Shown here piece after piece: positions 1 to 64,000 of a stretch of 64,000 nucleotides of DNA. The notes under the pieces were generated by a model that worked only from the letters and a program-made list of their open reading frames with translations, was not told where the DNA came from and did not search any database. Location: positions 2,951,002-3,015,001 of the forward strand of contig NZ_CP129104.1 in the NCBI RefSeq assembly GCF_030406605.1, given 5' to 3'. The number at the start of each line of letters is the position of its first letter. Within the stretch, counting starts at the first letter, position 1. The position numbers were made by a program, and so were the translations under genes. This DNA is from Curtobacterium sp. 458. Lineage in GTDB: Bacteria; Actinomycetota; Actinomycetes; Actinomycetales; Microbacteriaceae.

Positions 1-30
1 GCCCATCGTCTCGAACGTCGCGACGCTCAC
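1..30 (-). CDS. Start of an ApbE-like FAD:protein FMN transferase (partial, cut by window edge)
   Basis: Only ten codons are present. A GTG at 30 overlaps the stop of the FMN-binding gene as GTGA (27-30), and a GGCGGGG stretch lies just upstream. The peptide reads MSVATFETMG. ApbE proteins typically start with a short strand ending in F-x-T-M-G-T, so this fits well, but ten residues are weak evidence. The context supports it, because the upstream gene encodes an FMN-binding protein with an SGAT flavinylation motif, which is the substrate ApbE modifies. If right, the enzyme attaches FMN covalently through a phosphoester bond to that threonine outside the membrane. Confidence 0.55.
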   Translation of the reverse strand, partial: MSVATFETMG

Positions 31-518
31 AGCCCCGCCTGGTCGATCGCGGACTGGAGCGACGTCACGTAGCCCGCGCTCGTGTAGGTCGCGCCGCTCA
101 CGGCCTGGATCTGCGCGGACTGCGCCTGCAGGGCCTCCTGTCGGAGGATCGGTGCGGCCTGCTGGCTGATCTGCGCCGACCGGCCGTCGCGGTCGGTCAG
201 TTCCAGGGCGGTGACGTCGGTGATCTTCCCGCCTGCGACGGTGATCTCGACCTGGACGGGCCCGTACTGTGTCTGGGCCGCCTGGCCGGTGAAGGTGCCG
301 TCCTTCGCCGCAGCCGACGCGGACGCACCGCCGCTCGTGCCGCTGCCCGTGCCCGCGGTGCCCGTGCCTGCGCTGCCCGTCCCACCCGCGCTCGTGCCAC
401 CCGACGTGCTCGTCTGCTGCTGTGTGGCGGTGAGCCCCGGCTGCGCGCCGACCTGCCAGCCGATGACGAGGACCGCTGCCGACGTGACGATGCCCCCGGC
501 GACCACCCGCGCGCGCAT
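27..518 (-). CDS. FMN-binding domain protein, secreted or membrane-anchored
   Basis: A 163-residue protein. An N-terminal hydrophobic segment (about 6-24) can act as a signal anchor. It is followed by a long Gly/Ser/Thr/Ala linker (about 33-72) and then an FMN_bind domain. Near the C-terminus is S-G-A-T (141-144), the flavinylation motif of NqrC/RnfG-type domains, so Thr144 is the probable covalent FMN site. The start was chosen at 518 because it overlaps the upstream stop as TGATG; longer versions only read through the reductase gene. Neighbours are a ferric-reductase-like membrane protein upstream and an ApbE-like start downstream. The inferred role is passing electrons from the membrane reductase to an acceptor outside the cell. 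The acceptor is unknown. Confidence 0.85.
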   Translation of the reverse strand: MRARVVAGGIVTSAAVLVIGWQVGAQPGLTATQQQTSTSGGTSAGGTGSAGTGTAGTGSGTSGGASASAAAKDGTFTGQAAQTQYGPVQVEITVAGGKITDVTALELTDRDGRSAQISQQAAPILRQEALQAQSAQIQAVSGATYTSAGYVTSLQSAIDQAGL

Positions 519-1978
519 CACTCGAACCGTTCCTGGTGGATCTGGTGCTCGGGGACGCCGGCGAGCCGGGCCTCCCGGACGACCAGGTCGGACCACACCC
601 GGGGCCCGCACACGTACAGGTCGGACTCGAGCAGCCGCGGGAACACCGACCGGAGCGTCACGCCCCGACGGACGTCCTCCTCCGTCATCCAGCTCTCCCG
701 CGAGTGCGCGCGGTGCCCGACCATCGCGTACAGCGTGCTGCCGGTCGCGTTCGCCAGGCCCGCCGTCTCGTCCCACAGGTACTGCTGTTCACCGTCGCTC
801 CCGCGCAGCAGCACCGTGGCCTCGCCGGGTCGGAGGTCGGTGTCCTCGAGGAGTGCCCGCACGGGAGTGATCCCGATGCCGGAGGCGACGAGCGCGAGGT
901 ACGGCGCGGTCCGCGCCCGGCTCGTGAAGAGTCCGTACGGTCCCTCGAGCGAGACGAACGCGCCCGGGGTGATGCGGCCGAGCCGGGCCGAGCCGGCACC
1001 GAGGTCACGGACGGTGATGCGAGCGCGCCCGGAGCCGGGGACCGCCGAGAACGACACCGGGTGCGCGTGCCACCACGTGTGTGCGGTCCAGAACCGCCAG
1101 ACGCCGTACTGACCGCCCTCGACCCCGAGCCGGTCGAGTGACCGACCGGCCAGGTGGATCGACACGACGCCGTGCGCGATCGGCTCGACGGCCGTCACCC
1201 GGATCCGGTGCCGGAACGTCACGACGACCGGCAGGACGAAGCGGTAGAGGGCGATGAGCCCCAGGGCCAGCACGTACAGGGTGATCCAGTAGGTGCGCTG
1301 CCACGAACCCGCCGACAGGACGCCGCCGACGCTGAGCATGTGCGGCAGCGCGACGAGCACGGCGGCGTAGCTCAGGAGGTGGATGACGTGCCAGACCTCG
1401 TAGGGCAGGCGACGTCGGACGGCGACCAGGGACGACACGACGACCACGAGGAACAGGCCGAGGGCGAGGTAGGCCAGCGGCATGTCCGGCGTAGAGAACA
1501 GCGCGATCGTCTCCGCGACCGGACTGTTCGCCGACTCGGCCGAGTAGCCGAGCGTGAGCAGGGCCCCGTGGGCGAGGAGCAGGTACAGCACCGGCTTGCC
1601 CAGGGAGCGGTGCACCGCGATCGCGTTGTCCTGCCCGAACACCCGGTCGATGAGCGGTACGCGGGCGGCGAGGACGAGCATCACGAGCGTGAGGTCCGTG
1701 CCGATGAGGCCGGCGACGATCCCGGCGTCGGTCAGCACACTGCCGACTCCGGTCACCTCGCGGGAGGACGGGGTGACGAGCCAGAGCAGGACCGCGACGG
1801 CCGCCGAGACCCACGCCAGCACGCCGAGCAGGTCGGCTGCGGCGGAACGGGCCCGTGCCGAGCGACGACGACGACGCGCGGCAGCGGCGAGCGGTTCGGC
1901 GGGCGCCGGACGGAGGCGCGGGCGGCTCGCGGCGGCGGAACGAGTAGGACGGGTGGCGGGGCCGGCGGTGTCGATCAT
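518..1978 (-). CDS. Ferric-reductase-like transmembrane protein with FAD/NAD(P)-binding domain
   Basis: 486 residues. After a basic, Ala/Arg-rich N-terminus come about six membrane segments of the ferric reductase-like family, with histidines suited to haem (for example in AVHRSLG, LLLAHGALL, WHVIHLLSY). A cytoplasmic ferredoxin-reductase-type module follows: HPVSFSAVPG (flavin), the loop VASGIGITPVRALLE (nucleotide binding), and a C-terminal YVCGP. It should move electrons from NAD(P)H through FAD and haem across the membrane. Start 1978 has GGAGAGG 8-9 nt upstream; an ATG 36 nt further out has none. It is translationally coupled to the FMN-binding gene, the likely electron recipient. Confidence 0.85.
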   Translation of the reverse strand: MIDTAGPATRPTRSAAASRPRLRPAPAEPLAAAARRRRRSARARSAAADLLGVLAWVSAAVAVLLWLVTPSSREVTGVGSVLTDAGIVAGLIGTDLTLVMLVLAARVPLIDRVFGQDNAIAVHRSLGKPVLYLLLAHGALLTLGYSAESANSPVAETIALFSTPDMPLAYLALGLFLVVVVSSLVAVRRRLPYEVWHVIHLLSYAAVLVALPHMLSVGGVLSAGSWQRTYWITLYVLALGLIALYRFVLPVVVTFRHRIRVTAVEPIAHGVVSIHLAGRSLDRLGVEGGQYGVWRFWTAHTWWHAHPVSFSAVPGSGRARITVRDLGAGSARLGRITPGAFVSLEGPYGLFTSRARTAPYLALVASGIGITPVRALLEDTDLRPGEATVLLRGSDGEQQYLWDETAGLANATGSTLYAMVGHRAHSRESWMTEEDVRRGVTLRSVFPRLLESDLYVCGPRVWSDLVVREARLAGVPEHQIHQERFE

Positions 1979-2067
1979 CGTCGTGGTCCTCTCCAGCAGC
2001 TGATCGGGTGGCACCCAGCATCTGCACCGGAACCATGAACGAACCCGGAACAGGCCAGGTGCTTCGT

Positions 2068-2079
2068 TCGAGATCTCGA
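2068..2079. promoter_or_regulatory. Perfect 12-bp palindrome upstream of the reductase operon
   Basis: TCGAGATCTCGA lies in the 113-bp gap between the kinase gene and the reductase gene, about 90 bp upstream of the reductase start. It could be an operator, perhaps for the adjacent response regulator, although OmpR-type regulators usually bind direct repeats. Chance occurrence is possible. Confidence 0.3.
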
Positions 2080-2091
2080 GTGATGGACAGA

Positions 2092-3450
2092 TCAGCGCGG
2101 TGGGAGCCGGACGGTCGCGATCGCGCCACCGTCCGACCGGTTCTCGAGCGAGGCCGTTCCACCCGCCCGCTCCGCAGTGCCCCGCACGAGGGCGAGTCCG
2201 AGCCCGCTGCCGCCGAGGGCCGTGCGTGACTCGTCCGCGCGCGTGAACCGATCGAACGCCTGGGGCAGGAAGGACACCGGGATCCCGCGACCGTCGTCGA
2301 CGACCATCAGCTCGAGGTCCTGCTGCGGCTCCTGTCGCAGCGTCACCCGCACCGAACCGCCCGCGCTGCCCGCGGCGATCGCGTTGGCGACGAGGTTGTC
2401 GACGATCCTCGCGAACGCGGCGGCGCCGATGCCGTACCGGACGTCCGGCGAACCGACGTCCACGGTGAAGTCGACGTCGCGCGGCCCGACGACGTCGATC
2501 GCGCGTGCTCGGTCGATCGATGCCATGAGCTCGGTGATGAGCGCCGCCGCCGGGGTGGACGGCACCGGGCCGGCCTCGTCGAGTCGGCTGAGTTCGAGCA
2601 TGGTGTTCGCCAGGGACACGAGTCGTGCCGCGTCCGTCTCGGCAGCGTTCAGTTCCCGCTCGAGCGCGTCGGCGTCGCCGGTGGAGCGGTGCGCGAGCTC
2701 GAGCCGAGCGGTCAGCGCGGCGAGCGGTGTCCGGAGTTCGTGGCTCGCGTCGGAGACCATGCGTCGCTCACGTTCGGCGTTGTCGCGCTGTCGATCGAGG
2801 AAGGCGTTGAGCGTCCGGGCGAGGCCGGCGAGCTCGTCGTCGGAACGGCCGACCGGGAGGTGGCCGTCAGCCGATCCGGCGCTGATCGCCTCGGCGGTGC
2901 GGTGCATCCGCCCCACCGGTCGGAGCGCGAGGGTCGTCAGGAGCCACGCCGTCCCGCCGAACGCGACGAGGGCGAGGAGCGTCCCCACGACGAGCGACCG
3001 GTCCACCCGCTCCAGCGTCTCGTGCCCGGCCCGACCGTCCTGCGCCGCCCAGACGACGAACGAGCCCACGTCGTTGCGCACCGGGATGCCGACCACGGTG
3101 TTCCGGTGCCCGTGCACGTCCAGTCGGAGCGTCGTCTCGCGGTCCACCGTGCGCGGGAGTGCGGCGCGCAGCCCGTCCGGCAGCCGGTCGAGGATCCACG
3201 AGCCCGACGACGACCGGATGCCGATGAGCAGTCCCTCGGTGGGCCGGTCCGGCGCCTCCCCCGGGTTCGACCGGAGGTCCGCCACGAACGGCGCCGCGTC
3301 GCTCATCGCCAGCGAGCGGTCGGTCTCGAGCGACGCGCGGTCGATCTGCACGTGCAGGGCGACCGCGCTCGCGACGAGGACGACCGCGCCGACGAGCACG
3401 CTGCCGAGCGTGATCCTGGCGCGGATCGACAGGCGACGGAGCAACCTCAC
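2092..3450 (-). CDS. Sensor histidine kinase, HAMP type
   Basis: 452 residues. Membrane segments are at about 12-32 and 152-176, enclosing a roughly 120-residue extracytoplasmic sensor region. Then come a HAMP linker (about 176-228), the phospho-accepting His237 in SDASHELRTPLAAL, and an ATPase domain with NLVANAI (N box), DDGRGIP (G1) and GGSGLGLALV (G2). It starts with GTG at 3450, overlapping the regulator stop as GTGA. It phosphorylates the regulator encoded just upstream. The signal is not recognisable. Because the next genes on the strand are the flavin electron-transfer module, redox or metal sensing is plausible but not shown. Confidence 0.9.
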   Translation of the reverse strand: MRLLRRLSIRARITLGSVLVGAVVLVASAVALHVQIDRASLETDRSLAMSDAAPFVADLRSNPGEAPDRPTEGLLIGIRSSSGSWILDRLPDGLRAALPRTVDRETTLRLDVHGHRNTVVGIPVRNDVGSFVVWAAQDGRAGHETLERVDRSLVVGTLLALVAFGGTAWLLTTLALRPVGRMHRTAEAISAGSADGHLPVGRSDDELAGLARTLNAFLDRQRDNAERERRMVSDASHELRTPLAALTARLELAHRSTGDADALERELNAAETDAARLVSLANTMLELSRLDEAGPVPSTPAAALITELMASIDRARAIDVVGPRDVDFTVDVGSPDVRYGIGAAAFARIVDNLVANAIAAGSAGGSVRVTLRQEPQQDLELMVVDDGRGIPVSFLPQAFDRFTRADESRTALGGSGLGLALVRGTAERAGGTASLENRSDGGAIATVRLPPR

Positions 3451-4136
3451 GACGACCGGTCCGTCATGACGTCGAGCGCGTAGCCGACGCCCCGCACCGT
3501 GCGGATCGCGACGTCGGCGTCCGCGGCCTGCAGCTTCTTCCGCACGTAGCTGACGTACTGGTCCACGATCGTCGGATCGAAGTGCTCGGCACTCCCCCAG
3601 ACCTCGTCGAGCACCTCGCTCCGCGAGCGGGTCTGCCCGACGCCCTGCAGCAGGAAGCGCAGCAGGGAGAACTCCTTGACGCTGAGCGGGAGGTCCCGCC
3701 CCCGCACCGTCGCCCGCACCGCCACGGTGTCCAGCCGCACCGCGCCGGCCTCGACGACGGTGGGTGTCCCCGCGGCGCGACGCCGCAGGTGCGCTCGCAG
3801 CCGCGCGTTCAGCTCTGCGATCGCGAACGGCTTCGTCAAGTAGTCGTCGGCGCCCGCGTCCAGTCCGAACACCCGGTCGTCGACGGCGTCCCTGGCGGTG
3901 ACGAGCACGACCGGCAGGTCCTGCCCCATCTCCCGGAGCCGCCGGCAGACCTCGAACCCGCTCATCTCCGGCAGCATCACGTCGATCGCCGCCGCGTCGA
4001 ACGACGTGGCCCGTGCGGCGACCAGCGCAGCGACCCCGTCGGTGACGAGCGTGACCTCGTGGCCGTCACCGCGCAGACCGCGTTCGACGAGTGCCCCCAT
4101 CTCCGGGTCGTCCTCCACCACCAGGATCTCCGCCAT
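3447..4136 (-). CDS. OmpR/PhoB-family response regulator
   Basis: 229 residues. The receiver domain contains the acidic pair (VVEDD), the phospho-accepting Asp in AAAIDVMLPEMSG, and the conserved Lys in DDYLTKPF. The C-terminal winged helix ends with the family pattern TIVDQYVSYVRKKL and RTVRGVGYAL. The start at 4136 follows GGAAGGAACGAGC; longer readings lack a domain or ribosome site. It forms an operon with the kinase downstream (4-nt overlap). A 190-bp gap separates it from the divergent DUF2231 gene and should hold its promoter. Targets are unknown; the reductase operon on the same strand is the nearest candidate. Confidence 0.92.
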   Translation of the reverse strand: MAEILVVEDDPEMGALVERGLRGDGHEVTLVTDGVAALVAARATSFDAAAIDVMLPEMSGFEVCRRLREMGQDLPVVLVTARDAVDDRVFGLDAGADDYLTKPFAIAELNARLRAHLRRRAAGTPTVVEAGAVRLDTVAVRATVRGRDLPLSVKEFSLLRFLLQGVGQTRSRSEVLDEVWGSAEHFDPTIVDQYVSYVRKKLQAADADVAIRTVRGVGYALDVMTDRSS

Positions 4137-4326
4137 GCTCGTTCCTTCCCGCCCCCATCGTGCCGGACACCGCCGACCGCGTCGGTGGCTGATCGCCGGT
4201 TCGTGTGTGGATTCGAACGAGTCCGAGTGCGGCGAGCGGCCGACTCCCGGGCACGCCGCCCAGCGAGCGCGTTCAGTGGCCCGTGGACGTCGAGGTCGCT
4301 CGGCGCGGAACCTGGAAGGGCTCTCG

Positions 4327-4791
4327 ATGAACTGGCAGTACGGGGGCGTCCCGCTCCACCCGCTGTTCGTCCACCTCACCACCGTGGCCGTGCCGGTCGC
4401 CGCACTGGCTGCCATCGCGGTCGCCGCTTGGCCGGCGGCCCGACGGTGGCTCGCGGTCGGCGCACCGATCATCGGCCTCGTCGCCCTCGTGTCCGTCCCG
4501 CTCGCCACGCAGTCCGGCGAGTGGCTGGAGGAGCACGAGCGGGAGACCGCGCTGCTCGAACGCCACACCGAGCTCGCCGACGGCCTCCTGCCGTGGTCCG
4601 TCGCGGTCTTCGCGCTGCTCACCCTCTGGTGGGCCTGGCAGCGCTTCGGTGTCGAGCGGGTCGACGGTCGTGGACTCGTCCGCGTCGTCGGCGTCGTGGG
4701 ACCGGTCCTCCTGATCGCGGCCGGCATCGGCTCGCTCATCGAGGTCGTCGTCATCGGACACGCAGGGGCCGTGTCCGTCTGGAAGGGATAG
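4327..4791 (+). CDS. DUF2231-type membrane protein
   Basis: 154 residues with four hydrophobic segments (about 15-35, 42-60, 90-112, 124-146). The N-terminal pattern GVPLHPLFVHLTTV, with His residues entering the first segment, is typical of DUF2231 proteins. Their function is unknown, and the histidines hint at metal or haem. GGAAGGG lies 6 nt upstream of the ATG. It ends 12 bp before katG on the same strand, so the two are probably one transcript, which links this protein to peroxide handling by context only. Confidence 0.8.
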   Translation: MNWQYGGVPLHPLFVHLTTVAVPVAALAAIAVAAWPAARRWLAVGAPIIGLVALVSVPLATQSGEWLEEHERETALLERHTELADGLLPWSVAVFALLTLWWAWQRFGVERVDGRGLVRVVGVVGPVLLIAAGIGSLIEVVVIGHAGAVSVWKG

Positions 4792-4803
4792 GGAACAGGA
4801 TCG

Positions 4804-7095
4804 ATGGAACACGACGCAACGAACACCTGCAGCTACCACATGGAGGGGGCGCTGCCGGCCGGCGGTGACCACCTGGGCGGGGCGTTCGCCCAGTCGCCGA
4901 CGCTCGAGCACTGGTACCCCCAGCGACTCCGTGTCGACGCGCTGCACCGCAACGGCGTCGACGCCGACCCGCTCGGTGCCGACTTCGACTACGCCGCGGC
5001 GTTCGCGACGATCGACCTCGAGGAGCTCAAGCGCGACATCAAGGAGCTGCTCACCACCAGCGTCGACTGGTGGCCCGCCGACTACGGCAACTACGGCCCG
5101 CAGATGATCCGCATGGCCTGGCACGCCGCCGGCACCTACCGGATCGCGGACGGACGGGGCGGTGCGGGCACGGCCATGCAGCGGTTCGCGCCGATCGGCA
5201 GCTGGTGGGACAACGGCAACACGGACAAGTCGCGGCGGCTCCTCCAGCCGATCAAGCACAAGTACGGCAACGCGCTGAGCTGGGCGGACCTCATGGTGCT
5301 GACCGGCAACTGCTCGCTCGAGCTCATGGGCCTGCCGACGTACGGCTTCGGCGGCGGTCGGCTCGACGCGTGGGAGCCCGACGACGGCACGTGGTGGGGC
5401 CCGGAGGTGTGGAACCCGCACGACGTGCACAGCATGGACGAGATGGTCTCCCGTGACGAGCGGTGGCACGGGCAGAACGGCGACGAGGACTACGACCTGC
5501 AGAGCCCGCTCGCCGCCTCGCACCAGGCGCTCATCTACGTCAACCCAGAGGGCCCGTACGCGAACGGCGACCCGATGGGGTCCGCCCGGGACATCCGGAT
5601 CACCTTCACCCGCATGGCGATGAACGACGAGGAGACCGTCGCGCTCATCGCGGGCGGTCACGCCTTCGGCAAGAGCCACGGCCAGGTGCCCGCGACCGAG
5701 ATCGGCCCGTCGCCCGAGCTCGCCCCGATCGAGCAGATGGGCCTCGGCTGGCACAACCCGCGCGGGACCGGCAACGCCGAGTACACGTCCACGAACGGCA
5801 TCGAGGGCAGCTGGACCCAGGACCCGACCCGCTGGGACAACAGCTACCTCGAGAACCTGTTCGGGCACGAGTGGGAGCAGACGAAGAGCCCCGCCGGGGC
5901 ACTGCAGTGGACGCCGGAGGACCCCGACGCTCCGCGCACGCCGGACGCCCACGTGCCGGGGCAGACGCACGCGCTGATGATGATGACCTCGGACATCGCG
6001 CTGAAGGTCGACCCGGAGTACCGGAAGGTGTGCGAGGAGTTCCTCGCCGACTTCGACACCTTCACGCTGGCGTTCTCGAAGGCCTGGTACAAGCTCACCC
6101 ACCGCGACATGGGTCCGAAGTTCCGGTACCTCGGGCCCGAGGTGACGATCCAGGACGACCTGCTCTGGCAGGACCCGCTGCCCGACGCCGAGGGCGCCCC
6201 GATCGGCGACGCCGACGTCGAAGCGCTCAAGGCCGCGGTCCGTTCCGCCGGGATCAGCGCCTCCGACCTCGTGTTCACCGCGTACTCGGCCGCGTCGACC
6301 TACCGCGACAGCGACAAGCGCGGCGGTGCGAACGGCGGCCGGATCGCCCTGTCCCCGCAGAAGGACTGGGCGGTGAACGGTCGGACGGTGCCGGTGGTCG
6401 AGGCACTCCAGCGGATCAAGGAGCAGCACCCGTCGGTGTCGCTCGCCGACCTCGTCGTGCTCGCGGGCTGCGTCGGCGTCGAGGACGCCGCGCGCGCCGC
6501 CGGCGTCGAGGTCACGGTGCCGTTCACCCCGGGGCGCGTCGACACCACGCAGGAGCTCACCGACGTCGAGATGTTCGAGTGGCTCCGGCCGGTCGCCGAC
6601 GGCTTCCGCAACTTCCGCTCCGAGCGGTTCGAGCAGTTCGCCCCCGGCGTCGCGCTCGAGCAGGTGTTCCTCGACCGGGCGAACCTGATGACCTTGACCG
6701 CACCGGAGTGGACCGTCCTCACCGGAGGCCTGCGGGCCCTCGGCACGAACTGGGACGGCTCCGACGTCGGCGTGCTGACGCACCGGGTCGGCGCACTCAC
6801 GACGGACTGGTTCGTCAACCTGACCGACACCGACCTGGTGTGGACGAGGACCGACGACACCGAGACGGTCTTCGCCGGCACGGTGCAGGCGACCGGCGAG
6901 CAGCGGTGGACGGCGTCCCGGCACGACCTCGTGTTCGGCTCGAACGCGCAGCTCCGCTCGATCGTCGACGTGTACGCGGGCAGCGACGGCCAGGAGCGCT
7001 TCGTCCGCGACTTCGTGGCCGCCTGGGACAAGCTCATGATGCTCGACCGGTTCGACGTGAAGGGACACAAGCGGTACGGCCCGATGTCAGCCTGA
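4804..7095 (+). CDS. katG: Catalase-peroxidase
   Basis: 763 residues, normal KatG length with two peroxidase-like halves. It breaks down hydrogen peroxide with haem b. Distal residues Arg103, Trp106 and His107 are in [10 protein letters not shown]; proximal His286 is in [10 protein letters not shown]. The Met-Tyr-Trp crosslink needed for catalase activity can be formed by Trp106, Tyr245 (in LIYVNPEGP) and Met271 (in FTRMAMNDE); spacings match the Mycobacterium tuberculosis enzyme. A somewhat divergent loop at about 196-225, rich in Trp, Met and charged residues, replaces the usual sequence before the crosslink Tyr. No furA-like repressor is adjacent; the upstream partner is the DUF2231 protein. 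Confidence 0.97.
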
Positions 7096-7176
7096 CAGCC
7101 TTCCCCGGTCGGCGCCCGCTCTGCCACGATGTGGTCAGGGCGGGCGTCGTGCCCGTCCGGTTCGAAGGAGACCGCC

Positions 7177-7593
7177 ATGACCGTCCGACTCAACCCGTAC
7201 CTCGGCTTCCGCGACTCGGCCCGCGCAGCGCTCGAGTTCTACCACTCGGTCTTCGGCGGCTCGCTCACCGTCGGCACCTTCGCCGAGATGGGCATGGAGG
7301 TCGACGCCGCCGACCGCGACAAGGTCATGCACGGGCAGCTCGAGGGCGAGAACGGTCTGCTCCTCATGGCCTCCGACTCCCCCTCCGGCATGCGCGCCGA
7401 CACCGGCAGCAGCATCTCGGTGTCGCTCAGCGGCGACGACCTCGACGCGCTCACCCGCTGCTGGGAGGGGCTGTCCGACGGTGCCACGATCATCGAGCCG
7501 TTCACGCAGGCCCCCTGGGGCGACACCTTCGGCATGCTGACCGACCGCTTCGGCACGACCTGGCTGGTCAACGCGAGCGCACCCGCGGCGTGA
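7177..7593 (+). CDS. VOC superfamily protein, PhnB/glyoxalase-like
   Basis: 138 residues. The N-terminal pattern [24 protein letters not shown] and the closing FGTTWLVN are characteristic of PhnB-like members of the vicinal oxygen chelate fold. The substrate is unknown; members include glyoxalases, resistance proteins and demethylubiquinone-like proteins. The start at 7177 has GAAGGAG seven nt upstream, which excludes the ATG 48 nt earlier. It lies 81 bp after katG on the same strand and may be co-transcribed. A long palindrome follows the stop. Confidence 0.8.
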
Positions 7594-7620
7594 CCCGGCA
7601 CCGCTGACGCGGTGACCACC

Positions 7621-7663
7621 GGACTGGAGGCCCGTGGCGGCGCCCGCCACGGGCCTCCGGTCC
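7621..7663. terminator. Palindrome family A, copy 1
   Basis: Twenty-base arms (7621-7640 and 7644-7663) pair with one mismatch around a 3-nt loop. The arm begins GGACTGGAGGCCCGTGGCGG. It lies between the VOC gene and the aldo/keto reductase gene. It is probably a transcription terminator, but has no T-run, and belongs to a family of seven such elements in this window. Confidence 0.7.
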
Positions 7664-7702
7664 GCCCCGCGAGGGGTCGCGACGCGGTCCGCCCCGCCTC
7701 CG

Positions 7703-7715
7703 TAGGCTCGGCACC
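7703..7715 (+). promoter_or_regulatory. Leaderless promoter -10 box
   Basis: TAGGCT at 7703-7708 is separated by 7 nt from the ATG at 7716. No Shine-Dalgarno sequence precedes the ATG, so transcription probably starts at or next to the start codon. Confidence 0.55.
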
Positions 7716-8759
7716 ATGTCCTACACCGCGGCGGACGACCGCTACGACTCCATGCCCTACCGCCGGACCGGCCGCTCCGGCCTCGACCTGCCCCTGCTCT
7801 CGCTCGGGTACTGGCACAACTTCGGCGACGACAAGCCGTTCGAGACGCAGCGGGCGATCAGCCGCCGCGCGTTCGACCTCGGCATCACGCACCACGACCT
7901 CGCGAACAACTACGGCCCGCCCTACGGCGCCGCCGAGGTCAACTTCGGCCGGCTCATGCGCGAGGACTTCCGGCCGTACCGCGACGAGATGGTGATCTCG
8001 ACGAAGGCCGGGTGGGACATGTGGCCCGGGCCGTACGGCCAGGGCGGCGGCTCGCGGAAGTACGTGCTCGCCTCCCTCGACCAGTCGCTCCAGCGGATGG
8101 GCCTCGAGTACGTCGACGTCTTCTACTCCCACCGGCTCGACGCCTCGACGCCGCTGGAGGAGACCATGGGTGCGCTGCACACCGCCGTCCAGCAGGGCAA
8201 AGCGCTGTACGTCGGGATCTCGTCGTACGACGCCGAGCGCTCCCGGCAGGCCGCGGCGATCCTCCGCGACCTCGGCACCCCGCTCCTCATCCACCAGCCG
8301 TCGTACTCGATGCTCAACCGGTGGATCGAGGACGAGGGGCTGCTCGACGCGGCCGGCGAGCTCGGCTTCGGCGTGATCGGCTTCACCGCGCTCGCGCAGG
8401 GGCTGCTGACGGGGCGGTACCTCGACGGGGTGCCGGCCGACTCGCGTGCGGCAGCGGGCAAGTCGCTCGACGCCGGGTCCCTCACGCCGGAGGTCGTCGA
8501 GCACCTGCGGGCGCTGAACGACGTCGCGGCGGCGCGCGGCCAGAGCCTGGCGCAGCTCGCGCTCGCGTGGGCGCTCCGCGACGAGCGGGTGACCTCGCTC
8601 GTGATCGGCGCGTCGCGGGTGGAGCAGCTCGAGCAGAACGTCGCGGCGCTCGGCAACCTGACGTTCACGGACGACGAGCTCCGGACGATCGACGAGCACT
8701 CCGTCGGTGTCCTCGACGTGGACCTGTGGTCCGGCGCGCGATCGGGTGCCGTGAGCTGA
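7716..8759 (+). CDS. Aldo/keto reductase, YghZ (glyceraldehyde-3-phosphate reductase) type
   Basis: 347 residues. The protein follows Escherichia coli YghZ closely: YRRTGRSGLDLPLLSLGYWHNFG at the start, then DLANNYGPPYGAAEVNFGRLMREDF, KAGWDMWPGPYG and VGISSYDAERSRQAA. The AKR tetrad is visible (Asp in HHDLANNYG, Tyr of NNYG, Lys in ISTKAGW, His in FYSHRLD). YghZ reduces L-glyceraldehyde 3-phosphate and methylglyoxal with NADPH; the same is likely here, possibly as aldehyde detoxification. It has its own leaderless promoter. An alternative ATG 36 nt downstream is possible but less likely. Confidence 0.88.
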   Translation: MSYTAADDRYDSMPYRRTGRSGLDLPLLSLGYWHNFGDDKPFETQRAISRRAFDLGITHHDLANNYGPPYGAAEVNFGRLMREDFRPYRDEMVISTKAGWDMWPGPYGQGGGSRKYVLASLDQSLQRMGLEYVDVFYSHRLDASTPLEETMGALHTAVQQGKALYVGISSYDAERSRQAAAILRDLGTPLLIHQPSYSMLNRWIEDEGLLDAAGELGFGVIGFTALAQGLLTGRYLDGVPADSRAAAGKSLDAGSLTPEVVEHLRALNDVAAARGQSLAQLALAWALRDERVTSLVIGASRVEQLEQNVAALGNLTFTDDELRTIDEHSVGVLDVDLWSGARSGAVS

Positions 8760-8791
8760 GGCGCCCGGCGCGGGCGCGGCGGGGCTGCCTG

Positions 8792-8853
8792 CGCACAACC
8801 GAAGTCGTCCCGGACCACGCGCATCCGCGGTTCGGCACGACTTCGGTCGTGCG
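8792..8853. terminator. Palindrome family B, copy 1
   Basis: Seventeen-base arms (8792-8808, 8837-8853) with one mismatch, starting CGCACAACCGAAGTC. It sits between convergent genes (aldo/keto reductase and gap), so it is probably a bidirectional terminator. The copy at 48563 shares the same outer arm. Confidence 0.65.
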
Positions 8854-8868
8854 AGCGTCGGCCGCGGC

Positions 8869-10365
8869 TCACACCGCGAGCGCGACGGGCACGTCGGCAG
8901 CCGACGCCGACGCCGACGCCGCGGACACCGCCGGGAGCGTCAGCGCCCGGTGCCCGCTCATCGTCTCGAGCACCCGCACGACCTGCCGGCTGTACCCGTA
9001 CTCGTTGTCGTACCAGACGTAGACCACGACCTGCCGGCCGCCGTCCGCGATCGTCGCGAGCCCGTCGACGACCCCGGCCTTCCGCGAACCGAGGAAGTCG
9101 CTCGACACGACCTCCGGCGACTCGACGTAGTCGACCTGGCGGCGGAGGGCCGAGCGCAGTGAGACCTCGCGGAGGTGGGCGTTGAGCTCCTCGCGGGTCA
9201 CGCCCCTGCCCAGCGTGAGGGTGAGCACCGCGATCGACACGTCGGGCGTCGGGACGCGGATCGCGCTCCCGGTGAGCTTCCCCGCGAGCGGCGGGTACGC
9301 CTTCGCCACGGCCTTCGCGGCCCCGGTCTTCGTCGGCACCATGTTGAGCGCCGCCGACCGACCACGCCGGGGCCCGGGGTGGTGGTTGTCAGTGAGGTTC
9401 TGGTCGTTCGTGAACGAGTGCACCGTCTCGACGTGGCCGTGCTCGATGCCGTACTCGGTCTCGAGCGCGGCGAGCACCGGCGTGATCGCGTTCGTCGTGC
9501 AGGACGCCGCCGCGACGATCGGCTCGTCCGCGATCATCGCGTCGTTGACCCCGTGCACGATGTTCGGCACGCCGCCGGAGGCCGGGGCGGTCAGCAGGAC
9601 ACGGGACACCCCTGGGGCCGCGAGGTGCGCCGACAGCGACTCCCGGTCGGTCCGGACCCCGGTGCTGTCGACGACGACGGCGTCGTCGATGCCGTACGCG
9701 GCGTAGTCGACGTCGGACGGCGACGCCGCACCGATGAACCGGATGACGGTCCCGTTCGCGGTGATCGTCTGAGCCTCCTGGTCGACGGTGATCGTCCCGT
9801 CGAAGGGCCCGTGCACGGAGTCCCGCCGCAGCAGGCTCGCCCGCTTGACCAGGTCCTCCGGACCCGTGGACCGCAGGACGACCGCTCGGAGGCGGAGTCC
9901 GTACGCGCCTCCCGACCGGGCCAGGAGGATCCGCGCGACGAGCCGGCCGATCCGTCCGAACCCGTGGATGACGACGTCGCGTGGCGGCGCCGCGTACTGA
10001 CCGGTGCCGACCGCTTCGGCGAGGACGTGCCGGAGGTAGTCGTCGAGCTCGAGCGCGTCCTGCCTGCGGAAGCCGGCGTTGCAGTCGGCGACGTCGACCA
10101 CCGACGGACCGAGGTCGAGGGTCGTCAGCGCGTGCAGGACCGGCAGGATCTCGTGCGGGGACAGTTCGACGCCGTCCAGGTGCCGCGCGAACCGGTGCAG
10201 CTTGAGGATCTCGTGCACCGAACGCCCCACGAGCCGGCGACCGTGGATCGTCGTCACGACGTCGTGCCGTCGGTGGAGTCCGTCGACGATCGGGACCATC
10301 GCGGCGGCGACCGACGCCCGGTCGACCCACTCGTCGAGGACCCGGTCGGTCCCCGCGCGGTTCAC
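8869..10365 (-). CDS. Glyceraldehyde-3-phosphate dehydrogenase, long GapB-like form
   Basis: 498 residues, about 160 more than glycolytic GAPDH. An N-terminal helical extension (1-128) precedes the Rossmann motif VVIHGFGRIGRLVARIL (131-147). The catalytic Cys289 is in ASCTTNAI and the partner His is in VHSFTND. A similar long enzyme, GapB of Corynebacterium glutamicum, works in gluconeogenesis with NADP. The gene starts with GTG overlapping the pckG stop as GTGA, so it is the second gene of a pckG-gap operon. This supports a gluconeogenic role. An Ala/Ser-rich tail closes the protein. Confidence 0.88.
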   Translation of the reverse strand: MNRAGTDRVLDEWVDRASVAAAMVPIVDGLHRRHDVVTTIHGRRLVGRSVHEILKLHRFARHLDGVELSPHEILPVLHALTTLDLGPSVVDVADCNAGFRRQDALELDDYLRHVLAEAVGTGQYAAPPRDVVIHGFGRIGRLVARILLARSGGAYGLRLRAVVLRSTGPEDLVKRASLLRRDSVHGPFDGTITVDQEAQTITANGTVIRFIGAASPSDVDYAAYGIDDAVVVDSTGVRTDRESLSAHLAAPGVSRVLLTAPASGGVPNIVHGVNDAMIADEPIVAAASCTTNAITPVLAALETEYGIEHGHVETVHSFTNDQNLTDNHHPGPRRGRSAALNMVPTKTGAAKAVAKAYPPLAGKLTGSAIRVPTPDVSIAVLTLTLGRGVTREELNAHLREVSLRSALRRQVDYVESPEVVSSDFLGSRKAGVVDGLATIADGGRQVVVYVWYDNEYGYSRQVVRVLETMSGHRALTLPAVSAASASASAADVPVALAV

Positions 10366-12365
10366 GCCGCGACCTCGACGCGCGCCGGCGTCGTGCCCCC
10401 GGCCGCTGCGGGTGCTTCTGCCGCCGCCTCGAGCCGAGCCCGCAGTGCCCGGAGCTCCGCGCGCACCGCGGCGGGGACGGTCCCACCGAGCGACTCGAAG
10501 AACGCCTCGGTCCGGTCCGCCTCGTCGAGCCAGCTGGCGGGGTCGACGTCGAACAGGGCCTGGAGGCTCGTCCCCGACACCCCGAGACCGCGCACGTCGA
10601 GCGCGCCCTCCGCGGGGACCGCGCCGAGTGGCGTCGCGCGCGTGGTCGGCGCGTCCGGGTCCGCGACCCGGTCAGCGATCCACGCGAGGACGCGGGCGTT
10701 CTCCCCGAAGCCGGGCCAGAGGAACGCGCCGTCCTCGCCCTTCCGGAACCAGTTGACCTGGAAGACCTTCGGAGCACCCGCGCCGAGCCCTTCGCCGACC
10801 TCGAGCCAGTGCTGCCAGTGCGACCCCATGTCGTAGCCGACGAACGGGAGCATGCCGAAGGGGTCCCGACGGAGTTCGCCGACCGTGCCCTCCTGCGCTG
10901 CCGTGCGTTCGCTCGACACCGTCGCGCCGACGAAGACGCCCTGCGCCCAGCTCTCCGTCTCGACGACGAGCGGCACGTTCGTCGCCCGGCGCCCGCCGAA
11001 GAGGATCGCGTCGACCGGGACACCGTCCTGCTCGTACCAGTCGTCCGCGAGGGTCCGGCACTGCTCGATCGGGCTCGTGAACCGGGCGTTCGGGTGCGCC
11101 GCCGGCGTGCCCTTCGCCGGTGTCCAGTGCTCGCCCCGCCAGTCGATGAGGTGTGCCGGCGGCTCGTCGGTCAGACCCTCCCACCAGACGTCCCCGTCCT
11201 CGGTCAGCGCGACGTTCGTGAAGATCGTCCGCTTCCGCATCGTGTCCATCGCGACGGGGTTCGTCGCCACCGACGTCCCCGGAGCCACGCCGAAGATGCC
11301 GGCCTCGGGATTGATCGCGTACAGCCGTCCGTCCGCGCCCGGCCGGAGCCAGGCGATGTCGTCGCCGATCGTCTCGACGCGCCAGCCCGGAAGCGTGGGC
11401 TGCAGCATCGCGAGGTTCGTCTTGCCGCAGGCGCTCGGGAAGGCCGCGGCGACGTGGAACGCACGGCCGGCCGGGTCGGTGAGCTTGAGCAGGAGCATGT
11501 GCTCGGCGAGCCAGCCCTCGTCGCGGGCGATCGTCGAACCGATCCGGAGCGCGAAGCACTTCTTCGACAGCAGCGCGTTGCCGCCGTAGCCGGAGCCGAA
11601 CGACCAGATCGCCCGCTCCTCCGGGAAGTGCGAGATGTACTTCGTCGGGTTGCTCGGCCACGCGACGTCCGGGCGCCGGGTGCCGTCGGCGTTCCGGAGC
11701 GGGTACCCGACGCTGTGCACGCCCGCGACCCACTGCGTGTCGGGTCCGATGCGCTCGAGCGCGTCGTCGCCCACCCGAGCCATCAGCGCGAGCGAGACGG
11801 CGGCGTAGGCGGAGTCGGTGACCTGCACGCCCACCTGCGAGATCGCGCCGCCGACCGGCCCCATCGAGTACGGGACGACGTACATCGTCCGGCCGCGCAT
11901 GGACTCCGCGAACAGGCCGTTGAGCTCGGCGTGCATCGACCGCGGGTCGCGCCAGTTGTTCGTCGGGCCGGCGTCGGCGGGGTCGCTCGTGCAGATGAAG
12001 GTGCGGTCTTCCATCCGGGCGACGTCGTCCGGGGTGCTCCGGGCCAGGAAGCTGTCCGGCCGGAGTCCCGGGTCGAGGCGGATGAGTGCGCCTTCTTCCA
12101 CCATCCGGTCGGTCAGGCGGGTCCACTCCGCGTCGGAACCGTCGCACCAGACGACCTCGTCCGGTCGGGTCAGCAGCGCCGTGCGCACGACCCAGTCCGC
12201 GAGTGCGCGGTTCGCCAGTCCGTGCCGGTACGCCCCGTCCGGCACCTCGGCGCTGGGGCACGGCCCCACCGGCGGGTGGGTGTGCCGGTGCACGGTCGCA
12301 GTGGGGATCGGGCCGGTCTCGGCGTCGCCGAAGCGGCGGTCACGGGACGGAACGGTCATCGTCAT
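10362..12365 (-). CDS. pckG: Phosphoenolpyruvate carboxykinase (GTP)
   Basis: 667 residues, slightly longer than the roughly 610 usual. It converts oxaloacetate plus GTP to PEP, CO2 and GDP, the first committed step of gluconeogenesis. The P-loop with the reactive cysteine is at 310-317 (PSACGKTN, Cys313). YGGNALLSKKCFALRIGS at about 260-277 is the substrate and metal region of GTP-dependent enzymes. The start at 12365 has GAGGAG 7 nt upstream; an ATG 45 nt earlier has none. The C-terminus carries an Ala-rich extension. It is divergent from the RamB-like regulator across a 123-bp gap. Confidence 0.96.
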   Translation of the reverse strand: MTMTVPSRDRRFGDAETGPIPTATVHRHTHPPVGPCPSAEVPDGAYRHGLANRALADWVVRTALLTRPDEVVWCDGSDAEWTRLTDRMVEEGALIRLDPGLRPDSFLARSTPDDVARMEDRTFICTSDPADAGPTNNWRDPRSMHAELNGLFAESMRGRTMYVVPYSMGPVGGAISQVGVQVTDSAYAAVSLALMARVGDDALERIGPDTQWVAGVHSVGYPLRNADGTRRPDVAWPSNPTKYISHFPEERAIWSFGSGYGGNALLSKKCFALRIGSTIARDEGWLAEHMLLLKLTDPAGRAFHVAAAFPSACGKTNLAMLQPTLPGWRVETIGDDIAWLRPGADGRLYAINPEAGIFGVAPGTSVATNPVAMDTMRKRTIFTNVALTEDGDVWWEGLTDEPPAHLIDWRGEHWTPAKGTPAAHPNARFTSPIEQCRTLADDWYEQDGVPVDAILFGGRRATNVPLVVETESWAQGVFVGATVSSERTAAQEGTVGELRRDPFGMLPFVGYDMGSHWQHWLEVGEGLGAGAPKVFQVNWFRKGEDGAFLWPGFGENARVLAWIADRVADPDAPTTRATPLGAVPAEGALDVRGLGVSGTSLQALFDVDPASWLDEADRTEAFFESLGGTVPAAVRAELRALRARLEAAAEAPAAAGGTTPARVEVAA

Positions 12366-12428
12366 GGTGGTCTCCTCGTCGAGCCCTACGGTGGTCGTGG
12401 TCCCCAGCATGCGGGGCTGTCCGCGCGC

Positions 12429-12434
12429 TAGGCT
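12429..12434 (+). promoter_or_regulatory. Probable -10 box for the RamB-like gene
   Basis: TAGGCT, with the start codon 55 nt further on behind its own ribosome site (GAGGAAGAG), suggesting a transcript with a leader of about 48 nt. Confidence 0.4.
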
Positions 12435-12448
12435 CTCGGCCAGACGGA

Positions 12449-12466
12449 GAAGAACAGCAGTTCTTC
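12449..12466. promoter_or_regulatory. Inverted repeat operator between pckG and the RamB-like gene
   Basis: GAAGAAC-AGCA-GTTCTTC has perfect 7-bp arms. It lies just downstream of the TAGGCT box and 84 bp upstream of the pckG start, where one bound protein could affect both genes. Autoregulation by the RamB-like protein with coupled control of pckG is the inference. Confidence 0.5.
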
Positions 12467-12488
12467 ACACTCGAGGAAGAGTGACGAC

Positions 12489-13925
12489 ATGTCCCACGAC
12501 GACGGCCCCCAGCGACTGCTCGGGCAGTGGATCCGCCACGTGCGCACGACCCGCGGGATGACCCTCGACGTCCTCGGTCGCGCCACCGACCTCGCGCCGA
12601 GCCGCCTCTCGATGATCGAGAACGGGCTCCGCGAGCCGAAGGTCTCCGTGCTCACGAAGATCGCGGCGGCGCTGGACGTCCCCGTGTCCACACTCACCTC
12701 GTCGACCCCGCCGACCGAGCGTGCCCGACTCGAGCTCGAGCTCGCCGCCCACCAGGACGGCCCGCTCGCCGCTCGTCTCGACCTGCCGCGCATCGACGTC
12801 CGGAGGAGCCTGCCCGACGACGTCCTCGCGAGCGTCGTCGCCCTGCACGAGGCATTGGAACGACGGGTCCGTGAATCCGCAGTCACCCAGGCCGCCGGCC
12901 GGGAGGCGATGATCGCACTGCGGCTGCAGGGCCAGTCGTCCGACAACTACTACGAGGACATCGAGGACCAGGCCGCCGACCTGCTCGGGACGGTCGAGCG
13001 TCCGCCGGGGCCGCTCATGCACCACACCGTCGCGGCGCTGGCGTCGAAGCTCGGGTACCGCCTCGTGCACGCCGACGACCTGCCCGCCTCCTCGCGCACG
13101 ATCACCGACCGCGAGCACGGCGTGATCTACCTGCCGCCGGCCGCGACACCCGGTGGTCGGGGTCTGCGCAGTCTGGCGCTGCAGGCACTCGCGCACGTGG
13201 TCCTCGGGCACCGGCCGCCCACCGACTACGCCGAGTTCCTGCGGCAGCGCATCGAGATCACGGCGTTCGCGGCGGCCTGCCTCGTCCCGCGGGACGCCGC
13301 CGTGCCGTTCCTGCAGCAGGCGAAGTCCCGGCGTGACATCGCCCTCGAGGACTTCCGCGACGCGTTCGGGGTCACGCACGAGACGGCGGCGCACCGGTTC
13401 ACCACGCTCGCGACGCGCTTCCTCGACCTCCCCGTGCACTTCGTCCGTGTGCGCCGGTCTGGTGCGATCGTGAAGGGCTACGAGAACGACGGCATCACGT
13501 TCCCGACCGACACAGACGGCGGGATCGTCGGGCAGGTCGTCTGTGCGAAGTGGGCGTCCCGGACGGCGTTCGAGGACCGGAACCGCTCACGCGAGCACTA
13601 CCAGTACACGGACACGCCGAACGGCACGTACTGGTGCAGCGTGCAGACGGGCACCGACGACGACGAGTTCTCGATCACGCTCGGGACGCCGTTCGCGCAC
13701 GCGCAGTGGTTCCGGGGACGCGACACCACCGTCCGGCGGCAGTCGAACTGCCCCGACCCGTCGTGCTGCCGGCGCCCGCCCGCGCCCCTCGAGGCGAAGT
13801 GGAAGGACGTCGCTTGGCCGAGCGCCAAGCTGGGCGAGCACGTCCTCGCCCCCCTGCCCACCGGCCGGTTCCCCGGGGTGGACGACGGCGAGGTCTACCG
13901 CTTCCTCGAGGCGCACGCCGAGTAG
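12489..13925 (+). CDS. ramB: XRE-family regulator with ImmA/IrrE-like domain, RamB (ScfR) type
   Basis: 478 residues. An N-terminal helix-turn-helix occupies about 9-64 (MTLDVLGRATDLAPSRLSMIENGLREP). The middle contains a DUF955 region in which the usual HExxH is degenerate (ALAHVVLGH), so peptidase activity is unlikely. The C-terminal DUF2083-like part has a cysteine cluster, NCPDPSCCRR. RamB proteins control acetate, glyoxylate and gluconeogenic genes in Corynebacterium and Mycobacterium. Placement opposite pckG-gap fits that job. The symbol rests on family resemblance and context; the exact regulon is unknown. Confidence 0.75.
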   Translation: MSHDDGPQRLLGQWIRHVRTTRGMTLDVLGRATDLAPSRLSMIENGLREPKVSVLTKIAAALDVPVSTLTSSTPPTERARLELELAAHQDGPLAARLDLPRIDVRRSLPDDVLASVVALHEALERRVRESAVTQAAGREAMIALRLQGQSSDNYYEDIEDQAADLLGTVERPPGPLMHHTVAALASKLGYRLVHADDLPASSRTITDREHGVIYLPPAATPGGRGLRSLALQALAHVVLGHRPPTDYAEFLRQRIEITAFAAACLVPRDAAVPFLQQAKSRRDIALEDFRDAFGVTHETAAHRFTTLATRFLDLPVHFVRVRRSGAIVKGYENDGITFPTDTDGGIVGQVVCAKWASRTAFEDRNRSREHYQYTDTPNGTYWCSVQTGTDDDEFSITLGTPFAHAQWFRGRDTTVRRQSNCPDPSCCRRPPAPLEAKWKDVAWPSAKLGEHVLAPLPTGRFPGVDDGEVYRFLEAHAE

Positions 13926-13965
13926 CGCCGCTCGCGGCACTGCCGGCGCCCGCGCGTCCGGCAGA

Positions 13966-14028
13966 CGAACCACGAAACCGACACCGAACCGGGTCCTCGC
14001 CCCGGTTCGATGTCGGTTTCGTGGTTCG
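13966..14028. terminator. Long inverted repeat between convergent regulator and flagellar operon
   Basis: Twenty-eight-base arms (13966-13993 and 14001-14028) pair with one mismatch around a 7-nt loop. The arm begins CGAACCACGAAACCGAC. It lies 40 bp after the RamB-like gene and 24 bp past the end of flgE, which converge, so it probably terminates both. There is no T-run. Confidence 0.7.
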
Positions 14029-14051
14029 ACGCAAGCACGCGCTCGCAGGAC

Positions 14052-15227
14052 CTACCGCTTCAGGTTCGTCAGCTCCTGCAGCACCTCGTCCGAGGTCGTG
14101 ATGATGCGCGCGTTCGCCTGGAACCCGCGCTGCGCCACGATGAGGTTCGTGAACTCCTGCGACAGGTCGACGTTCGACATCTCGAGCGTCCCCGCCGCGA
14201 GCGAGCCGACGCCCGCCGAACCGGGTCCGCCGACCGAGGCCTGGCCGGAGTTCGCCGTCGCGCGGTACCCCGAGGCGCCGGTCTTCTCGAGGCCGGCCGG
14301 GTTCGCGAACGTCGCGAGGGCGATCCGACCGAGGGCGAGCGAGGCACCGTTGGAGAAGGTGCCCGTGACGGTGCCGTCCTTCGCGATCGAGTAGCCCTGC
14401 AGCGACCCGGCCTCGTGGCCGTTCTGCGACGAGATGGTCGCGGTGTTGAGCGTCGCGAACCCGGTGAGGCCGGACATGTCGACCGCGATCCCGCCGACGG
14501 TGAGCGCACCGCCGGTGGCGACCTTGCCGTCGGCACCGAACGTGATCGTCGAGGTGGCGTTCGCGCCCTGCCCGTTCGTCGCGGTGACGTCCCAGCCGGT
14601 CGCCGTGCGCTGGTACGCGATCGACATCGTGTGCTTGGCGCCGGACGCGTCGTACACGGTGGCGTCGCGGGTCACGGTCTCGCCGACGGCGGTGTCGGAG
14701 GGCAGGTTGCCGGTGAGGGCCGCGGTGGTCGTGCGGACCGCGGGCGCGGCGGCCTCGAGCGGGAGCGTGATGTCGCCGAGCTGACCGTTGTCGTTGACCA
14801 CGCCGTTCACGGCCGGGTACCCCTGGACGATCTTGCCGTCCGAGGAGACCAGGCGGCCGTCGGCGTCGAAGTCGAACGCGCCGGCGCGGGTGTACACGGT
14901 GTCGTTGCCGAGGCGCGTGACGAAGAAGCCGTCGCCCGAGATCATGAGGTCGGTGGCCTTGCCGGTGGCCTGCGCCGAACCCTGCGCGAAGTTCGTGGAG
15001 ACACCGGCGACCTGCACGCCGAGGCCGATCTGCGCGGGGTTCGTGCCGCCGATGCCGGTCTGCGGCCCACCGGCGCCCTGGGTCATCTGGGACAGGGTGT
15101 CCTGGAAGACGGTCGACGACGACTTGAAGCCGACGGTGTTGACGTTGGCGATGTTGTTGCCCGTGACGTCGAGCATCTCCTGGTGGGAGCGGAGGCCGGA
15201 GATCCCGGAGTAGAGCGAGCGGAGCAT
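14052..15227 (-). CDS. flgE: Flagellar hook protein
   Basis: 391 residues. The N-terminal rod/hook signature MLRSLYSGISGLRSHQEMLDVTGNNIANVNTVGFK and the C-terminal helix SQEFTNLIVAQRGFQANARIITTSDEVLQEL mark the FlgE/F/G family. The middle FlgE domain and the position after flgD identify the hook subunit. It is polymerised under the FlgD cap and secreted by the flagellar export system. It is the last gene of the flgB operon. The ribosome site is GAAAGGA. No flbD, motA or motB follows, unlike many Gram-positive clusters. Confidence 0.93.
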   Translation of the reverse strand: MLRSLYSGISGLRSHQEMLDVTGNNIANVNTVGFKSSSTVFQDTLSQMTQGAGGPQTGIGGTNPAQIGLGVQVAGVSTNFAQGSAQATGKATDLMISGDGFFVTRLGNDTVYTRAGAFDFDADGRLVSSDGKIVQGYPAVNGVVNDNGQLGDITLPLEAAAPAVRTTTAALTGNLPSDTAVGETVTRDATVYDASGAKHTMSIAYQRTATGWDVTATNGQGANATSTITFGADGKVATGGALTVGGIAVDMSGLTGFATLNTATISSQNGHEAGSLQGYSIAKDGTVTGTFSNGASLALGRIALATFANPAGLEKTGASGYRATANSGQASVGGPGSAGVGSLAAGTLEMSNVDLSQEFTNLIVAQRGFQANARIITTSDEVLQELTNLKR

Positions 15228-15245
15228 GGTGCGTCCTTTCGTGGA

Positions 15246-15292
15246 GGTACCGCGGTACCGAAGAAGAAGAAGAAGAAGGAGGAGGAGGGCGG
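15246..15292. repeat. Palindrome and AAG triplet tract between flgD and flgE
   Basis: A perfect 14-bp palindrome, GGTACCGCGGTACC (15246-15259), is followed by six AAG triplets (15261-15278) and GGA triplets. On the coding strand this is a pyrimidine tract (CTT repeats) in the flgD-flgE spacer, ahead of the flgE ribosome site. Triplet tracts can change length by slippage, but here a change would not shift a reading frame. Confidence 0.6.
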
Positions 15293-15727
15293 TCAGGAGG
15301 TGGTCTTGATCCCGGAGATCACGTCGAGATCGACCTCCTTCCCGTCCACGGTCACGGTCGGCACGCTCTCCGCGTACGACACGGCGGTCGCCGTCCCCGT
15401 GATCGACTTGCCGGACGTCGCGTCGGTGTAGCTGACCTGCTTCCCGACGAGGTTCGCGGCGGCGATCCGCATCTGCAGCGAGAAGTTCTCGTTCGCCGTC
15501 GTGGTCTGGTTCGTGATCTGCTCCATCATCGCGAGCTGCGTCTGCTGGCTGATCATCTGGTTGGTGTCCATCGGCGAGGACGGGTCCTGGTTCCGGAGCT
15601 GCGTGACGAGCAGCTTCATGAACACCTCGGAGTCCATCGTCTGCGACCGCGAGGACGACTGGTTCGCGGCGAGGGCCGCGGCCTGGGTGGCCTGGTCGAC
15701 CGACCCGGTGATGCCGTCGAGGGGCAT
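15293..15727 (-). CDS. flgD: Flagellar hook capping protein
   Basis: 144 residues, a short form. The conserved core reads FMKLLVTQLRNQDPSSPMDTNQMISQQTQLAMMEQ (about 36-70). It caps the growing hook so that FlgE can assemble and is later replaced by FlgK. The C-terminal half contains a single beta-rich region (LVGKQVSYTD...). AAAGGA precedes the ATG. It lies 24 bp after fliK in the same operon. Confidence 0.92.
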   Translation of the reverse strand: MPLDGITGSVDQATQAAALAANQSSSRSQTMDSEVFMKLLVTQLRNQDPSSPMDTNQMISQQTQLAMMEQITNQTTTANENFSLQMRIAAANLVGKQVSYTDATSGKSITGTATAVSYAESVPTVTVDGKEVDLDVISGIKTTS

Positions 15728-15751
15728 GGTGTGGTCCTTTCGTGCCGTCGC

Positions 15752-17341
15752 TCAGGCGAGGACGTCGAGGCCCGCGGTGCGGACGGTTGTCGTGGTCGGG
15801 GTGCGGTGTGCGGCGGAGGCGGGTCGTGCCTCCCGGTCGTCGCGGACCGCCTGCGGACCGGGTGCAGGGCGCTCGTCGCGCCGCGGGGCGGAGTCCGGGT
15901 GGTTCTGCGAGGACAGGTCGAGCGTCGTCGACAGCGCGGTCCCCGCCGCGTCACGGCGGAGGTCCGGCAGGACCTGGCGGACGGCCTCGCGTCCGGCGTC
16001 GGACGGCGCGTAGAGCTCGACGTGCATGCTGTGCGCGGTCACGTGGGCCCGCACGGTGACCGGTCCGAGGGTGTCCGGCGTCACCTGCACGGTGACGACG
16101 TGCTCCCCCGGTCCGGCGTGGGCGAGTGAGAACACCGGTCGGGCGAGCTGCTGGGTGAACGTCGCGGGCGCGGCGTTCGCGGTCGCGGCGCCGGACGGCG
16201 TCGCCGCCGCCGTGGGAGCGGTCGTCGACGGGGTCGGGAACGGTGCGGGTGCGGCTCCGGCGCGTGCGCCGTCGACGGCCTGGAGGCCCGGCTCGACCCC
16301 GGCACCCGGCCGCCGGTCCGTCCCGGCGCCGGTCCCGTCGCCGCCCGTGCGGGTGCCCGCGGCCGCCGTCGGCACGACAGGGCTCGCGGTCCCCGTGCCG
16401 GTGGTGGCTGCACTCGCCTCGGGCTGGGCCGTGGCGGGCTGCGTCGCCCTCGTGCCCGAGGGCAGTGCCGCGGCGGCCGTCGCACTGGGGTCCGTCGTGA
16501 TCGCCGAAGCGTTGACCGGCTGCGCGGGTGCGGCCGTCGTCGGGGACGGTGCCGTGACCGTGACCGTGGCCGTAGTGGACGCGATTGCGCCCGAGGTGGC
16601 GGTCGGCTCCTGGGTCGTCGTGACCGTCGGGCTGCCGGCGAGTGCCGTCGAGGCGTGCACCGTCGGGGCAGACGCCGTCGCGAGGACGCTCTTCCGGTGG
16701 GCTCCCGCGGGCGTGCCGGACGCGGGGACCCCGGTCGTGGTGGCGGATGGGACGGCGTCGGCGGGGGCGGCCCCGGGCGGGGTCGGAGCGGGGACGGCTG
16801 CCGGGGTGGCCAGGGCAGTGGCCCGTGCGGCGGTCGGGGAAGTGGTCGCGGCGGTCGTCGCGGCGGTCGGGGCGGCTGTCGCCACGGCACCGGCTGCGGT
16901 GCCAGCGGCTGACGCACCGGCCGTCCCGGTCACGCCGACGGGGTCCGTCCCGCTCGTGGTCGTGCCGGCGCTCGCGGGGACTGCCCCGCCGAGGAGGGCG
17001 ACCATCGGCACCGGCGTCGCCGCGGGCGTCGCGCCGGCGGTGCCGTCCGCGCTGCTGCCGGTGACGGCGCTCGACGTCGTGCCGCCCTGCGCGTCCGGCC
17101 GCTCCGTGCCCGGTGCGGCAGCGTCGGACGACGTCGTGTCGGCGCCGGTCGCCCGGGGAGCGGTGTCTCCCCCGGTGCCGGCCGCAGCACGGTCCTGTCG
17201 CGGACCGCGGGGCTGTGGGCCGGTGGGCGCCGCACCGGCGAGCACGTCGCCGAACGCTGCTCCCCCGTCGCCGGGACGCGCCGACGACGGCCGTCCGGTG
17301 GCGGCTGCCGTCGGCGGCGTGGTGGCGATCATCGTGCTCAT
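15752..17341 (-). CDS. fliK: Flagellar hook-length control protein
   Basis: 529 residues. Most of it (about 1-420) is low-complexity Ala/Thr/Pro/Gly sequence, as expected for the extended ruler part. The C-terminal Flg_hook domain (about 425-500) contains GEHVVTVQVTPDTLGPVTVRAHV and ELYAPSDAGREAVRQVLPDLR. It measures the hook and switches export to late substrates. Its ATG overlaps the upstream NlpC/P60 stop as ATGA. The reading was set by that overlap and by the domain; longer ORFs in this frame run into other genes. Confidence 0.88.
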   Translation of the reverse strand: MSTMIATTPPTAAATGRPSSARPGDGGAAFGDVLAGAAPTGPQPRGPRQDRAAAGTGGDTAPRATGADTTSSDAAAPGTERPDAQGGTTSSAVTGSSADGTAGATPAATPVPMVALLGGAVPASAGTTTSGTDPVGVTGTAGASAAGTAAGAVATAAPTAATTAATTSPTAARATALATPAAVPAPTPPGAAPADAVPSATTTGVPASGTPAGAHRKSVLATASAPTVHASTALAGSPTVTTTQEPTATSGAIASTTATVTVTAPSPTTAAPAQPVNASAITTDPSATAAAALPSGTRATQPATAQPEASAATTGTGTASPVVPTAAAGTRTGGDGTGAGTDRRPGAGVEPGLQAVDGARAGAAPAPFPTPSTTAPTAAATPSGAATANAAPATFTQQLARPVFSLAHAGPGEHVVTVQVTPDTLGPVTVRAHVTAHSMHVELYAPSDAGREAVRQVLPDLRRDAAGTALSTTLDLSSQNHPDSAPRRDERPAPGPQAVRDDREARPASAAHRTPTTTTVRTAGLDVLA

Positions 17342-18099
17342 GCGGCTCTCCCGGACTGCATCAGGGCCATCAGTGCGGCGGTCTGGAGGTCGGTACCGGA
17401 CCCCGCGGTACCGGACCCGGCAGTGCCGGCGCTGCCGACGGCTGCGGTCCGGGCGGCGTCCTGTGCGGACGGCACGATGCGGCGGATCGTGGCGATGTCG
17501 GCATCGGAGTACCAGTTGTCGACGATCCGGACGTCCTTGCCCGGTCGCGGCGCGTGCAGGACCTTGCCGTCGCCGACGTAGATGACGATGTGCTGCTCGC
17601 CCTTGGGGATGATGAGGTCCCCGGGCTGCGCGTCCTTGAGCGAGCCGACCTCGACCCCCATCTTCGCCTGGTCCGGCACGACCCGCGGCATGGTGACACC
17701 GAGGTCCTTGAACACGGTCTGCACGAGCCCCGAGCAGTCCATGCCGGCGGTCGTGGTCCCGCCGAACACGTACGGGACGCCGAGGTACTTCTTCGCGTCG
17801 GCGACGACGTCGGCACCGGTCGCGCCGCTGCCCGTGGCGACGGTGCCCTTCCCGGCGTCGACCGACGTGGCGGGCGTCGCCCCGGCGAGCCCCGCGGCAG
17901 CCGTGAGGCCGGAGGCACCGGCAGCGCCGGTCGACCCCGTCCCCGATCCGTTCGCCGTGGCGAGGGCGTCGGCGAACGCCGTGGAGGCCTCCGTCGACGC
18001 GGACCCGGCGGACGACGTCGTGTCGACGCTCCCCGTGCGCAGGGCGTCGATCTGGCCCTGGATCTCCGAGATCCGGGAGAGCACGGCGTCCACGCTCAT
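17338..18099 (-). CDS. NlpC/P60 peptidoglycan hydrolase in the flagellar operon
   Basis: 253 residues. The N-terminus (1-24) is a short helix, SRISEIQGQIDAL, followed by an Ala/Gly/Thr linker. The NlpC/P60 domain covers about 97-210, with Cys122 in MDCSGLV, His170 in EQHIVIYVG and His182 in VLHAP as the catalytic set. There is no Sec signal peptide. It lies between fliJ and fliK with 4-nt overlaps on both sides. It probably cuts cell-wall peptides so the rod can pass, the role FlgJ plays elsewhere, and may leave through the flagellar export apparatus. The role is inferred from position. Confidence 0.85.
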   Translation of the reverse strand: MSVDAVLSRISEIQGQIDALRTGSVDTTSSAGSASTEASTAFADALATANGSGTGSTGAAGASGLTAAAGLAGATPATSVDAGKGTVATGSGATGADVVADAKKYLGVPYVFGGTTTAGMDCSGLVQTVFKDLGVTMPRVVPDQAKMGVEVGSLKDAQPGDLIIPKGEQHIVIYVGDGKVLHAPRPGKDVRIVDNWYSDADIATIRRIVPSAQDAARTAAVGSAGTAGSGTAGSGTDLQTAALMALMQSGRAA

Positions 18100-18527
18100 C
18101 GGGCACCACCTTCCGCGCGGCTCCGTGCCGCGATCTCGTCGAGGGCGTTCTGTTCGGTGCGGAGTTCCTCCGCGGTGGCGGCGACGGTGTGCTGCTCCTC
18201 GAGCTTCTCGAGCCCGAGGGCCGCGCGTCGTGCGGTGTTGTACGTGTCCTGGGCCCGGTCGGCGTCGGCGCGGCGGCTCTGCACGACGGCGTCGAGCTCC
18301 TCGAGCATCCCGCGCGTGGCTGCCCGGGCGGCGGCGACGGCGCTGAGGGTCGCGGCGTCCTGGACCGGCTGTGCATCGGCCTGGTCCGCGAGCGACCGGC
18401 GGGCAGCGACCCGGGCGTCGGCGGCGTCGCGGAGCCGCTCGTTCGCGGCTGCGAGACCGGCGGCCGCACGGTCCTGTTCGGCGTGCCGGAGCCGGAGCAG
18501 GCCGGCGAGCGGGAACCTCCTGGGCAT
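18096..18527 (-). CDS. fliJ: Flagellar export protein FliJ-like
   Basis: 143 residues, almost entirely helical and charged, as expected for the coiled-coil FliJ stalk that couples the FliI ATPase to the export gate. The N-terminal FPLAGLLRLRHAEQDRAAAGLA matches the start of FliJ proteins. FliJ sequences diverge strongly, so the call leans on order: it follows fliI directly (stop and start share one base, TGATG) and precedes the hydrolase gene (ATGA overlap). Confidence 0.78.
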   Translation of the reverse strand: MPRRFPLAGLLRLRHAEQDRAAAGLAAANERLRDAADARVAARRSLADQADAQPVQDAATLSAVAAARAATRGMLEELDAVVQSRRADADRAQDTYNTARRAALGLEKLEEQHTVAATAEELRTEQNALDEIAARSRAEGGAR

Positions 18528-19864
18528 CAGGCACCACCCCCGACGCCGAGCGTGCGCACGAGGGAGCCGAGGGCGTCCCACGAACCGGCGGCCGTCACGC
18601 GCTCGTCCATGCCCTGCCGGAGGAACGCGTCGATCGCGTGCTGGTGGTCGACCGCGGCGTCCACGAGCGGGTTCGTCCCGCGCTGGTACGCGCCGACGTC
18701 GAGCAGGTCCTGCGCGGCACGGCGGGCGGCCATCACCGTCCGGAGTGCCGTCGCGGTGTCCCGCTGCTCACGGGTCGTCACCTTCGAGGCCACGCGCGAC
18801 ACCGACCCGAGCGCGTCGACCGACGGGAAGTGACCGGTCACGGCGAGCTTCCGGTCGAGGACGACGTGCCCGTCGAGGATGCTCCGCGCGGCGTCGGCGA
18901 TCGGCTCGTTGTGGTCGTCCCCGTCCACGAGCACGGTGTAGAGCCCCGTGACGCTGCCGACCCGGTCGGTCCCGGCACGCTCGAGCAGTCCGGCGAGCAC
19001 CGAGAACGTCGACGGCGGGTAGCCCCGGGTGGCCGGCGGCTCCCCGACCGACAGGCCGATCTCCCGCTGGGCCATGGCGACGCGGGTCAGCGAGTCCATC
19101 ATGAGCACGACGTCCTGGCCGGCGTCGCGGAACGACTCGGCGATCCGCGTGGCGACGAACGCCGCACGGAGGCGCATCAGGGCCGGCTCGTCCGAGGTCG
19201 ACACGACGACGATCGACCGGGCGAGGCCCTCCGCGCCGAGGTCGTCCTCGAGGAACTCACGCACCTCGCGGCCGCGCTCCCCGACGAGTGCGATGACGTT
19301 GACGGCCGCGTCGCTCCCCCGCGCGATCATCGACAGCAGCGAGGACTTCCCCACGCCGGAGCCCGCGAAGAGGCCCATGCGCTGCCCACGGCCGACGGTG
19401 GTCAGGGTGTCGAGCACGCGGACGCCGAGCTGCAGCGGCGTGTCGATGCGGGCGCGCCCCATGGCGTTCGGCGTCGGGTGGTCGAGCGGCACCATGACGT
19501 CGGCGTCGAGCGGTCCGCGGCCGTCGATCGGCCGTCCGAGCCCGTCGAGCACCCGCCCGAAGAGTCCTGCACCGGTCGGGACGAGCACCGGACGACCGGT
19601 GGGTCGGGCGGGCGTGCCGGCGGTGACCCCGGTGAGCCGTCCGAGCGGCATGCACCGCACCCCGGACGGGTCCGTCGCGACGACCTCGACGGCCGTCTGC
19701 GATGCCCCCTCGGCGCCGACGAGGACGACCTCGCCGACGTGCGCGTCGAGTCCGGCGACCGTGAGGCCGAGCCCGACGGCGCTCGTCACGACGCCCTGGC
19801 GGACGGGCCGGGCATCGGCGACCGCGGCGTCGAGGCCGCGCGGACGCAGGAGGGTCGCGGTCAC
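18527..19864 (-). CDS. fliI: Flagellum-specific ATPase
   Basis: 445 residues. The Walker A motif AGSGVGKSS is at about 167-175, Walker B is in VVLMMDSLTRVA, and ERGREVREF follows the nucleotide-binding core, all as in FliI/YscN ATPases. It supplies energy to flagellar type III export with FliH and FliJ. It starts with GTG at 19864, overlapping the fliH stop (GTGA). Confidence 0.95.
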   Translation of the reverse strand: MTATLLRPRGLDAAVADARPVRQGVVTSAVGLGLTVAGLDAHVGEVVLVGAEGASQTAVEVVATDPSGVRCMPLGRLTGVTAGTPARPTGRPVLVPTGAGLFGRVLDGLGRPIDGRGPLDADVMVPLDHPTPNAMGRARIDTPLQLGVRVLDTLTTVGRGQRMGLFAGSGVGKSSLLSMIARGSDAAVNVIALVGERGREVREFLEDDLGAEGLARSIVVVSTSDEPALMRLRAAFVATRIAESFRDAGQDVVLMMDSLTRVAMAQREIGLSVGEPPATRGYPPSTFSVLAGLLERAGTDRVGSVTGLYTVLVDGDDHNEPIADAARSILDGHVVLDRKLAVTGHFPSVDALGSVSRVASKVTTREQRDTATALRTVMAARRAAQDLLDVGAYQRGTNPLVDAAVDHQHAIDAFLRQGMDERVTAAGSWDALGSLVRTLGVGGGA

Positions 19865-20493
19865 CGGGCAGCTCCCAGGGCCTCGCGTGCACGGTCGAGC
19901 GCCGCGCCGATGCGGGCGTCGAGCAGCCCGTACGGCAGGTCGACGACGGCGTCCCCGTCGGACAGCGACGGGTCGCCCACGACGGGGACCGCCGTGTCGA
20001 GGTCGGCGACGCGCGCCGCGTCGGCGACGCTGACGCGGACGCGGAGCGCGACCGTCGGGTCGACCGAGGCGAGCGCCCGCAGGACGGTGGCCTCCGCGCC
20101 GGACGCACCCCGTGCCTCCGAGCCGTCGCTGGTGGCGTCCACCGGACGGGAGGCACGGATCGCGTACCCGACGACGGCCTCGGCCAGGTCCATGGCCGCG
20201 TCCGCGAGCGACGCCTCGGCGTCGCGGAGGACCGGCACCACCTGCGAGAGCAGCGCGTTCGTCGCGGCGTCGAGCACGGCGACGCGTCGGACGGTGTCGG
20301 CGGTGAGCGACGCGAGGCGCTGGTCGTGCTCGGCCTGCAACCGGACCCGCAGTGCGGCGGTCTCGGCCTGCGCGGCACGGAGCCCCGCGGCGTAGCCGGC
20401 GGCGTGCCCACGGACCTCGGCCGCCGGGTCCGAGGCGGCAGCGCCGGACCCGAGGACGGGGAACGTCATGCGCTGGACGGTCTGGTCAGTCAA
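19861..20493 (-). CDS. fliH: Flagellar assembly protein FliH
   Basis: 210 residues from a TTG start at 20493. This start has GAGGAGG 9 nt upstream and overlaps the fliG end by 8 nt; the ATG at 20469 lacks a ribosome site. The first part is Ala/Glu/Arg-rich helix (HAAGYAAGLRAAQAETAALRVRLQAEHDQR), followed by the C-terminal domain that binds FliI, with the closing DLPYGLLDARIGAALDRAREAL. It regulates FliI and anchors it to the C-ring. Confidence 0.85.
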   Translation of the reverse strand: MTDQTVQRMTFPVLGSGAAASDPAAEVRGHAAGYAAGLRAAQAETAALRVRLQAEHDQRLASLTADTVRRVAVLDAATNALLSQVVPVLRDAEASLADAAMDLAEAVVGYAIRASRPVDATSDGSEARGASGAEATVLRALASVDPTVALRVRVSVADAARVADLDTAVPVVGDPSLSDGDAVVDLPYGLLDARIGAALDRAREALGAAR

Positions 20494-21553
20494 CGAGCTC
20501 GTCCTCCTCGGCGCGGTGCACCGTGATGACACCCTGGGCCTCGAGTTCGCGCACGGAGCGCACGACCTCGGCGCGGGCCTCCTCGACCTGGGACACGCGG
20601 ATCGGGCCCATCGCCTGCAGCTCGTCGTCGAGGAGCTCGCGGTTGCGCTCGGACACGTTGGCGCGGATGGTCTCGACGACCGGCCCGGCAGCGCCCTTCA
20701 TGGCGGTCGCGAGGATCTTCGAGTCGATGCCGCGGAGCACCTGCTGGATGTCGCGCGCCTCGAGCTTGACGATGTCCTCGAAGGTGAGCATCCGGGAGCG
20801 GATGTCCTCGGCGAGTTCGGGGTCCCGTGCCTCGAGTCCGTCGAGCACGGCCTTCTCGGTCGCGACGTCGGACCGGTTGATGATCTCGACCAGGGGTGCG
20901 ATGCCGCCGACGACCTCGACGCTCTCGCGGGGCGACACCACGGCACCGGCACGCTGCCGGAGCACCCCGGCGACGATCCCGACGGCCTCCGGGGTGGCGG
21001 AGCCCATCGTGGCGAACGCCTGCGCGACGTCGGTGCGGGCACGTTCGTCGACGCCCGCGAGCACCGCGCTCGCCTGCCCGGGCTTCAGGTGCGCCAGGAC
21101 GAGCGCGATGGTCTGCGGGAGCTCGCCCTCGAGCAGGGTGACGACCTGGCCGGGCTCGGCGTCGTCGAGGAAGTCGAACGACTGCCCGGCGAGGTTCGAC
21201 GCGAGCCGGTCCATGACGCCCGCGGCGCGCTCGGCTCCGAAGGAGGCCTCGAGCAGCCCCATCGCGGTCTCCTTGCCGCCGCGCTTCTGCAGACGGCCGC
21301 TCTGGGTCATGCGGTGGAACTCGGTCATCGTGCGGTCGACCACGGTGTCGTCGACGCGGCGCATCCGGACGATCTCGGCGGAGATCTCCTCGGCTTCGAG
21401 CTCGGTGAACTGCTTCATCACCTCGGCGGCGCGGTCGGTCTCCATCTGCATGAGGATGAGCGCGACCTTCTGCGACCCGGTCAGGGGACGGTCGACGCCG
21501 CCGGACGAGCCGGGGCCGCCGAGACCGCCGCCGCTCGGGCTGAGGGCGCTCAC
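20486..21553 (-). CDS. fliG: Flagellar motor switch protein
   Basis: 355 residues. The N-terminal LTGSQKVALILMQMETDRAAEVMKQF, the middle domain with the EHPQ-equivalent GELPQTIALVLAHLKPGQASAVL, and the C-terminal charged torque helix (LTFEDIVKLEARDIQQVLRGID) identify FliG. It joins the MS-ring to the rotor and interacts with MotA. Start is GTG at 21553, overlapping the fliF stop as GTGA. The other C-ring genes, fliM and fliN, are not in the window. Confidence 0.95.
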   Translation of the reverse strand: MSALSPSGGGLGGPGSSGGVDRPLTGSQKVALILMQMETDRAAEVMKQFTELEAEEISAEIVRMRRVDDTVVDRTMTEFHRMTQSGRLQKRGGKETAMGLLEASFGAERAAGVMDRLASNLAGQSFDFLDDAEPGQVVTLLEGELPQTIALVLAHLKPGQASAVLAGVDERARTDVAQAFATMGSATPEAVGIVAGVLRQRAGAVVSPRESVEVVGGIAPLVEIINRSDVATEKAVLDGLEARDPELAEDIRSRMLTFEDIVKLEARDIQQVLRGIDSKILATAMKGAAGPVVETIRANVSERNRELLDDELQAMGPIRVSQVEEARAEVVRSVRELEAQGVITVHRAEEDELVD

Positions 21554-23211
21554 ACCGACGCCCGGTCGTCGAGGAGCCCGCGGAGGAGGTCGGCCGTGCG
21601 CTTCGGGTCGCGTTCGGCCAGGGACTGGATGTCCTGGCGGCGGCGCTCGGCGCTGATGTCCTCGGTGGTGAGGAGCTCGGTCGGGGCGTCCTCGACGGGG
21701 AGCGTCGGCAGTGCGACGGTCGGGGCGTCGCCGGCGCGGAGTGCGTCGGGCTCGTCGACCGCGAGCGGCAGCTGGAACGTCTCCCCCGCGAACGCGTCGA
21801 GTTCGCCGAGGTCGACCGCCTCGCGCTCCTGGCGCCGGGCACGTCGGGCGATCACCCACATGATCGCGATGAGGGCGAGCAGGCTGCCGATGACGATGCC
21901 GGCGGTCCGGATCGTCGCCCAGAGCGAGGCCTGCTGGTCGGCCTGCTGCTGCGCCTTGAGCGCGGCAGCGGCCTGGGAGGCGGCGGTCGTGTCGAAGTCC
22001 ATCATCGCCACGGCGACCTTGTCCCCGCGGTTCGAGTCGACGCCGGCGGCCCGGGACACGAGGTCGTTGATGCTCTGCAGGTTCGCGTTCTGCACGCTCG
22101 CGGCCTTCGAGTTCAGCGCGACGGAGATCGACTGGTTCTCCAGCGCCCCGGCCGGGATCTGCGTCGTCTCGGTCGTGTGGTCGACAGCGTTGTTCTTCGT
22201 CGCGGACTCGTTCTTGTAGTCGTTGCCGGTGCCGCTGCTCGCGGTGCCGTTCGGGACCGCGATGTTGTCCGGGCCGAGGACGCCGGTGGCCCCGGCACCG
22301 CCCGTTCCCGAGCCGGCACCGTACTGCTCGGTCGTGCTCGACTCGTTGAGGGCGACCGGGCCGCTCGTCGGCGCCGCGAACGACTCCGAGGTCTTCGTGC
22401 CGGTGTTCTGGTTCATCGTGGCGGACACGACGACGGTCGCGTTGCCCGCGCCGAGGGTCGTGTCGAGGAGGTCCTGGATCTTCTTGCTCGTCGCCTGGTC
22501 GTAGTCGGCCGCCTGGTCGGTCCCGCTGCCGGCGGCGCCCGTGCCCACGGCCGAGAGGGTCTGCCCCTTCGAGTCGACGACGGACACGTCGGTCGGCTGC
22601 ATGCCCTCGACCGCGGCGCTCGTCAGGTGCACGATCGCCTGCACCTGGTCGGAGCTGAGCTGCGCGCCGTTCTTCGTGGCGATGAACACCGACGCGGTCG
22701 GGTCCTTCTCCTCGGACACGAACACGGTCTTCTCCGGGATCGCGAGCTGCACGGACGCGGTCTGCACGCCGTCCATCGCCTGGATCGTCTTCGCGAGCTC
22801 GCCCTCGATCGCGCGCTTGTAGGTGACGTTCTGCTGGAACTCGGAGCTCGTCACGCCCATCTGGTCGAGGAGCGAGTAGCCGCCCTCGTTCGACGAGGGC
22901 AGGCCGTTCGCCGCGGCTTTGAGGCGCTCGGAGTACACGGAGCCCTGCGGGACGAGGATCGTCGCACCGCCGTCGGTGAGCTGGTAGGGGACGCCGTCGG
23001 TGGTGAGCTGGTCGGTGACGCTCGCGGCGTCCGCGGCTGCGAGGCCGGTGAAGAGCGGCGCGTAGGACGCCTTGCCGAGCCAGCTGGCGAGGGCGATGCC
23101 GCCGAGCACGAGCGCGGCGACGACGAGGATCGCGATGGTGCGCTGGGCGGCGCTGAACCCCTTGACGTAGGCGGCGAGGCGCGCCCAGACGTTCTTGACG
23201 GCGACGGGCAT
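21550..23211 (-). CDS. fliF: Flagellar MS-ring protein
   Basis: 553 residues with two membrane segments (about 25-45 and 445-465). The conserved N-terminal YAPLFTGLAAADAASVTDQL and PQGSVYSERLKAAANGLP, followed by IEGELAKTIQAMDGVQTASVQLAIPE, mark the ring-building motifs. The C-terminal cytoplasmic tail (AERDPKRTADLLRGLL) binds FliG. A low-complexity Gly/Ser/Asn region separates the halves. ATG at 23211 shares a base with the fliE stop. Confidence 0.95.
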   Translation of the reverse strand: MPVAVKNVWARLAAYVKGFSAAQRTIAILVVAALVLGGIALASWLGKASYAPLFTGLAAADAASVTDQLTTDGVPYQLTDGGATILVPQGSVYSERLKAAANGLPSSNEGGYSLLDQMGVTSSEFQQNVTYKRAIEGELAKTIQAMDGVQTASVQLAIPEKTVFVSEEKDPTASVFIATKNGAQLSSDQVQAIVHLTSAAVEGMQPTDVSVVDSKGQTLSAVGTGAAGSGTDQAADYDQATSKKIQDLLDTTLGAGNATVVVSATMNQNTGTKTSESFAAPTSGPVALNESSTTEQYGAGSGTGGAGATGVLGPDNIAVPNGTASSGTGNDYKNESATKNNAVDHTTETTQIPAGALENQSISVALNSKAASVQNANLQSINDLVSRAAGVDSNRGDKVAVAMMDFDTTAASQAAAALKAQQQADQQASLWATIRTAGIVIGSLLALIAIMWVIARRARRQEREAVDLGELDAFAGETFQLPLAVDEPDALRAGDAPTVALPTLPVEDAPTELLTTEDISAERRRQDIQSLAERDPKRTADLLRGLLDDRASV

Positions 23212-23567
23212 CACGCCTGCATCCTCATGATCTCGTTGAAGGCGTCGACGCCCTTGTTGCGGACCGCGGCGACGAGCTCGAGCGTGACCTGCGCGCGGGT
23301 GGCGGCGATGGTGGCGTCGTGGATGTCGTCGAGGTTGCCGGTGACGGCCTTGAGCGCGAGCGTCTTCGAGTCGCTCTGCAGCTGCTGGAGGCCGTCGACC
23401 GCGTTCCCGAGGCTCGCGGCGAAGCCGTCGCCGGACGTGCCGGTCGCGGCGCTCGTCCCGACCCCGGTCGCGCCGACGGCACCGGCGCCGGTCGCGGCGT
23501 CGGTCGCGCCGGCGAAGGCACGGGTCATCGCGTTGGTGGTCACACCGTTCACGGCGTCGATGGGCAT
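23211..23567 (-). CDS. fliE: Flagellar hook-basal body complex protein FliE
   Basis: 118 residues. The C-terminal half reads DGLQQLQSDSKTLALKAVTGNLDDIHDATIAATRAQVTLELVAAVRNKGVDAFNEIMRMQ, the FliE signature. FliE joins the MS-ring to the proximal rod. The N-terminal 45 residues are Ala/Thr/Gly-rich. Stop and start codons are shared with neighbours on both sides (TGATG). Confidence 0.93.
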   Translation of the reverse strand: MPIDAVNGVTTNAMTRAFAGATDAATGAGAVGATGVGTSAATGTSGDGFAASLGNAVDGLQQLQSDSKTLALKAVTGNLDDIHDATIAATRAQVTLELVAAVRNKGVDAFNEIMRMQA

Positions 23568-23962
23568 CAGTTCTTCCCGATCTGCAGTGCCGCCTCGTAG
23601 GCGGTCTTGGCACGGTCGACCACGGCGGCGTTCGCCTGGTAGCCGCGCTGGGCCATGATGAGGTCCGCCATCTGCGTGCCGAGGTCGATGTCCGGCATGC
23701 GGACGTAGCCCTCCGCGTTCGCGAGCGGGTTGTCCGGGTCGTACGTCACCCGGCCGGCGGCACTGCCGAACGCGGCGCCCTTGACGTAGGCGCCGGAGAC
23801 ACCGGCACCCTCCTGGACCTCGACGTAGCGGGCCTGGAACGCGGAGTCGTCCATCGAGCGGACGGTGTTGACGTTCGCGATGTTGTCCGAGATCGCGTCG
23901 AGCCACTTCCGGTGCACGGTCATGCCGGTGCTCGCGATGCCGATCGCGTCGAACGTGGTCAC
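23567..23962 (-). CDS. flgC: Flagellar proximal rod protein FlgC
   Basis: 131 residues with the rod motif MTVHRKWLDAISDNIANVNTVRS near the start and the C-terminal helix MADLIMAQRGYQANAAVVDRAKTAYEAAL. It forms part of the rod with FlgB and FliE. GTG start at 23962 overlaps the flgB stop. Confidence 0.95.
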   Translation of the reverse strand: MTTFDAIGIASTGMTVHRKWLDAISDNIANVNTVRSMDDSAFQARYVEVQEGAGVSGAYVKGAAFGSAAGRVTYDPDNPLANAEGYVRMPDIDLGTQMADLIMAQRGYQANAAVVDRAKTAYEAALQIGKN

Positions 23963-24303
23963 GAGTTCGTCCGCATCGCCGCACGGACGCTGGTGAGCTC
24001 GGAGTTCATCGCCTGCGTCGCGAACTGGTAGCGGAGCACCGTGTCGACGTTCGAGAGGGTCTCCTCGTCGAGGTTCACGTTGTTGCCGTTGGTGTTCGTC
24101 GGCTCGAGGCTGCGCGCCACCGTGGGGGTCGTCGCACCGTTCCGGTCGACGATCGACTTCGCCAGGGCGTCCTCGAACTGCACCTTCTCGGCGTGGTAGT
24201 TCGGCGTGTTGATGTTCGCGACGTTGTTCGCGATCACCCGCTGGCGCATCGACAGGCCGTCGAGGGCACTCTGCAGTGCGGCGCTCGTCACGGAATCGAA
24301 CAC
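23959..24303 (-). CDS. flgB: Flagellar proximal rod protein FlgB
   Basis: 114 residues. LDGLSMRQRVIANNVANINTPNYHAEKVQFEDAL is the FlgB motif, and the C-terminal helix YQFATQAMNSELTSVRAAM fits. The start is GTG at 24303 with GAGGGGAC about 11 nt upstream. It heads the operon running to flgE, with a sigma-28 type promoter upstream. No flgG or flgF gene is seen anywhere in the window, so the distal rod must come from elsewhere or be absent. Confidence 0.93.
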   Translation of the reverse strand: MFDSVTSAALQSALDGLSMRQRVIANNVANINTPNYHAEKVQFEDALAKSIVDRNGATTPTVARSLEPTNTNGNNVNLDEETLSNVDTVLRYQFATQAMNSELTSVRAAMRTNS

Positions 24304-24403
24304 AGTTGGACCGTCCCCTCGGTCGACGCGCGTCCCCTGACGTCGTCGATGTGCGGTGGCCGATCCGTGGCCGGTTGGGCGAGCGATCCCTGCTCGTACG
24401 GGC

Positions 24404-24432
24404 CTGTCGGCCGCCGTGCGCGAGGGCGTTAG
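24404..24432 (-). promoter_or_regulatory. Sigma-28 (FliA/WhiG-type) promoter of the flgB operon
   Basis: On the minus strand CTAACG (24432-24427), 15 nt, GCCGACAG (24411-24404). This matches the two other flagellar promoters found here and the TAA-N15-GCCGATAA pattern of FliA/WhiG. The leader to flgB would be about 95 nt. Confidence 0.65.
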
Positions 24433-24471
24433 CCGTCGCCCCGAACGGGGGGCGGGGCAGCGCGGTTCACG

Positions 24472-24535
24472 AAACGCGCGCGTTCCGACGTGCCGCGCGT
24501 CGATCGACACGTGCGACGTCGGAACGCGCGCGTTT
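24472..24535. terminator. Long inverted repeat after the fliD-fliS-fliT-like operon
   Basis: Perfect 20-bp arms (24472-24491 and 24516-24535), starting AAACGCGCGCGTTCCGACGT, with a 24-nt loop that itself contains GTCGATCGAC. It lies 41 bp past the fliT-like stop and upstream of the flgB promoter, so it probably ends the fliD operon. A decayed relative is at 32369. Confidence 0.65.
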
Positions 24536-24575
24536 GGTGGGGCGTGGGGCGCGCGTTCCGTCGAGAGGGGAAGCG

Positions 24576-24899
24576 CTACGCGGAGGCGTCGAGGTACACG
24601 GCGCCGCGCGGCTCGCGCGTCGCGTCGACGGCGCGCAGGGCTCCGAGGTGCTCCAGGACCGCAGCACGCTCGGCCTCCAGGGCACTCGCCCGGTCCCGCT
24701 GCGCGGCCAACAGCCGGGAGGCACGACCCACCAGGTCGCGCGGCACCGGTCCCAGCCCCGTCGGCTCGGTCCACGCCACCGTCACCGACTCGGCATCGGG
24801 TCCGGTCGCCGACCCGGCCACCTGCGCGGCGAGGTCCTGCTCCAGGGAGGTGAGCAGTGCCTCCCAGCCGGCCCGGAGGGCGCCGTCGTCAGGCGACAC
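24576..24899 (-). CDS. Small protein in the FliT position
   Basis: 107 residues, helical, with a charged Ala/Leu/Arg stretch (LVGRASRLLAAQRDRASALEAERAAVLEHLGAL). It follows fliS and overlaps its end by 11 nt from a GTG start at 24899. FliT, the chaperone for the cap protein FliD, usually lies here, so that role is likely, but there is no sequence signature I can point to. Confidence 0.6.
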   Translation of the reverse strand: MSPDDGALRAGWEALLTSLEQDLAAQVAGSATGPDAESVTVAWTEPTGLGPVPRDLVGRASRLLAAQRDRASALEAERAAVLEHLGALRAVDATREPRGAVYLDASA

Positions 24900-25371
24900 C
24901 GAGCGCCCCGCCCGCCGCGTGTCCGACGACCGGTGCGGCGGACGCCGCAGGCAGCGACGCCGCGGCGTCGTGCCAGGCCTGCCGGAGCGGCTCGAGGATG
25001 CGGATGCAGTCGCGCGTCGCCTGGACGTCACGGTGCACGTTCGCCGTGATGAGCGAGGTGCTCGCGTAGTTGTAGATCGCCAGGAGACCCTCGCCGCCGT
25101 CCCACGCGTCGATGCGCAGGGTGGAGGAGAGTTCGCCGACGATGGCCTGCGCGTGCAGGAGCTGCTCGCGCGCGGCCTCCCAGTCGGAGCCGGTCTGCGC
25201 GGCCTCAGCGCGGTGCAGGTCGAGCAGGAGCCGGTCGTACAGCATCGTCACGAGCTGGGCCGGCGTCGCGGAGAGCACGGCTTCGTTCGTGTACTGCGCG
25301 CGACGCTGGTCGGTCACGGTCCGGGGCTGCGCGGCCTGCCGGAAGGCGGCGCTCTGGAGGTCGAAGGTCAT
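24889..25371 (-). CDS. fliS: Flagellin export chaperone FliS
   Basis: 160 residues. QYTNEAVLSATPAQLVTMLYDRLLLDLHRAEAA and ELSSTLRIDAWDGGEGLLAIYNYASTSLITANV are the FliS core. It keeps flagellin unpolymerised before export. A C-terminal Ala/Pro/Gly tail is extra. The start at 25371 lies 11 nt after the fliD stop. Confidence 0.94.
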   Translation of the reverse strand: MTFDLQSAAFRQAAQPRTVTDQRRAQYTNEAVLSATPAQLVTMLYDRLLLDLHRAEAAQTGSDWEAAREQLLHAQAIVGELSSTLRIDAWDGGEGLLAIYNYASTSLITANVHRDVQATRDCIRILEPLRQAWHDAAASLPAASAAPVVGHAAGGALGVA

Positions 25372-25382
25372 GGTCGTTCCCG

Positions 25383-26789
25383 TCAGGAGCTCGAGCTCGA
25401 CAGTCCGGAGAGCTGGCCGGCGAGCCAACTCGACTGGGACTGGAGCTTGCTGAGGCTGGTCTCGAGCGCCGCGTACTGCGTCTGCAGGGTCGCACGGCGC
25501 ATGGTCAGGCGGTCGGTCCAGCTGTCGATCTGGGTGGTGAGGTCCTTCACGACCGACTGCTGACCGGAGATCGTCGAGGTGATCGAGCCGTCGTACTTGT
25601 CGGACGCCGCCGTCGCGGCCGCGCCCACCGTGGCCGCGATCCCGGACAGCATCGCCTGGGTGCCTGCGGGGTCCGCGGCGAGGGCCTTCTGGAAGGCGTC
25701 GGCGTCGAACGTGAAGTCGCCGTCCTTCGTCACGACGATGCCGATCGACGAGGGGGACTTCCCGTTCACCGGGGCGGACATCGCCGAGCTGAGGGCCTGC
25801 ACGGCCGAGCGGGTCGTCGCGTCTCCCAGCAGGACGCCCGCGGTCGTCGTCGTCGTGCCGGTGGTCGGGCTGGTCGTGCTCGTGACGGTCGTGTTCGAGC
25901 CGTAGTAGTTCGTGACGGCGTTGAGCGCGTCGACGAGGCCCGACGCGACAGCCTGGGCCTTCGTGGTGTCCTGCGCGACGGTCACCGTGACGGGGTCGCT
26001 CGTCACCTGACTGACGGTGACGCTGAGGCCCGGCAGCAGGTCGGTGAACGTGTTCGAGGCACTCGTGACGGTCTGCGCCGCGGCGGTCCCCGCCCACAGG
26101 GTGACGCTCGCGTCCTTCGCGGGCGTGACGACGGCTGCTCCGGTCCCGGCGAGCACGTCCGTAGCGGTCCCGGCGTCGACGTCGGCACCGGACCCGCGGT
26201 ACACGCTGAACGCGCCTGCCGCACCGGTCGTCGACGCGGTGAACTGGAGGCGGTACAGCTTCGTCCCGTCGGCGGCGGCGCCGGCGGCGACCTTCGTCGC
26301 CGTGACGCCCGCGCCGGACTTGTTCACCGCTGACACGGTGTCGTCGAGTGAACCCGACGCCGGGGTGACGGTGGTCTTCGTGCCGTCGGAGCCGACGATC
26401 GTCAGCGGGCCCGCGTCCGCCGACCACGTCGACATCGCGGCAGTGACCCCGACCTGCGCGGTCGCGGTGGAGCCGACGGTGAACGACACGGAGCCGGCCG
26501 AGGCGCCAGTGCCGGTCGTCGTGGTGACCGACGGCGTCGAGGACGTGGCGGCGAAGACGTCGAGCGAGGTGGCCTTCGCGGCGTCGGACGCCTTGGTGGC
26601 CAGGGTCTGGACGAGCCCGTTGATCGTCTGCAGTGACGAGATGAACGAGTTGGTCGACGTGACCTTGTTCTTGAGCAGCGTCTGCGGGACCTGCTCGATC
26701 GACATCAGTGAGTTGATGAGGTCGGTGGTCTTGAGGCCACTGACCAGGCCGTCGATCGCGAGCGACGACGCCGAGGACACGGACGACAC
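25383..26789 (-). CDS. fliD: Flagellar filament cap protein
   Basis: 468 residues. The N-terminal IDGLVSGLKTTDLINSLMSIEQVPQTLLKNKV and the C-terminal coiled coil (IDSWTDRLTMRRATLQTQYAALETSLSKLQSQ) flank a Thr/Ser/Ala-rich variable region. It caps the filament and folds incoming flagellin. The start is GTG at 26789 with GGAAGGAG 6 nt upstream. It may be read from fliC past the hairpin at 26836, as I see no sigma-28 box directly upstream. Confidence 0.93.
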   Translation of the reverse strand: MSSVSSASSLAIDGLVSGLKTTDLINSLMSIEQVPQTLLKNKVTSTNSFISSLQTINGLVQTLATKASDAAKATSLDVFAATSSTPSVTTTTGTGASAGSVSFTVGSTATAQVGVTAAMSTWSADAGPLTIVGSDGTKTTVTPASGSLDDTVSAVNKSGAGVTATKVAAGAAADGTKLYRLQFTASTTGAAGAFSVYRGSGADVDAGTATDVLAGTGAAVVTPAKDASVTLWAGTAAAQTVTSASNTFTDLLPGLSVTVSQVTSDPVTVTVAQDTTKAQAVASGLVDALNAVTNYYGSNTTVTSTTSPTTGTTTTTAGVLLGDATTRSAVQALSSAMSAPVNGKSPSSIGIVVTKDGDFTFDADAFQKALAADPAGTQAMLSGIAATVGAAATAASDKYDGSITSTISGQQSVVKDLTTQIDSWTDRLTMRRATLQTQYAALETSLSKLQSQSSWLAGQLSGLSSSSS

Positions 26790-26835
26790 GTGCGCTCCTT
26801 CCGACGGACTCGTACGGGACTCAGAGGGGGTGCGA

Positions 26836-26870
26836 CGTCCACCGGCATGCCTGAACGCTGCCGGTGGACG
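26836..26870 (-). terminator. Hairpin downstream of fliC
   Basis: Perfect 12-bp arms (26836-26847, CGTCCACCGGCA, and 26859-26870) around an 11-nt loop, 13 bp after the fliC stop. It probably limits read-through from the strongly expressed flagellin gene into fliD. Confidence 0.7.
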
Positions 26871-26882
26871 CCGCGGGGTTCA

Positions 26883-27728
26883 CTAGCGGAGCAGCGAGAG
26901 CACACCCTGCGTGCTCTGGTTCGCCTGGGCGAGCATCGAGGTGCCGGCCTGGCTGAGGATGTTGTCGCGCGTGTACTTGACCATCTCCTGTGCCATGTCG
27001 ACGTCGGTGATGCGGGAGCCCGCCGCGGTGAGGTTCTCCTTGGCCACGTTCGTCACGTTGATGGCGTGGTCGAAGCGGTTCTGGACGGCACCGATGTTCG
27101 AACGAGCGGCCGACACGTACTCGATCTGCGTGTCGATCTCCTTGATGGAATCCTGAGCCTCCGTCGCGCTGGTGAACTTCAGCCCGTTGACTGCAGTCGC
27201 AACGTCAGTGACGCTCGCCTTCGACAGGTCGACCTGGATCTGGCTCGCGGCGTCGCCGTTCGCGCCGACCTGGAAGTTCAGCAGCCCGTCGGCTGCCGGG
27301 CCGGCCTTGCCGTCCAGCAGCTTGATGCCGTTGAAGTTCGTCGAATCGGCGATCCGGCCGAGTTCGGCACCCAGCTGGGTGACCTCGGTCTGGATCGCCG
27401 TGCGCGACGCGTCGTTGTTCGAGTCGTTGCCCGCCTGCACGGCGAGGTCACGGACGCGCTGGAGGATGGCGTGCGTCTCGGTGAGACCGCCTTCCGCCGT
27501 CTGCACGACCGAGATGCCGTCCTGGGCGTTGCGGGCGGCGACCGTGAGGCCACCGACCTGGGACTTCAGCCCCTCGGAGATCGACAGACCGGCAGCGTCG
27601 TCGGCAGCACGGTTGATGCGGAGACCCGACGAGAGCTTCTCGAGGGACTTCGACAGGTCGTTCTGCGTCGCGTTGAGGTTCCGGTACGTGTTGAGTGCCG
27701 AGAGGTTGGTGTTGATGGACATACCCAT
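26883..27728 (-). CDS. fliC: Flagellin
   Basis: 281 residues, a short flagellin. The conserved D0/D1 ends are intact: SINTNLSALNTYRNLN, SSGLRINRAADDAAGLSISEGLKSQ at the start, and MVKYTRDNILSQAGTSMLAQANQ, GVLSLLR at the end. The central surface-exposed part is only about 50-60 residues, so the D2/D3 domains are essentially missing and the filament should be thin-walled and little decorated. The start at 27728 has GGAGGAA 7 nt upstream; a second ATG two codons later is an alternative. A sigma-28 promoter lies 55 nt upstream. Confidence 0.96.
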   Translation of the reverse strand: MGMSINTNLSALNTYRNLNATQNDLSKSLEKLSSGLRINRAADDAAGLSISEGLKSQVGGLTVAARNAQDGISVVQTAEGGLTETHAILQRVRDLAVQAGNDSNNDASRTAIQTEVTQLGAELGRIADSTNFNGIKLLDGKAGPAADGLLNFQVGANGDAASQIQVDLSKASVTDVATAVNGLKFTSATEAQDSIKEIDTQIEYVSAARSNIGAVQNRFDHAINVTNVAKENLTAAGSRITDVDMAQEMVKYTRDNILSQAGTSMLAQANQSTQGVLSLLR

Positions 27729-27790
27729 GGTGGTTTCCTCCGTGAATCCTTGGGTTCGGTGCCTGCCCGTCCATGGGCTGACACGGGTGA

Positions 27791-27818
27791 CTCTCGGCCG
27801 GCGGCGTCGAGTCGTTAG
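27791..27818 (-). promoter_or_regulatory. Sigma-28 (FliA/WhiG-type) promoter of fliC
   Basis: On the minus strand CTAACG (27818-27813), 14 nt, GCCGAGAG (27798-27791). It directly follows the fliA hairpin. The leader to fliC is about 56 nt. Confidence 0.65.
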
Positions 27819-27820
27819 TG

Positions 27821-27847
27821 CCCGTTGCGGAAAAGTTCCGCAACGGG
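27821..27847 (-). terminator. Hairpin downstream of fliA
   Basis: Perfect 12-bp arms CCCGTTGCGGAA / TTCCGCAACGGG around a 3-nt loop, starting 5 bp after the fliA stop. It insulates fliA from fliC. Confidence 0.75.
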
Positions 27848-27851
27848 ACGG

Positions 27852-28670
27852 CTACCCCGCCGCGGGCACCGGCGCCGCGGCGGCGTCGTGCACGGCGCGG
27901 GCCACCCCGGCGGCGGCGTTCGCGGCCACCTTCGCGAGGTAGGCGCTGCGGCGGGCGGCGGTGGTCCGGGACGCGGGCTCGGGCGTGGCCCCGCCGTCCC
28001 CGTAGTGCGTGGCGAGTCCGTCGCGGAGCAGGCGCATCGCTTCGGAGCGTTGCTGCGACACCGCGGAGTGCGTGATCCCGAGCTCGGCGGCGACGTCCGT
28101 GACGGACCGGTCGCCGAAGTAGACCTGCTCGACGATGAAGCGCATCCGCTCCGGGAGCGCCTCGACCGCGGCGCGGAGGTACCGGCGCTTCTCGGTCTCG
28201 AGGAGGTCGTCGCCCGGCAGCGCGATGTCCGCGGCGACGACGTCGTGCACGGTCTCGTCGATGGCGGTGACGGTGCGGCCGGCGTCGCTCATGGCGTCCG
28301 CGGCGGTCTGGCGGTCGACACCCATCGCGTCGGCGATCTCCTGCACTCCGACGGAGCGGCCGAGCCGGGCGGACAGCGCCTCCTGCGTGGCGAGGGTCTC
28401 GCGGATGCGCTTCCGGGTGCCGCGGGAGGCCCAGTCGGCGGAACGCATGTCGTCGGCGATCGCCCCGGTGATGCGGGTGCGGGCGTACGCACCGAACGGC
28501 ACGCCGAGGGTCGGGTCGAACGCGTCGGCGGCGGCGACGAGGGCGAGGGAACCGACGGCGGCGAGGTCGTCCCGGTCGAGGTGGGTGGCGCGTGCTCGGA
28601 CGTCGGCGACGATGTAGCCGACGAGCGGGAGGTGCTCGACGATCATCGTGTTGCGTTCGGTGCGGTCCAT
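27852..28670 (-). CDS. fliA: RNA polymerase sigma factor for flagellar genes (FliA/WhiG family)
   Basis: 272 residues. Region 2 contains HLPLVGYIVADVRARATHLDRDDLAAVGSLALVAAADAFDP and YARTRITGAIADDMRS; region 4 ends with VTDVAAELGITHSAVSQQRSEAMRLLRDGL. It should direct RNA polymerase to the CTWACG-N14/15-RCCGANAG promoters seen upstream of flgB, fliC and flgN. The start at 28670 has AGGGGA 9 nt upstream; the ATG 66 nt earlier has no ribosome site. The tail after region 4 (about 40 residues, Ala-rich) is extra. No FlgM anti-sigma gene is recognised in the window. Confidence 0.9.
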   Translation of the reverse strand: MDRTERNTMIVEHLPLVGYIVADVRARATHLDRDDLAAVGSLALVAAADAFDPTLGVPFGAYARTRITGAIADDMRSADWASRGTRKRIRETLATQEALSARLGRSVGVQEIADAMGVDRQTAADAMSDAGRTVTAIDETVHDVVAADIALPGDDLLETEKRRYLRAAVEALPERMRFIVEQVYFGDRSVTDVAAELGITHSAVSQQRSEAMRLLRDGLATHYGDGGATPEPASRTTAARRSAYLAKVAANAAAGVARAVHDAAAAPVPAAG

Positions 28671-29106
28671 GCTGCTGATCCCCTGATCGACCTGAAGCCC
28701 GTCCGTGGGTCGCCCGTCGGTGGGCACGACGGACACCGGCCTCGGCAGGCCGGAACGTACGTCGAAGACCGCCCGGGTCCCTCCGGGCGAGCACCTCCGC
28801 GTCCCTGCGACGCGTGCCGGGTCTGTCCCCCGGGGTGCGTTCTGAATGTATCGGCTGGGAAGGCTCTGAACAGGCCCTCATCCGTACCCAGTGCGGGGGT
28901 GACCCCCGTCGATCCGGGTCGGCATTTGGGAGGACACGAGGCCCGGGACAGCCGGTTCTGTCCCCCGATCGCGGTCCGGACGGGAGGCCCGGGGTACGCC
29001 CGCCCCGCCGGTCGCGCCGCGTCGCGTCCCGTCGGGTCTGCACGCACGTCAGCGCACGGCGCTTACGTCACCACCTCGCGGACCGATAGTCCACGGTGTC
29101 CGCAGG
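28671..29106. promoter_or_regulatory. Divergent control region between fliA and flgN
   Basis: About 436 bp without a gene. It holds an inverted repeat GGGACAG-6 nt-CTGTCCC at 28945-28964 and a direct repeat TCTGTCCCCC (near 28821 and 28957). Its right end carries the flgN promoter. This is the natural place for a flagellar master regulator to act, but none is encoded nearby. Confidence 0.45.
29062..29089 (+). promoter_or_regulatory. Sigma-28 (FliA/WhiG-type) promoter of flgN-flgK-flgL-fliW
   Basis: CTTACG (29062-29067), 14 nt, ACCGATAG (29082-29089). This is the closest of the three to the classical GCCGATAA -10. Transcription would start near 29096. Confidence 0.68.
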
Positions 29107-29139
29107 ATGACGGACCGAACCACCACCCGGGAGGAGCTG

Positions 29140-29625
29140 ATGAGCGTGAACGACCTGTCCGCCGTACTGTGGCGCGAACGCGAACTGCTCGAACTGCTCA
29201 CGTTCAAGCTCGAGGAGGAGCAGCTGCTCCTCGCCGCCGGACGCTCCCGCTGGGTGTCGCACGCCAGCCGTGAGGTCGAGCAGGTGCTCGAACGACTCCG
29301 CAGCACGGGGCTCGAGCGGGCCGCGTCGAGCGCCGAGGTCGCCGAGGAGTGGGGCGTCGCAGCCGATGCTCCCCTGCGTGACGTCGTCGCCGCCGCCCCG
29401 AACGGCCCCTGGGGCGAGATCCTCGGCGCGCACCTCACCGCGATGGTCGAGCTGACGACGCAGATCGGTGCGCTCCGCGACGAGAACGACCGCTTCCTCC
29501 GTGCCGCGGCCCACGCGACCGAGGAGACCCTGGCCGGCACCGTGGGTGCCCCGGCCACCTACGACGCCACCGGCACGAGTGGCTCCGGCGCCGACGGGGC
29601 GCGCCTGTTCGAGGGGAACCTGTAG
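29140..29625 (+). CDS. flgN: FlgN-type chaperone for hook-filament junction proteins
   Basis: 161 residues. It is helical and rich in Glu/Leu at the start (LSAVLWRERELLELLTFKLEEEQLLLAAGRSRWV), the usual FlgN pattern. The Gly/Ser-rich end is disordered. The start at 29140 has GGAGG 5 nt upstream; the ATG at 29107 lies only about 10 nt from the predicted transcript start. It precedes flgK by 2 nt, its expected client. Confidence 0.85.
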   Translation: MSVNDLSAVLWRERELLELLTFKLEEEQLLLAAGRSRWVSHASREVEQVLERLRSTGLERAASSAEVAEEWGVAADAPLRDVVAAAPNGPWGEILGAHLTAMVELTTQIGALRDENDRFLRAAAHATEETLAGTVGAPATYDATGTSGSGADGARLFEGNL

Positions 29626-29627
29626 TC

Positions 29628-31049
29628 GTGGTCAGCACCTTCGGCTCCCTCGCGACGGCGTACTCCGGCCTGGCCGCCGCCCGCGCCGGCATCGACGTCA
29701 CCGGGCAGAACATCGCGAACGCCGGGACCGCCGGGTACACCCGGCAGCGGGTGACCCAGTCGTCGATCCCCGCCGCCCAGACCGGGTTCATGCGCGGCAC
29801 GGCGGCCCTCGCCGGGCAGGGCGTCTCGGTCGACGGCATCGCCCGGCTCGGGTCCCTGACGCTCGACGCCGGAGTCCGGGTCGCCGCGGGGTCCTCCGCG
29901 TACGCCGACGCCCGCGCCACCGCGCTGAGCGCCCTCGAGACCGGCCTGCAGGAGCCCGGCAAGGACGGCCTCTCCGCCAAGCTCGACGCGTTCTGGTCGG
30001 CGTGGGGCCAGGTCGCGGCACACCCCGACGACCCCGGTGCCGCGAGCACGCTCCTCGGTGCCGCGAACACCGTCGCGTCGACGCTGTCGAGCGGTTCAAA
30101 GGCGCTCGACCAGCAGTGGTCGCAGGTCCGCACGACCGTCACCGCCCAGGTGACGCAGCTGAACGACGCCGCGAAGCAGGTCGCCGACCTGAACGGGCAG
30201 ATCCGGTCCGCGCTCGCCGCGGGCGGCAACGCGAACGAACTGCTCGACCAGCGCGACCAGCTCACCGAGCAGATCGCGACCCTGGCCGGCGGGACCGTCC
30301 GGACGAACGCGGACGGCACGGCCGACGTGCTCATCGGCGGGAACCCGATCGTGCAGGGCACCGACGCGCGCTCCCTCGCCCTCGGCGGCGCGACGGCACT
30401 GCGCGACGGCGCCCCGGTGACCCTGACCTGGACCTCGGGGCAGGCCGGCGCGGTGTCGCTGTCCGGCGGGTCGATCGGCGGCGCGCTGTCGCTCCTGGCC
30501 CCCGCGGACGCCCAGGGCACCGGCGGCGCGCTCGCACAGGCGTCTGCCTCGTACGACGCTGTGGCGACGAAGCTCGCGGCCGTCGTGAACGCGGTGCACG
30601 AGACCGGCTCCACGGCGGACGGCACCACGGGCCACGCCTTCTTCGCCGTCGCGACCGGGGTGCCAGCAGCACAGGGGCTGTCCGTCGTCCCCACGGACGC
30701 GAGCGGTTTGGCGACGCGGAACGCGGCGGGGGAACTCGACGACTCGTTCGCCGACGCGCTCGCGCGACTCGGGGCGGCCTCCGACGGCCCGGACGCTGCC
30801 TGGGCGACCTTCGTGACGGGGGTGGGCAGTGCCTCCCGGTCGGCCGCCTCGGAATCGACGCTCACCGGCCTCGCGCTGACCAGCGCGCGCACCCAGCAGC
30901 AGTCGGGTGCCGGCGTCGACCTCGACGAGGAGAACGTCAACCTGCTGAGCTACCAGCACGCGTACCAGGGCGCCGCGCGCGTCCTGACCGCCGTCGACGA
31001 GATGCTCGACACCATCATCAACCGCGTCGGCCTCGTCGGCAGGAGCTGA
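29628..31049 (+). CDS. flgK: Flagellar hook-associated protein 1
   Basis: 473 residues from a GTG start with GAGGGGAA upstream. FGSLATAYSGLAAARAGIDVTGQNIANAGTAGYTRQRV and the C-terminal VNLLSYQHAYQGAARVLTAVDEMLDTIINRVG are the FlgK signatures. It forms the junction between hook and filament with FlgL. The middle is Ala/Gly/Thr-rich. Confidence 0.95.
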   Translation: MVSTFGSLATAYSGLAAARAGIDVTGQNIANAGTAGYTRQRVTQSSIPAAQTGFMRGTAALAGQGVSVDGIARLGSLTLDAGVRVAAGSSAYADARATALSALETGLQEPGKDGLSAKLDAFWSAWGQVAAHPDDPGAASTLLGAANTVASTLSSGSKALDQQWSQVRTTVTAQVTQLNDAAKQVADLNGQIRSALAAGGNANELLDQRDQLTEQIATLAGGTVRTNADGTADVLIGGNPIVQGTDARSLALGGATALRDGAPVTLTWTSGQAGAVSLSGGSIGGALSLLAPADAQGTGGALAQASASYDAVATKLAAVVNAVHETGSTADGTTGHAFFAVATGVPAAQGLSVVPTDASGLATRNAAGELDDSFADALARLGAASDGPDAAWATFVTGVGSASRSAASESTLTGLALTSARTQQQSGAGVDLDEENVNLLSYQHAYQGAARVLTAVDEMLDTIINRVGLVGRS

Positions 31050-31051
31050 AC

Positions 31052-31933
31052 ATGATCACCCGGGTGACCACCCAGATGTCGATGGCCGCGGCCAGTGCGC
31101 GCCTGCAGGCCGGCGCCGCGAAGGTCGCGCAGCTCACCGACCAGGCGACCTCGCTGAAGAACATCTCGCGGCCGTCCGACGACCCGGTCGGCACCGGCAC
31201 GTCGATGCAGGTCCGCAAGGAGCAGTCCGCGAACGCGCAGTACGCCCGGAACGCGGACGACGCCGTCGGCTGGCTCGCGACGACCGACAGCACCCTGACC
31301 TCGGTGTACTCGGTGCTCACGAACGTGCGCGACCTCACCGTGCAGGCCGCGAACTCCGGCACCATGAGCGACACCGACCGCGATGCCTTCATCACCGAGT
31401 TCCGGGCGCTGAAGTCCGACCTCGAGGCCCGTGCGAACACGACGTACGGCACCAGGAACGTGTTCGCGGGTTCGTCGACCGCCGCCGCCGCGTACGACCC
31501 GGCCACCGGCTTCGCCGCCTCGGGCACCACCGTCTCGCGGCGCGTCGGTGACGCCGAGTCCGTCCGGGTCGACACCCCCGGCGCGGCCGTGTTCGGCAGC
31601 GGGACCGGCTCGGTGTTCTCGGTGATCGACTCGATCGTGTCCGACCTGCAGAACGGCGTGAACGTGAACCCGAGGCTGAACGAGGTGGACGGCGCGATCG
31701 ACACCGTGCGTGGTGCGCAGGCCGACGTCGGTGTCCGTCACGCCGCTGCGTTGACCGCGCAGAACACGCTGAAGACCGCGTCCGTCGCGCTCGAGGGGCG
31801 CCGGTCGGACGTCGAGGACAAGGACCTCGCGAAGGCCGTCCTCGACCTCCAGGTGCAGCAGACCAACTACCAGGCAGCACTCGCCGTGACCGCGAAGGTG
31901 CTGCAGCCGACCCTGATGGACTACCTCCGATGA
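31052..31933 (+). CDS. flgL: Flagellar hook-associated protein 3
   Basis: 293 residues, flagellin-like at both ends (MITRVTTQMSMAAASARLQAG..., KNISRPSDDPVGTGTSMQVR, ..., QTNYQAALAVTAKVLQPTLMDYLR). It is the second junction protein. AGGAG lies 8 nt upstream, inside the flgK end. Confidence 0.94.
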   Translation: MITRVTTQMSMAAASARLQAGAAKVAQLTDQATSLKNISRPSDDPVGTGTSMQVRKEQSANAQYARNADDAVGWLATTDSTLTSVYSVLTNVRDLTVQAANSGTMSDTDRDAFITEFRALKSDLEARANTTYGTRNVFAGSSTAAAAYDPATGFAASGTTVSRRVGDAESVRVDTPGAAVFGSGTGSVFSVIDSIVSDLQNGVNVNPRLNEVDGAIDTVRGAQADVGVRHAAALTAQNTLKTASVALEGRRSDVEDKDLAKAVLDLQVQQTNYQAALAVTAKVLQPTLMDYLR

Positions 31934-32295
31934 GCATCGACCTGACGTTCCCCGTCCCGCCGTTCGGCCTGACCGGCTCCGCCTTCACGCTGACCCCGGT
32001 CGACGGCTCCGAGGGGCTGTTCACCCTGGTCGGGGACGGTTCGCGCCTGTTCCTGCTCGACGCCGCGGTGCACCTGCCCGCGTACGAGCCCGTGCTCTCC
32101 ACCGCACAGGTCGACGTGCTCGGGCTCACCGCGCCCGAGGACGCCATGCTCCTCGTCGTCGCGAACCCGGCAGCAGAGGGCACCACGGTGAACCTGCTCG
32201 CCCCCGTCGTCGTGAACGCCCGGACCTCGGTCGGCGCCCAGCTCATCCTCGAGGACCAGGACTTCCCGCTGCGCGCGGAGCTCGCCCGCCGCTAG
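31930..32295 (+). CDS. fliW: Flagellar assembly factor FliW
   Basis: 121 residues. It shows the FliW fold pattern: a hydrophobic N-terminal strand followed by GLFTLVGDGSRLFLLDAAVHLPAYEPVL and DAMLLVVANPAAEGTTVNLLAPVVVNARTSVGAQLIL. FliW binds flagellin and in Bacillus also the translation repressor CsrA. The ATG overlaps the flgL stop (ATGA). No csrA gene follows; the next 300 bp contain only palindromes. Confidence 0.9.
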   Translation: MSIDLTFPVPPFGLTGSAFTLTPVDGSEGLFTLVGDGSRLFLLDAAVHLPAYEPVLSTAQVDVLGLTAPEDAMLLVVANPAAEGTTVNLLAPVVVNARTSVGAQLILEDQDFPLRAELARR

Positions 32296-32604
32296 GGCGC
32301 GGCGGGTCGGGTCGGGGGCCGGGCGGTCGGGTCGGGCGGATCGGGGGCCGGGCGGTCGGGTCCACGAAACGCGCGCGTTTCGACGTCCCGCGCGTCGTTC
32401 GACGTGTGGGACGTCGGAACTTGCACCCGCATCCGATGCACGTGCATGGGGCGACGAAGCACGTGTCGATCGACACGCGTGTTGTCGCACTCGGTCTCGT
32501 GCGAACGCGGTACATCTCCTGCACAGGAGCCGGTCGAACGACAGTCGTCCACGGTTGTTGCCGCTCGGGTCCGAGGACGCGCGGGTCCACGACATCGTCG
32601 GCGC
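32296..32604. other. Gene-free region with palindromes and G-rich repeats
   Basis: It starts with a degenerate GGGTCGG/GGGCGG repeat (about 32300-32362). A decayed relative of the 24472 inverted repeat follows (32369-32416), then a perfect 12-bp palindrome ATGCACGTGCAT (32436-32447) and CGTGTCGATCGACACG (32462-32477). The first part may end the flgN operon. No gene is supported. Confidence 0.5.
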
Positions 32605-33528
32605 ATGCAACGAGCACTGGACGTCGAACTGATCCGCACACGGGGTCTGCCGAGCGCTGAACGGCGTGCCGTGGAACGATCGGCGATGCGCGGGCTCCTG
32701 CAACGAGTACGGCCGGGCGTCCTGGTGCGAGCGGGTGCACTCGACGGTCTGTGGCCGGAAGAGCGTCACCTCGTCGTCATCCGGGCAAACGCGCCGTTCA
32801 TCGACGAGCGGGCCGTGGTGTCACACGAGTCCGCGTGCGCGCTCCTGGGAATCCCGGTCGTCGGCGACTGGCCGGCCCGGGTGCACCTCGCCGACGCCAC
32901 GACCGGCACGACCCGTGTCTCCGCCCACTTCGTCCGTCACGGAGTCCGACGACGTCCGGTCGCAACCGTCCTGGATGCCCTGGGACTCTGGACGTCCGAT
33001 GGCGCACGAACCGCGGTCGACATCGCGGCCCGCCGATCGGCGGTCATCGCTCTACCGATCGTCGACCACGTGCTCCGTGTCGGCCTGGCGACGCCACAGG
33101 CACTCGGCCGCGAGGTCGGGCGACTCGAGATCGGAGCGACCAAGGCGCAGAGCGTCGTCGAGATGGGGTCGGCGCTGTCCGGTTCGCCCGCCGAGTCGCT
33201 GTGCCGCGTCCGCTTCCGGCAGCTCGGCACGCCGGAGCCGATCCAGCAGCACGAGTTCCGCCGTCCTGGTGAACCTCCGGCGATCGTCGACTTCTGGTTC
33301 CCCGAGCAGGGCGTGGTGGTCGAGGTCGACGGGCGCGGGAAGTACGAGGAACCGGCGATGCTCGACGGGCGATCGACGGCCGAGGCGCACTGGCGGGAGA
33401 AGCGTCGCGAGGACTTCGTGCGGTCCTTCCCGGAGGTCCGCTTCGTCCTCCGGCTCTCCTGGCAGGACCTCGCGCACCCCGAGCGGGTCCGTGCCGCACT
33501 CCGCCGAGCGGGTGTGCCGTGCCGGTGA
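32605..33528 (+). CDS. DUF559-type protein with AbiEi-like N-terminal part
   Basis: 307 residues. The N-terminal half resembles the winged-helix-containing AbiEi antitoxin-like proteins common in actinobacteria (LLQRVRPGVLVRAG..., VVSHESACALLGIPV). The C-terminal part has a nuclease-fold pattern of the Vsr/DUF559 type, IVDFWFPEQGVVVEVDGRGKY and then KRREDFVRSFPEVRFVLRLSWQDL. Function is unknown: these proteins often occur alone in variable regions, and no partner toxin is adjacent. The ATG at 32605 has no Shine-Dalgarno; CATCGT six nt upstream may act as a weak leaderless -10. Confidence 0.65.
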   Translation: MQRALDVELIRTRGLPSAERRAVERSAMRGLLQRVRPGVLVRAGALDGLWPEERHLVVIRANAPFIDERAVVSHESACALLGIPVVGDWPARVHLADATTGTTRVSAHFVRHGVRRRPVATVLDALGLWTSDGARTAVDIAARRSAVIALPIVDHVLRVGLATPQALGREVGRLEIGATKAQSVVEMGSALSGSPAESLCRVRFRQLGTPEPIQQHEFRRPGEPPAIVDFWFPEQGVVVEVDGRGKYEEPAMLDGRSTAEAHWREKRREDFVRSFPEVRFVLRLSWQDLAHPERVRAALRRAGVPCR

Positions 33529-33557
33529 CCGTGGGGACCGCTCCCACCCCCGCGGCG

Positions 33558-33570
33558 TACGGTCTGCTCC
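33558..33570 (+). promoter_or_regulatory. Leaderless promoter -10 box
   Basis: TACGGT at 33558-33563, 7 nt before the ATG at 33571; no Shine-Dalgarno. Confidence 0.5.
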
Positions 33571-34470
33571 ATGGCCCGACAGCAGAAGGACCAGGCGATC
33601 ATCCCGATGCCGGTCGCCCCGGTCGAAACCCCCGCACCCGATGCCGACGGCAAGCGTCTGGACACCGGCACCGGCTGGGTGAAGTGGCTGGACCGGGTGC
33701 TCAGCGTGCAGCGCCCCATCGTCGTGGCACACGTCAACCGGCTCCGTCGCCGCCACCCGGCCGCCAGCCCTGCGGAGATCATCCAGATCCTCGAGCGGCA
33801 GTACCTCACGGCGGTCACGTCGGGCGGTGCGGCGGTCGGTGCGAGTGCCGTCATCCCGGGTGTCGGCATGGCTGCCGCGCTGGGGTTGAGCGGTGCGGAG
33901 ACGGTCGGCTTCCTCGAGACCACCGCGCTGTTCGCGCAGTCGGTGACCGAGGTGCACGGGATCGCGCTGGACGATCCGGAGCGAGCACGCACGCTCGTGA
34001 TGGCGCTCATCCTCGGTACCCCGGGGACGCAGCTCATCAAGCAGCTCGCGGGACAGGCGGCCGGGGGCCAGGCGCGGACGGCGTTCTGGGGCGAGATGGT
34101 GACGGCCTCGCTGCCGAAGCAGGTGGTGTCCGGCATCGGCGGTCAGGTCCGCGACCAGTTCGTCCGACGCTTCGCGGCTCGGCAGGGGTCGACGATCGTC
34201 GGACGCGCCCTGCCGTTCGGGATCGGTGCTGCGGTGGGCGGGCTCGGCAACCACGCGCTCGGGCGCAAGGTGGTGAACGCCTCGCGGACCGGCTTCGGGA
34301 CGCCCCCGGCGCAGTTCCCGATCGTGCTCGACGCCAAGCCGACCCGCGCGGCGAAGGAGCGTCGCGAGCCGACGTCCGAGGGCCGGAAGGCGCTCCCCTG
34401 GCGACGTCGCAAGGCGGACGAGGACCTCTGGGCGGAGACACCCGACCCGGGTCCGGTCGACCAGCGCTGA
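33571..34470 (+). CDS. Unknown protein with Gly/Ala-rich hydrophobic core
   Basis: 299 residues. I do not recognise the family with confidence; the pattern vaguely recalls EcsC-like proteins. An N-terminal charged part (1-75) contains a helix with HVNRLRRRHPAASPAEIIQILERQYL. Then come several Gly/Ala-rich hydrophobic stretches (about 82-105, 146-160, 208-225) that could insert in or lie on a membrane. The C-terminal 60 residues are Lys/Arg/Glu-rich and likely disordered. It is monocistronic, with a leaderless promoter. Confidence 0.6.
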   Translation: MARQQKDQAIIPMPVAPVETPAPDADGKRLDTGTGWVKWLDRVLSVQRPIVVAHVNRLRRRHPAASPAEIIQILERQYLTAVTSGGAAVGASAVIPGVGMAAALGLSGAETVGFLETTALFAQSVTEVHGIALDDPERARTLVMALILGTPGTQLIKQLAGQAAGGQARTAFWGEMVTASLPKQVVSGIGGQVRDQFVRRFAARQGSTIVGRALPFGIGAAVGGLGNHALGRKVVNASRTGFGTPPAQFPIVLDAKPTRAAKERREPTSEGRKALPWRRRKADEDLWAETPDPGPVDQR

Positions 34471-34489
34471 GCCGAGACCGGCCCGGCCG

Positions 34490-34605
34490 ACCGACCGACA
34501 CCGGCCCGGCCGACCGGCACCGAACCGGCGCCGAACCAGCACCGGATCAGCGCCGAGCCGACACCGACCAGCGCCCGGCCGAGCCGAGCCCAGCTCCGCA
34601 GTCCG
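34490..34605. repeat. Degenerate tandem repeat of about 11 bp
   Basis: Between convergent genes the sequence runs through units such as ACCGGCACCGA, ACCGGCGCCGA, ACCAGCACCGG, ATCAGCGCCGA and GCCGACACCGA. There are six or more units with shared CCGA/CCGG ends. It holds no gene. Confidence 0.5.
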
Positions 34606-34613
34606 GCGACCCC

Positions 34614-35591
34614 TCAGCCTCGGCGCACCGGCGTCGTCACGACCTGCCCTGCGTGCGCGAAGCCACCGCCGAAACCGAACAACAGCGCCGGCACCCTTTC
34701 GGGCAGTTCGCCGCGCGACCACGCCTTCGACAGCCCCAGTGGCACGCTCGCCGCCGACGTGTTGCCCGACTCGACGACGTCACGGACGACGTAGCTCGGG
34801 GATCCGCCCAGTGCCTCGACGAGGGGCTCGATGATCCGCAGGTTCGCCTGGTGGAACGCGAAGACCTCGATGTCGTCGATCGTCAGCCCGGCAGCGGCGA
34901 CGACGGCGCGCGCGTGGTCGGCCGCCTCCGTGATGGCCCACCGGTAGATCGAGCGGCCCTCCTGGGAGAACCGCGCGGGGTCGCCGGACACCCGCACGGC
35001 CTGCTGCAGGTGCGGCACGCTCCCCCACGAGACCGGCCCGATCTGTGGCTCGTCGGAGACCCCGACCACCGCTGCCCCGGCTCCGTCGCCCACGAGCACG
35101 CAGGTCGAGCGGTCGGTCCAGTCGACGATGCCCGAGAGCTTCTCGGACCCGATCACGAGCGCGGTGTCGGCGGATCCGGTGCGCACAGCCTGGTCGGCGA
35201 TGCCCATCGCGTACTCGAACCCGCTGCACGCGGTGTTGATGTCGATCGGCGCTGCCCGCGCGGACAGTCCGAGTTCCGCGACGACCCGTCCGGCGGTGTA
35301 CGGCGCGCGGTCCTCGTGCGTGGTGGAAGCCACGACGACGAGCCCGACGTCGGACGGATCGACCCCCGAATCGGCGAGGGCCGCACGCCCGGCCTCGACC
35401 GCCATCGTGGTGACGGTGTCGCCCGGCCCGGCGATGCGGCGCGTCTTGATGCCGGTGCGGGTGGTGATCCACTCGTCGTTCGTGTCGACCATCGTCGAGA
35501 GCTCGTCGTTGGTCAGGATGCGCGAGGGCTGGTGGTGGCCGAACCCGATGATCCGGCTGCCTCGGAGTGCGGGGATGTTCACCCGCGGCAC
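34614..35591 (-). CDS. fabH: 3-oxoacyl-ACP synthase III (KAS III), stand-alone copy
   Basis: 325 residues. The catalytic triad is complete: Cys122 in NTACSGFEYAMG, His247 in FAFHQANLRI, Asn277 in ESGNTSAASVP. It starts fatty acid chains by condensing acyl-CoA with malonyl-ACP. GTG at 35591 has GGGAG 6 nt upstream, giving normal family length. No fabD, acpP or fabF is adjacent, so it may be a second KAS III with its own acyl-CoA preference. The symbol is by family only. Confidence 0.9.
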   Translation of the reverse strand: MPRVNIPALRGSRIIGFGHHQPSRILTNDELSTMVDTNDEWITTRTGIKTRRIAGPGDTVTTMAVEAGRAALADSGVDPSDVGLVVVASTTHEDRAPYTAGRVVAELGLSARAAPIDINTACSGFEYAMGIADQAVRTGSADTALVIGSEKLSGIVDWTDRSTCVLVGDGAGAAVVGVSDEPQIGPVSWGSVPHLQQAVRVSGDPARFSQEGRSIYRWAITEAADHARAVVAAAGLTIDDIEVFAFHQANLRIIEPLVEALGGSPSYVVRDVVESGNTSAASVPLGLSKAWSRGELPERVPALLFGFGGGFAHAGQVVTTPVRRG

Positions 35592-35712
35592 GCTACTCCC
35601 ACCGACGACCGATGCATGCCCGCGTACGCATGCTCCCCGCACGGTGCGGACGCGAGCGACGAGAGCTCGCAACCGGTACCGCCAGGGCCTGGCTCACCCA
35701 GCGCACCCCGCG

Positions 35713-35724
35713 TAGACCGGCTCC
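35713..35724 (+). promoter_or_regulatory. Probable leaderless promoter -10 box
   Basis: TAGACC at 35713-35718, 6 nt before the ATG; the last base departs from T. Confidence 0.35.
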
Positions 35725-36696
35725 ATGGACTACACACACCTCGGACGGACAGGGCTGTCGGTGTCGCGAGCGGTGCTCGGGACGATGAACTTCGGACCGG
35801 AGACCAGCGAGGACGACTCGCACGCCATCATGGACCGCGCACACGAGCTCGGCGTGAACTTCTTCGACACCGCGAACGGCTACGGCGGCTCGGTGGGCAA
35901 GGGCGCGACGGAGGAGATCATCGGCCGTTGGTTCGCGAAGGGCGGCGGTCGGCGCGAGAAGACCGTGCTCGCCACCAAGGTCTACGGCGACATGATCGAC
36001 TGGCCGAACGGCGGGAAGCTCAGCGCCTACAACATCCGTCAGGCGCTCGACGCGAGCCTCCGGCGCCTCCAGACCGACCACATCGACCTCTACCAGTTCC
36101 ACCACGTCGACCGCGCGACTCCGTGGGACGAGATCTGGCAGGCCCTCGAGGTCGCCGTCGCCCAGGGCAAGGTGCTCTACGTCGGCTCCTCGAACTTCGC
36201 CGGCTGGCACATCGCCCAGGCGCAGGAGGCCGCGGCCCGCCGGAACTTCCTCGGCCTCGTCAGCGAGCAGTCGATCTACAACCTGGTCGTCCGCGACGTC
36301 GAGCGCGACGTGCTGCCCGCCGCGGAGCACTACGGACTGGGCGTCATCCCGTGGTCGCCGTTGCAGGGCGGACTCCTCGGCGGTGTGATCGAGAAGACCG
36401 AGAACGGCTCACGCCGGCTGTCCGGGCGCAGCGCCGAGTACGTCGAGGGCCACCACGACCAGCTGTCGGCCTACGAGGCCTTCGCGAAGGAACTCGGCCA
36501 CACGCCGGGCGAGCTCGCGCTGGCGTGGCTGCTGCACCAGCCGGCCGTCACCGCGCCGATCACCGGGCCGCGCACGATGGAGCAGTGGGAGTCCGCGGTC
36601 CGCGCGGTCGACATCCGCCTCGACGACGCCGCGCTCGCGCGCCTCGACGAGATCTTCCCGGGGCACAAGACCTCCCCGGAGGACTACGCCTGGTGA
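35725..36696 (+). CDS. Aldo/keto reductase
   Basis: 323 residues. It starts MDYTHLGRTGLSVSRAVLGTMNFG and contains the AKR tetrad (Asp in FFDTANGYGG, Tyr of NGYG, Lys in LATKVYGD, His in YQFHHVD) and SNFAGWHIAQAQ. It resembles the YajO/Kv-beta-like subgroup that reduces aldehydes or ketones with NADPH. The substrate is unknown. It is not closely similar to the other aldo/keto reductase at 7716. Confidence 0.88.
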   Translation: MDYTHLGRTGLSVSRAVLGTMNFGPETSEDDSHAIMDRAHELGVNFFDTANGYGGSVGKGATEEIIGRWFAKGGGRREKTVLATKVYGDMIDWPNGGKLSAYNIRQALDASLRRLQTDHIDLYQFHHVDRATPWDEIWQALEVAVAQGKVLYVGSSNFAGWHIAQAQEAAARRNFLGLVSEQSIYNLVVRDVERDVLPAAEHYGLGVIPWSPLQGGLLGGVIEKTENGSRRLSGRSAEYVEGHHDQLSAYEAFAKELGHTPGELALAWLLHQPAVTAPITGPRTMEQWESAVRAVDIRLDDAALARLDEIFPGHKTSPEDYAW

Positions 36697-37052
36697 CCCG
36701 ACCCGCCTGATCGGCGGTCACCCGATCCACGGATCCGGCGCCGCCCGCCGGTCAGACCCGGTGATCGCCAGACCGGCCTGGAGGCACGTGGCGCGCCCGT
36801 CTCGACGGCTCGCCACGTGCCTCCATGCCGTCCGCGCCCACCACGTCGACCGCGCCCCACGGACGCTGCCCGCGTCGATGGCGGCCCGCAGACGCTCGCC
36901 GCGCCCACCACGCCCACCGCGCCCTGCACTCCGCCCGCGGCGCCGACGCCCCGCACGCGCCATCCGTGCCGACCGCCGCCCGCACACGCTGCGTCGGCGC
37001 CCCCGCACGCGCCACCCGCACCGACCGCGCCCCGCGGACGCCGACCGCGCCG
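36697..37052. other. Gene-free region with low-complexity C/G repeats
   Basis: After palindrome family A copy 2, about 220 bp of C-rich sequence contains three degenerate copies of a roughly 30-bp unit (36834-36866, 36901-36929, 37008-37043). Each is built on GCGCCCACC...CCGCGCCC. No coding signal is supported; the sequence is open in several frames only because of its composition. Confidence 0.45.
36775..36829. terminator. Palindrome family A, copy 2
   Basis: Nineteen-base arms (36775-36793, 36811-36829), one mismatch, 17-nt loop. The arm reads GGCCTGGAGGCACGTGGCG. It lies 78 bp after the aldo/keto reductase stop. Confidence 0.65.
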
Positions 37053-37703
37053 TCAGAGCGCCGCGACCTCCTCCTCGCTCAACCCGAGCCAGCGCAGGTA
37101 GGCGTCGATGCTCCCCCAGCGCGCCTCGATCCGCTCCAGCACGGCCTGCATGATCTCCGGCACGCACCGCTGCGCGACCGCGGTCGCCTCCGGGTCCTCG
37201 CTCGCCGCCCGCTCGGCAGCGAACCGTTCCACGAGCCCGGCCGCGCTGGCCGCGTAGTCCTCCGCGGCCGTGGCGATCGACGCACCCCAGTGCCGTGCCA
37301 GCAGTGCCGCGATGATGCCCGTGCGGTCCTTCCCCGCCGAGCAGCACACGAGCACGTCGCCCCGCGTCCCGGCCACGGCCCGGAGTGCGGCGGCGATCCC
37401 GGCAGCGTGGCGCTCGGTCCAGTCGGTGTACTGGTCCTCCAACGCGACCGCAGCGGCACCGGACTCGGGCACGGACGGGTCGAACATCGGCACCTGCCGG
37501 TAGCCGGTCGACTCCCGGAGGGGGTGCGGGACGCGCGCGACCTCGTCCTCGCGGCGCAGGTCCACCACGAGTGCGAGGTCCGCTGGGTACGCCGCCGGCG
37601 ACACGGGCTCGGTGTTCGCGCGGTGGACGGTGCGGGCGCGGTCTGCCTGCAGGTCGGGGCCGCCGACGGGCCGGAGGTTGGTGAGCGTGGACGTCGTCGT
37701 CAT
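37053..37703 (-). CDS. Tyrosine/serine protein phosphatase, PtpB-like
   Basis: 216 residues. The active-site loop is CSAGKDRTG with Cys121 and Arg127, as in the PtpB/DSP-like family, which usually has HCxxGKDRTG. Here residue 120 is Cys, not His, giving a Cys-Cys pair. The N-terminal NLRPVGGPDLQADRARTVHRAN matches the family (substrate-loop region), as does LVVDLRREDEVAR. It probably removes phosphate from Tyr/Ser/Thr or phosphoinositides. The start at 37703 gives the family N-terminus. Confidence 0.85.
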   Translation of the reverse strand: MTTTSTLTNLRPVGGPDLQADRARTVHRANTEPVSPAAYPADLALVVDLRREDEVARVPHPLRESTGYRQVPMFDPSVPESGAAAVALEDQYTDWTERHAAGIAAALRAVAGTRGDVLVCCSAGKDRTGIIAALLARHWGASIATAAEDYAASAAGLVERFAAERAASEDPEATAVAQRCVPEIMQAVLERIEARWGSIDAYLRWLGLSEEEVAAL

Positions 37704-37771
37704 GCCCCCACCCTGCCAGGGACGGCGACGACGCCGACACCCACGGCGAGCCCGACGACGACCGCACACGA

Positions 37772-37810
37772 CGACGGGCCCCGCGCCTGCTGTGTGCGCG
37801 GGGCCCGTCG
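37772..37810 (-). terminator. Terminator hairpin after amtB
   Basis: Perfect 15-bp arms (37772-37786, 37796-37810; CGACGGGCCCCGCGC) with a 9-nt loop, 22 bp beyond the amtB stop. Confidence 0.75.
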
Positions 37811-37832
37811 GACGGGGCGGAGAGAGCCGGAG

Positions 37833-39107
37833 CTACCGGACGGAGACCGGGGTCTCGTCGCGCTCCTCGTAGAGGACGTAGCCCTCTTCACCGTGGACCG
37901 CGGTGTCGATGCCGGCGACCTCGTCCTCGGTCTTCACGCGGAAGCCGATGGTCTTCTCGATGATCCAACCGATCGCGAAGGCCAGGACGAAGGAGTACAG
38001 GCCGACGGCGCCGGCGGCGGCCGCCTGCTTGCCGAGCTGGACGAACGAGCCGGAGTAGATCAGGCCGGTGTCGTTGGCGAAGAAGCCGAGGAACAGCGTG
38101 CCGAAGATGCCGCCGACGAGGTGGACACCCACGACGTCGAGCGAGTCGTCGAAGCCGAGCTTGTACTTCCAGTCGATCGCGAAGCAGCAGACGATGCCGG
38201 CGAGGAACCCGAGGAGGATGCCCCAGCCCGGGGTGAGGGCGGCGCAGGCCGGGGTGATCGCGACGAGACCGGTGACGGCACCAGAGGCGGCACCGACGGA
38301 CGTGGCCTTGCCGTCCTTGAGCTTCTCGACGAGCAGCCAGCCGAGGATGGCGGCGGCCGGGGCGGCGAGCGTGTTCACCCAGGCGATCGCGGCGATGCCG
38401 TCCGCAGCGCCCTCGGAGCCGGCGTTGAAGCCGAACCAGCCGAACCAGAGGATCGCGGCACCGAGGAGCACGAAGGGCGGGTTGTGCGGCTTGTGCGCGC
38501 CCTTGGCGAAGCCGACGCGCTTGCCGAGCACGATCGCGAGGGCGAGCCCCGCGGCACCGGCGTTGATGTGCACCGCGGTGCCACCGGCGAAGTCGATGAC
38601 GCCCCACGTGGCGGCCCAACCGGAGGTGAGGTTGAACACCCACGACGCGACCGGGAAGTACACGACGGTGACCCAGATGCCCGCGAAGAGCATCCAGGCG
38701 CCGAACTTGGCGCGGTCGGCGATGGCGCCGGAGATCAGGGCGACGGTGATGATCGCGAACGTGGCCTGGAAGCCGACGAACGCCATCGACGGGTACGCGG
38801 CGTTGATCGTGGAGGCCTTGGCCTCCTCGAACGCCTGGCCGAGGCCGATGAGGTTCCAGTCGATGCTGAAGAACCCGACGATGCCGCTGACCGCGGTGTG
38901 CGGACCGGTGTTCGCGAAGGCGATCGCGTAGCCGTACAGCACCCACAGGACGCTGACGAGCGCGATGGCTCCGAACGACATCATCATCATGCTGATGACG
39001 GACTTGGCCTTCACCAGACCGCCGTAGAAGAAGGCCAGGCCGGGTGTCATGAACAACACCAGCGCCGCCATGACCAACACGAAGGTCGTGTTGCCCTGAT
39101 CAAGCAT
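37833..39107 (-). CDS. amtB: Ammonium transporter
   Basis: 424 residues with eleven predicted membrane segments. The pore histidines lie in GGTAVHINAGAAGL and VVGVHLVGGIFG, and the signature DFAGGTAVHINAG is intact. It takes up ammonium when nitrogen is scarce. The start at 39107 has AGAGGTG about 6 nt upstream. A GlnR box lies 70-107 bp upstream. No glnK or glnD follows; a terminator ends the transcript, so the PII partner must be encoded elsewhere. Confidence 0.96.
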   Translation of the reverse strand: MLDQGNTTFVLVMAALVLFMTPGLAFFYGGLVKAKSVISMMMMSFGAIALVSVLWVLYGYAIAFANTGPHTAVSGIVGFFSIDWNLIGLGQAFEEAKASTINAAYPSMAFVGFQATFAIITVALISGAIADRAKFGAWMLFAGIWVTVVYFPVASWVFNLTSGWAATWGVIDFAGGTAVHINAGAAGLALAIVLGKRVGFAKGAHKPHNPPFVLLGAAILWFGWFGFNAGSEGAADGIAAIAWVNTLAAPAAAILGWLLVEKLKDGKATSVGAASGAVTGLVAITPACAALTPGWGILLGFLAGIVCCFAIDWKYKLGFDDSLDVVGVHLVGGIFGTLFLGFFANDTGLIYSGSFVQLGKQAAAAGAVGLYSFVLAFAIGWIIEKTIGFRVKTEDEVAGIDTAVHGEEGYVLYEERDETPVSVR

Positions 39108-39176
39108 CTGTTCACCTCTCGATTGCACGAACGGCTCTTGGACCGCCTCGGGTGCTGTCGAGTTTGGCGAGGTGCT

Positions 39177-39214
39177 GTTTCACCGATGAGCACGATCTGT
39201 TTCGCGGATGTAAC
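39177..39214 (-). promoter_or_regulatory. GlnR box upstream of amtB
   Basis: On the minus strand GTTAC-n6-GAAAC-n6-TGCTC-n6-GAAAC. The spacing is exactly that of the actinobacterial GlnR site (GTnAC-n6-GAAAC, twice). Three of four half-sites are perfect; the third is degenerate. GlnR should activate amtB under nitrogen limitation. Confidence 0.75.
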
Positions 39215-39305
39215 GCGACGTCGCGCCGTGTGAACGTTGTGTTTCGGCGGGCGGCGGGTCCCCGGCGACCGTCTGGACGGTCGCGCCACCAGGGCGGGCA
39301 CCACC

Positions 39306-39347
39306 GGACGGGAGGCGCGGTGCGGGCCCGCCACGCGCCTCCCGGCC
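39306..39347. terminator. Palindrome family A, copy 3
   Basis: Fourteen-base arms (39306-39319, 39334-39347) with one mismatch and a 14-nt loop centred on GGGCCC. It lies 14 bp downstream of the zapE stop. Confidence 0.6.
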
Positions 39348-39361
39348 GTCGGGTGGTCGCC

Positions 39362-40387
39362 TCAGGCGGCGCGGGTCAGCGCGACCACGCGCGACGCCGC
39401 GCGGAGGTACTTCTTCCGGTACCCGCCGTCGAGCATCGTCTGCGGGTACACCGCGTCGAGCGGCGTGCCCGACGACACGATGCGCACCTGCGCGTCGTAC
39501 AGCCGGTCGACGAGCGCGACCCAGCGGAGCGCGTCGGTCTGGTCCGTGAACGGCGTCGCATCGGTGAGGCCGACCGCGTCGAGCCCCTCGACCAGCGCGA
39601 CGTACTTCGAGGGGTGCACGGTGCCGAGGTGGGCGACGACGTCCGCGAAGGCGTCGAGGGTGACGGCACCGGCGGGCAGTGCCGCGGCGACGTCGGACAC
39701 CACCGCGGCGGACTCGTCGACGGCGCGACGGCGGTAGTCGAGCCCGTCGATGCGGAGTGTGTCGAACCGGTCGGACATCGCCTGGATCTCGCGGAGGAAG
39801 TCCTGTGCGGCGAAGCGACCCTCGCCGAGGGCTCCCGGCGGGGTGTTCGAGGTGGCGGCGAAGCGGGTGCCGGTCTCGGAGAGCTCCTTGATGAGCCGCG
39901 TCATCATCATCGTGTCGCCCGGGTCGTCGAGCTCGAACTCGTCGATGCACACGAGTGCCGTGCCGCGGAGGAGATCGACGGTGCCCTGGAACCCGAGCGC
40001 CCCGACGAGTGCGGTGTACTCGATGAACGTGCCGAAGGTCTTCCGCCCTGAGGCCGCGTGGTACGCCGCGGCGAGGAGGTGGGTCTTGCCGACACCGAAC
40101 CCGCCGTCGAGGTACACGCCCGACTTGGCGGCTGCCTCCGGTGCGGCGCTCCGGCGCCGCCCGAACAGTCCCCGTCGCGGCGCTGCCCCGCCGCCGCCGG
40201 CCGTCACGAACGCCTCCACGGCATCCCGGACCGACGCCTGGGACGGGTAGTCGGGGTCCGGCCGGTACGACTCGAACGACGCGTCGGTGAACTGCGGCGG
40301 CGGGACGAGGGCCGCGGCCATCTGCTGCGGGGACACCTGCGGGTCGCGGTCGACGAGGTGGCTCGGCACCGAGGCGTGTTCAGGCAA
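39362..40387 (-). CDS. zapE: Cell division protein ZapE (AFG1-like ATPase)
   Basis: 341 residues from a TTG start with GGAAGGG 6 nt upstream. Walker A GGFGVGKT is at 95-102 and Walker B LVCIDEFELDD at about 145-155; the arginine-containing SNTPP loop follows. This is the AFG1/ZapE family. In Escherichia coli ZapE acts at the division ring; mitochondrial AFG1 helps protein turnover. The actinobacterial role is not established. It is divergent from the rhodanese gene. Confidence 0.85.
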   Translation of the reverse strand: MPEHASVPSHLVDRDPQVSPQQMAAALVPPPQFTDASFESYRPDPDYPSQASVRDAVEAFVTAGGGGAAPRRGLFGRRRSAAPEAAAKSGVYLDGGFGVGKTHLLAAAYHAASGRKTFGTFIEYTALVGALGFQGTVDLLRGTALVCIDEFELDDPGDTMMMTRLIKELSETGTRFAATSNTPPGALGEGRFAAQDFLREIQAMSDRFDTLRIDGLDYRRRAVDESAAVVSDVAAALPAGAVTLDAFADVVAHLGTVHPSKYVALVEGLDAVGLTDATPFTDQTDALRWVALVDRLYDAQVRIVSSGTPLDAVYPQTMLDGGYRKKYLRAASRVVALTRAA

Positions 40388-40419
40388 GGACGGCCCTTCC
40401 GGGAAGCATGTCGTGCGGT

Positions 40420-40429
40420 GCAACGTTGC
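40420..40429. promoter_or_regulatory. Palindrome in the zapE-sseA divergent gap
   Basis: GCAACGTTGC, perfect 10-bp, near the middle of the 135-bp gap. It may be a regulator site; the evidence is only its symmetry and position. Confidence 0.2.
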
Positions 40430-40522
40430 GGCTGGAGCACGGTCCGCACGCGTACCGTTGCCCACAGGCACCGAGGACCGATCCTAGTCCGGCGCCCGAT
40501 CACCACCTGGAGGTAGCACGCC

Positions 40523-41434
40523 ATGACCGCACCGGTCGACCCGTCCGAGAAGTTCGCCGCCTACGCCCACCCGGAGCGCCTCGTCTCCACCGAGTGGCTG
40601 CAGGAGCAGCTCGACGCCGGGGTCGGCGCTCCGGACCTGGTCGTCGTCGAGTCCGACGAGGACGTCCTGCTCTACGAGACCGGGCACGTCCCCGGCTCGG
40701 TGAAGATCGACTGGCACACGGACCTCAACGACCCGGTGCAGCGCGACTACATCGACGGCGAGGCCTTCGCCCGGCTGCTCGGTGGCAAGGGCATCGCGCG
40801 CGACACCACCGTTGTGGTCTACGGCGACAAGAACAACTGGTGGGCCGCGTACGCCCTCTGGGTCTTCACGCTCTTCGGCCACGAGGACGTCCGACTGCTC
40901 GACGGCGGTCGGGCGAAGTGGATCGCCGAGGACCGCGCCCTCACGACCGACCGCACCGAGGTCACCCCGGTCGAGTACCCGGTCGTCGAGCGGAGCGACG
41001 AGCAGGTCCGCGCCTTCAAGGAGGACGTGCTCGCCCACCTCGGCAAGCCGCTCATCGACGTCCGGAGCGCCCCGGAGTACTCGGGCGAGCGGACCACCGC
41101 GCCGGACTACCCGGAGGAGGGCGCGCTGCGCGGCGGACACGTCCCGACCGCGGTGAACATCCCGTGGGCGACCGCGGCCGCGCCCGACGGCACCTTCAAG
41201 GACCGTGCCGAGCTCGACGCGATCTACCGCGACGGTGCCGGCATCGGCGACGCCGACGAGGTCATCGCCTACTGCCGCATCGGGGAACGGTCGAGCCACA
41301 CCTGGTTCGTCCTGCAGCACCTCCTCGGCTACGAGAACGTCCGCAACTACGACGGCTCGTGGACCGAGTGGGGCAGCGCCGTCCGCGTCCCGATCGTCCA
41401 GGGCTCCGAGCCGGGCGAGGCCCCGACCCGATGA
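40523..41434 (+). CDS. sseA: Thiosulfate/3-mercaptopyruvate sulfurtransferase
   Basis: 303 residues with two rhodanese domains. The first is inactive-type (about 20-140); the second holds catalytic Cys251 in [13 protein letters not shown]. It transfers sulfur from thiosulfate or mercaptopyruvate. GGAGG precedes the ATG. It overlaps sufE by ATGA, a pairing typical of actinobacteria, so it may feed sulfur to SufE. Confidence 0.92.
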
Positions 41435-41889
41435 CCGACGACACCACGGCGCTGCCGGCGACGCTCGCGGAGATCCGGGACGACTTCCTCGAGCTCTCCC
41501 AGCAGGACCGGCTCCAGCTGCTCCTCGAGTTCTCCGACGAACTCCCGGCGCTGCCCGAGCGGCTGCAGGGCCACGAGGACGAGCTCGAGCGCGTCGAGGA
41601 GTGCCAGTCCCCCGTGTTCATCACGGTCACGGTCGGTGAGGACGGTGACGCCCCCGACGTCGTCCGGATGCACGCGACCGCACCGCGCGAGGCCCCGACC
41701 ACCCGTGGCTTCGCGTCGATCCTCGCGCAGGGGCTGTCCGGCCTGACGGTCGACGAGGTCCTCGCCGTCCCGGCCGACTACCCGCTGACGATCGGGCTCT
41801 CCGAGGCGGTCAGCCCGCTGCGCATCCGCGGCATGGTCGGGATGCTCGGCCGGGTGCAGCGGCAGGTCCGCACGCTCGCCTCAGCCTGA
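41431..41889 (+). CDS. sufE: SufE-like sulfur acceptor protein
   Basis: 152 residues. Cys58 in EECQSPVF matches the sulfur-accepting cysteine of SufE, preceded by the helical [18 protein letters not shown]. It takes sulfane sulfur from a desulfurase or, by context, from the adjacent rhodanese, for Fe-S cluster assembly. The suf operon itself is not here. Confidence 0.9.
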
Positions 41890-41903
41890 TCCCGCCCACC
41901 CTC

Positions 41904-41945
41904 GGACTGCAGGCGCGGTGCCAGCGTGCACCGCGCCTCCAGTCC
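41904..41945. terminator. Palindrome family A, copy 4
   Basis: Eighteen-base arms (41904-41921, 41928-41945), one mismatch, 6-nt loop, between convergent sufE and the hydrolase gene. The right flank GTCAGGTGG is shared with copy 5. Confidence 0.7.
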
Positions 41946-41960
41946 GTCAGGTGGCCGTGT

Positions 41961-43184
41961 CTACGACGCGCGCGCCGCGCCCTGGTGCTGGACCACCTCG
42001 GTGAGCCACGCGAGGATGCGGGCGTCGAACCAGTCGGCGTCGTGGTTCCAGAGCTTGGTGTGCCGTGCAGTGTGCTGCACCTCGAGCCGGACGATGTCGG
42101 GTCGGACGCGCGCGAGGTCGTGGGACGCCGACGACGGGACGAAGCCGTCGTCGTCGGAGTGCAGCAGCAGGATCGGGACGTGGAGCTCGTCGGCGCGGGC
42201 GACCATGTCGAGCTCGCGCAGGTCCACGGGCTCGCGCAGTCCGGCGACCCGGTGCAGCACGGGCGCCCGGAGGAGCCACTGTGCGACCTTCCGCACGGTC
42301 TTCGGGAAGCGGAGCAGGCGGCTCTGCGACTTGAGGACCGCGTGCCAGTCGACCACCGGGGACTCGAGGACCACGCCGTCCACGAGGTGCGCCGACGACG
42401 ACCGCAGGAGTGTCTGGAGCACGACCGCGCCGCCCATCGACCAGCCCATCAGGACCACGCTCGTCGCGCCCTCGCCGGCGACCCAGCGCAGGGCGGCGTC
42501 GATGTCCTCCCACTCGGTACTGCCGAGGCCGTACCGCCCGTCGACGCTCCGCGGGGCGACCCCGTCGTTGCGCCAGGACGCGAGGAGCACCGAGTAGCCC
42601 GCGGCCCGGAACACGGGCACGGCGCGGATGGTCTCGGCGCGGGTGACACCGCGGCCGTGCACGAGCACCGCCCAGGGCGCCTCCGGGTCGTCAGCACGGA
42701 CCACCCACGCCGGCGCAGGGCCGTTCGGGGTGGGGACGTCGACGTCCTCGACGGGGACGTCGAGCTCGCCGGGCGTCAGGTAGAACCATCCGCCCCACCG
42801 ACCACGGCGGGCGTTCGTCGGGTCACCGGCGTCGATCGCGATGATCCGGCGAGTGACGGTGGTGTCGGTCGTCCCGAGGACCTCGCCGACGCGCATGTGG
42901 CCGGTGCCGGCGCCGAACCAGAGGCTGTACCGCCCCTGCAGCTCCGTGTCCGCCGTGCGCTCGATCGTCACCGTGCGGGCACCGGGGTCGACCGCGTGGA
43001 TCGGGACCCGCTCGGTGCGCTTGCGGTCCGGCGTGACGACGGCCCGGGCGACCGCGGCGACGAACCCGCCGACGACCGCCGCGCTGATCGTGGCGGCCGC
43101 GATCCCCGCCCCGAGCGCCACCACCCCGGCCGACCGGGCCGATCGCTGGAGGGCGTCCTCGGCGGGTCGTGCGGATCCGGGCAT
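41961..43184 (-). CDS. Alpha/beta hydrolase with N-terminal membrane segment
   Basis: 407 residues. One membrane segment lies at about 20-48 (GVVALGAGIAAATISAAVVGGFVAAV). The hydrolase fold follows with the nucleophile elbow GWSMGG (Ser), Asp in LLHSDDDGFV and a late His (QHTARHTKLW). The substrate is unknown; the fold suits an ester or acyl hydrolase anchored in the membrane. The start at 43184 sits 7 nt after TAGGCT and has no ribosome site. An ATG 21 nt upstream would lie inside the promoter. Confidence 0.82.
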   Translation of the reverse strand: MPGSARPAEDALQRSARSAGVVALGAGIAAATISAAVVGGFVAAVARAVVTPDRKRTERVPIHAVDPGARTVTIERTADTELQGRYSLWFGAGTGHMRVGEVLGTTDTTVTRRIIAIDAGDPTNARRGRWGGWFYLTPGELDVPVEDVDVPTPNGPAPAWVVRADDPEAPWAVLVHGRGVTRAETIRAVPVFRAAGYSVLLASWRNDGVAPRSVDGRYGLGSTEWEDIDAALRWVAGEGATSVVLMGWSMGGAVVLQTLLRSSSAHLVDGVVLESPVVDWHAVLKSQSRLLRFPKTVRKVAQWLLRAPVLHRVAGLREPVDLRELDMVARADELHVPILLLHSDDDGFVPSSASHDLARVRPDIVRLEVQHTARHTKLWNHDADWFDARILAWLTEVVQHQGAARAS

Positions 43185-43207
43185 GCCCGGGAGCCTAGTC
43201 TGCATCC
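43185..43207. promoter_or_regulatory. Back-to-back leaderless promoters with overlapping -10 boxes
   Basis: Minus: TAGGCT (43197-43192), 7 nt, ATG at 43184. Plus: TAGTCT (43196-43201), 6 nt, GTG at 43208. The two hexamers share the central TA, so only one polymerase can bind at a time. Confidence 0.65.
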
Positions 43208-43792
43208 GTGTCCGAATCCCGAGAGCCCGACGCCTTCGCCAGGCTCCGCGCGTTCGTGGCGTCCGACCGGCCGCGCACCGAGACCACCGTCACCGAGATC
43301 CCCTCCCCGTCGCGGATCGCGCCGTGGTCCCTCGCACTCGCGGCGGACGTCTCCGGCGCCGCCCACGGGGTCGACTCCGACCTCGGCACCGGCCGGTTCA
43401 TCGCCCTGTACGACCCCGAAGAACCCGAGGGCTGGGACGGCGCGTTCCGCATCGTGACGTTCGCGCAGGCACCGCTCGAGCCGGAGATCGGTGTCGACGA
43501 GTTCGTCGCCGACGTGACGTGGAGCTGGCTCGTCGACGCCCTCGCAGCGCACGGCGCGACGTACGACCACGCGTCCGGGACGGCCACGAAGATCATCTCG
43601 CGCGGGTACGGTGACCTCGCGGCGCAGGGCGACGGCGCGCAGCTCGAGCTGCGGGCGTCGTGGACGCCGCGTGACGAGGACCTCACGGCGCACGTCCGAG
43701 CCTGGGAGGACATCGTCGCGATGCTCGCGGGCCTGCCGCCCACCTCGGACGGCGTGACCCTGTTGGCCCCGAGGAGGACCGCACGTGACTGA
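43208..43792 (+). CDS. DUF3000 family protein
   Basis: 194 residues with no membrane segment. The order DUF3000 then RNase D is conserved in actinobacteria. The sequence contains WSLALAADVSGAAHGVDSDLGTGRFIALYDPEEPEGWDG and a WSWLVDAL helix. Function is unknown. GTG start at the leaderless promoter; the end overlaps the RNase D gene by 8 nt. Confidence 0.8.
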   Translation: MSESREPDAFARLRAFVASDRPRTETTVTEIPSPSRIAPWSLALAADVSGAAHGVDSDLGTGRFIALYDPEEPEGWDGAFRIVTFAQAPLEPEIGVDEFVADVTWSWLVDALAAHGATYDHASGTATKIISRGYGDLAAQGDGAQLELRASWTPRDEDLTAHVRAWEDIVAMLAGLPPTSDGVTLLAPRRTARD

Positions 43793-45047
43793 CCCCGCTC
43801 CGTCGACCGGTGCTGCCGCGTCGGACTCGTCCCCGTTCGAGGAGGGGCACGCGACGGTCCACGTGATCGAGTCGCGCACCGAGTACCTCGCCGCGGTCGA
43901 GGCGCTCGCGGGTGGCTACGGGCCGGTCGCCGTCGACGCCGAACGCGCCAGCGGGTACCGGTACTCACAGCGCGCCTACCTCATCCAGGTGTTCCGGCGA
44001 GGAGCGGGTTCGTTCCTGTTCGACCCGATCGCGATCGGTTCGTTCGCCGAGTTGCAGGACGCCATCGTGGACGAGGAGTGGCTGTTCCACGCCGCCTCGC
44101 AGGACCTCCCGTGCCTGCAGGAGGTCGGACTCGTCCCCACGAGGATCTTCGACACCGAGCTCGGTGCGCGCATCGCCGGGTTCCCCCGGGTCGGGCTCGG
44201 CGCCGTCGTCGAGCAGCTGCTCGGCATCACGCTCGCGAAGGCGCACTCCGCCGCCGACTGGTCGACCCGACCGCTCCCGCAGTCCTGGCTCGTGTACGCC
44301 GCGCTCGACGTCGAACTGCTCCCCGACCTCCGGGACGCCCTTGCGGCGGTCCTGGACGAGGCGGGCAAGACGCGGATCGCGGAGGAGGAGTTCGCCGCCG
44401 TGCTGGCGCGCGCGCCCAAGCCCCCGCGCGCCGAGCCCTGGCGTCGTCTCTCCGGCATGCACGCTCTCCGCGGTGCCCGTGCGCTCGCGATCGCCCGTGC
44501 GCTGTGGACGGCGCGCGACGAGTACGCCCGCGAGGCGGACATCGCCCCGGGTCGGACCATCCCCGACGCCGCGATCGTCGCAGCGGCGGCCGCGAACCCC
44601 GCGTCGAAGGGCGAGCTCGCCGGGCTCAAGGCCTTCACCGGACGTGCGAGCCGGAGCGAGATGGACCGCTGGTGGGCCGCCGTCGAGGCCGGTCGCACGA
44701 CCGAGGACCTCCCCCGGCTCCGCGCCGTCGGCGACCCGTCGCTGCCGCCGCCCCGTGCGTGGGCCGATCGCAACCCCGAGGCCGACCGTCGCTACAAGGC
44801 GGCACGTGCCGCGGTCGTCGCGCGCGCCGAGGCACTCGACCTGCCCGTCGAGAACCTCCTGACGCCGGAGACCCTCCGTGTCGTGTCGTGGGAGCCGCCC
44901 GCGTCGATCGCGACCGAGACCGTCGGAGCCGCCCTCGCCGCGCACGACGCCCGGCCGTGGCAGGTCGAGGAGACGGCGTCGATCATCGCGCAGGCCTTTG
45001 TCGCTGCTGCACAGGAGCCTGCTGCTGAGAGCAACACCGGCTCGTAG
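43785..45047 (+). CDS. rnd: Ribonuclease D family, DEDD exonuclease with HRDC domain
   Basis: 420 residues. Exonuclease motifs: VAVDAERA (Exo I), HAASQDLPCL (Exo II), YAALDVELLPDL (Exo III). An HRDC domain lies at about 210-300. It trims 3' ends of structured RNA such as tRNA precursors. GTG start with GAGGAGG upstream, coupled to the DUF3000 gene. Confidence 0.88.
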   Translation: MTDPAPSTGAAASDSSPFEEGHATVHVIESRTEYLAAVEALAGGYGPVAVDAERASGYRYSQRAYLIQVFRRGAGSFLFDPIAIGSFAELQDAIVDEEWLFHAASQDLPCLQEVGLVPTRIFDTELGARIAGFPRVGLGAVVEQLLGITLAKAHSAADWSTRPLPQSWLVYAALDVELLPDLRDALAAVLDEAGKTRIAEEEFAAVLARAPKPPRAEPWRRLSGMHALRGARALAIARALWTARDEYAREADIAPGRTIPDAAIVAAAAANPASKGELAGLKAFTGRASRSEMDRWWAAVEAGRTTEDLPRLRAVGDPSLPPPRAWADRNPEADRRYKAARAAVVARAEALDLPVENLLTPETLRVVSWEPPASIATETVGAALAAHDARPWQVEETASIIAQAFVAAAQEPAAESNTGS

Positions 45048-45122
45048 GAACACCCCAACCGGCATGCGTCCGCCCAGGCGGCGGGCATAGCGTCGGTACC
45101 GTCGCCGGGTACGACCCGGCCG

Positions 45123-45145
45123 GTCGGGGCGGAACGTGCCCCGAC
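45123..45145 (+). promoter_or_regulatory. Hairpin in the rnd-fadA gap
   Basis: Perfect 8-bp arms GTCGGGGC/GCCCCGAC with a 7-nt loop, 76 bp after rnd and 28 bp before the fadA start. It may terminate rnd or form a structure in the fadA leader. Confidence 0.45.
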
Positions 45146-45173
45146 TCGATCGATGAGGATCTGGAGGCCCAGA

Positions 45174-46394
45174 TTGCCCAAGGCAGCAGACGTCGTCTTC
45201 GTTGACGGCGTGCGGACACCGTTCGGACGTGCCGGAGAGAAGGGGGTGTTCTGGAAGACCCGCGCGGACGACCTCGCGGTCCACGCGATGCGCGGTCTGC
45301 TCGACCGCAACGCCTCCCTCGACGGTGCCGCCGTGGACGACGTCGCCGTCGCGGCCACGACGCAGCAGGGCGACCAGGGGCTCACCCTCGGTCGCACCGT
45401 CGGGATGCTCGCGGGCCTGCCGAAGTCGGTGCCTGGTTACGCGATCGACCGCATGTGTGCCGGAGCCATGACGAGCGTCACGACCCTCGCCGGCGCGATC
45501 GCCTTCGGCGCGGCCGACGTCGCGATCGCCGGTGGCGTCGAGCACATGGGCCGTCACCCGATGGGCTTCGGTGCCGACGTCAACCCGCGCTTCGTCGCCG
45601 AGCGCATGGTCGCGACCGACGCGCTCGTGATGGGGTCCACCGCCGAGCGTCTCCACGACCGTTTCCCGACCATCACCAAGGACCGCACCGACGCCTACGC
45701 CGTGCAGTCGCAGCAGCGGTACGCCGCCGCGTGGGCAGCCGGCAAGCTGCAGCCCGACGTCGTCCCGGTCGAGGTCAACACCGGCGAGGGCTGGGACATC
45801 GTCACGAAGGACGAGCCGCCGCGCCCGGGCACCACGCTCGAGGCACTCGCCGCCCTCAAGACGCCGTTCCGCCCGCACGGCCGCATCACCGCGGGCAACG
45901 CGGCCGGCCTGAACGACGGCGCCACGATGAGCCTCCTCGCCTCCGCCGACGCCGCGAAGGAGCACGGCCTGCCGCAGAAGATGCGCATGGTCTCCTTCGC
46001 CTTCGCCGGGGTCGACCCCGAGGTGATGGGCATCGGCCCCGTCCCCGCGACGGACAAGGCACTCGCCAAGGCCGGCCTCTCCATCGACGACATCGGCCTG
46101 TTCGAGATCAACGAGGCGTTCGCCGTGCAGGTGCTCGCGTTCCTCGACAACTACGGCATCGCCCAGGACTCCGCGAACGTGAACGCCTGGGGCGGCGCCA
46201 TCGCCGTCGGTCACCCCCTCGCGTCCAGTGGTGTCCGTCTCATGACGCAGCTCGCCGCGCAGTTCGCCGAACGCCCGGACGTGCAGTACGGCATCACGAC
46301 GATGTGCATCGGGCTGGGCCAGGGCGGCACCGTCATCTGGGAGAACCCGAACTACTCGAAGTCCGCCGCCCGTTCCGCCCGGAAGGACGCCTGA
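45174..46394 (+). CDS. fadA: Acetyl-CoA C-acyltransferase (thiolase)
   Basis: 406 residues. Active-site Cys95 is in DRMCAGAMTS; His is in AVGHPLASSGVR; the second Cys is in TTMCIGLGQGG. It performs the last step of fatty acid beta-oxidation. A TTG start at 45174 has GGAGG 6 nt upstream; the ATG 21 nt earlier has no ribosome site. It forms a fadA-fadB operon with 2-nt spacing. Confidence 0.93.
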   Translation: MPKAADVVFVDGVRTPFGRAGEKGVFWKTRADDLAVHAMRGLLDRNASLDGAAVDDVAVAATTQQGDQGLTLGRTVGMLAGLPKSVPGYAIDRMCAGAMTSVTTLAGAIAFGAADVAIAGGVEHMGRHPMGFGADVNPRFVAERMVATDALVMGSTAERLHDRFPTITKDRTDAYAVQSQQRYAAAWAAGKLQPDVVPVEVNTGEGWDIVTKDEPPRPGTTLEALAALKTPFRPHGRITAGNAAGLNDGATMSLLASADAAKEHGLPQKMRMVSFAFAGVDPEVMGIGPVPATDKALAKAGLSIDDIGLFEINEAFAVQVLAFLDNYGIAQDSANVNAWGGAIAVGHPLASSGVRLMTQLAAQFAERPDVQYGITTMCIGLGQGGTVIWENPNYSKSAARSARKDA

Positions 46395-46396
46395 TC

Positions 46397-48535
46397 ATGA
46401 CCACCACCCCGATCGACCAGCTGACCGAGCTCAGCGCCGACGAGGTCGTCACCCACTCGTACGTCAAGCACGTCCCGCTGCCGTCGGGCGGCACGCTCGC
46501 CCTCGTCACGCTCGACAACGGCAAGGACTACAAGCGGCCCTCGACCCTGGGTCCCCGCACGATGCGCGAGCTGTCGGACGTCCTCGACACCTTGCGCGAA
46601 GCGGCGACCGCCGGGAGCATCCAGGCGGTCGCGATCACCGGCAAGGAGTACTGCTTCGCCGCCGGTGCGGACCTGTCGCAGGCGGCAGCGCTCCCCTCGC
46701 GCGAGGTGGCGCACGAGCTCGGTGTGCTCGGACACGCCACGCTCCGCAAGCTGTCCGACCTCGGTGTGCCGTCGTTCGCGTTCGTGAACGGCATCGCCCT
46801 CGGCGGCGGACTCGAGATCGCGCTGCACTGCACCTACCGCGTGTTCTCGTCGGCCGCGCAGGGCATCGGGTTGCCCGAGGTCTTCCTCGGCATCATCCCC
46901 GGCTGGGGCGGTGCCACCCTGCTCCCCCGGCTCATCGGCCCGGAGAAGGCGCTGCGGGTCATCGTCGAGAACCCGCTCAAGAACAACCGGCTCATGGACG
47001 GCACGGCCGCGGTCGAGCTCGGCATCGGTGATGCGCTCATCCCCTCGGTGACCTTCCTGCCGTCCGCCGTCGCCTGGGCCGACGGCGTCGTGTCCGGCCG
47101 GACCAAGGTCGTCCGGAAGAACGAGCCCGGCATGCTCGAGAAGGCAGCGTGGGGCACGGTCGTGAAGGTCGCGCGTGGCCAGGTCGCCGGCAAGATCGGC
47201 ACCGTGCCGAAGTCGCCGTTCCGTGCGCTCGACCTCGTCGCCGCTGCTCGCGGGGGTTCCCTCGACGAGCGGTTCGCCGACGAGGACGACGCCCTCGCCG
47301 ACCTGCTGTCCGGTGACCAGTTCGCGGCGTCGATGTACGCGTTCGACCTCGTGCAGAAGCGTGCGAAGCGTCCCGTCGGTGCCCCCGAGGGTGTCGAGCC
47401 GCGGAAGATCACGAAGGTCGGCGTGCTCGGCGCCGGACTCATGGCCTCCCAGTTCGCCCTGCTCTTCGCCCGTCGTCTCAGCGTCCCCGTGGTCATCACG
47501 GACGTGTCGCAGGAGCGCGTGGACGCCGGCGTCGCCCGCATCCACGAGTCGGTCGACGAGATGCTCGGGAAGGGTCGTGTCTCCCCGGACGAGGCGAACC
47601 GCATCAAGGCGCTCGTCAGCGGCTCGGTGTCGTACGACGCCTTCGCGGACGCCGACTGGGTGATCGAGGCCGTCTTCGAGGAGATGAGCGTCAAGCAGGA
47701 CGTGTTCCGCAAGATCGAGCAGGTCATCGCGCCGGATGCGATCCTCGCCACGAACACCTCGTCGCTCTCGGTCTCCGAGATGGGGTCCGTGCTGTCCGAC
47801 CCCTCCCGCCTGGTCGGCTTCCACTTCTTCAACCCGGTCGCGGTGATGCCGCTGCTCGAGGTCGTCCGGACGGCGGACACGTCCGACGAGGTGCTCGCCA
47901 CGGCGCTCTCGGTCGCGAAGACCCTCAAGAAGACGGCGATCATCACCGCCGACCAGCCGGGCTTCGTCGTGAACCGCGTGCTCGCGCGGGTCCTCGGCGA
48001 GGCGATGCGCGGCGTCGAGGAGGGCACCCCCTTCGAGACCGTCGCGGACGGCGCCGCTCCCCTGGGTCTGCCCATGTCGCCCTTCGAGCTGCTCGAACTC
48101 GTCGGCCTGCCCGTCGGTGCGCACGTCCTCGACTCGCACCACGCCGCCTGGCCGGAGCGCTTCTACCCCGGTGACGGCCTGAAGCGCATCGCCGAGCACG
48201 GGAAGATCCTCACGCGCGACAAGAAGGGCAACGCGACCGGGTACGACCCCGCTGCCGTGAAGCTCGTCGCACCGGCTCGGCGTGATGCGACCCCGGTCGA
48301 CGCTGCCACGATGCAGCAGCGGTTCGAGGACGCCCTCGCCGACGAGGTGCACCGCATGCTCGAGGACGGCGTCGTGCAGCACGTCGAGGAGATCGACCTC
48401 GGGCTGATCCTCGGCGCGGGTTACCCGTTCCAGGCAGGCGGCATCAGCCCGTACCTCGACCGCTCCGGCGCGTCCGAGCGGGTGTTCGGCGGCCGGTTCC
48501 ACGACCCCGCGATCGTCGGGCCCGCCACGCGCTGA
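46397..48535 (+). CDS. fadB: Fatty acid oxidation complex alpha subunit (enoyl-CoA hydratase / 3-hydroxyacyl-CoA dehydrogenase)
   Basis: 712 residues. The hydratase part has Glu in GGGLEIALHC and LPEVFLGIIPGWGGATLLPRL. The dehydrogenase part starts near 335 with KVGVLGAGLMASQFALLFARR (NAD), where the usual second Gly of GAGIA is Ser/Gln-like, and has HFFNPVAVMPLLEVV. It does two central steps of beta-oxidation, with FadA for the last. Confidence 0.93.
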   Translation: MTTTPIDQLTELSADEVVTHSYVKHVPLPSGGTLALVTLDNGKDYKRPSTLGPRTMRELSDVLDTLREAATAGSIQAVAITGKEYCFAAGADLSQAAALPSREVAHELGVLGHATLRKLSDLGVPSFAFVNGIALGGGLEIALHCTYRVFSSAAQGIGLPEVFLGIIPGWGGATLLPRLIGPEKALRVIVENPLKNNRLMDGTAAVELGIGDALIPSVTFLPSAVAWADGVVSGRTKVVRKNEPGMLEKAAWGTVVKVARGQVAGKIGTVPKSPFRALDLVAAARGGSLDERFADEDDALADLLSGDQFAASMYAFDLVQKRAKRPVGAPEGVEPRKITKVGVLGAGLMASQFALLFARRLSVPVVITDVSQERVDAGVARIHESVDEMLGKGRVSPDEANRIKALVSGSVSYDAFADADWVIEAVFEEMSVKQDVFRKIEQVIAPDAILATNTSSLSVSEMGSVLSDPSRLVGFHFFNPVAVMPLLEVVRTADTSDEVLATALSVAKTLKKTAIITADQPGFVVNRVLARVLGEAMRGVEEGTPFETVADGAAPLGLPMSPFELLELVGLPVGAHVLDSHHAAWPERFYPGDGLKRIAEHGKILTRDKKGNATGYDPAAVKLVAPARRDATPVDAATMQQRFEDALADEVHRMLEDGVVQHVEEIDLGLILGAGYPFQAGGISPYLDRSGASERVFGGRFHDPAIVGPATR

Positions 48536-48562
48536 CGCCCGGCACTGACGCCGGCGCCGCCC

Positions 48563-48624
48563 CGCACAACCGAAGTCACCCCGAACCACGGTTCCCCGCG
48601 GTTCGGGGTGACTTCGGTTGTGCG
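48563..48624. terminator. Palindrome family B, copy 2
   Basis: Perfect 25-bp arms (48563-48587, 48600-48624), 12-nt loop, 27 bp after fadB. The outer arm CGCACAACCGAAGTC is shared with copy 1. Confidence 0.75.
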
Positions 48625-48682
48625 AACGCGATCGGCACCACGCGCACCGCGCCGTCGCGCGCCTCGCCTCCGCCGACCGGCG

Positions 48683-48694
48683 TAGCGTGCAGCC
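48683..48694 (+). promoter_or_regulatory. Leaderless promoter -10 box
   Basis: TAGCGT at 48683-48688, 6 nt before the ATG at 48695; no Shine-Dalgarno. Confidence 0.5.
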
Positions 48695-49051
48695 ATGCGG
48701 CAGGAGTGGTGGGCACCGAGGACGACGAACCGTCCGTCCGTCGTCGTGCCGGTCCCCCTCGCGGAGGTTCCCGCGCTGCTCCAGCGCGCGGTGGACACCG
48801 TCCCCGGAGCCGCGGCCATGGAGATCCGTGAGGACGGCGCAGTGGTCGGACGCCGTACCTCGTTCGCCCTCCGCGCGGAGAACATCGTGTTCGCGTTCCA
48901 CCGGGAGGGACCGTCGTCGTCACGCGTCGAGATCCTCCGCGAGGGTCGCGACGGGCTCGACTACGGACGCGTCCTGTTCGTCACCCCCGTGGCCCGCGCG
49001 ATCCTCCGCGAGCTGGCCACCACTGCATCGTCCGGACGGCGCGAGCCGTGA
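48695..49051 (+). CDS. Unknown small protein
   Basis: 118 residues. I recognise no family. It starts MRQEWWAPRTTNRPSV. The fold appears mixed alpha/beta (PVPLAEVPALLQRAVDTVP, EIREDGAVVGRR, VLFVTPVARAILREL) and has no membrane segment. It is monocistronic with a leaderless promoter and ends 44 bp before the convergent islet. Confidence 0.6.
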   Translation: MRQEWWAPRTTNRPSVVVPVPLAEVPALLQRAVDTVPGAAAMEIREDGAVVGRRTSFALRAENIVFAFHREGPSSSRVEILREGRDGLDYGRVLFVTPVARAILRELATTASSGRREP

Positions 49052-49095
49052 CGCAGACCCACTGGCAACCCCATCGAGACGTGCTCGATGTTGCC

Positions 49096-50163
49096 TCAGC
49101 TACGTCTGAGCCAATCGAGCAAAGCAGACTCATCGGAGGAGTCCTCGCCCTTGGCGAGAGCGACCGCTCGTCGCAGGGCCTTTCGACGAGATGCGAGCGC
49201 CTCGGCCAACTCGAGCCGAACAGCCAAGTGACGAAGTGACAGCACCGACAGTGCCGGATGCCAAGCGCACAGCTCGATCAGCGCGACCATCAGGAACGAG
49301 CTCAGGACAGCCGCTCCCGCCACCGGGCGGTCGACGGCGATCAACTGCAAGCCGCTGAGTACTACGAGGGACCCGAACACGGTCGGCAGGATCGGCAGTA
49401 TCCAGGCCAACCACCGGAGACCCTCGGCGACCCGCGCGTAGTGCACGAACAGGAATGCCCCATGGGCGCCGAGGACCAACCCGACCACCAACGGAGCGAA
49501 GAGCGGGCTCGCGCCGGGTGCCGCGACAGCCAGGCACAGCGATGGTGCAGCGCTGACGGCGATCGCACCGACGGAAGCAAGGACCGGACGCTTTCGCAAA
49601 GGGTCACGAAGCGGTTCCGCTGCTTGCCTGATACGCTCCCGCGAGCGTTCGAGCTCACGCTGGTTCTGCTCCAGCTGACGCCGCCGGCTGAGAAGCATCC
49701 ACGAGCTCGTTTCGACCGCGAGAGCCACGACGAGGATGGTCTCGAGCACCGTGACGATCACGGATCCGACCGACCCGGCGGCGACGAGGAACACGATCCG
49801 GAGAACAACAACGCCACAGAAGCTGGCTGCGAGTACCTGAGCACCGCCGCTCAACCGGCGTCGGAGCGACACCACGTCGAGCCCCGGAGCAAGCTGGCCG
49901 CCGATGATCGCGATGTAGAAGCCCAAGATCACGGTGACGGTCATCCCGGAGAGAGCATCGAGAGCGTTCCCCGTCGATCGACCGAGCGCAACGATCGCAC
50001 TCCCGAAGCTCTCGAACACAGCGTGCTGATCCGTGACTCCCGCTTCTGCGATGGACCACACGCCGAGGAGGAGCGTTCCCGTGCCGGCCACCGCGAGGAG
50101 TAATCCCGCGAATGCGCCCAGGCTGTTGCGGACGCCGAGTTGCTCGTACAACGCCGGATTCAC
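49096..50163 (-). CDS. Eight-pass membrane protein of unknown function, third gene of a toxin-antitoxin operon
   Basis: 355 residues. Predicted membrane segments are at about 16-38, 72-92, 108-130, 132-156, 194-216, 221-243, 249-275 and 281-300. A charged heptad-like stretch (160-190, RRRQLEQNQRELERSRERIRQ) separates the halves. The C-terminus is Arg/Glu-rich and cytosolic. It starts with GTG, overlapping the RelE stop as GTGA, so it is tied to the toxin-antitoxin pair. Codon use is less GC-biased than around it. I recognise no family. Confidence 0.75.
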   Translation of the reverse strand: MNPALYEQLGVRNSLGAFAGLLLAVAGTGTLLLGVWSIAEAGVTDQHAVFESFGSAIVALGRSTGNALDALSGMTVTVILGFYIAIIGGQLAPGLDVVSLRRRLSGGAQVLAASFCGVVVLRIVFLVAAGSVGSVIVTVLETILVVALAVETSSWMLLSRRRQLEQNQRELERSRERIRQAAEPLRDPLRKRPVLASVGAIAVSAAPSLCLAVAAPGASPLFAPLVVGLVLGAHGAFLFVHYARVAEGLRWLAWILPILPTVFGSLVVLSGLQLIAVDRPVAGAAVLSSFLMVALIELCAWHPALSVLSLRHLAVRLELAEALASRRKALRRAVALAKGEDSSDESALLDWLRRS

Positions 50164-50420
50164 CGGTACACCTCTCGTCGTTGGGCAGCACGGACCACTG
50201 TGACGAGGAGCAGGTCGTCCTCGATCTCGTAGATCATCCGGTAGTCACCGATCCGGATGCGCCAGGCGACATCAGTGCCGCTCAGTTTCCGCGATCCGTT
50301 CGGTCGAGGATCGTCGCGCAGTCCTTCGATGGCGTCGAGCAAGCGCGTCCGAACGTTCTTCGGGAGCTTCCGGATCGCTCTCGCTGCAGCTGAGGTGAAC
50401 TCGACGCTGTAGCGACTCAC
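50160..50420 (-). CDS. relE: RelE/ParE-family toxin
   Basis: 86 residues, the usual size. YSVEFTSAAARAIRKLPKNVRTRLLDAIEGL and WRIRIGDYRMIYEIEDD are RelE signatures, ending in a basic tail with Tyr85 (REVYR). RelE toxins cut mRNA on the ribosome; ParE relatives attack gyrase, but the basic residues Arg/Lys near 46-56 favour RelE. GTG start overlaps the antitoxin stop. Confidence 0.9.
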   Translation of the reverse strand: MSRYSVEFTSAAARAIRKLPKNVRTRLLDAIEGLRDDPRPNGSRKLSGTDVAWRIRIGDYRMIYEIEDDLLLVTVVRAAQRREVYR

Positions 50421-50674
50421 GCCTCCCCGCGGAGATCGTCGAGGGAGACGCGAGTCCCGTCGTCTTCAGCTTTCGCATCGCGGTAGGCGCGGAGGTCTGC
50501 CGCGTCTTCGAGCTGCTCGAGGAGCTCGAGGTCATCGAGGCCGATCACGACGCCTGCGACCTTGCCGTTGCGGGTCACTGCGATGCGCTCGTGGCCGAAC
50601 GTGGCCCGCCCCATGACGGCAGCGAGCTCAGCACGGAACTCTCTCGTCGTGAGCGATGCGGAAATGCTGTTCAT
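50417..50674 (-). CDS. Phd/YefM-family antitoxin
   Basis: 85 residues from ATG at 50674. SISASLTTREFRAELAAVMGRATFGHERIAVTRNGKVAGVVIGLDDLELLEQL is the Phd/YefM DNA-binding part; the acidic tail (DDGTRVSLDDLRGEA) should wrap the toxin. A GTG two codons earlier is possible but would lie within the operator. The promoter is leaderless. Confidence 0.88.
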   Translation of the reverse strand: MNSISASLTTREFRAELAAVMGRATFGHERIAVTRNGKVAGVVIGLDDLELLEQLEDAADLRAYRDAKAEDDGTRVSLDDLRGEA

Positions 50675-50701
50675 GTGCACACTGTAACCGATGTGTACAC
50701 A
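50674..50701 (-). promoter_or_regulatory. Operator and leaderless promoter of the toxin-antitoxin operon
   Basis: Two palindromes, TGTGCACA (50674-50681) and TGTGTACACA (50692-50701), lie 19 bp apart centre to centre. Between them, on the minus strand, is TACAGT (50686-50681), 6 nt before the ATG. The second contains TGTACA, the core reported for YefM-YoeB operators. Bound antitoxin would cover the -10 and the start codon. Confidence 0.65.
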
Positions 50702-50705
50702 CGTA

Positions 50706-52646
50706 TCAACGCTCGGCGGAGCTCGTCTGCCGCGGCCGCGCGGGCTTCGCCTGCGGCACCTTCGTCCCGACGACCTGGTCGATCACGTCGCGGGCGATCG
50801 TCTGCGCCGTCAGCCCGACGTCCTGCAGGATCTGCGACCGCGACGCGTGATCGATGAACTCGTCCGGCAACCCGAGCTCGTTCACGCCCGTGTCCACCCC
50901 GGCCGCGCGGAGGTCCTGCCGCAACCGCGTCCCGACACCCCCGACGCGCACGCCGTCCTCGATCGTGATGACGAGCCGGTGGTCGCGCGAGAGGTCGATG
51001 AGCGACGCCGGGATCGGCACCACCCACCGCGGGTCGACGACGGTCGTCCCGATGCCCTGCGCCTCGAGCAGCGCCGCCGCCTCGAGCGCGACCGGGACCA
51101 TCGACCCGACCGCGACGAACAGGACGTCGCGTTCCTGGTCTGACGAAGGCGACCGCAGCACGTCGACGCCGTCGGACAGCCGACGGAGCGCCGGGATGTC
51201 CGGCCCGACCTGCCCCTTGGACCACCGCAGCACGGTGGGGGCGTCGTCCACGGCGACGGCCTCGCGGAACTCCTCACGGAGGGTCGCGGCGTCACGGGGT
51301 GCGGCGATCCGGATGCCCGGCACGACCTGCAGGAGCGCGAGGTCCCACATGCCGTGGTGCGACGGCCCGTCCGGCCCGGTGATCCCCGCCCGGTCGAGCA
51401 CGAACGTGACGCCGGCCCGGTGCAGGGCGACGTCCATGAGCACCTGGTCGAACGCCCGGTTGAGGAACGTCGCGTACAGGGCGACCACGGGGTGCAGCCC
51501 GCCGTACGCGAGGCCGGCGGCGGTGGTCACCGCGTGCTGCTCGGCGATCCCGACGTCGATCACCCGGTCGGGGTGCTGCTCCTGGAACAGGTGGAGCCCG
51601 GTCGGCCGGAGCATGGCTGCGGTGATCGCGACGATGCGCTCGTCCGCACCACCGACCTCTGCGAGCGACGACGCGAACACCGACGTCCACGACGGACCCG
51701 ACGAGACGTCGAGCGACTCCCCCGTCTCCGGGTCGATGTGCCCGACCGCGTGGAACTGGTCGGCCTGGTCGCGGAGCGCCGGCTCGAACCCGTGCCCCTT
51801 CTCCGTGATGGCGTGCACGATCGTGGGTGCCCCGTACGCCTTCGCCTGACGGAGCGCCGCCTCCATAGCCCGCTGGTCGTGCCCGTTCACCGGGCCGATG
51901 TACTTGATGTCGAGGTTCGAGTAGAGGGCCTCGTTGTTCGTGAACCGCGACAGGAACCCGTGCAGCCCGCCGCGCATCCCGCGGTAGAACGCACGACCGG
52001 GGGCGCCGAAGCGCGAGGCGACGGCCTGCGACTTCTCGAACAGCGCCCGGTACTCGCGGCGGGTCCGGACCGAGCTGAGGAACCGTGCCATGCCGCCGAT
52101 CGTCGGCGCGTACGACCGCCCGTTGTCGTTCACGACGATGACGAGCCGACGGTCGTTGCTGTCGGAGATGTTGTTGAGCGCCTCCCAGGTCATCCCGCCC
52201 GTGAGCGCCCCGTCACCCACCACGGCGACGACGGTCCGGTCGGCCTGTCCGGTGCGCTGGAACGCGCGCGAGATGCCGTCCGCCCACGACAGCGACGACG
52301 ACGCGTGCGACGACTCGACGATGTCGTGTTCGGACTCGCTGCGCTGCGGATACCCGGCGATGCCGCCCCGTTCCCGGAGCCGCGAGAAGTCCTGCCGCCC
52401 CGTCACGAGCTTGTGCACGTAGGACTGGTGGCCCGTGTCGAAGACGATCGGGTCGTGCGGGGAGTCGAACACGCGATGCATCGCGAGGGTCAGCTCCACG
52501 ACCCCGAGGTTCGGTCCGAGGTGCCCACCGGTCTTCGCGACCTCCGCTACCAGGAACCGCCGGATCTCCGCGGCCAGGTCGGTCATCTGCGCGTCGGACA
52601 GACGCTTGAGGTCGCGCGGCGACGTGATGCTCGGAAGCAGGTCCAC
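50706..52646 (-). CDS. dxs: 1-deoxy-D-xylulose-5-phosphate synthase
   Basis: 646 residues. It carries the His of TGHQSYVHKL, the thiamine diphosphate site GDGALTGGMTWEALNNI and the transketolase pyrimidine domain (IAEQHAVTTAAGLA). It makes DXP from pyruvate and glyceraldehyde 3-phosphate, the entry to the non-mevalonate isoprenoid pathway. GTG at 52646 has AAAGGAGC upstream; the ATG 81 nt earlier has none. The toxin-antitoxin islet begins 32 bp after its stop. Confidence 0.96.
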   Translation of the reverse strand: MDLLPSITSPRDLKRLSDAQMTDLAAEIRRFLVAEVAKTGGHLGPNLGVVELTLAMHRVFDSPHDPIVFDTGHQSYVHKLVTGRQDFSRLRERGGIAGYPQRSESEHDIVESSHASSSLSWADGISRAFQRTGQADRTVVAVVGDGALTGGMTWEALNNISDSNDRRLVIVVNDNGRSYAPTIGGMARFLSSVRTRREYRALFEKSQAVASRFGAPGRAFYRGMRGGLHGFLSRFTNNEALYSNLDIKYIGPVNGHDQRAMEAALRQAKAYGAPTIVHAITEKGHGFEPALRDQADQFHAVGHIDPETGESLDVSSGPSWTSVFASSLAEVGGADERIVAITAAMLRPTGLHLFQEQHPDRVIDVGIAEQHAVTTAAGLAYGGLHPVVALYATFLNRAFDQVLMDVALHRAGVTFVLDRAGITGPDGPSHHGMWDLALLQVVPGIRIAAPRDAATLREEFREAVAVDDAPTVLRWSKGQVGPDIPALRRLSDGVDVLRSPSSDQERDVLFVAVGSMVPVALEAAALLEAQGIGTTVVDPRWVVPIPASLIDLSRDHRLVITIEDGVRVGGVGTRLRQDLRAAGVDTGVNELGLPDEFIDHASRSQILQDVGLTAQTIARDVIDQVVGTKVPQAKPARPRQTSSAER

Positions 52647-52696
52647 GGGGCGCTCCTTTCGTGGGGCAGGTCCCCACACTATCCACGCAACCGGGC

Positions 52697-52744
52697 GACG
52701 GACTGGAGGCGCGGTGCCAGCTGGCACCGCGCCTCCAGTCCGTC
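52697..52744. terminator. Palindrome family A, copy 5 (perfect 48 bp)
   Basis: Twenty-four-base arms meet without a loop, every base paired (52697-52720, 52721-52744). It lies between acnA and dxs, 35 bp after the acnA stop. Right flank GTCAGGTGG as in copy 4. Confidence 0.75.
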
Positions 52745-52778
52745 AGGTGGTCGCGTCAGCGACCGGTACGGGCGCTGC

Positions 52779-55610
<2,832 letters not shown>

Positions 55611-55671
55611 TGTGCCGCCTCCCTGGTTGATCGGTGTGCCCCCATCCAAGCGGGCCGCAGAACGTCCCACC

Positions 55672-55688
55672 AGCAAGGCAAACCTAAA
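55672..55688 (-). promoter_or_regulatory. Possible iron-box half site upstream of acnA
   Basis: Minus strand TTTAGGTTTGCCTTGCT. The left half matches 11 of 12 bases of the DtxR/IdeR box; the right half does not. Aconitase control by iron would make sense, but the site is incomplete. Confidence 0.25.
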
Positions 55689-55720
55689 CCCGCCAGCCCG
55701 CGAGGGTCCGGCGGAAAGTA

Positions 55721-55734
55721 TCTCGATGTCGAGA
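55721..55734. promoter_or_regulatory. Palindromic operator upstream of acnA
   Basis: TCTCGA-TG-TCGAGA, 111-124 bp before the acnA start and 6 bp before the DUF3159 stop. The regulator is unknown. Confidence 0.4.
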
Positions 55735-55739
55735 CAACT

Positions 55740-56585
55740 CTACACCGTGGCGGTGTCGTCCTCGTCCTCGTGCCGGAACACCGTCCGGACGAGCAACCAC
55801 GTCACCCAGAGCAGCGCGGCGTACAGCGGGACGCCCGTGATGAGCTTGATGCCGGCGAGCAGCTCGACCTGCGCGGTGAGGTACAGCGGGATCTCGATGA
55901 GCAGCCGGAGCGCGAACAGCCCGACCCACATCCAGGTCGCGACGGTCAGGACGCGGCGCTTCCCCGGGTCGGCGCGCCAGTCGGTCCCGGTGCCGTCCTC
56001 GTCCTGCGGCAGCAGCAGTCCGACGATCAGCCCGATGAGCGGCCGCCGGATCGCGAGCGTCACGAGCAGCACGACGAGGCAGACCACGTTGATGACGATG
56101 CCCGGGATGAAGTTGCTCTCGGCCTTCCCGGTCAGCAGCGCCAGACCCGCCGAGATCGCCACGCCGAGGATGCCCGCGAAGCTCATCGCGAGCGACTGCC
56201 GCTGCACGAGCCGGAGCACGACGAAGACGAGGCCGATGACGACGGGGATCACGACGCTCGGGACGAGTTCCTTCGTCACCGCGTACACGATGAGGAAACC
56301 GAACCCGGGCAGCACCGACTCCGCGAGGCCCCGGACACCACCGACCGCCGTGAGCAGCGCACGGCCGGACGGCGCCTCGCCCGGGGCGACCTGGCCGATG
56401 CCGGCGTTCCGGACGGCGTCGCGGAGCTGGGCGTTCAGCGACAGCGGCTCGGCGCGCTCCGCCGCGAAGCGGTCGTCGTCGGGCGCGACCTTGTCGGAGG
56501 CGAGCCCGTCGGGCGCGACCCCGTCGCGTGCGATCCCGTCGGGCGCGACCCCGTCGGGTCGGGGGGTGTCGTCGTGGTCCGGCAC
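55740..56585 (-). CDS. DUF3159 membrane protein
   Basis: 281 residues with about five membrane segments (from about 80 to 260), beginning GVRGLAESVLPGFGFLIVYAVT. The N-terminal 40 residues carry a pentapeptide repeat, roughly V-A-P-D-G, encoded by a degenerate 15-bp tandem repeat. Function is unknown. GTG start with GGAGG 5 nt upstream; it lies 17 bp after DUF3710. The order dut-DUF3710-DUF3159 is conserved in actinobacteria. Confidence 0.85.
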   Translation of the reverse strand: MPDHDDTPRPDGVAPDGIARDGVAPDGLASDKVAPDDDRFAAERAEPLSLNAQLRDAVRNAGIGQVAPGEAPSGRALLTAVGGVRGLAESVLPGFGFLIVYAVTKELVPSVVIPVVIGLVFVVLRLVQRQSLAMSFAGILGVAISAGLALLTGKAESNFIPGIVINVVCLVVLLVTLAIRRPLIGLIVGLLLPQDEDGTGTDWRADPGKRRVLTVATWMWVGLFALRLLIEIPLYLTAQVELLAGIKLITGVPLYAALLWVTWLLVRTVFRHEDEDDTATV

Positions 56586-56602
56586 CGTGCCTCCAGGCGG
56601 GG

Positions 56603-57322
56603 TCAGATCGCCGACTGCGTCGACTTCGGCATGTGCAGCGGGATGAGGTCGCGCGGCGGCATGGGCGTGGTGCCGCGCACGACGACCACGCTGCGGAACA
56701 GCTCCTCGATGTCGGCGGCGTCGTCCGGGGACTCGGCGGCCTTGCCGGCGATGACCCCGCGGAGGAACCAGCGCGGACCGTCCACGCCGACGAAGCGCGC
56801 CGGACGCGCCCCCTCGGTGACCCCGTCCTCGTTCGCGACCGGGACCTGGGCGCGGAGCTCGGGGCCGAACGGGCCGTCGACCTCGGTGACCTCGCCGCCC
56901 TGGCGTTCGATCTGCTCGGCGATCTGCGCGCGGATCTCGTGCCAGAGGCCGGTCGAACGGGGCGCGGCGAACGGCTGGACCTGGAGCGTCGACTCGTCGA
57001 AGTCGAGCCCGACGGCGACGACGCGCTGCGAGCCCTCCTCGACCTCGAGTCGCAGGTGCAGGCCCTCGCGCGGGAGCACCTTCACCCCGCCGAGGTCGAC
57101 GTACGGACGGACCAGGTTCGCCTCGGTCTCGTCGTGCGGGCCGTTCTCGGCGCGGTCCTCGGGGGCGGACTTGTCGGTCGGTGCGACCGCGTCCACCTCG
57201 TCGAGGTCGGCGTCGGCGTCGGTGGCGATGTCCACCTCGGGGGTCGTCTCGGCGACCTCCACCTCGTCGGCGACGGCGTCCGCCACCTCGACCTCGTCAC
57301 GCTTGCGGCGGCCGAACTTCAT
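56603..57322 (-). CDS. DUF3710 protein
   Basis: 239 residues. An acidic low-complexity N-terminus (about 9-65) precedes the DUF3710 domain: RPYVDLGGVKVLPREGLHLRLEV and GPRWFLRGVIAGKA, with VRGTTPMPPRDLIPLHMP near the end. Function is unknown. ATG overlaps the dut stop as ATGA. Confidence 0.85.
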   Translation of the reverse strand: MKFGRRKRDEVEVADAVADEVEVAETTPEVDIATDADADLDEVDAVAPTDKSAPEDRAENGPHDETEANLVRPYVDLGGVKVLPREGLHLRLEVEEGSQRVVAVGLDFDESTLQVQPFAAPRSTGLWHEIRAQIAEQIERQGGEVTEVDGPFGPELRAQVPVANEDGVTEGARPARFVGVDGPRWFLRGVIAGKAAESPDDAADIEELFRSVVVVRGTTPMPPRDLIPLHMPKSTQSAI

Positions 57323-57810
57323 GCGCGGGATCCTTCCTGGACGTTCTCTGCGGCGCTGCTGACGGTACCGCTCCGGTCACCGTAGCCCGAGGAGCCGAAC
57401 CCACCCTGGCCGCGGACGCTCTCGGGCAGCTCGTCGACGCGCGTGAACACGACCCGGGGCACGGGCATGACGACGACCTGCGCGATGCGGTCGCCGACGT
57501 GGACCTCGTACGGTTCGGAGGCGTCCGTGTTGAGCAGCGCGACCTTCACCTCGCCGCGGTAGCCCGCGTCCACGGTGCCGGGCGAGTTCACGATCGTGAT
57601 GCCGTGCTTCGCCGCGAGTCCGCTCCGCGGGACGACGAACGCCGCGTACCCCTCGGGCAGGGCGATCCGCAGGCCGGTGCCGACGAGTCGACGCTCCCCG
57701 GGCTGCAGCACGAAGGCCTCGGCGGAGACGAGGTCGCCGCCGGCGTCCCCGGGGTGGGCGTAGTGGGGCGGGTTCTCCCCGGTCCAGAGGACGTCGACTG
57801 GTTCGGTCAC
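57319..57810 (-). CDS. dut: dUTP diphosphatase
   Basis: 163 residues. The five motifs are readable: AGGDLVSAE, VPRSGLAAKHGI, PGTVDAGYRGEV, RIAQVVVMPV and RGQGGFGSSGYG. It removes dUTP and supplies dUMP. The start is GTG at 57810 in a leaderless promoter. Confidence 0.95.
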   Translation of the reverse strand: MTEPVDVLWTGENPPHYAHPGDAGGDLVSAEAFVLQPGERRLVGTGLRIALPEGYAAFVVPRSGLAAKHGITIVNSPGTVDAGYRGEVKVALLNTDASEPYEVHVGDRIAQVVVMPVPRVVFTRVDELPESVRGQGGFGSSGYGDRSGTVSSAAENVQEGSRA

Positions 57811-57822
57811 GTGACGAGGGTA
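57811..57822 (-). promoter_or_regulatory. Leaderless promoter -10 box of dut
   Basis: Minus strand TACCCT (57822-57817), 6 nt before the GTG at 57810; no Shine-Dalgarno. Confidence 0.5.
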
Positions 57823-57852
57823 GTGCAGACCGTGACCGTTCCGTGATGTGCG

Positions 57853-58320
57853 GTGAGGACGCAGCCCGAGTCGTGGTGGGATGGTCTCGTGACCCTGTAC
57901 CGCGAACGACTCTGGGCCCCGCCGGCGCTCTACCTGGCGACGGCCCTCGTGATCCCCGCCAGCCTGCTCGTCTTCCTCCCCATCAGCGTGCTCGCCGGGG
58001 TGCTCGTGGCGATCGGGATGGAGATCGGGGTGCTCGTGCTCCTCTGGGCGCTCGCCCCGACGGTCGAGGTCACGGAGACCGAGTTCCGTGCCGGCCGGGC
58101 ACACCTGCCGCGGGAGCTCGTCGGTGAGGTCGAGGGCTTCACCGGCGCCGACGCCACTGCTCAGCGCGGACCGCAGCTCGACGCCCGTGCCTGGACGCTC
58201 TTCCGCGGCTACGTCCGGGGCGTCGTCAAGGTCGAGGTCCGCGACGAGGCCGACCCGACCCCCTACTGGCTGGTGAGCGTCCGTCGTCCGGACGAGGTGG
58301 TGGCGGCGCTCCGCGCCTGA
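57853..58320 (+). CDS. DUF3093 membrane protein
   Basis: 155 residues with two close membrane segments (about 24-46 and 48-68), then a soluble C-terminal part with WTLFRGYVRGVVKVEV and PYWLVSVRRPDEVVAAL. The start is GTG at 57853; there is no clear ribosome site. It lies opposite dut, a common arrangement. Function is unknown. Confidence 0.82.
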   Translation: MRTQPESWWDGLVTLYRERLWAPPALYLATALVIPASLLVFLPISVLAGVLVAIGMEIGVLVLLWALAPTVEVTETEFRAGRAHLPRELVGEVEGFTGADATAQRGPQLDARAWTLFRGYVRGVVKVEVRDEADPTPYWLVSVRRPDEVVAALRA

Positions 58321-58571
58321 CCCGCGATCTGACGGACGGGAGGCTCGTGGCGGGCCCGCCACGGGCCTCCCGTCCGTCTGCTCGTCGCGCCGGGCGCGGC
58401 GCGCACGCGCTGGTCGCACGCCGCAGGCCGCCAGCCGCCAGCCGCCAGCCGCACGAGACTCGGCGTGGCGGACGACGCTCGTGCGCACGAGCACGAGACT
58501 CGTCCGCCTGCACGAGACTCGGCATCGGCGCCACGAGACTCGGCAGCCGCGCCGCGAGGCCGGACACGCAG
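58321..58571. repeat. Dense intergenic repeats after DUF3093
   Basis: After palindrome copy 6 come three exact GCCGCCA units (58427-58447) and a 14-bp palindrome CTCGTGCGCACGAG (58478-58491). Four copies of CACGAGACTCG, three extending to CACGAGACTCGGC, start at 58452, 58492, 58511 and 58532. No gene is seen. Confidence 0.65.
58331..58378. terminator. Palindrome family A, copy 6
   Basis: Twenty-four-base arms, no loop, one mismatch; arm starts GACGGACGGGAGGCTCGTGG. It lies 10 bp after DUF3093. Confidence 0.7.
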
Positions 58572-58603
58572 GAGACCCCGCCACCGGAGGGTGACGGGGT
58601 CTC
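58572..58603 (-). terminator. Terminator hairpin after the DUF4193 gene
   Basis: Fourteen-base stem (GAGACCCCG core) with one mismatch and a GGAG loop, 13 bp beyond the stop. Confidence 0.7.
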
Positions 58604-58616
58604 GAGGATCGCGTGC

Positions 58617-58916
58617 TTACAGTGCGGCGCACTCCGCGCACACCGGGCCGAGCTTCGACTCGTGGTCGAGCTGCGAGCGGTGCTTCACGAGGAAGCACTC
58701 GACGCAGGTGAACTCGTCGACCTGGGGCGGGAGGACGACGACGTCGAGGTCGACGTCGGAGAGGTCCTGACCGGCGAGCTCGAACGAGCCCGGGTTGTCG
58801 GAATCATCGTCGACGACGCCCGACATCTTGTCGGGGACGCGCTCCTTCAGAGCCTCGATCGACTCCGAGTCCGAGGAGTCGTCGGTCTTCCGGGGGGCGT
58901 CGTAATCGGTGGCCAT
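58617..58916 (-). CDS. DUF4193 protein, small zinc-ribbon-like
   Basis: 99 residues. The acidic first half (DDSSDSESIEAL...DDDSDNPG) is followed by two Cys pairs, CVEC and CAEC, at about 74-77 and 94-97, probably holding zinc. Length and order match DUF4193, found next to sepH in actinobacteria. Function is unknown. The start at 58916 matches the family; longer readings do not. Confidence 0.88.
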   Translation of the reverse strand: MATDYDAPRKTDDSSDSESIEALKERVPDKMSGVVDDDSDNPGSFELAGQDLSDVDLDVVVLPPQVDEFTCVECFLVKHRSQLDHESKLGPVCAECAAL

Positions 58917-59180
58917 GCCCATCCATTTCTCGTATCGAGAGGTCGTCGCCGGTGATCGGCGGCGACAGTTTGCACCACGACCCGCCGGAGTGCAAACCGA
59001 ACGTCCCGGCGGTTCGTTCTGGCGCTGCAACCCGCCGTCGACCCCCGCCATTCCCGCACTGTCCGGAGCCGTGGACCGCACCTCGCGGCACGCCGTGCGC
59101 CTCCCCGGGATCGGGGTCCGCGCGCTGCATACTCACGGGGTACGACGCACGACCGTACGCACGCATCGGAAGGCGGAACC

Positions 59181-60200
59181 ATGCAGGACCTGAGAGTCAT
59201 CGGAGTGGAGTCGGGCGCACTCCTGCTCGCGACGGACGGCGGCACGGAGTACCGGCTGCCCGTCACCTCGTCCCTCCCGGGCCAGGTCCGGCAGGCGAAC
59301 CCCGAGGGCGGACCGCAGAAGCGCGTGTCACCGAAGGACGTGCAGGCGCGCATCCGCGGTGGTGCCGACGCCGCCGACGTCGCGGCCGCGCTCGACGTCG
59401 ACGTCGACTACGTCCGCCGCTTCGAGGGCCCGGTGCTCGCCGAGCGCGCGTTCATCCTCGACGCCGCCCGCCGCGTGTCCGTGACCCCGGTCGACGACGA
59501 GGCGCCCGACACCTTCGGTGAGGCGATCACCGCCAAGCTCGAGGCCGGCGAGGCGTCGAGCGTGCAGTGGGCGTCGTGGAAGCACGTCGACACCGGCTGG
59601 CAGGTCCGCGTCCGCTACGCCGTCGACGAGGTCGAGCACGACGCACAGTGGCGCTTCGACCCGAAGACCTCGACGCTCGTGCCCGACAACGGCGACGCGC
59701 ACAGGCTCTCGCACACCGACGACGAGGGCATCGCGCCCCGCCTCCGCGCGGTCGAGTTCGAGCACGAGGACGCCGACGGCACCCGCTTCGACTCCGGCGC
59801 CTTCCGGGTCGAGTCCGCCGACGAGGAGCTCACGAACCCCGAGGTCGCCGAGCGTGCCCCGCTCCGCGCCCCGCTCCCGCGCATCGGCGCGGCCGCTCCC
59901 GAGGAGCGCGCTCCCGGCAACGAGACCGCCGACCTGCTCGAGGCCCTCCGTCGCCGCCGGGGTGAGCGTGAGGCCGCGTCGTTCACGGAGCACCAGGAGG
60001 AGCCCCGCCGGACCTCGATCAGCGTCGTCGACGTGCCGCTGCACGGCTTCGAGGACTCGTCGGACACCGCCCCGCAGCCCGATGCACGTCCGTCGTCGGC
60101 CCCGGAACCCGAGGCGCGCGACCGGAAGAAGCGGAGCCGCCGTTCGATGCCGAGCTGGGACGAGATCGTCTTCGGCACGCGCCCGGAGGACCCCGCCTGA
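59181..60200 (+). CDS. sepH: Septation protein SepH
   Basis: 339 residues. The N-terminal DUF3071 domain (MQDLRVIGVESGALLLATDGGTEYRLPV) holds a helix-turn-helix-like part with RIRGGADAADVAAALDVDVDYVRRFEGPVLAERAFI. The C-terminal part is disordered and charged. In Streptomyces and Mycobacterium SepH binds FtsZ and promotes Z-ring assembly. GGAAGG lies about 9 nt upstream. Confidence 0.92.
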   Translation: MQDLRVIGVESGALLLATDGGTEYRLPVTSSLPGQVRQANPEGGPQKRVSPKDVQARIRGGADAADVAAALDVDVDYVRRFEGPVLAERAFILDAARRVSVTPVDDEAPDTFGEAITAKLEAGEASSVQWASWKHVDTGWQVRVRYAVDEVEHDAQWRFDPKTSTLVPDNGDAHRLSHTDDEGIAPRLRAVEFEHEDADGTRFDSGAFRVESADEELTNPEVAERAPLRAPLPRIGAAAPEERAPGNETADLLEALRRRRGEREAASFTEHQEEPRRTSISVVDVPLHGFEDSSDTAPQPDARPSSAPEPEARDRKKRSRRSMPSWDEIVFGTRPEDPA

Positions 60201-60205
60201 TCCCC

Positions 60206-60269
60206 GCCCTGGAGGCACGGCCCGGCCCCGTCACGCACCGCGCGTGACGGGGCCGGTCCCGTCCAGGGC
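60206..60269. terminator. Palindrome family A, copy 7 (variant)
   Basis: Outer arms GCCCTGGA (60206-60213, 60262-60269) and perfect inner 15-bp arms (60222-60236, 60242-60256). It lies between convergent sepH and the phosphodiesterase gene. Confidence 0.65.
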
Positions 60270-60299
60270 ATCCGCGGGCGGCCGCGTTCGGTCGCGTCG

Positions 60300-61466
60300 T
60301 CAGCCGGCGAAGGCGCCGGCGAGGCGGAGCGGGACGAAGGTCTCCTCGTCGGTCATCGCGCCGTGCTGCCCGAGCATGCGCTTCGGGACCTCCCCGGGAC
60401 GGAGTGCCCGGTCGTCGTTGAACGCCCACGAGCCGCGGGCCACGAGCACGACGTCGCCGATGCGGTCGACGACCTCGGGTGCCACGACACCGAACCACCC
60501 GGCCTCGATCGCCTCGGCACGGGTCGCGACGTACGCCTTCTTCCCGTAGCGGGCCCGGAAGCGGCCGACGAGGTCCCGCACGTCGGTGCCCGGCGCGACG
60601 GCGAGCTGCCGGCAGCGCGGGTCTCCGGCGACCCCGACGACGTCCGTCAGCAGCGCCGGGTCCATCGGCAGGTTCGCGTGCTCCGGGACGTCGAGCACGC
60701 CGTGGTCGGCCGTCACGACGACCCCCACGTCCGGGCGGAGCGCACGGTCGAAGCGGGCGAGCTCGCCGTCGAGCAGCTCGAGCGCCGCGGTCCACCGGTC
60801 GGACTGCCACCCGTGCTTGTGCCCGACCGAGTCGAGCTCGGGCACGTAGAGGTAGACGAGGGAGCGGCCCGTCGCGGTCTCGGCGAGGGCGGCGTCGACG
60901 CGCTGCGCGATCGAGTCGGCGGACACGTACCGCGCGCCGCCGAGGACGCTCGCCGTCATGCCCGACGACCGGTACCGCCCGGGGCCGACGACGACCGGGT
61001 CGACGCCGAGCGCCGCGGCCTCGGTGAAGAGCGTCGGGCCGAGCAGCCAGTCCGCCGGCACCTCGTCGTCCCACCCACTGAGCAGGTTCATCACGCGCTC
61101 GGTGTCCGGGTTCCACCCGCTGTAGCCGACGACCCCGTGCGAACCGGGCGGTCGACCGGTCGTGAGGGTGCTCAGCGCCGCGGCCGTCGTCGTGGGGAAC
61201 CCGCTCCGCAGCTTCTTCGCGGAGCCGCTCGCGGGCGGGGCGACCAGCCACCGCGCGTGCCCGGCGCGCGCCGAGAGCGCGGCAGAGCCGAGCCCGTCGA
61301 CCAGCACGACGACCGCCGAGCGGGCGGGGCGGAGGGCGATCCGTGCCTCCAGGCCGAGTGATCGCAACCACGCGTCGTCCGCAGCGCCGAGCGCCACGAG
61401 GCAACTCGGGAAGACGTCGGCGAGGTTCGCGGCGGCGTCGGGGGCCGTCGGTACGCTGGTTCCCAT
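60300..61466 (-). CDS. Alkaline phosphatase superfamily protein (nucleotide pyrophosphatase/phosphodiesterase-like)
   Basis: 388 residues. VVLVDGLGS carries the first metal ligand, [15 protein letters not shown] the nucleophile Thr, [10 protein letters not shown] the second metal set, and [14 protein letters not shown] another Asp/His pair. This pattern fits the NPP/PglZ-like branch. The substrate is unknown. It lies beside sepH and parC as in other actinobacteria. The start at 61466 follows GGGGGGA; the longer ATG lies inside the parC leader. Confidence 0.86.
61452..61457 (+). promoter_or_regulatory. Probable -10 box of parC
   Basis: TACGCT, with the parC ATG 35 nt further on behind AAGGG. 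It lies inside the start of the divergent gene. Confidence 0.35.
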
Positions 61467-61492
61467 TCCCCCCAGTCTCGCAGAAGGGTGCC

Positions 61493-63973
61493 ATGGCACG
61501 CACGGAAGCAGTCGGCCTGCCCGACGGTGAACGCATCGAGGACGTCGACGTCTCCGAGGAGATGCAGGGCTCCTTCCTCGAGTACGCGTACTCCGTCATC
61601 TACTCCCGGGCGCTCCCCGACGCACGCGACGGCCTCAAGCCCGTGCAGCGCCGCATCCTCTACCAGATGGCCGAGATGGGCCTCCGACCCGACCGCGGGC
61701 ACGTCAAGAGCGCGCGCGTCACCGGCGAGGTGATGGGCAAGCTGCACCCGCACGGCGACAGCGCCATCTACGACGCCCTCGTCCGCATGGCGCAGCCGTT
61801 CACGATGCGGGTGCCGCTCGTCGATGGCCACGGCAACTTCGGCTCCCTCGACGACGGCCCCGCCGCGGCCCGCTACACCGAGGCACGGCTCGCCGAACCC
61901 TCGATGGCGATGACCGAGGGCCTGGGTGAGGACGTCGTCGACTTCGTCCCGAACTACGACAACCAGATCATGCAGCCCGGTGTCCTGCCGGCGGCGTTCC
62001 CGAACCTCCTCGTCAACGGCGCGTCCGGCATCGCGGTCGGCATGGCCACGAACATGGCGCCGCACAACCTGGGCGAGGTCGTCGAGGCGGCGAAGCACCT
62101 CCTCATGAACCCGCAGGCCTCCCTCGAGGAGCTGATGGAGTTCGTACCGGGGCCGGACCTGCCGGGTGGCGGCACGATCGTCGGGCTCTCCGGGGTCCGT
62201 GACGCCTACGCCACCGGCCGCGGCTCGTTCCGCACCCGGGCGAAGGTCAGCGTCGAGAACCTCACGCCGCGCAAGGCCGGGCTCATCGTCACCGAGCTCC
62301 CCTACCTCGTCGGCCCCGAGCGCGTGATCGAGAAGATCAAGGACGGCGTCCAGTCGAAGAAGCTCGTCGGCATCTCCGACGTGAAGGACCTCACCGACCG
62401 CAACCACGGGCTGCGGCTCGTGATCGAGATCAAGTCCGGCTTCAACCCGACCGCCGTGCTCGAGCAGCTCTACAAGCACACCCCCCTCGAGGACGGCTTC
62501 GGCATCAACAACGTCGCACTCGTCGACGGCTCGCCGCGGACGCTCGGCCTCCGGGACCTGCTCGACGTCTACGTGCGGCACCGTCTGTCCGTGGTCACGC
62601 GACGGTCGGAGTACCGGCTGGCACGGCGTCGTGAACGGCTGCACCTCGTCGAGGGCCTGCTCATCGCGATCCTCGACATCGACGAGGTCATCGAGGTCAT
62701 CCGGTCCTCCGACGACTCCGAGGCCGCGCGCTCCCGGCTGCAGACCGTGTTCGACCTGTCCGAGGTGCAGGCCGAGTACATCCTCGAACTCCGGCTCCGC
62801 CGCCTGACGAAGTTCTCCCGCCTCGAGCTCGAGGGCGAGCGCGACCAGCTCCTCGCCGACATCGCCGCGCTCGAGGAGCTCCTCGGGTCCGACGAGCGGC
62901 TCCGCGCGCAGGTGTCGCTCGAGCTCACCGAGGTGTCCGACCGGTTCGCGACGCCACGCCGGACCCTCCTGACCGAGGCCGACGCCCCGGTCCGCGGTGG
63001 TCGCAAGGCCGCGGTCGACCCCGAATCACTGCAGATCGCGGACTCGCCGTGCCGGGTGATCCTCTCCACCACCGGGCGGCTCGTCCGCGTCGACATCCCG
63101 GACACCGACCTGGGGATCGTGCGGGTGCCGAAGCGCTCGAAGCACGATGCCGTCCGGTCGTCCGTCGTCTCCACCGTCCGTGGTCAGCTCGGCGCGCTGA
63201 CGTCGACCGGCCGGGTCGTGCGGTTCTCCCCCGTCGACGTCCCCGCGGTGCCGCCGGCGTCCGTCCGGCTCGACGCCGGCGTGCGTGTGTCGGAGTACCT
63301 CGGCGTGCCCCGGACCGAGACGGTCGTGGCGCTCCTCGCGCTCACCGGTGAGGACTCCGTCGCGATCGGCACCGCCCAGGGCGTCGTGAAGCGCGTCGTC
63401 GCCGGTGCGTGGCCGGACAAGCCCGAGGTCGTCGCGATCGGCCTCAAGCCGGGTGACTCGGTCGTCGGCGCAGTCCAGGCGCCCGAGGACGACGACCTCG
63501 TGTTCATCACCTCGAACGCCCAGCTCCTGCGGTTCCCGGCGTCCGGCGTCCGGCCGCAGGGGCTGCCCGCCGGTGGCGTCGCCGGGGTCGCGCTCGCTGC
63601 CGGTGCATCGGTCATCTGGTTCGGGTCGGTCCCCCGCTCCGACGACGCCGTGGTGGCAACCGTGTCGACGTCGTCGGCCGCGCTGCCCGGGACGGACAAC
63701 GGGCGCGCCAAGGTGTCGGCGCTGTCCGAGTTCCCGGCGAAGGGCCGCGCGACCCAGGGCGTCCGGGCGCACGCGTTCCTGAAGGGCGAGGACGGTCTGA
63801 CCGTGGCGTGGGCGGGCATCGCCCCGCCGCACGCGGTGGGCACGGACGGCGCAGCACGGACCCTGCCCGACTGGCTGTCGAAGCGCGACGGCTCGGGCAG
63901 TCCGCTCGACGCCGTCATCGGCACGATCGGTGGGAGCGCGGCCGCGCTCGACGGGACCGCGGGCGAGGCGTAG
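61493..63973 (+). CDS. parC: DNA topoisomerase IV subunit A-like (type IIA topoisomerase)
   Basis: 826 residues. The active-site Tyr128 is in [12 protein letters not shown]; the quinolone-target loop reads [17 protein letters not shown] with Ser90 and Asp94, the sensitive form. The C-terminal beta-pinwheel repeats ([31 protein letters not shown]) fit a ParC-like decatenase better than GyrA, whose GyrA-box is not seen. No parE partner lies in the window. It ends 27 bp before the window edge. Confidence 0.9.
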
Positions 63974-64000
63974 GCGCGCGGCAGGCGGCGCCGCGCTGCC

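Follow-up and report, generated by a model that had tools for sequence, protein, structure and literature searches.

Palindromes at gene 3′ ends in Curtobacterium and their possible role in shaping transcript ends

What do large palindromes do at the 3′ ends of genes in Curtobacterium sp. 458? The stretch of 64,000 nucleotides analysed here (the window) contains seven large inverted repeats, all confirmed in the sequence where the first-pass annotation had placed them. We propose that the family to which six of them belong, some 185 dispersed, GC-rich, mostly loopless palindromes, probably shapes transcript 3′ ends on either strand, as a bidirectional terminator without a U-tract ("I-shaped") or as a hairpin that protects the 3′ end.

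Anatomy and number of the palindromes

The repeats are given below, with a strand where one was assigned. Scores refer to a covariance model whose 51 input copies include four from the window.

7618 to 7666: family copy with a CGTGGCG core, in a tandem gap, 24 nt past the gene ending at 7593; model match 54.1 bits.
36772 to 36832: family copy with a longer central part, in a convergent gap, 75 nt past an aldo/keto reductase gene (neighbour named from Pfam); 46.9 bits.
39303 to 39350: family copy with a mixed core, in a tandem gap, 11 nt past an AFG1-like ATPase gene (minus strand); 62.3 bits.
41901 to 41948: family copy with a CGGTGCC core, between convergent genes whose stops lie 11 and 12 nt away; 55.3 bits.
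52697 to 52744: perfect 48-bp palindrome with a CGGTGCC core, 34 nt past the aconitase gene (minus strand) and 50 nt before the dxs start; 70.5 bits.
52683 to 52758, minus strand: the 52697 copy together with the outer arms TGACGCGACC...GGTTGCGTGG, a single long hairpin of -67.6 kcal/mol (from the fold and the outer-arm consensus).
58331 to 58378: 48-bp palindrome with one mismatch, in a convergent gap, 10 nt past the gene ending at 58320; 71.1 bits.
60206 to 60270: chimeric inverted repeat between convergent genes, with part of one arm in common with the family; excluded from membership.

The seven had been described as sharing a common core. Six do form one family, which the covariance model detects, while the repeat at 60206, whose left arm is only partly family-like and whose right arm is different, is missed by the model; the core as originally quoted, GGACTGGAGGCnCGTGGCG, is not common to the copies. 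The model also matches weakly inside genes at 16274 and 9881. The family arm reads GG(A/C)C(G/T)GGAGGCnCG, and its inner part is mainly of one of two types, CGTGGCG or CGGTGCC. As described earlier, the copy at 52697–52744 is a perfect loopless palindrome (24 of 24 pairs) and that at 58331–58378 has a single mismatch (23 of 24 pairs). The right flank noted for some copies, GTCAGGTGG, is present in two of the seven (41904 and 52697), and belongs to the outer arm GTC-n4-GGTCGCGTC, which is wider but weaker. These same two copies have orthologous copies in other Curtobacterium genomes.

Genome-wide, the core is in strong excess over control, in line with the first-pass expectation. Palindromes with the inner paired stem GGAGGCnCGnnGC number 185 (reversed control 0), the longer arm occurs 191 and 190 times per strand (reversed control 4 and 1) and the full palindrome 108 times (control 0). 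Within the window, the short arm pattern with one mismatch allowed is not enriched (53 occurrences, with 50.6 expected in shuffles). All 150 strand-hits scored with the covariance model on its own genome matched, so this figure is a floor of at least 150 and not a count. An Rfam 15 search of the window returned no match above the gathering score. A phage origin was considered and rejected, as no phage record matches.

Placement and pairing at gene ends

Within an 864-kb sample, 56 of 57 strict copies are intergenic. A stop codon lies within 45 nt of 49 of these 56 (mean 15.1 and maximum 27 in 2000 random runs), confirming the 3′-end bias reported for the window. Convergent gaps hold 22 of the 56 (random mean 11.2, maximum 22) and divergent gaps a single copy (random mean 15.0, minimum 5). 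The window itself agrees with its earlier description: by our own gene calls four of the seven repeats lie between convergent genes (36774, 41903, 58331 and 60206), the remaining three follow the upstream gene of a tandem pair, and none is in a divergent, promoter-only gap. Two plasmid copies likewise lie close behind a gene, 12 and 11 nt past its 3′ end. Family copies and other large palindromes avoid co-occupying convergent gaps; a second large inverted repeat is found in 2 of the 22 such gaps with a family copy, versus 40 of the 73 without (p = 1.5e-4).

The paired structure is under selection, as judged from compensatory changes in the alignments. Changes on both sides of a pair number 71 at the aconitase end (32.8 in shuffles), 51 at the hydrolase end (14.8) and 97 among the 51 copies of the genome itself (43.7), in each case above all 500 shuffles. 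The first-pass annotation had suggested both selected pairing and a terminator role; 3′-end placement together with selected pairing fits terminators or 3′-end hairpins.

Computed folds of the copies range from -49 to -68 kcal/mol. The position-wise composition of 53 copies reveals no T-run after the stem on average. In the 12 nt spanning the better end of the stem, 4–5 T occur in 20 of 57 family copies; for other large inverted repeats the figure is 27 of 104. A consensus scan for canonical (L-shaped) terminators across 34000–53500 gave six sites versus 3.9 by chance, none of them on a family copy. The copies instead have two features of I-shaped terminators, a stable hairpin soon past the stop codon and no T-run after the stem. 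Rho is present in the genome. Counting against the terminator reading are the lack of an average T-run, given that U-less termination is disputed, a near-invariant GGAGGC, and the many gene ends without a family copy.

We favour a model in which transcription of the element from either side would yield a long hairpin, in most cases no more than 45 nt past the stop codon. Because such a hairpin would form from either direction, it could act as a bidirectional terminator, ending the transcripts of genes that converge on it or follow one another. Alternatively, it may provide the stable stem to which Rho-terminated transcripts are trimmed back.

Possible exchange of cores at fixed gene ends

The strict form is present in 65 of 66 Curtobacterium genomes, and the inner stem is repeated in one other genus. 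C. ammoniigenes (G163) has 5 matches to the paired pattern; in 12 arm-matching stretches from it, no inverted repeat was reported at the arm position; several of the arms fall inside genes, and two resemble degenerate palindromes by eye. Across one region of about 20 kb, orthologous gaps were compared. A family copy persists after the aconitase gene in 33 of 39 genomes and after the hydrolase gene in 36 of 43, and is less steady at the AFG1 end (11 of 33) and the aldo/keto reductase end (9 of 20). It is found at neither the fadB end nor the dxs end (0 of 39 each). At the fadB end, palindromes unrelated to the family are present in 33 of 39 genomes, and types of unrelated sequence replace each other there across species; ends within the fadB operon lack a palindrome in 43 of 43, 40 of 42 and 42 of 45 cases.

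At a fixed gene end, core type carries no phylogenetic signal. In some close relatives the inner 20 bp have changed while the place, outer arms and flanks are kept; one sister pair shows differences at 11 of the 20 core bases but at only 2 of the 56 bases around them. From core change amid conserved surroundings we infer that copies exchange their inner 20 bp, their place unchanged. The earlier proposal that the elements move as units thus holds at most in part, since the inner 20 bp changes in an otherwise fixed setting and unrelated families interchange at the same end. Gene-conversion-like exchange through the GGACnGGAGGC arms, with no RAYT transposase involved, would be a second step that accounts for the common sequence of the copies. 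Concerted evolution between two loci was tried and rejected: core identity was 0.708 within the same genome and 0.664 with other genomes, a comparison made without a significance test, and an independent-pairs test, with too few pairs to reach significance, was not significant.

A broader version of this idea, which we regard as tentative, treats gene-end palindromes as interchangeable cassettes that keep their place under selection for transcript ending. A transposase-free copy-and-replace process, such as breakage of an extruded palindrome followed by repair from another copy via the GGACnGGAGGC arms, would swap the inner 20 bp among dispersed copies and could even install an unrelated family at a given gene end. 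If so, these terminators would evolve as a population within the genome.

Alternative readings and known systems

REP/BIME-like or MITE-like mobile palindromes, which would insert chiefly behind genes because insertion is least harmful there and would affect transcript ends as a by-product, are an unlikely explanation. They would account for the many near-identical dispersed copies, the short tandem arrays (L081, L097 and L083), the presence of copies on two plasmids and a core allele with 15–23 copies in 8 genomes and 0–6 in the other 58. However, the copies stay in place at orthologous ends while undergoing compensatory change. In the gaps inspected by eye, neither an insertion boundary nor a target duplication was clearly visible. 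The first-pass annotation had advised looking for a RAYT-type transposase; PF01797 (Y1/RAYT) is found in 0 of 66 genomes, with 5 of 14 control genomes matching, which argues against a RAYT-driven REP even though dispersed multicopy extragenic palindromes fit one.

Less probable still is a DNA-level site between genes for a sequence- or structure-specific protein (a nucleoid protein, gyrase or a cruciform binder), with RNA folding secondary. The GGAGGC/GCCTCC pairs are nearly invariant, the A-T pair included, at the aconitase end, the hydrolase end and among the 51 own copies, which pairing alone does not account for; length is exactly 42 bp in 66 of 113 loose matches, and the symmetry is loopless. 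Such a site is at odds with the near absence from divergent gaps, the proximity to stop codons and the substitution of unrelated-sequence palindromes at the same gene end. DNA-uptake words (DUS/USS-like), often in inverted pairs that double as terminators, as PMC2267715 describes for uptake-word organisms, are very improbable and were rejected, because the arm rarely stands alone. In the 864-kb sample a partner lies no more than 80 nt from 80 of the 98 exact arms, and the remaining 18 include several recognisable halves or composites.

Reading the family as a two-way transcript end invites comparison with three known systems. In Neisseria and Haemophilus, inverted pairs of a repeated uptake word form hairpins at gene ends; the Curtobacterium family is likewise an inverted word pair at gene ends, but its word is mostly paired and not alone. 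Like REP, BIME and REPIN elements, the copies are dispersed extragenic palindromes after genes, some in arrays; unlike them, they have a much longer, mostly loopless stem at fixed orthologous places, in genomes where no Y1/RAYT protein was found. We found no description of this family in the open-licence literature on Curtobacterium and Microbacteriaceae terminators and repeats, judged mostly by title.

The closest likeness is to the I-shaped terminators of GC-rich Actinobacteria. A review (PMC12288462) describes for mycobacteria a stable GC-rich hairpin without poly-U within about 50 bp past the stop codon; by the same source, termination by U-less hairpins is disputed. PMC8269248 reports a class of structured, U-lacking ends in Streptomyces Term-seq. 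If transcripts end at the palindromes, the genus closes many transcription units with one U-tract-free sequence family, so about 185 natural variants would be available together for addressing the disputed U-less termination in GC-rich Actinobacteria. GC-rich laboratory hosts could also draw on the family for candidate bidirectional terminators. The Curtobacterium palindromes share with I-shaped terminators a stable, GC-rich, U-less hairpin soon past the stop, but differ in being about 185 copies of one sequence, loopless and of fixed length, and in having cores that vary from one close relative to another at a given gene end. If cores are indeed exchanged at fixed sites, this would be a case of terminators that evolve jointly with no known mobile-element enzyme involved.

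A family of palindromes at gene ends

All seven inverted repeats that the first-pass annotation had claimed for the window are present on inspection of the sequence, and the palindrome feature is real and stronger than was visible to that first reading. Its view of them as one family holds for six, which match a single covariance model (built from 51 copies, four of them from the window); the inverted repeat at 60206 is a chimera that shares just a portion of one arm with the family. Across the host genome, a single contig of 3,679,616 bp, the arm GGACnGGAGGCnCG has 191 occurrences on one strand and 190 on the other (4 and 1 in a reversed control), and there are 108 full palindromes and 185 inner paired stems (0 in the control for both). 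Within the window alone, matches to a short arm pattern, one mismatch allowed, show no excess over chance.

Placement was analysed in 864 kb, comprising 40 spaced 20-kb stretches of the host genome and the window, with the stretch overlapping the window replaced by genome positions 1-20000. Our own codon-usage script, rather than a standard gene finder, called 839 genes (90% coding). Of 113 loose arm pairs in this sample, 66 have a length of exactly 42 bp, mostly with no loop, and 23 lie inside genes. A strict filter (no more than two mismatches in the arms, pairing at 12 or more of the outer 14 positions, length at least 28) retained 57 and discarded 56. Only one strict copy is inside a gene. 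Compared with 2000 runs of random placement in the same gaps, the 56 intergenic copies are distributed as 22 in convergent gaps (random 11.2, maximum 22), 33 in tandem gaps (random 29.9) and one in divergent gaps (random 15.0, minimum 5). A stop codon lies within 45 nt of 49 of them (random mean 15.1, maximum 27), and for 28 of the 33 tandem-gap copies the upstream stop is nearer than the next start. Family palindromes and other large palindromes behave as alternatives to each other, because they rarely share a gap: another large inverted repeat is found in 2 of 22 convergent gaps with the family versus 40 of 73 without (gaps of at least 44 bp; p = 1.5e-4), and in 2 of 33 versus 49 of 214 tandem gaps (p = 0.035).

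Alignment on the palindrome reveals weaker outer arms common to 53 copies, (T)GACGCGACC-n4-GAC-[42 bp]-GTC-n4-GGTCGCGTC. The most frequent distance from stop to arm is 14 nt (9 of 53), a spacing at which the TGA of the outer arm is the stop codon itself. Of 60 gene ends with a copy nearby, 6 have CGCGACC (one mismatch allowed) after the stop, compared with 15 of 746 other ends (p = 0.003), so the motif applies to a minority. Position-wise composition shows no T-run after the stem on average across copies; the better stem end has four to five T in its surrounding 12 nt in 20 of 57 copies, compared with 27 of the 104 other large inverted repeats.

Several other palindromes were observed alongside this family (family A). 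Family B (CGCACAACCGAAGTC..., 62 bp) lies at gene ends at 8792-8853 and 48563-48624 of the window, with several further copies in the sample; its narrow arm pattern occurs in 2 of 198 genomes of the host's family, both Curtobacterium. Family C (GAACCACGAAACCGACACCGAACC..., 63 bp) lies between convergent genes at 13966-14028, with more copies in the sample. A large palindromic repeat has two copies, 85% alike, at 24448-24540 (a tandem gap) and 32343-32420. Three fetched stretches (L086 18640-18750, L087 8278-8375 and L092 about 12700-12850) carry composites joining a family A arm to a different element (CCTCCCTCGCAGGCTCGGTCGGCGCGCCCCGC...), as though the arms of one palindrome could be invaded or replaced by another small palindrome. 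In another stretch (L083 13550-14050), several half copies and CCACGGCGTCAGCCG-like spacers alternate to form an intergenic array.

Orthologous gene ends, pairing and distribution

A scan with the hydrolase (41961-43124) returned 46 loci, of which 44 are Curtobacterium, one a Microbacteriaceae bacterium and one Agromyces by title. Gene ends were compared across 45 loci and the window.

Gene ends with a family copy within 150 nt 3′ of the gene
Aconitase: 33 of 39
Hydrolase: 36 of 43
Gene 41431-41889: 33 of 36
AFG1-like ATPase: 11 of 33
Aldo/keto reductase: 9 of 20
Gene 33571-34470: 7 of 16
Ammonium transporter: 1 of 30

Within the same 150 nt, family copies are absent 3′ of dxs (0 of 39), fadB (0 of 39), thiolase (0 of 42) and two operon genes (0 of 42 and 0 of 45). 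The aconitase-end copy is present even in sp. Leaf261 and is degenerate in C. ammoniigenes. Half arms retained at the AFG1 end in several genomes without a family copy are read as probable decay of former copies. At the aconitase end of five loci (L039, L041, L049, L054 and L056), a CGCAAAACGCAACCTGGGCGGCTCC-like palindrome stands ahead of the family A site; in L041 the examined stretch shows no family copy.

Assigning palindromes loosely, from short words, we found a strong palindrome at the fadB end in 33 of 39 genomes (families B 16, H 6, C 5, D 4, others 2; absent in five, weak in one) and at the dxs end in 27 of 42 (B 12, H 5, D 4, C 3, others 3; absent in 12, weak in three). Gene ends inside the fadB operon are without a palindrome in 43 of 43, 40 of 42 and 42 of 45 cases. 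Because unrelated families occupy the fadB and dxs ends while nearly all operon-internal ends lack palindromes, these data suggest that a large hairpin is favoured at transcription-unit ends, and that its sequence is less important.

Pairing is under selection. Counted against shuffles that do not preserve relatedness, two-sided changes affect 71 cells versus 32.8 at the aconitase end (33 genomes), 51 versus 14.8 at the hydrolase end (31 of 33 genomes, without the composite copies L023 and L039) and 97 versus 43.7 among 51 own-genome copies, with 0 of 500 shuffles as high in each. At the aconitase and hydrolase ends, sliding the partner by one to three columns abolishes the pairing. The GGAGGC/GCCTCC pairs, including the A-U pair, are nearly constant, an invariance that is partly circular as copies were gathered by that motif; the n pair is of several types.

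The strict palindrome occurs in 65 of 66 Curtobacterium genomes, usually in 44-194 copies, with low counts in G238 (10) and G239 (9) and none in C. ammoniigenes (G163). Among 299 genomes of the host's family, the inner stem is found in 7 of 7 Curtobacterium (5-219 copies), in one further genus, g35, where all six genomes carry it (11-20 copies), and as single matches in G048 and G273; 394 genomes of the host's class yielded the own genome and six single matches. The covariance model (E 0.01) matched 12 of 90 genomes: two Curtobacterium strongly, G035 with 39 weak matches and nine others with one or two weak matches. Of eight G035 copies fetched, seven lie between convergent genes. Since these eight keep the inner stem and have different outer arms, the long Curtobacterium form may derive from a shorter, older hairpin.

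A C. citreum plasmid carries one copy, 11 nt after a gene 3′ end. On a Microbacterium sediminis plasmid (NZ_CP038257.1, L121 2501-2550), an SDR oxidoreductase gene is followed at 12 nt by a family A copy, which suggests transfer of the gene and its end between genera. None of the phage records searched carries a copy. The RAYT-type transposase that the first-pass annotation had proposed seeking did not appear, with PF01797 in 0 of 66 genomes.

Apparent exchange of cores

The inner 20 bp are mainly of type X (CGTGGCG) or type Y (CGGTGCC). A species tree built from eight neighbouring proteins over 45 rows joins the window with C. luteum NS184 (L014) as its sister (SH-aLRT 95), which suggests that the host is a Curtobacterium close to C. 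luteum. With mixed-type rows omitted (six at aconitase, two at hydrolase), core type requires 8 changes over 27 rows at the aconitase end (shuffles average 8.7, with 120 of 300 needing no more) and 6 over 30 rows at the hydrolase end (average 7.3, 50 of 300); these tree shuffles reveal no phylogenetic signal in core type at either end.

Among pairs selected for differing core types, the window and L014 differ at the aconitase end at 11 of 20 core, 0 of 22 outer-arm and 2 of 34 flank positions (p = 1.7e-6). Loci L025 and L052 differ at 10 core, one outer-arm and one flank position at the hydrolase end, and L047 and L048 at 11, one and four. Four of the ten compared pairs also differ at 12-21 of 34 flank positions, partly from shifted flanks. 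L025 matches its Y relatives at the left n base and X at the right one; judging by these bases, its arm is an internal mosaic. Eight genomes contain 15-23 copies of the core allele GGTACCAGCTGGTACC; the other 58 contain 0-6. Two-locus core similarity is nominally slightly higher in the same genome (0.708) than between genomes (0.664).

From these sequence comparisons we infer that cores have probably been exchanged between copies; the core differences could alternatively have come about through recombination between strains. Our guess is that break repair at extruded palindromes drives the exchange between copies. Such apparent core exchange at fixed sites is the surprising part of the family.

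Proposed role at 3′ ends

The family element is most likely a bidirectional 3′-end hairpin, which would either terminate by itself or mark the trimming stop of Rho-terminated transcripts. Rho is present in the host. For structured, U-lacking ends, both possibilities are raised in a Streptomyces Term-seq study (PMC8269248). Inverted repeats after stop codons in E. coli mostly belong to intrinsic terminators (PMC6060812), and hairpins lacking a U-tract, no more than 50 bp from stop codons, are described for mycobacteria in a review (PMC12288462). The Curtobacterium gene-end hairpins, with their shared sequence, are a genus-level family and would be a variant of such U-less terminators.
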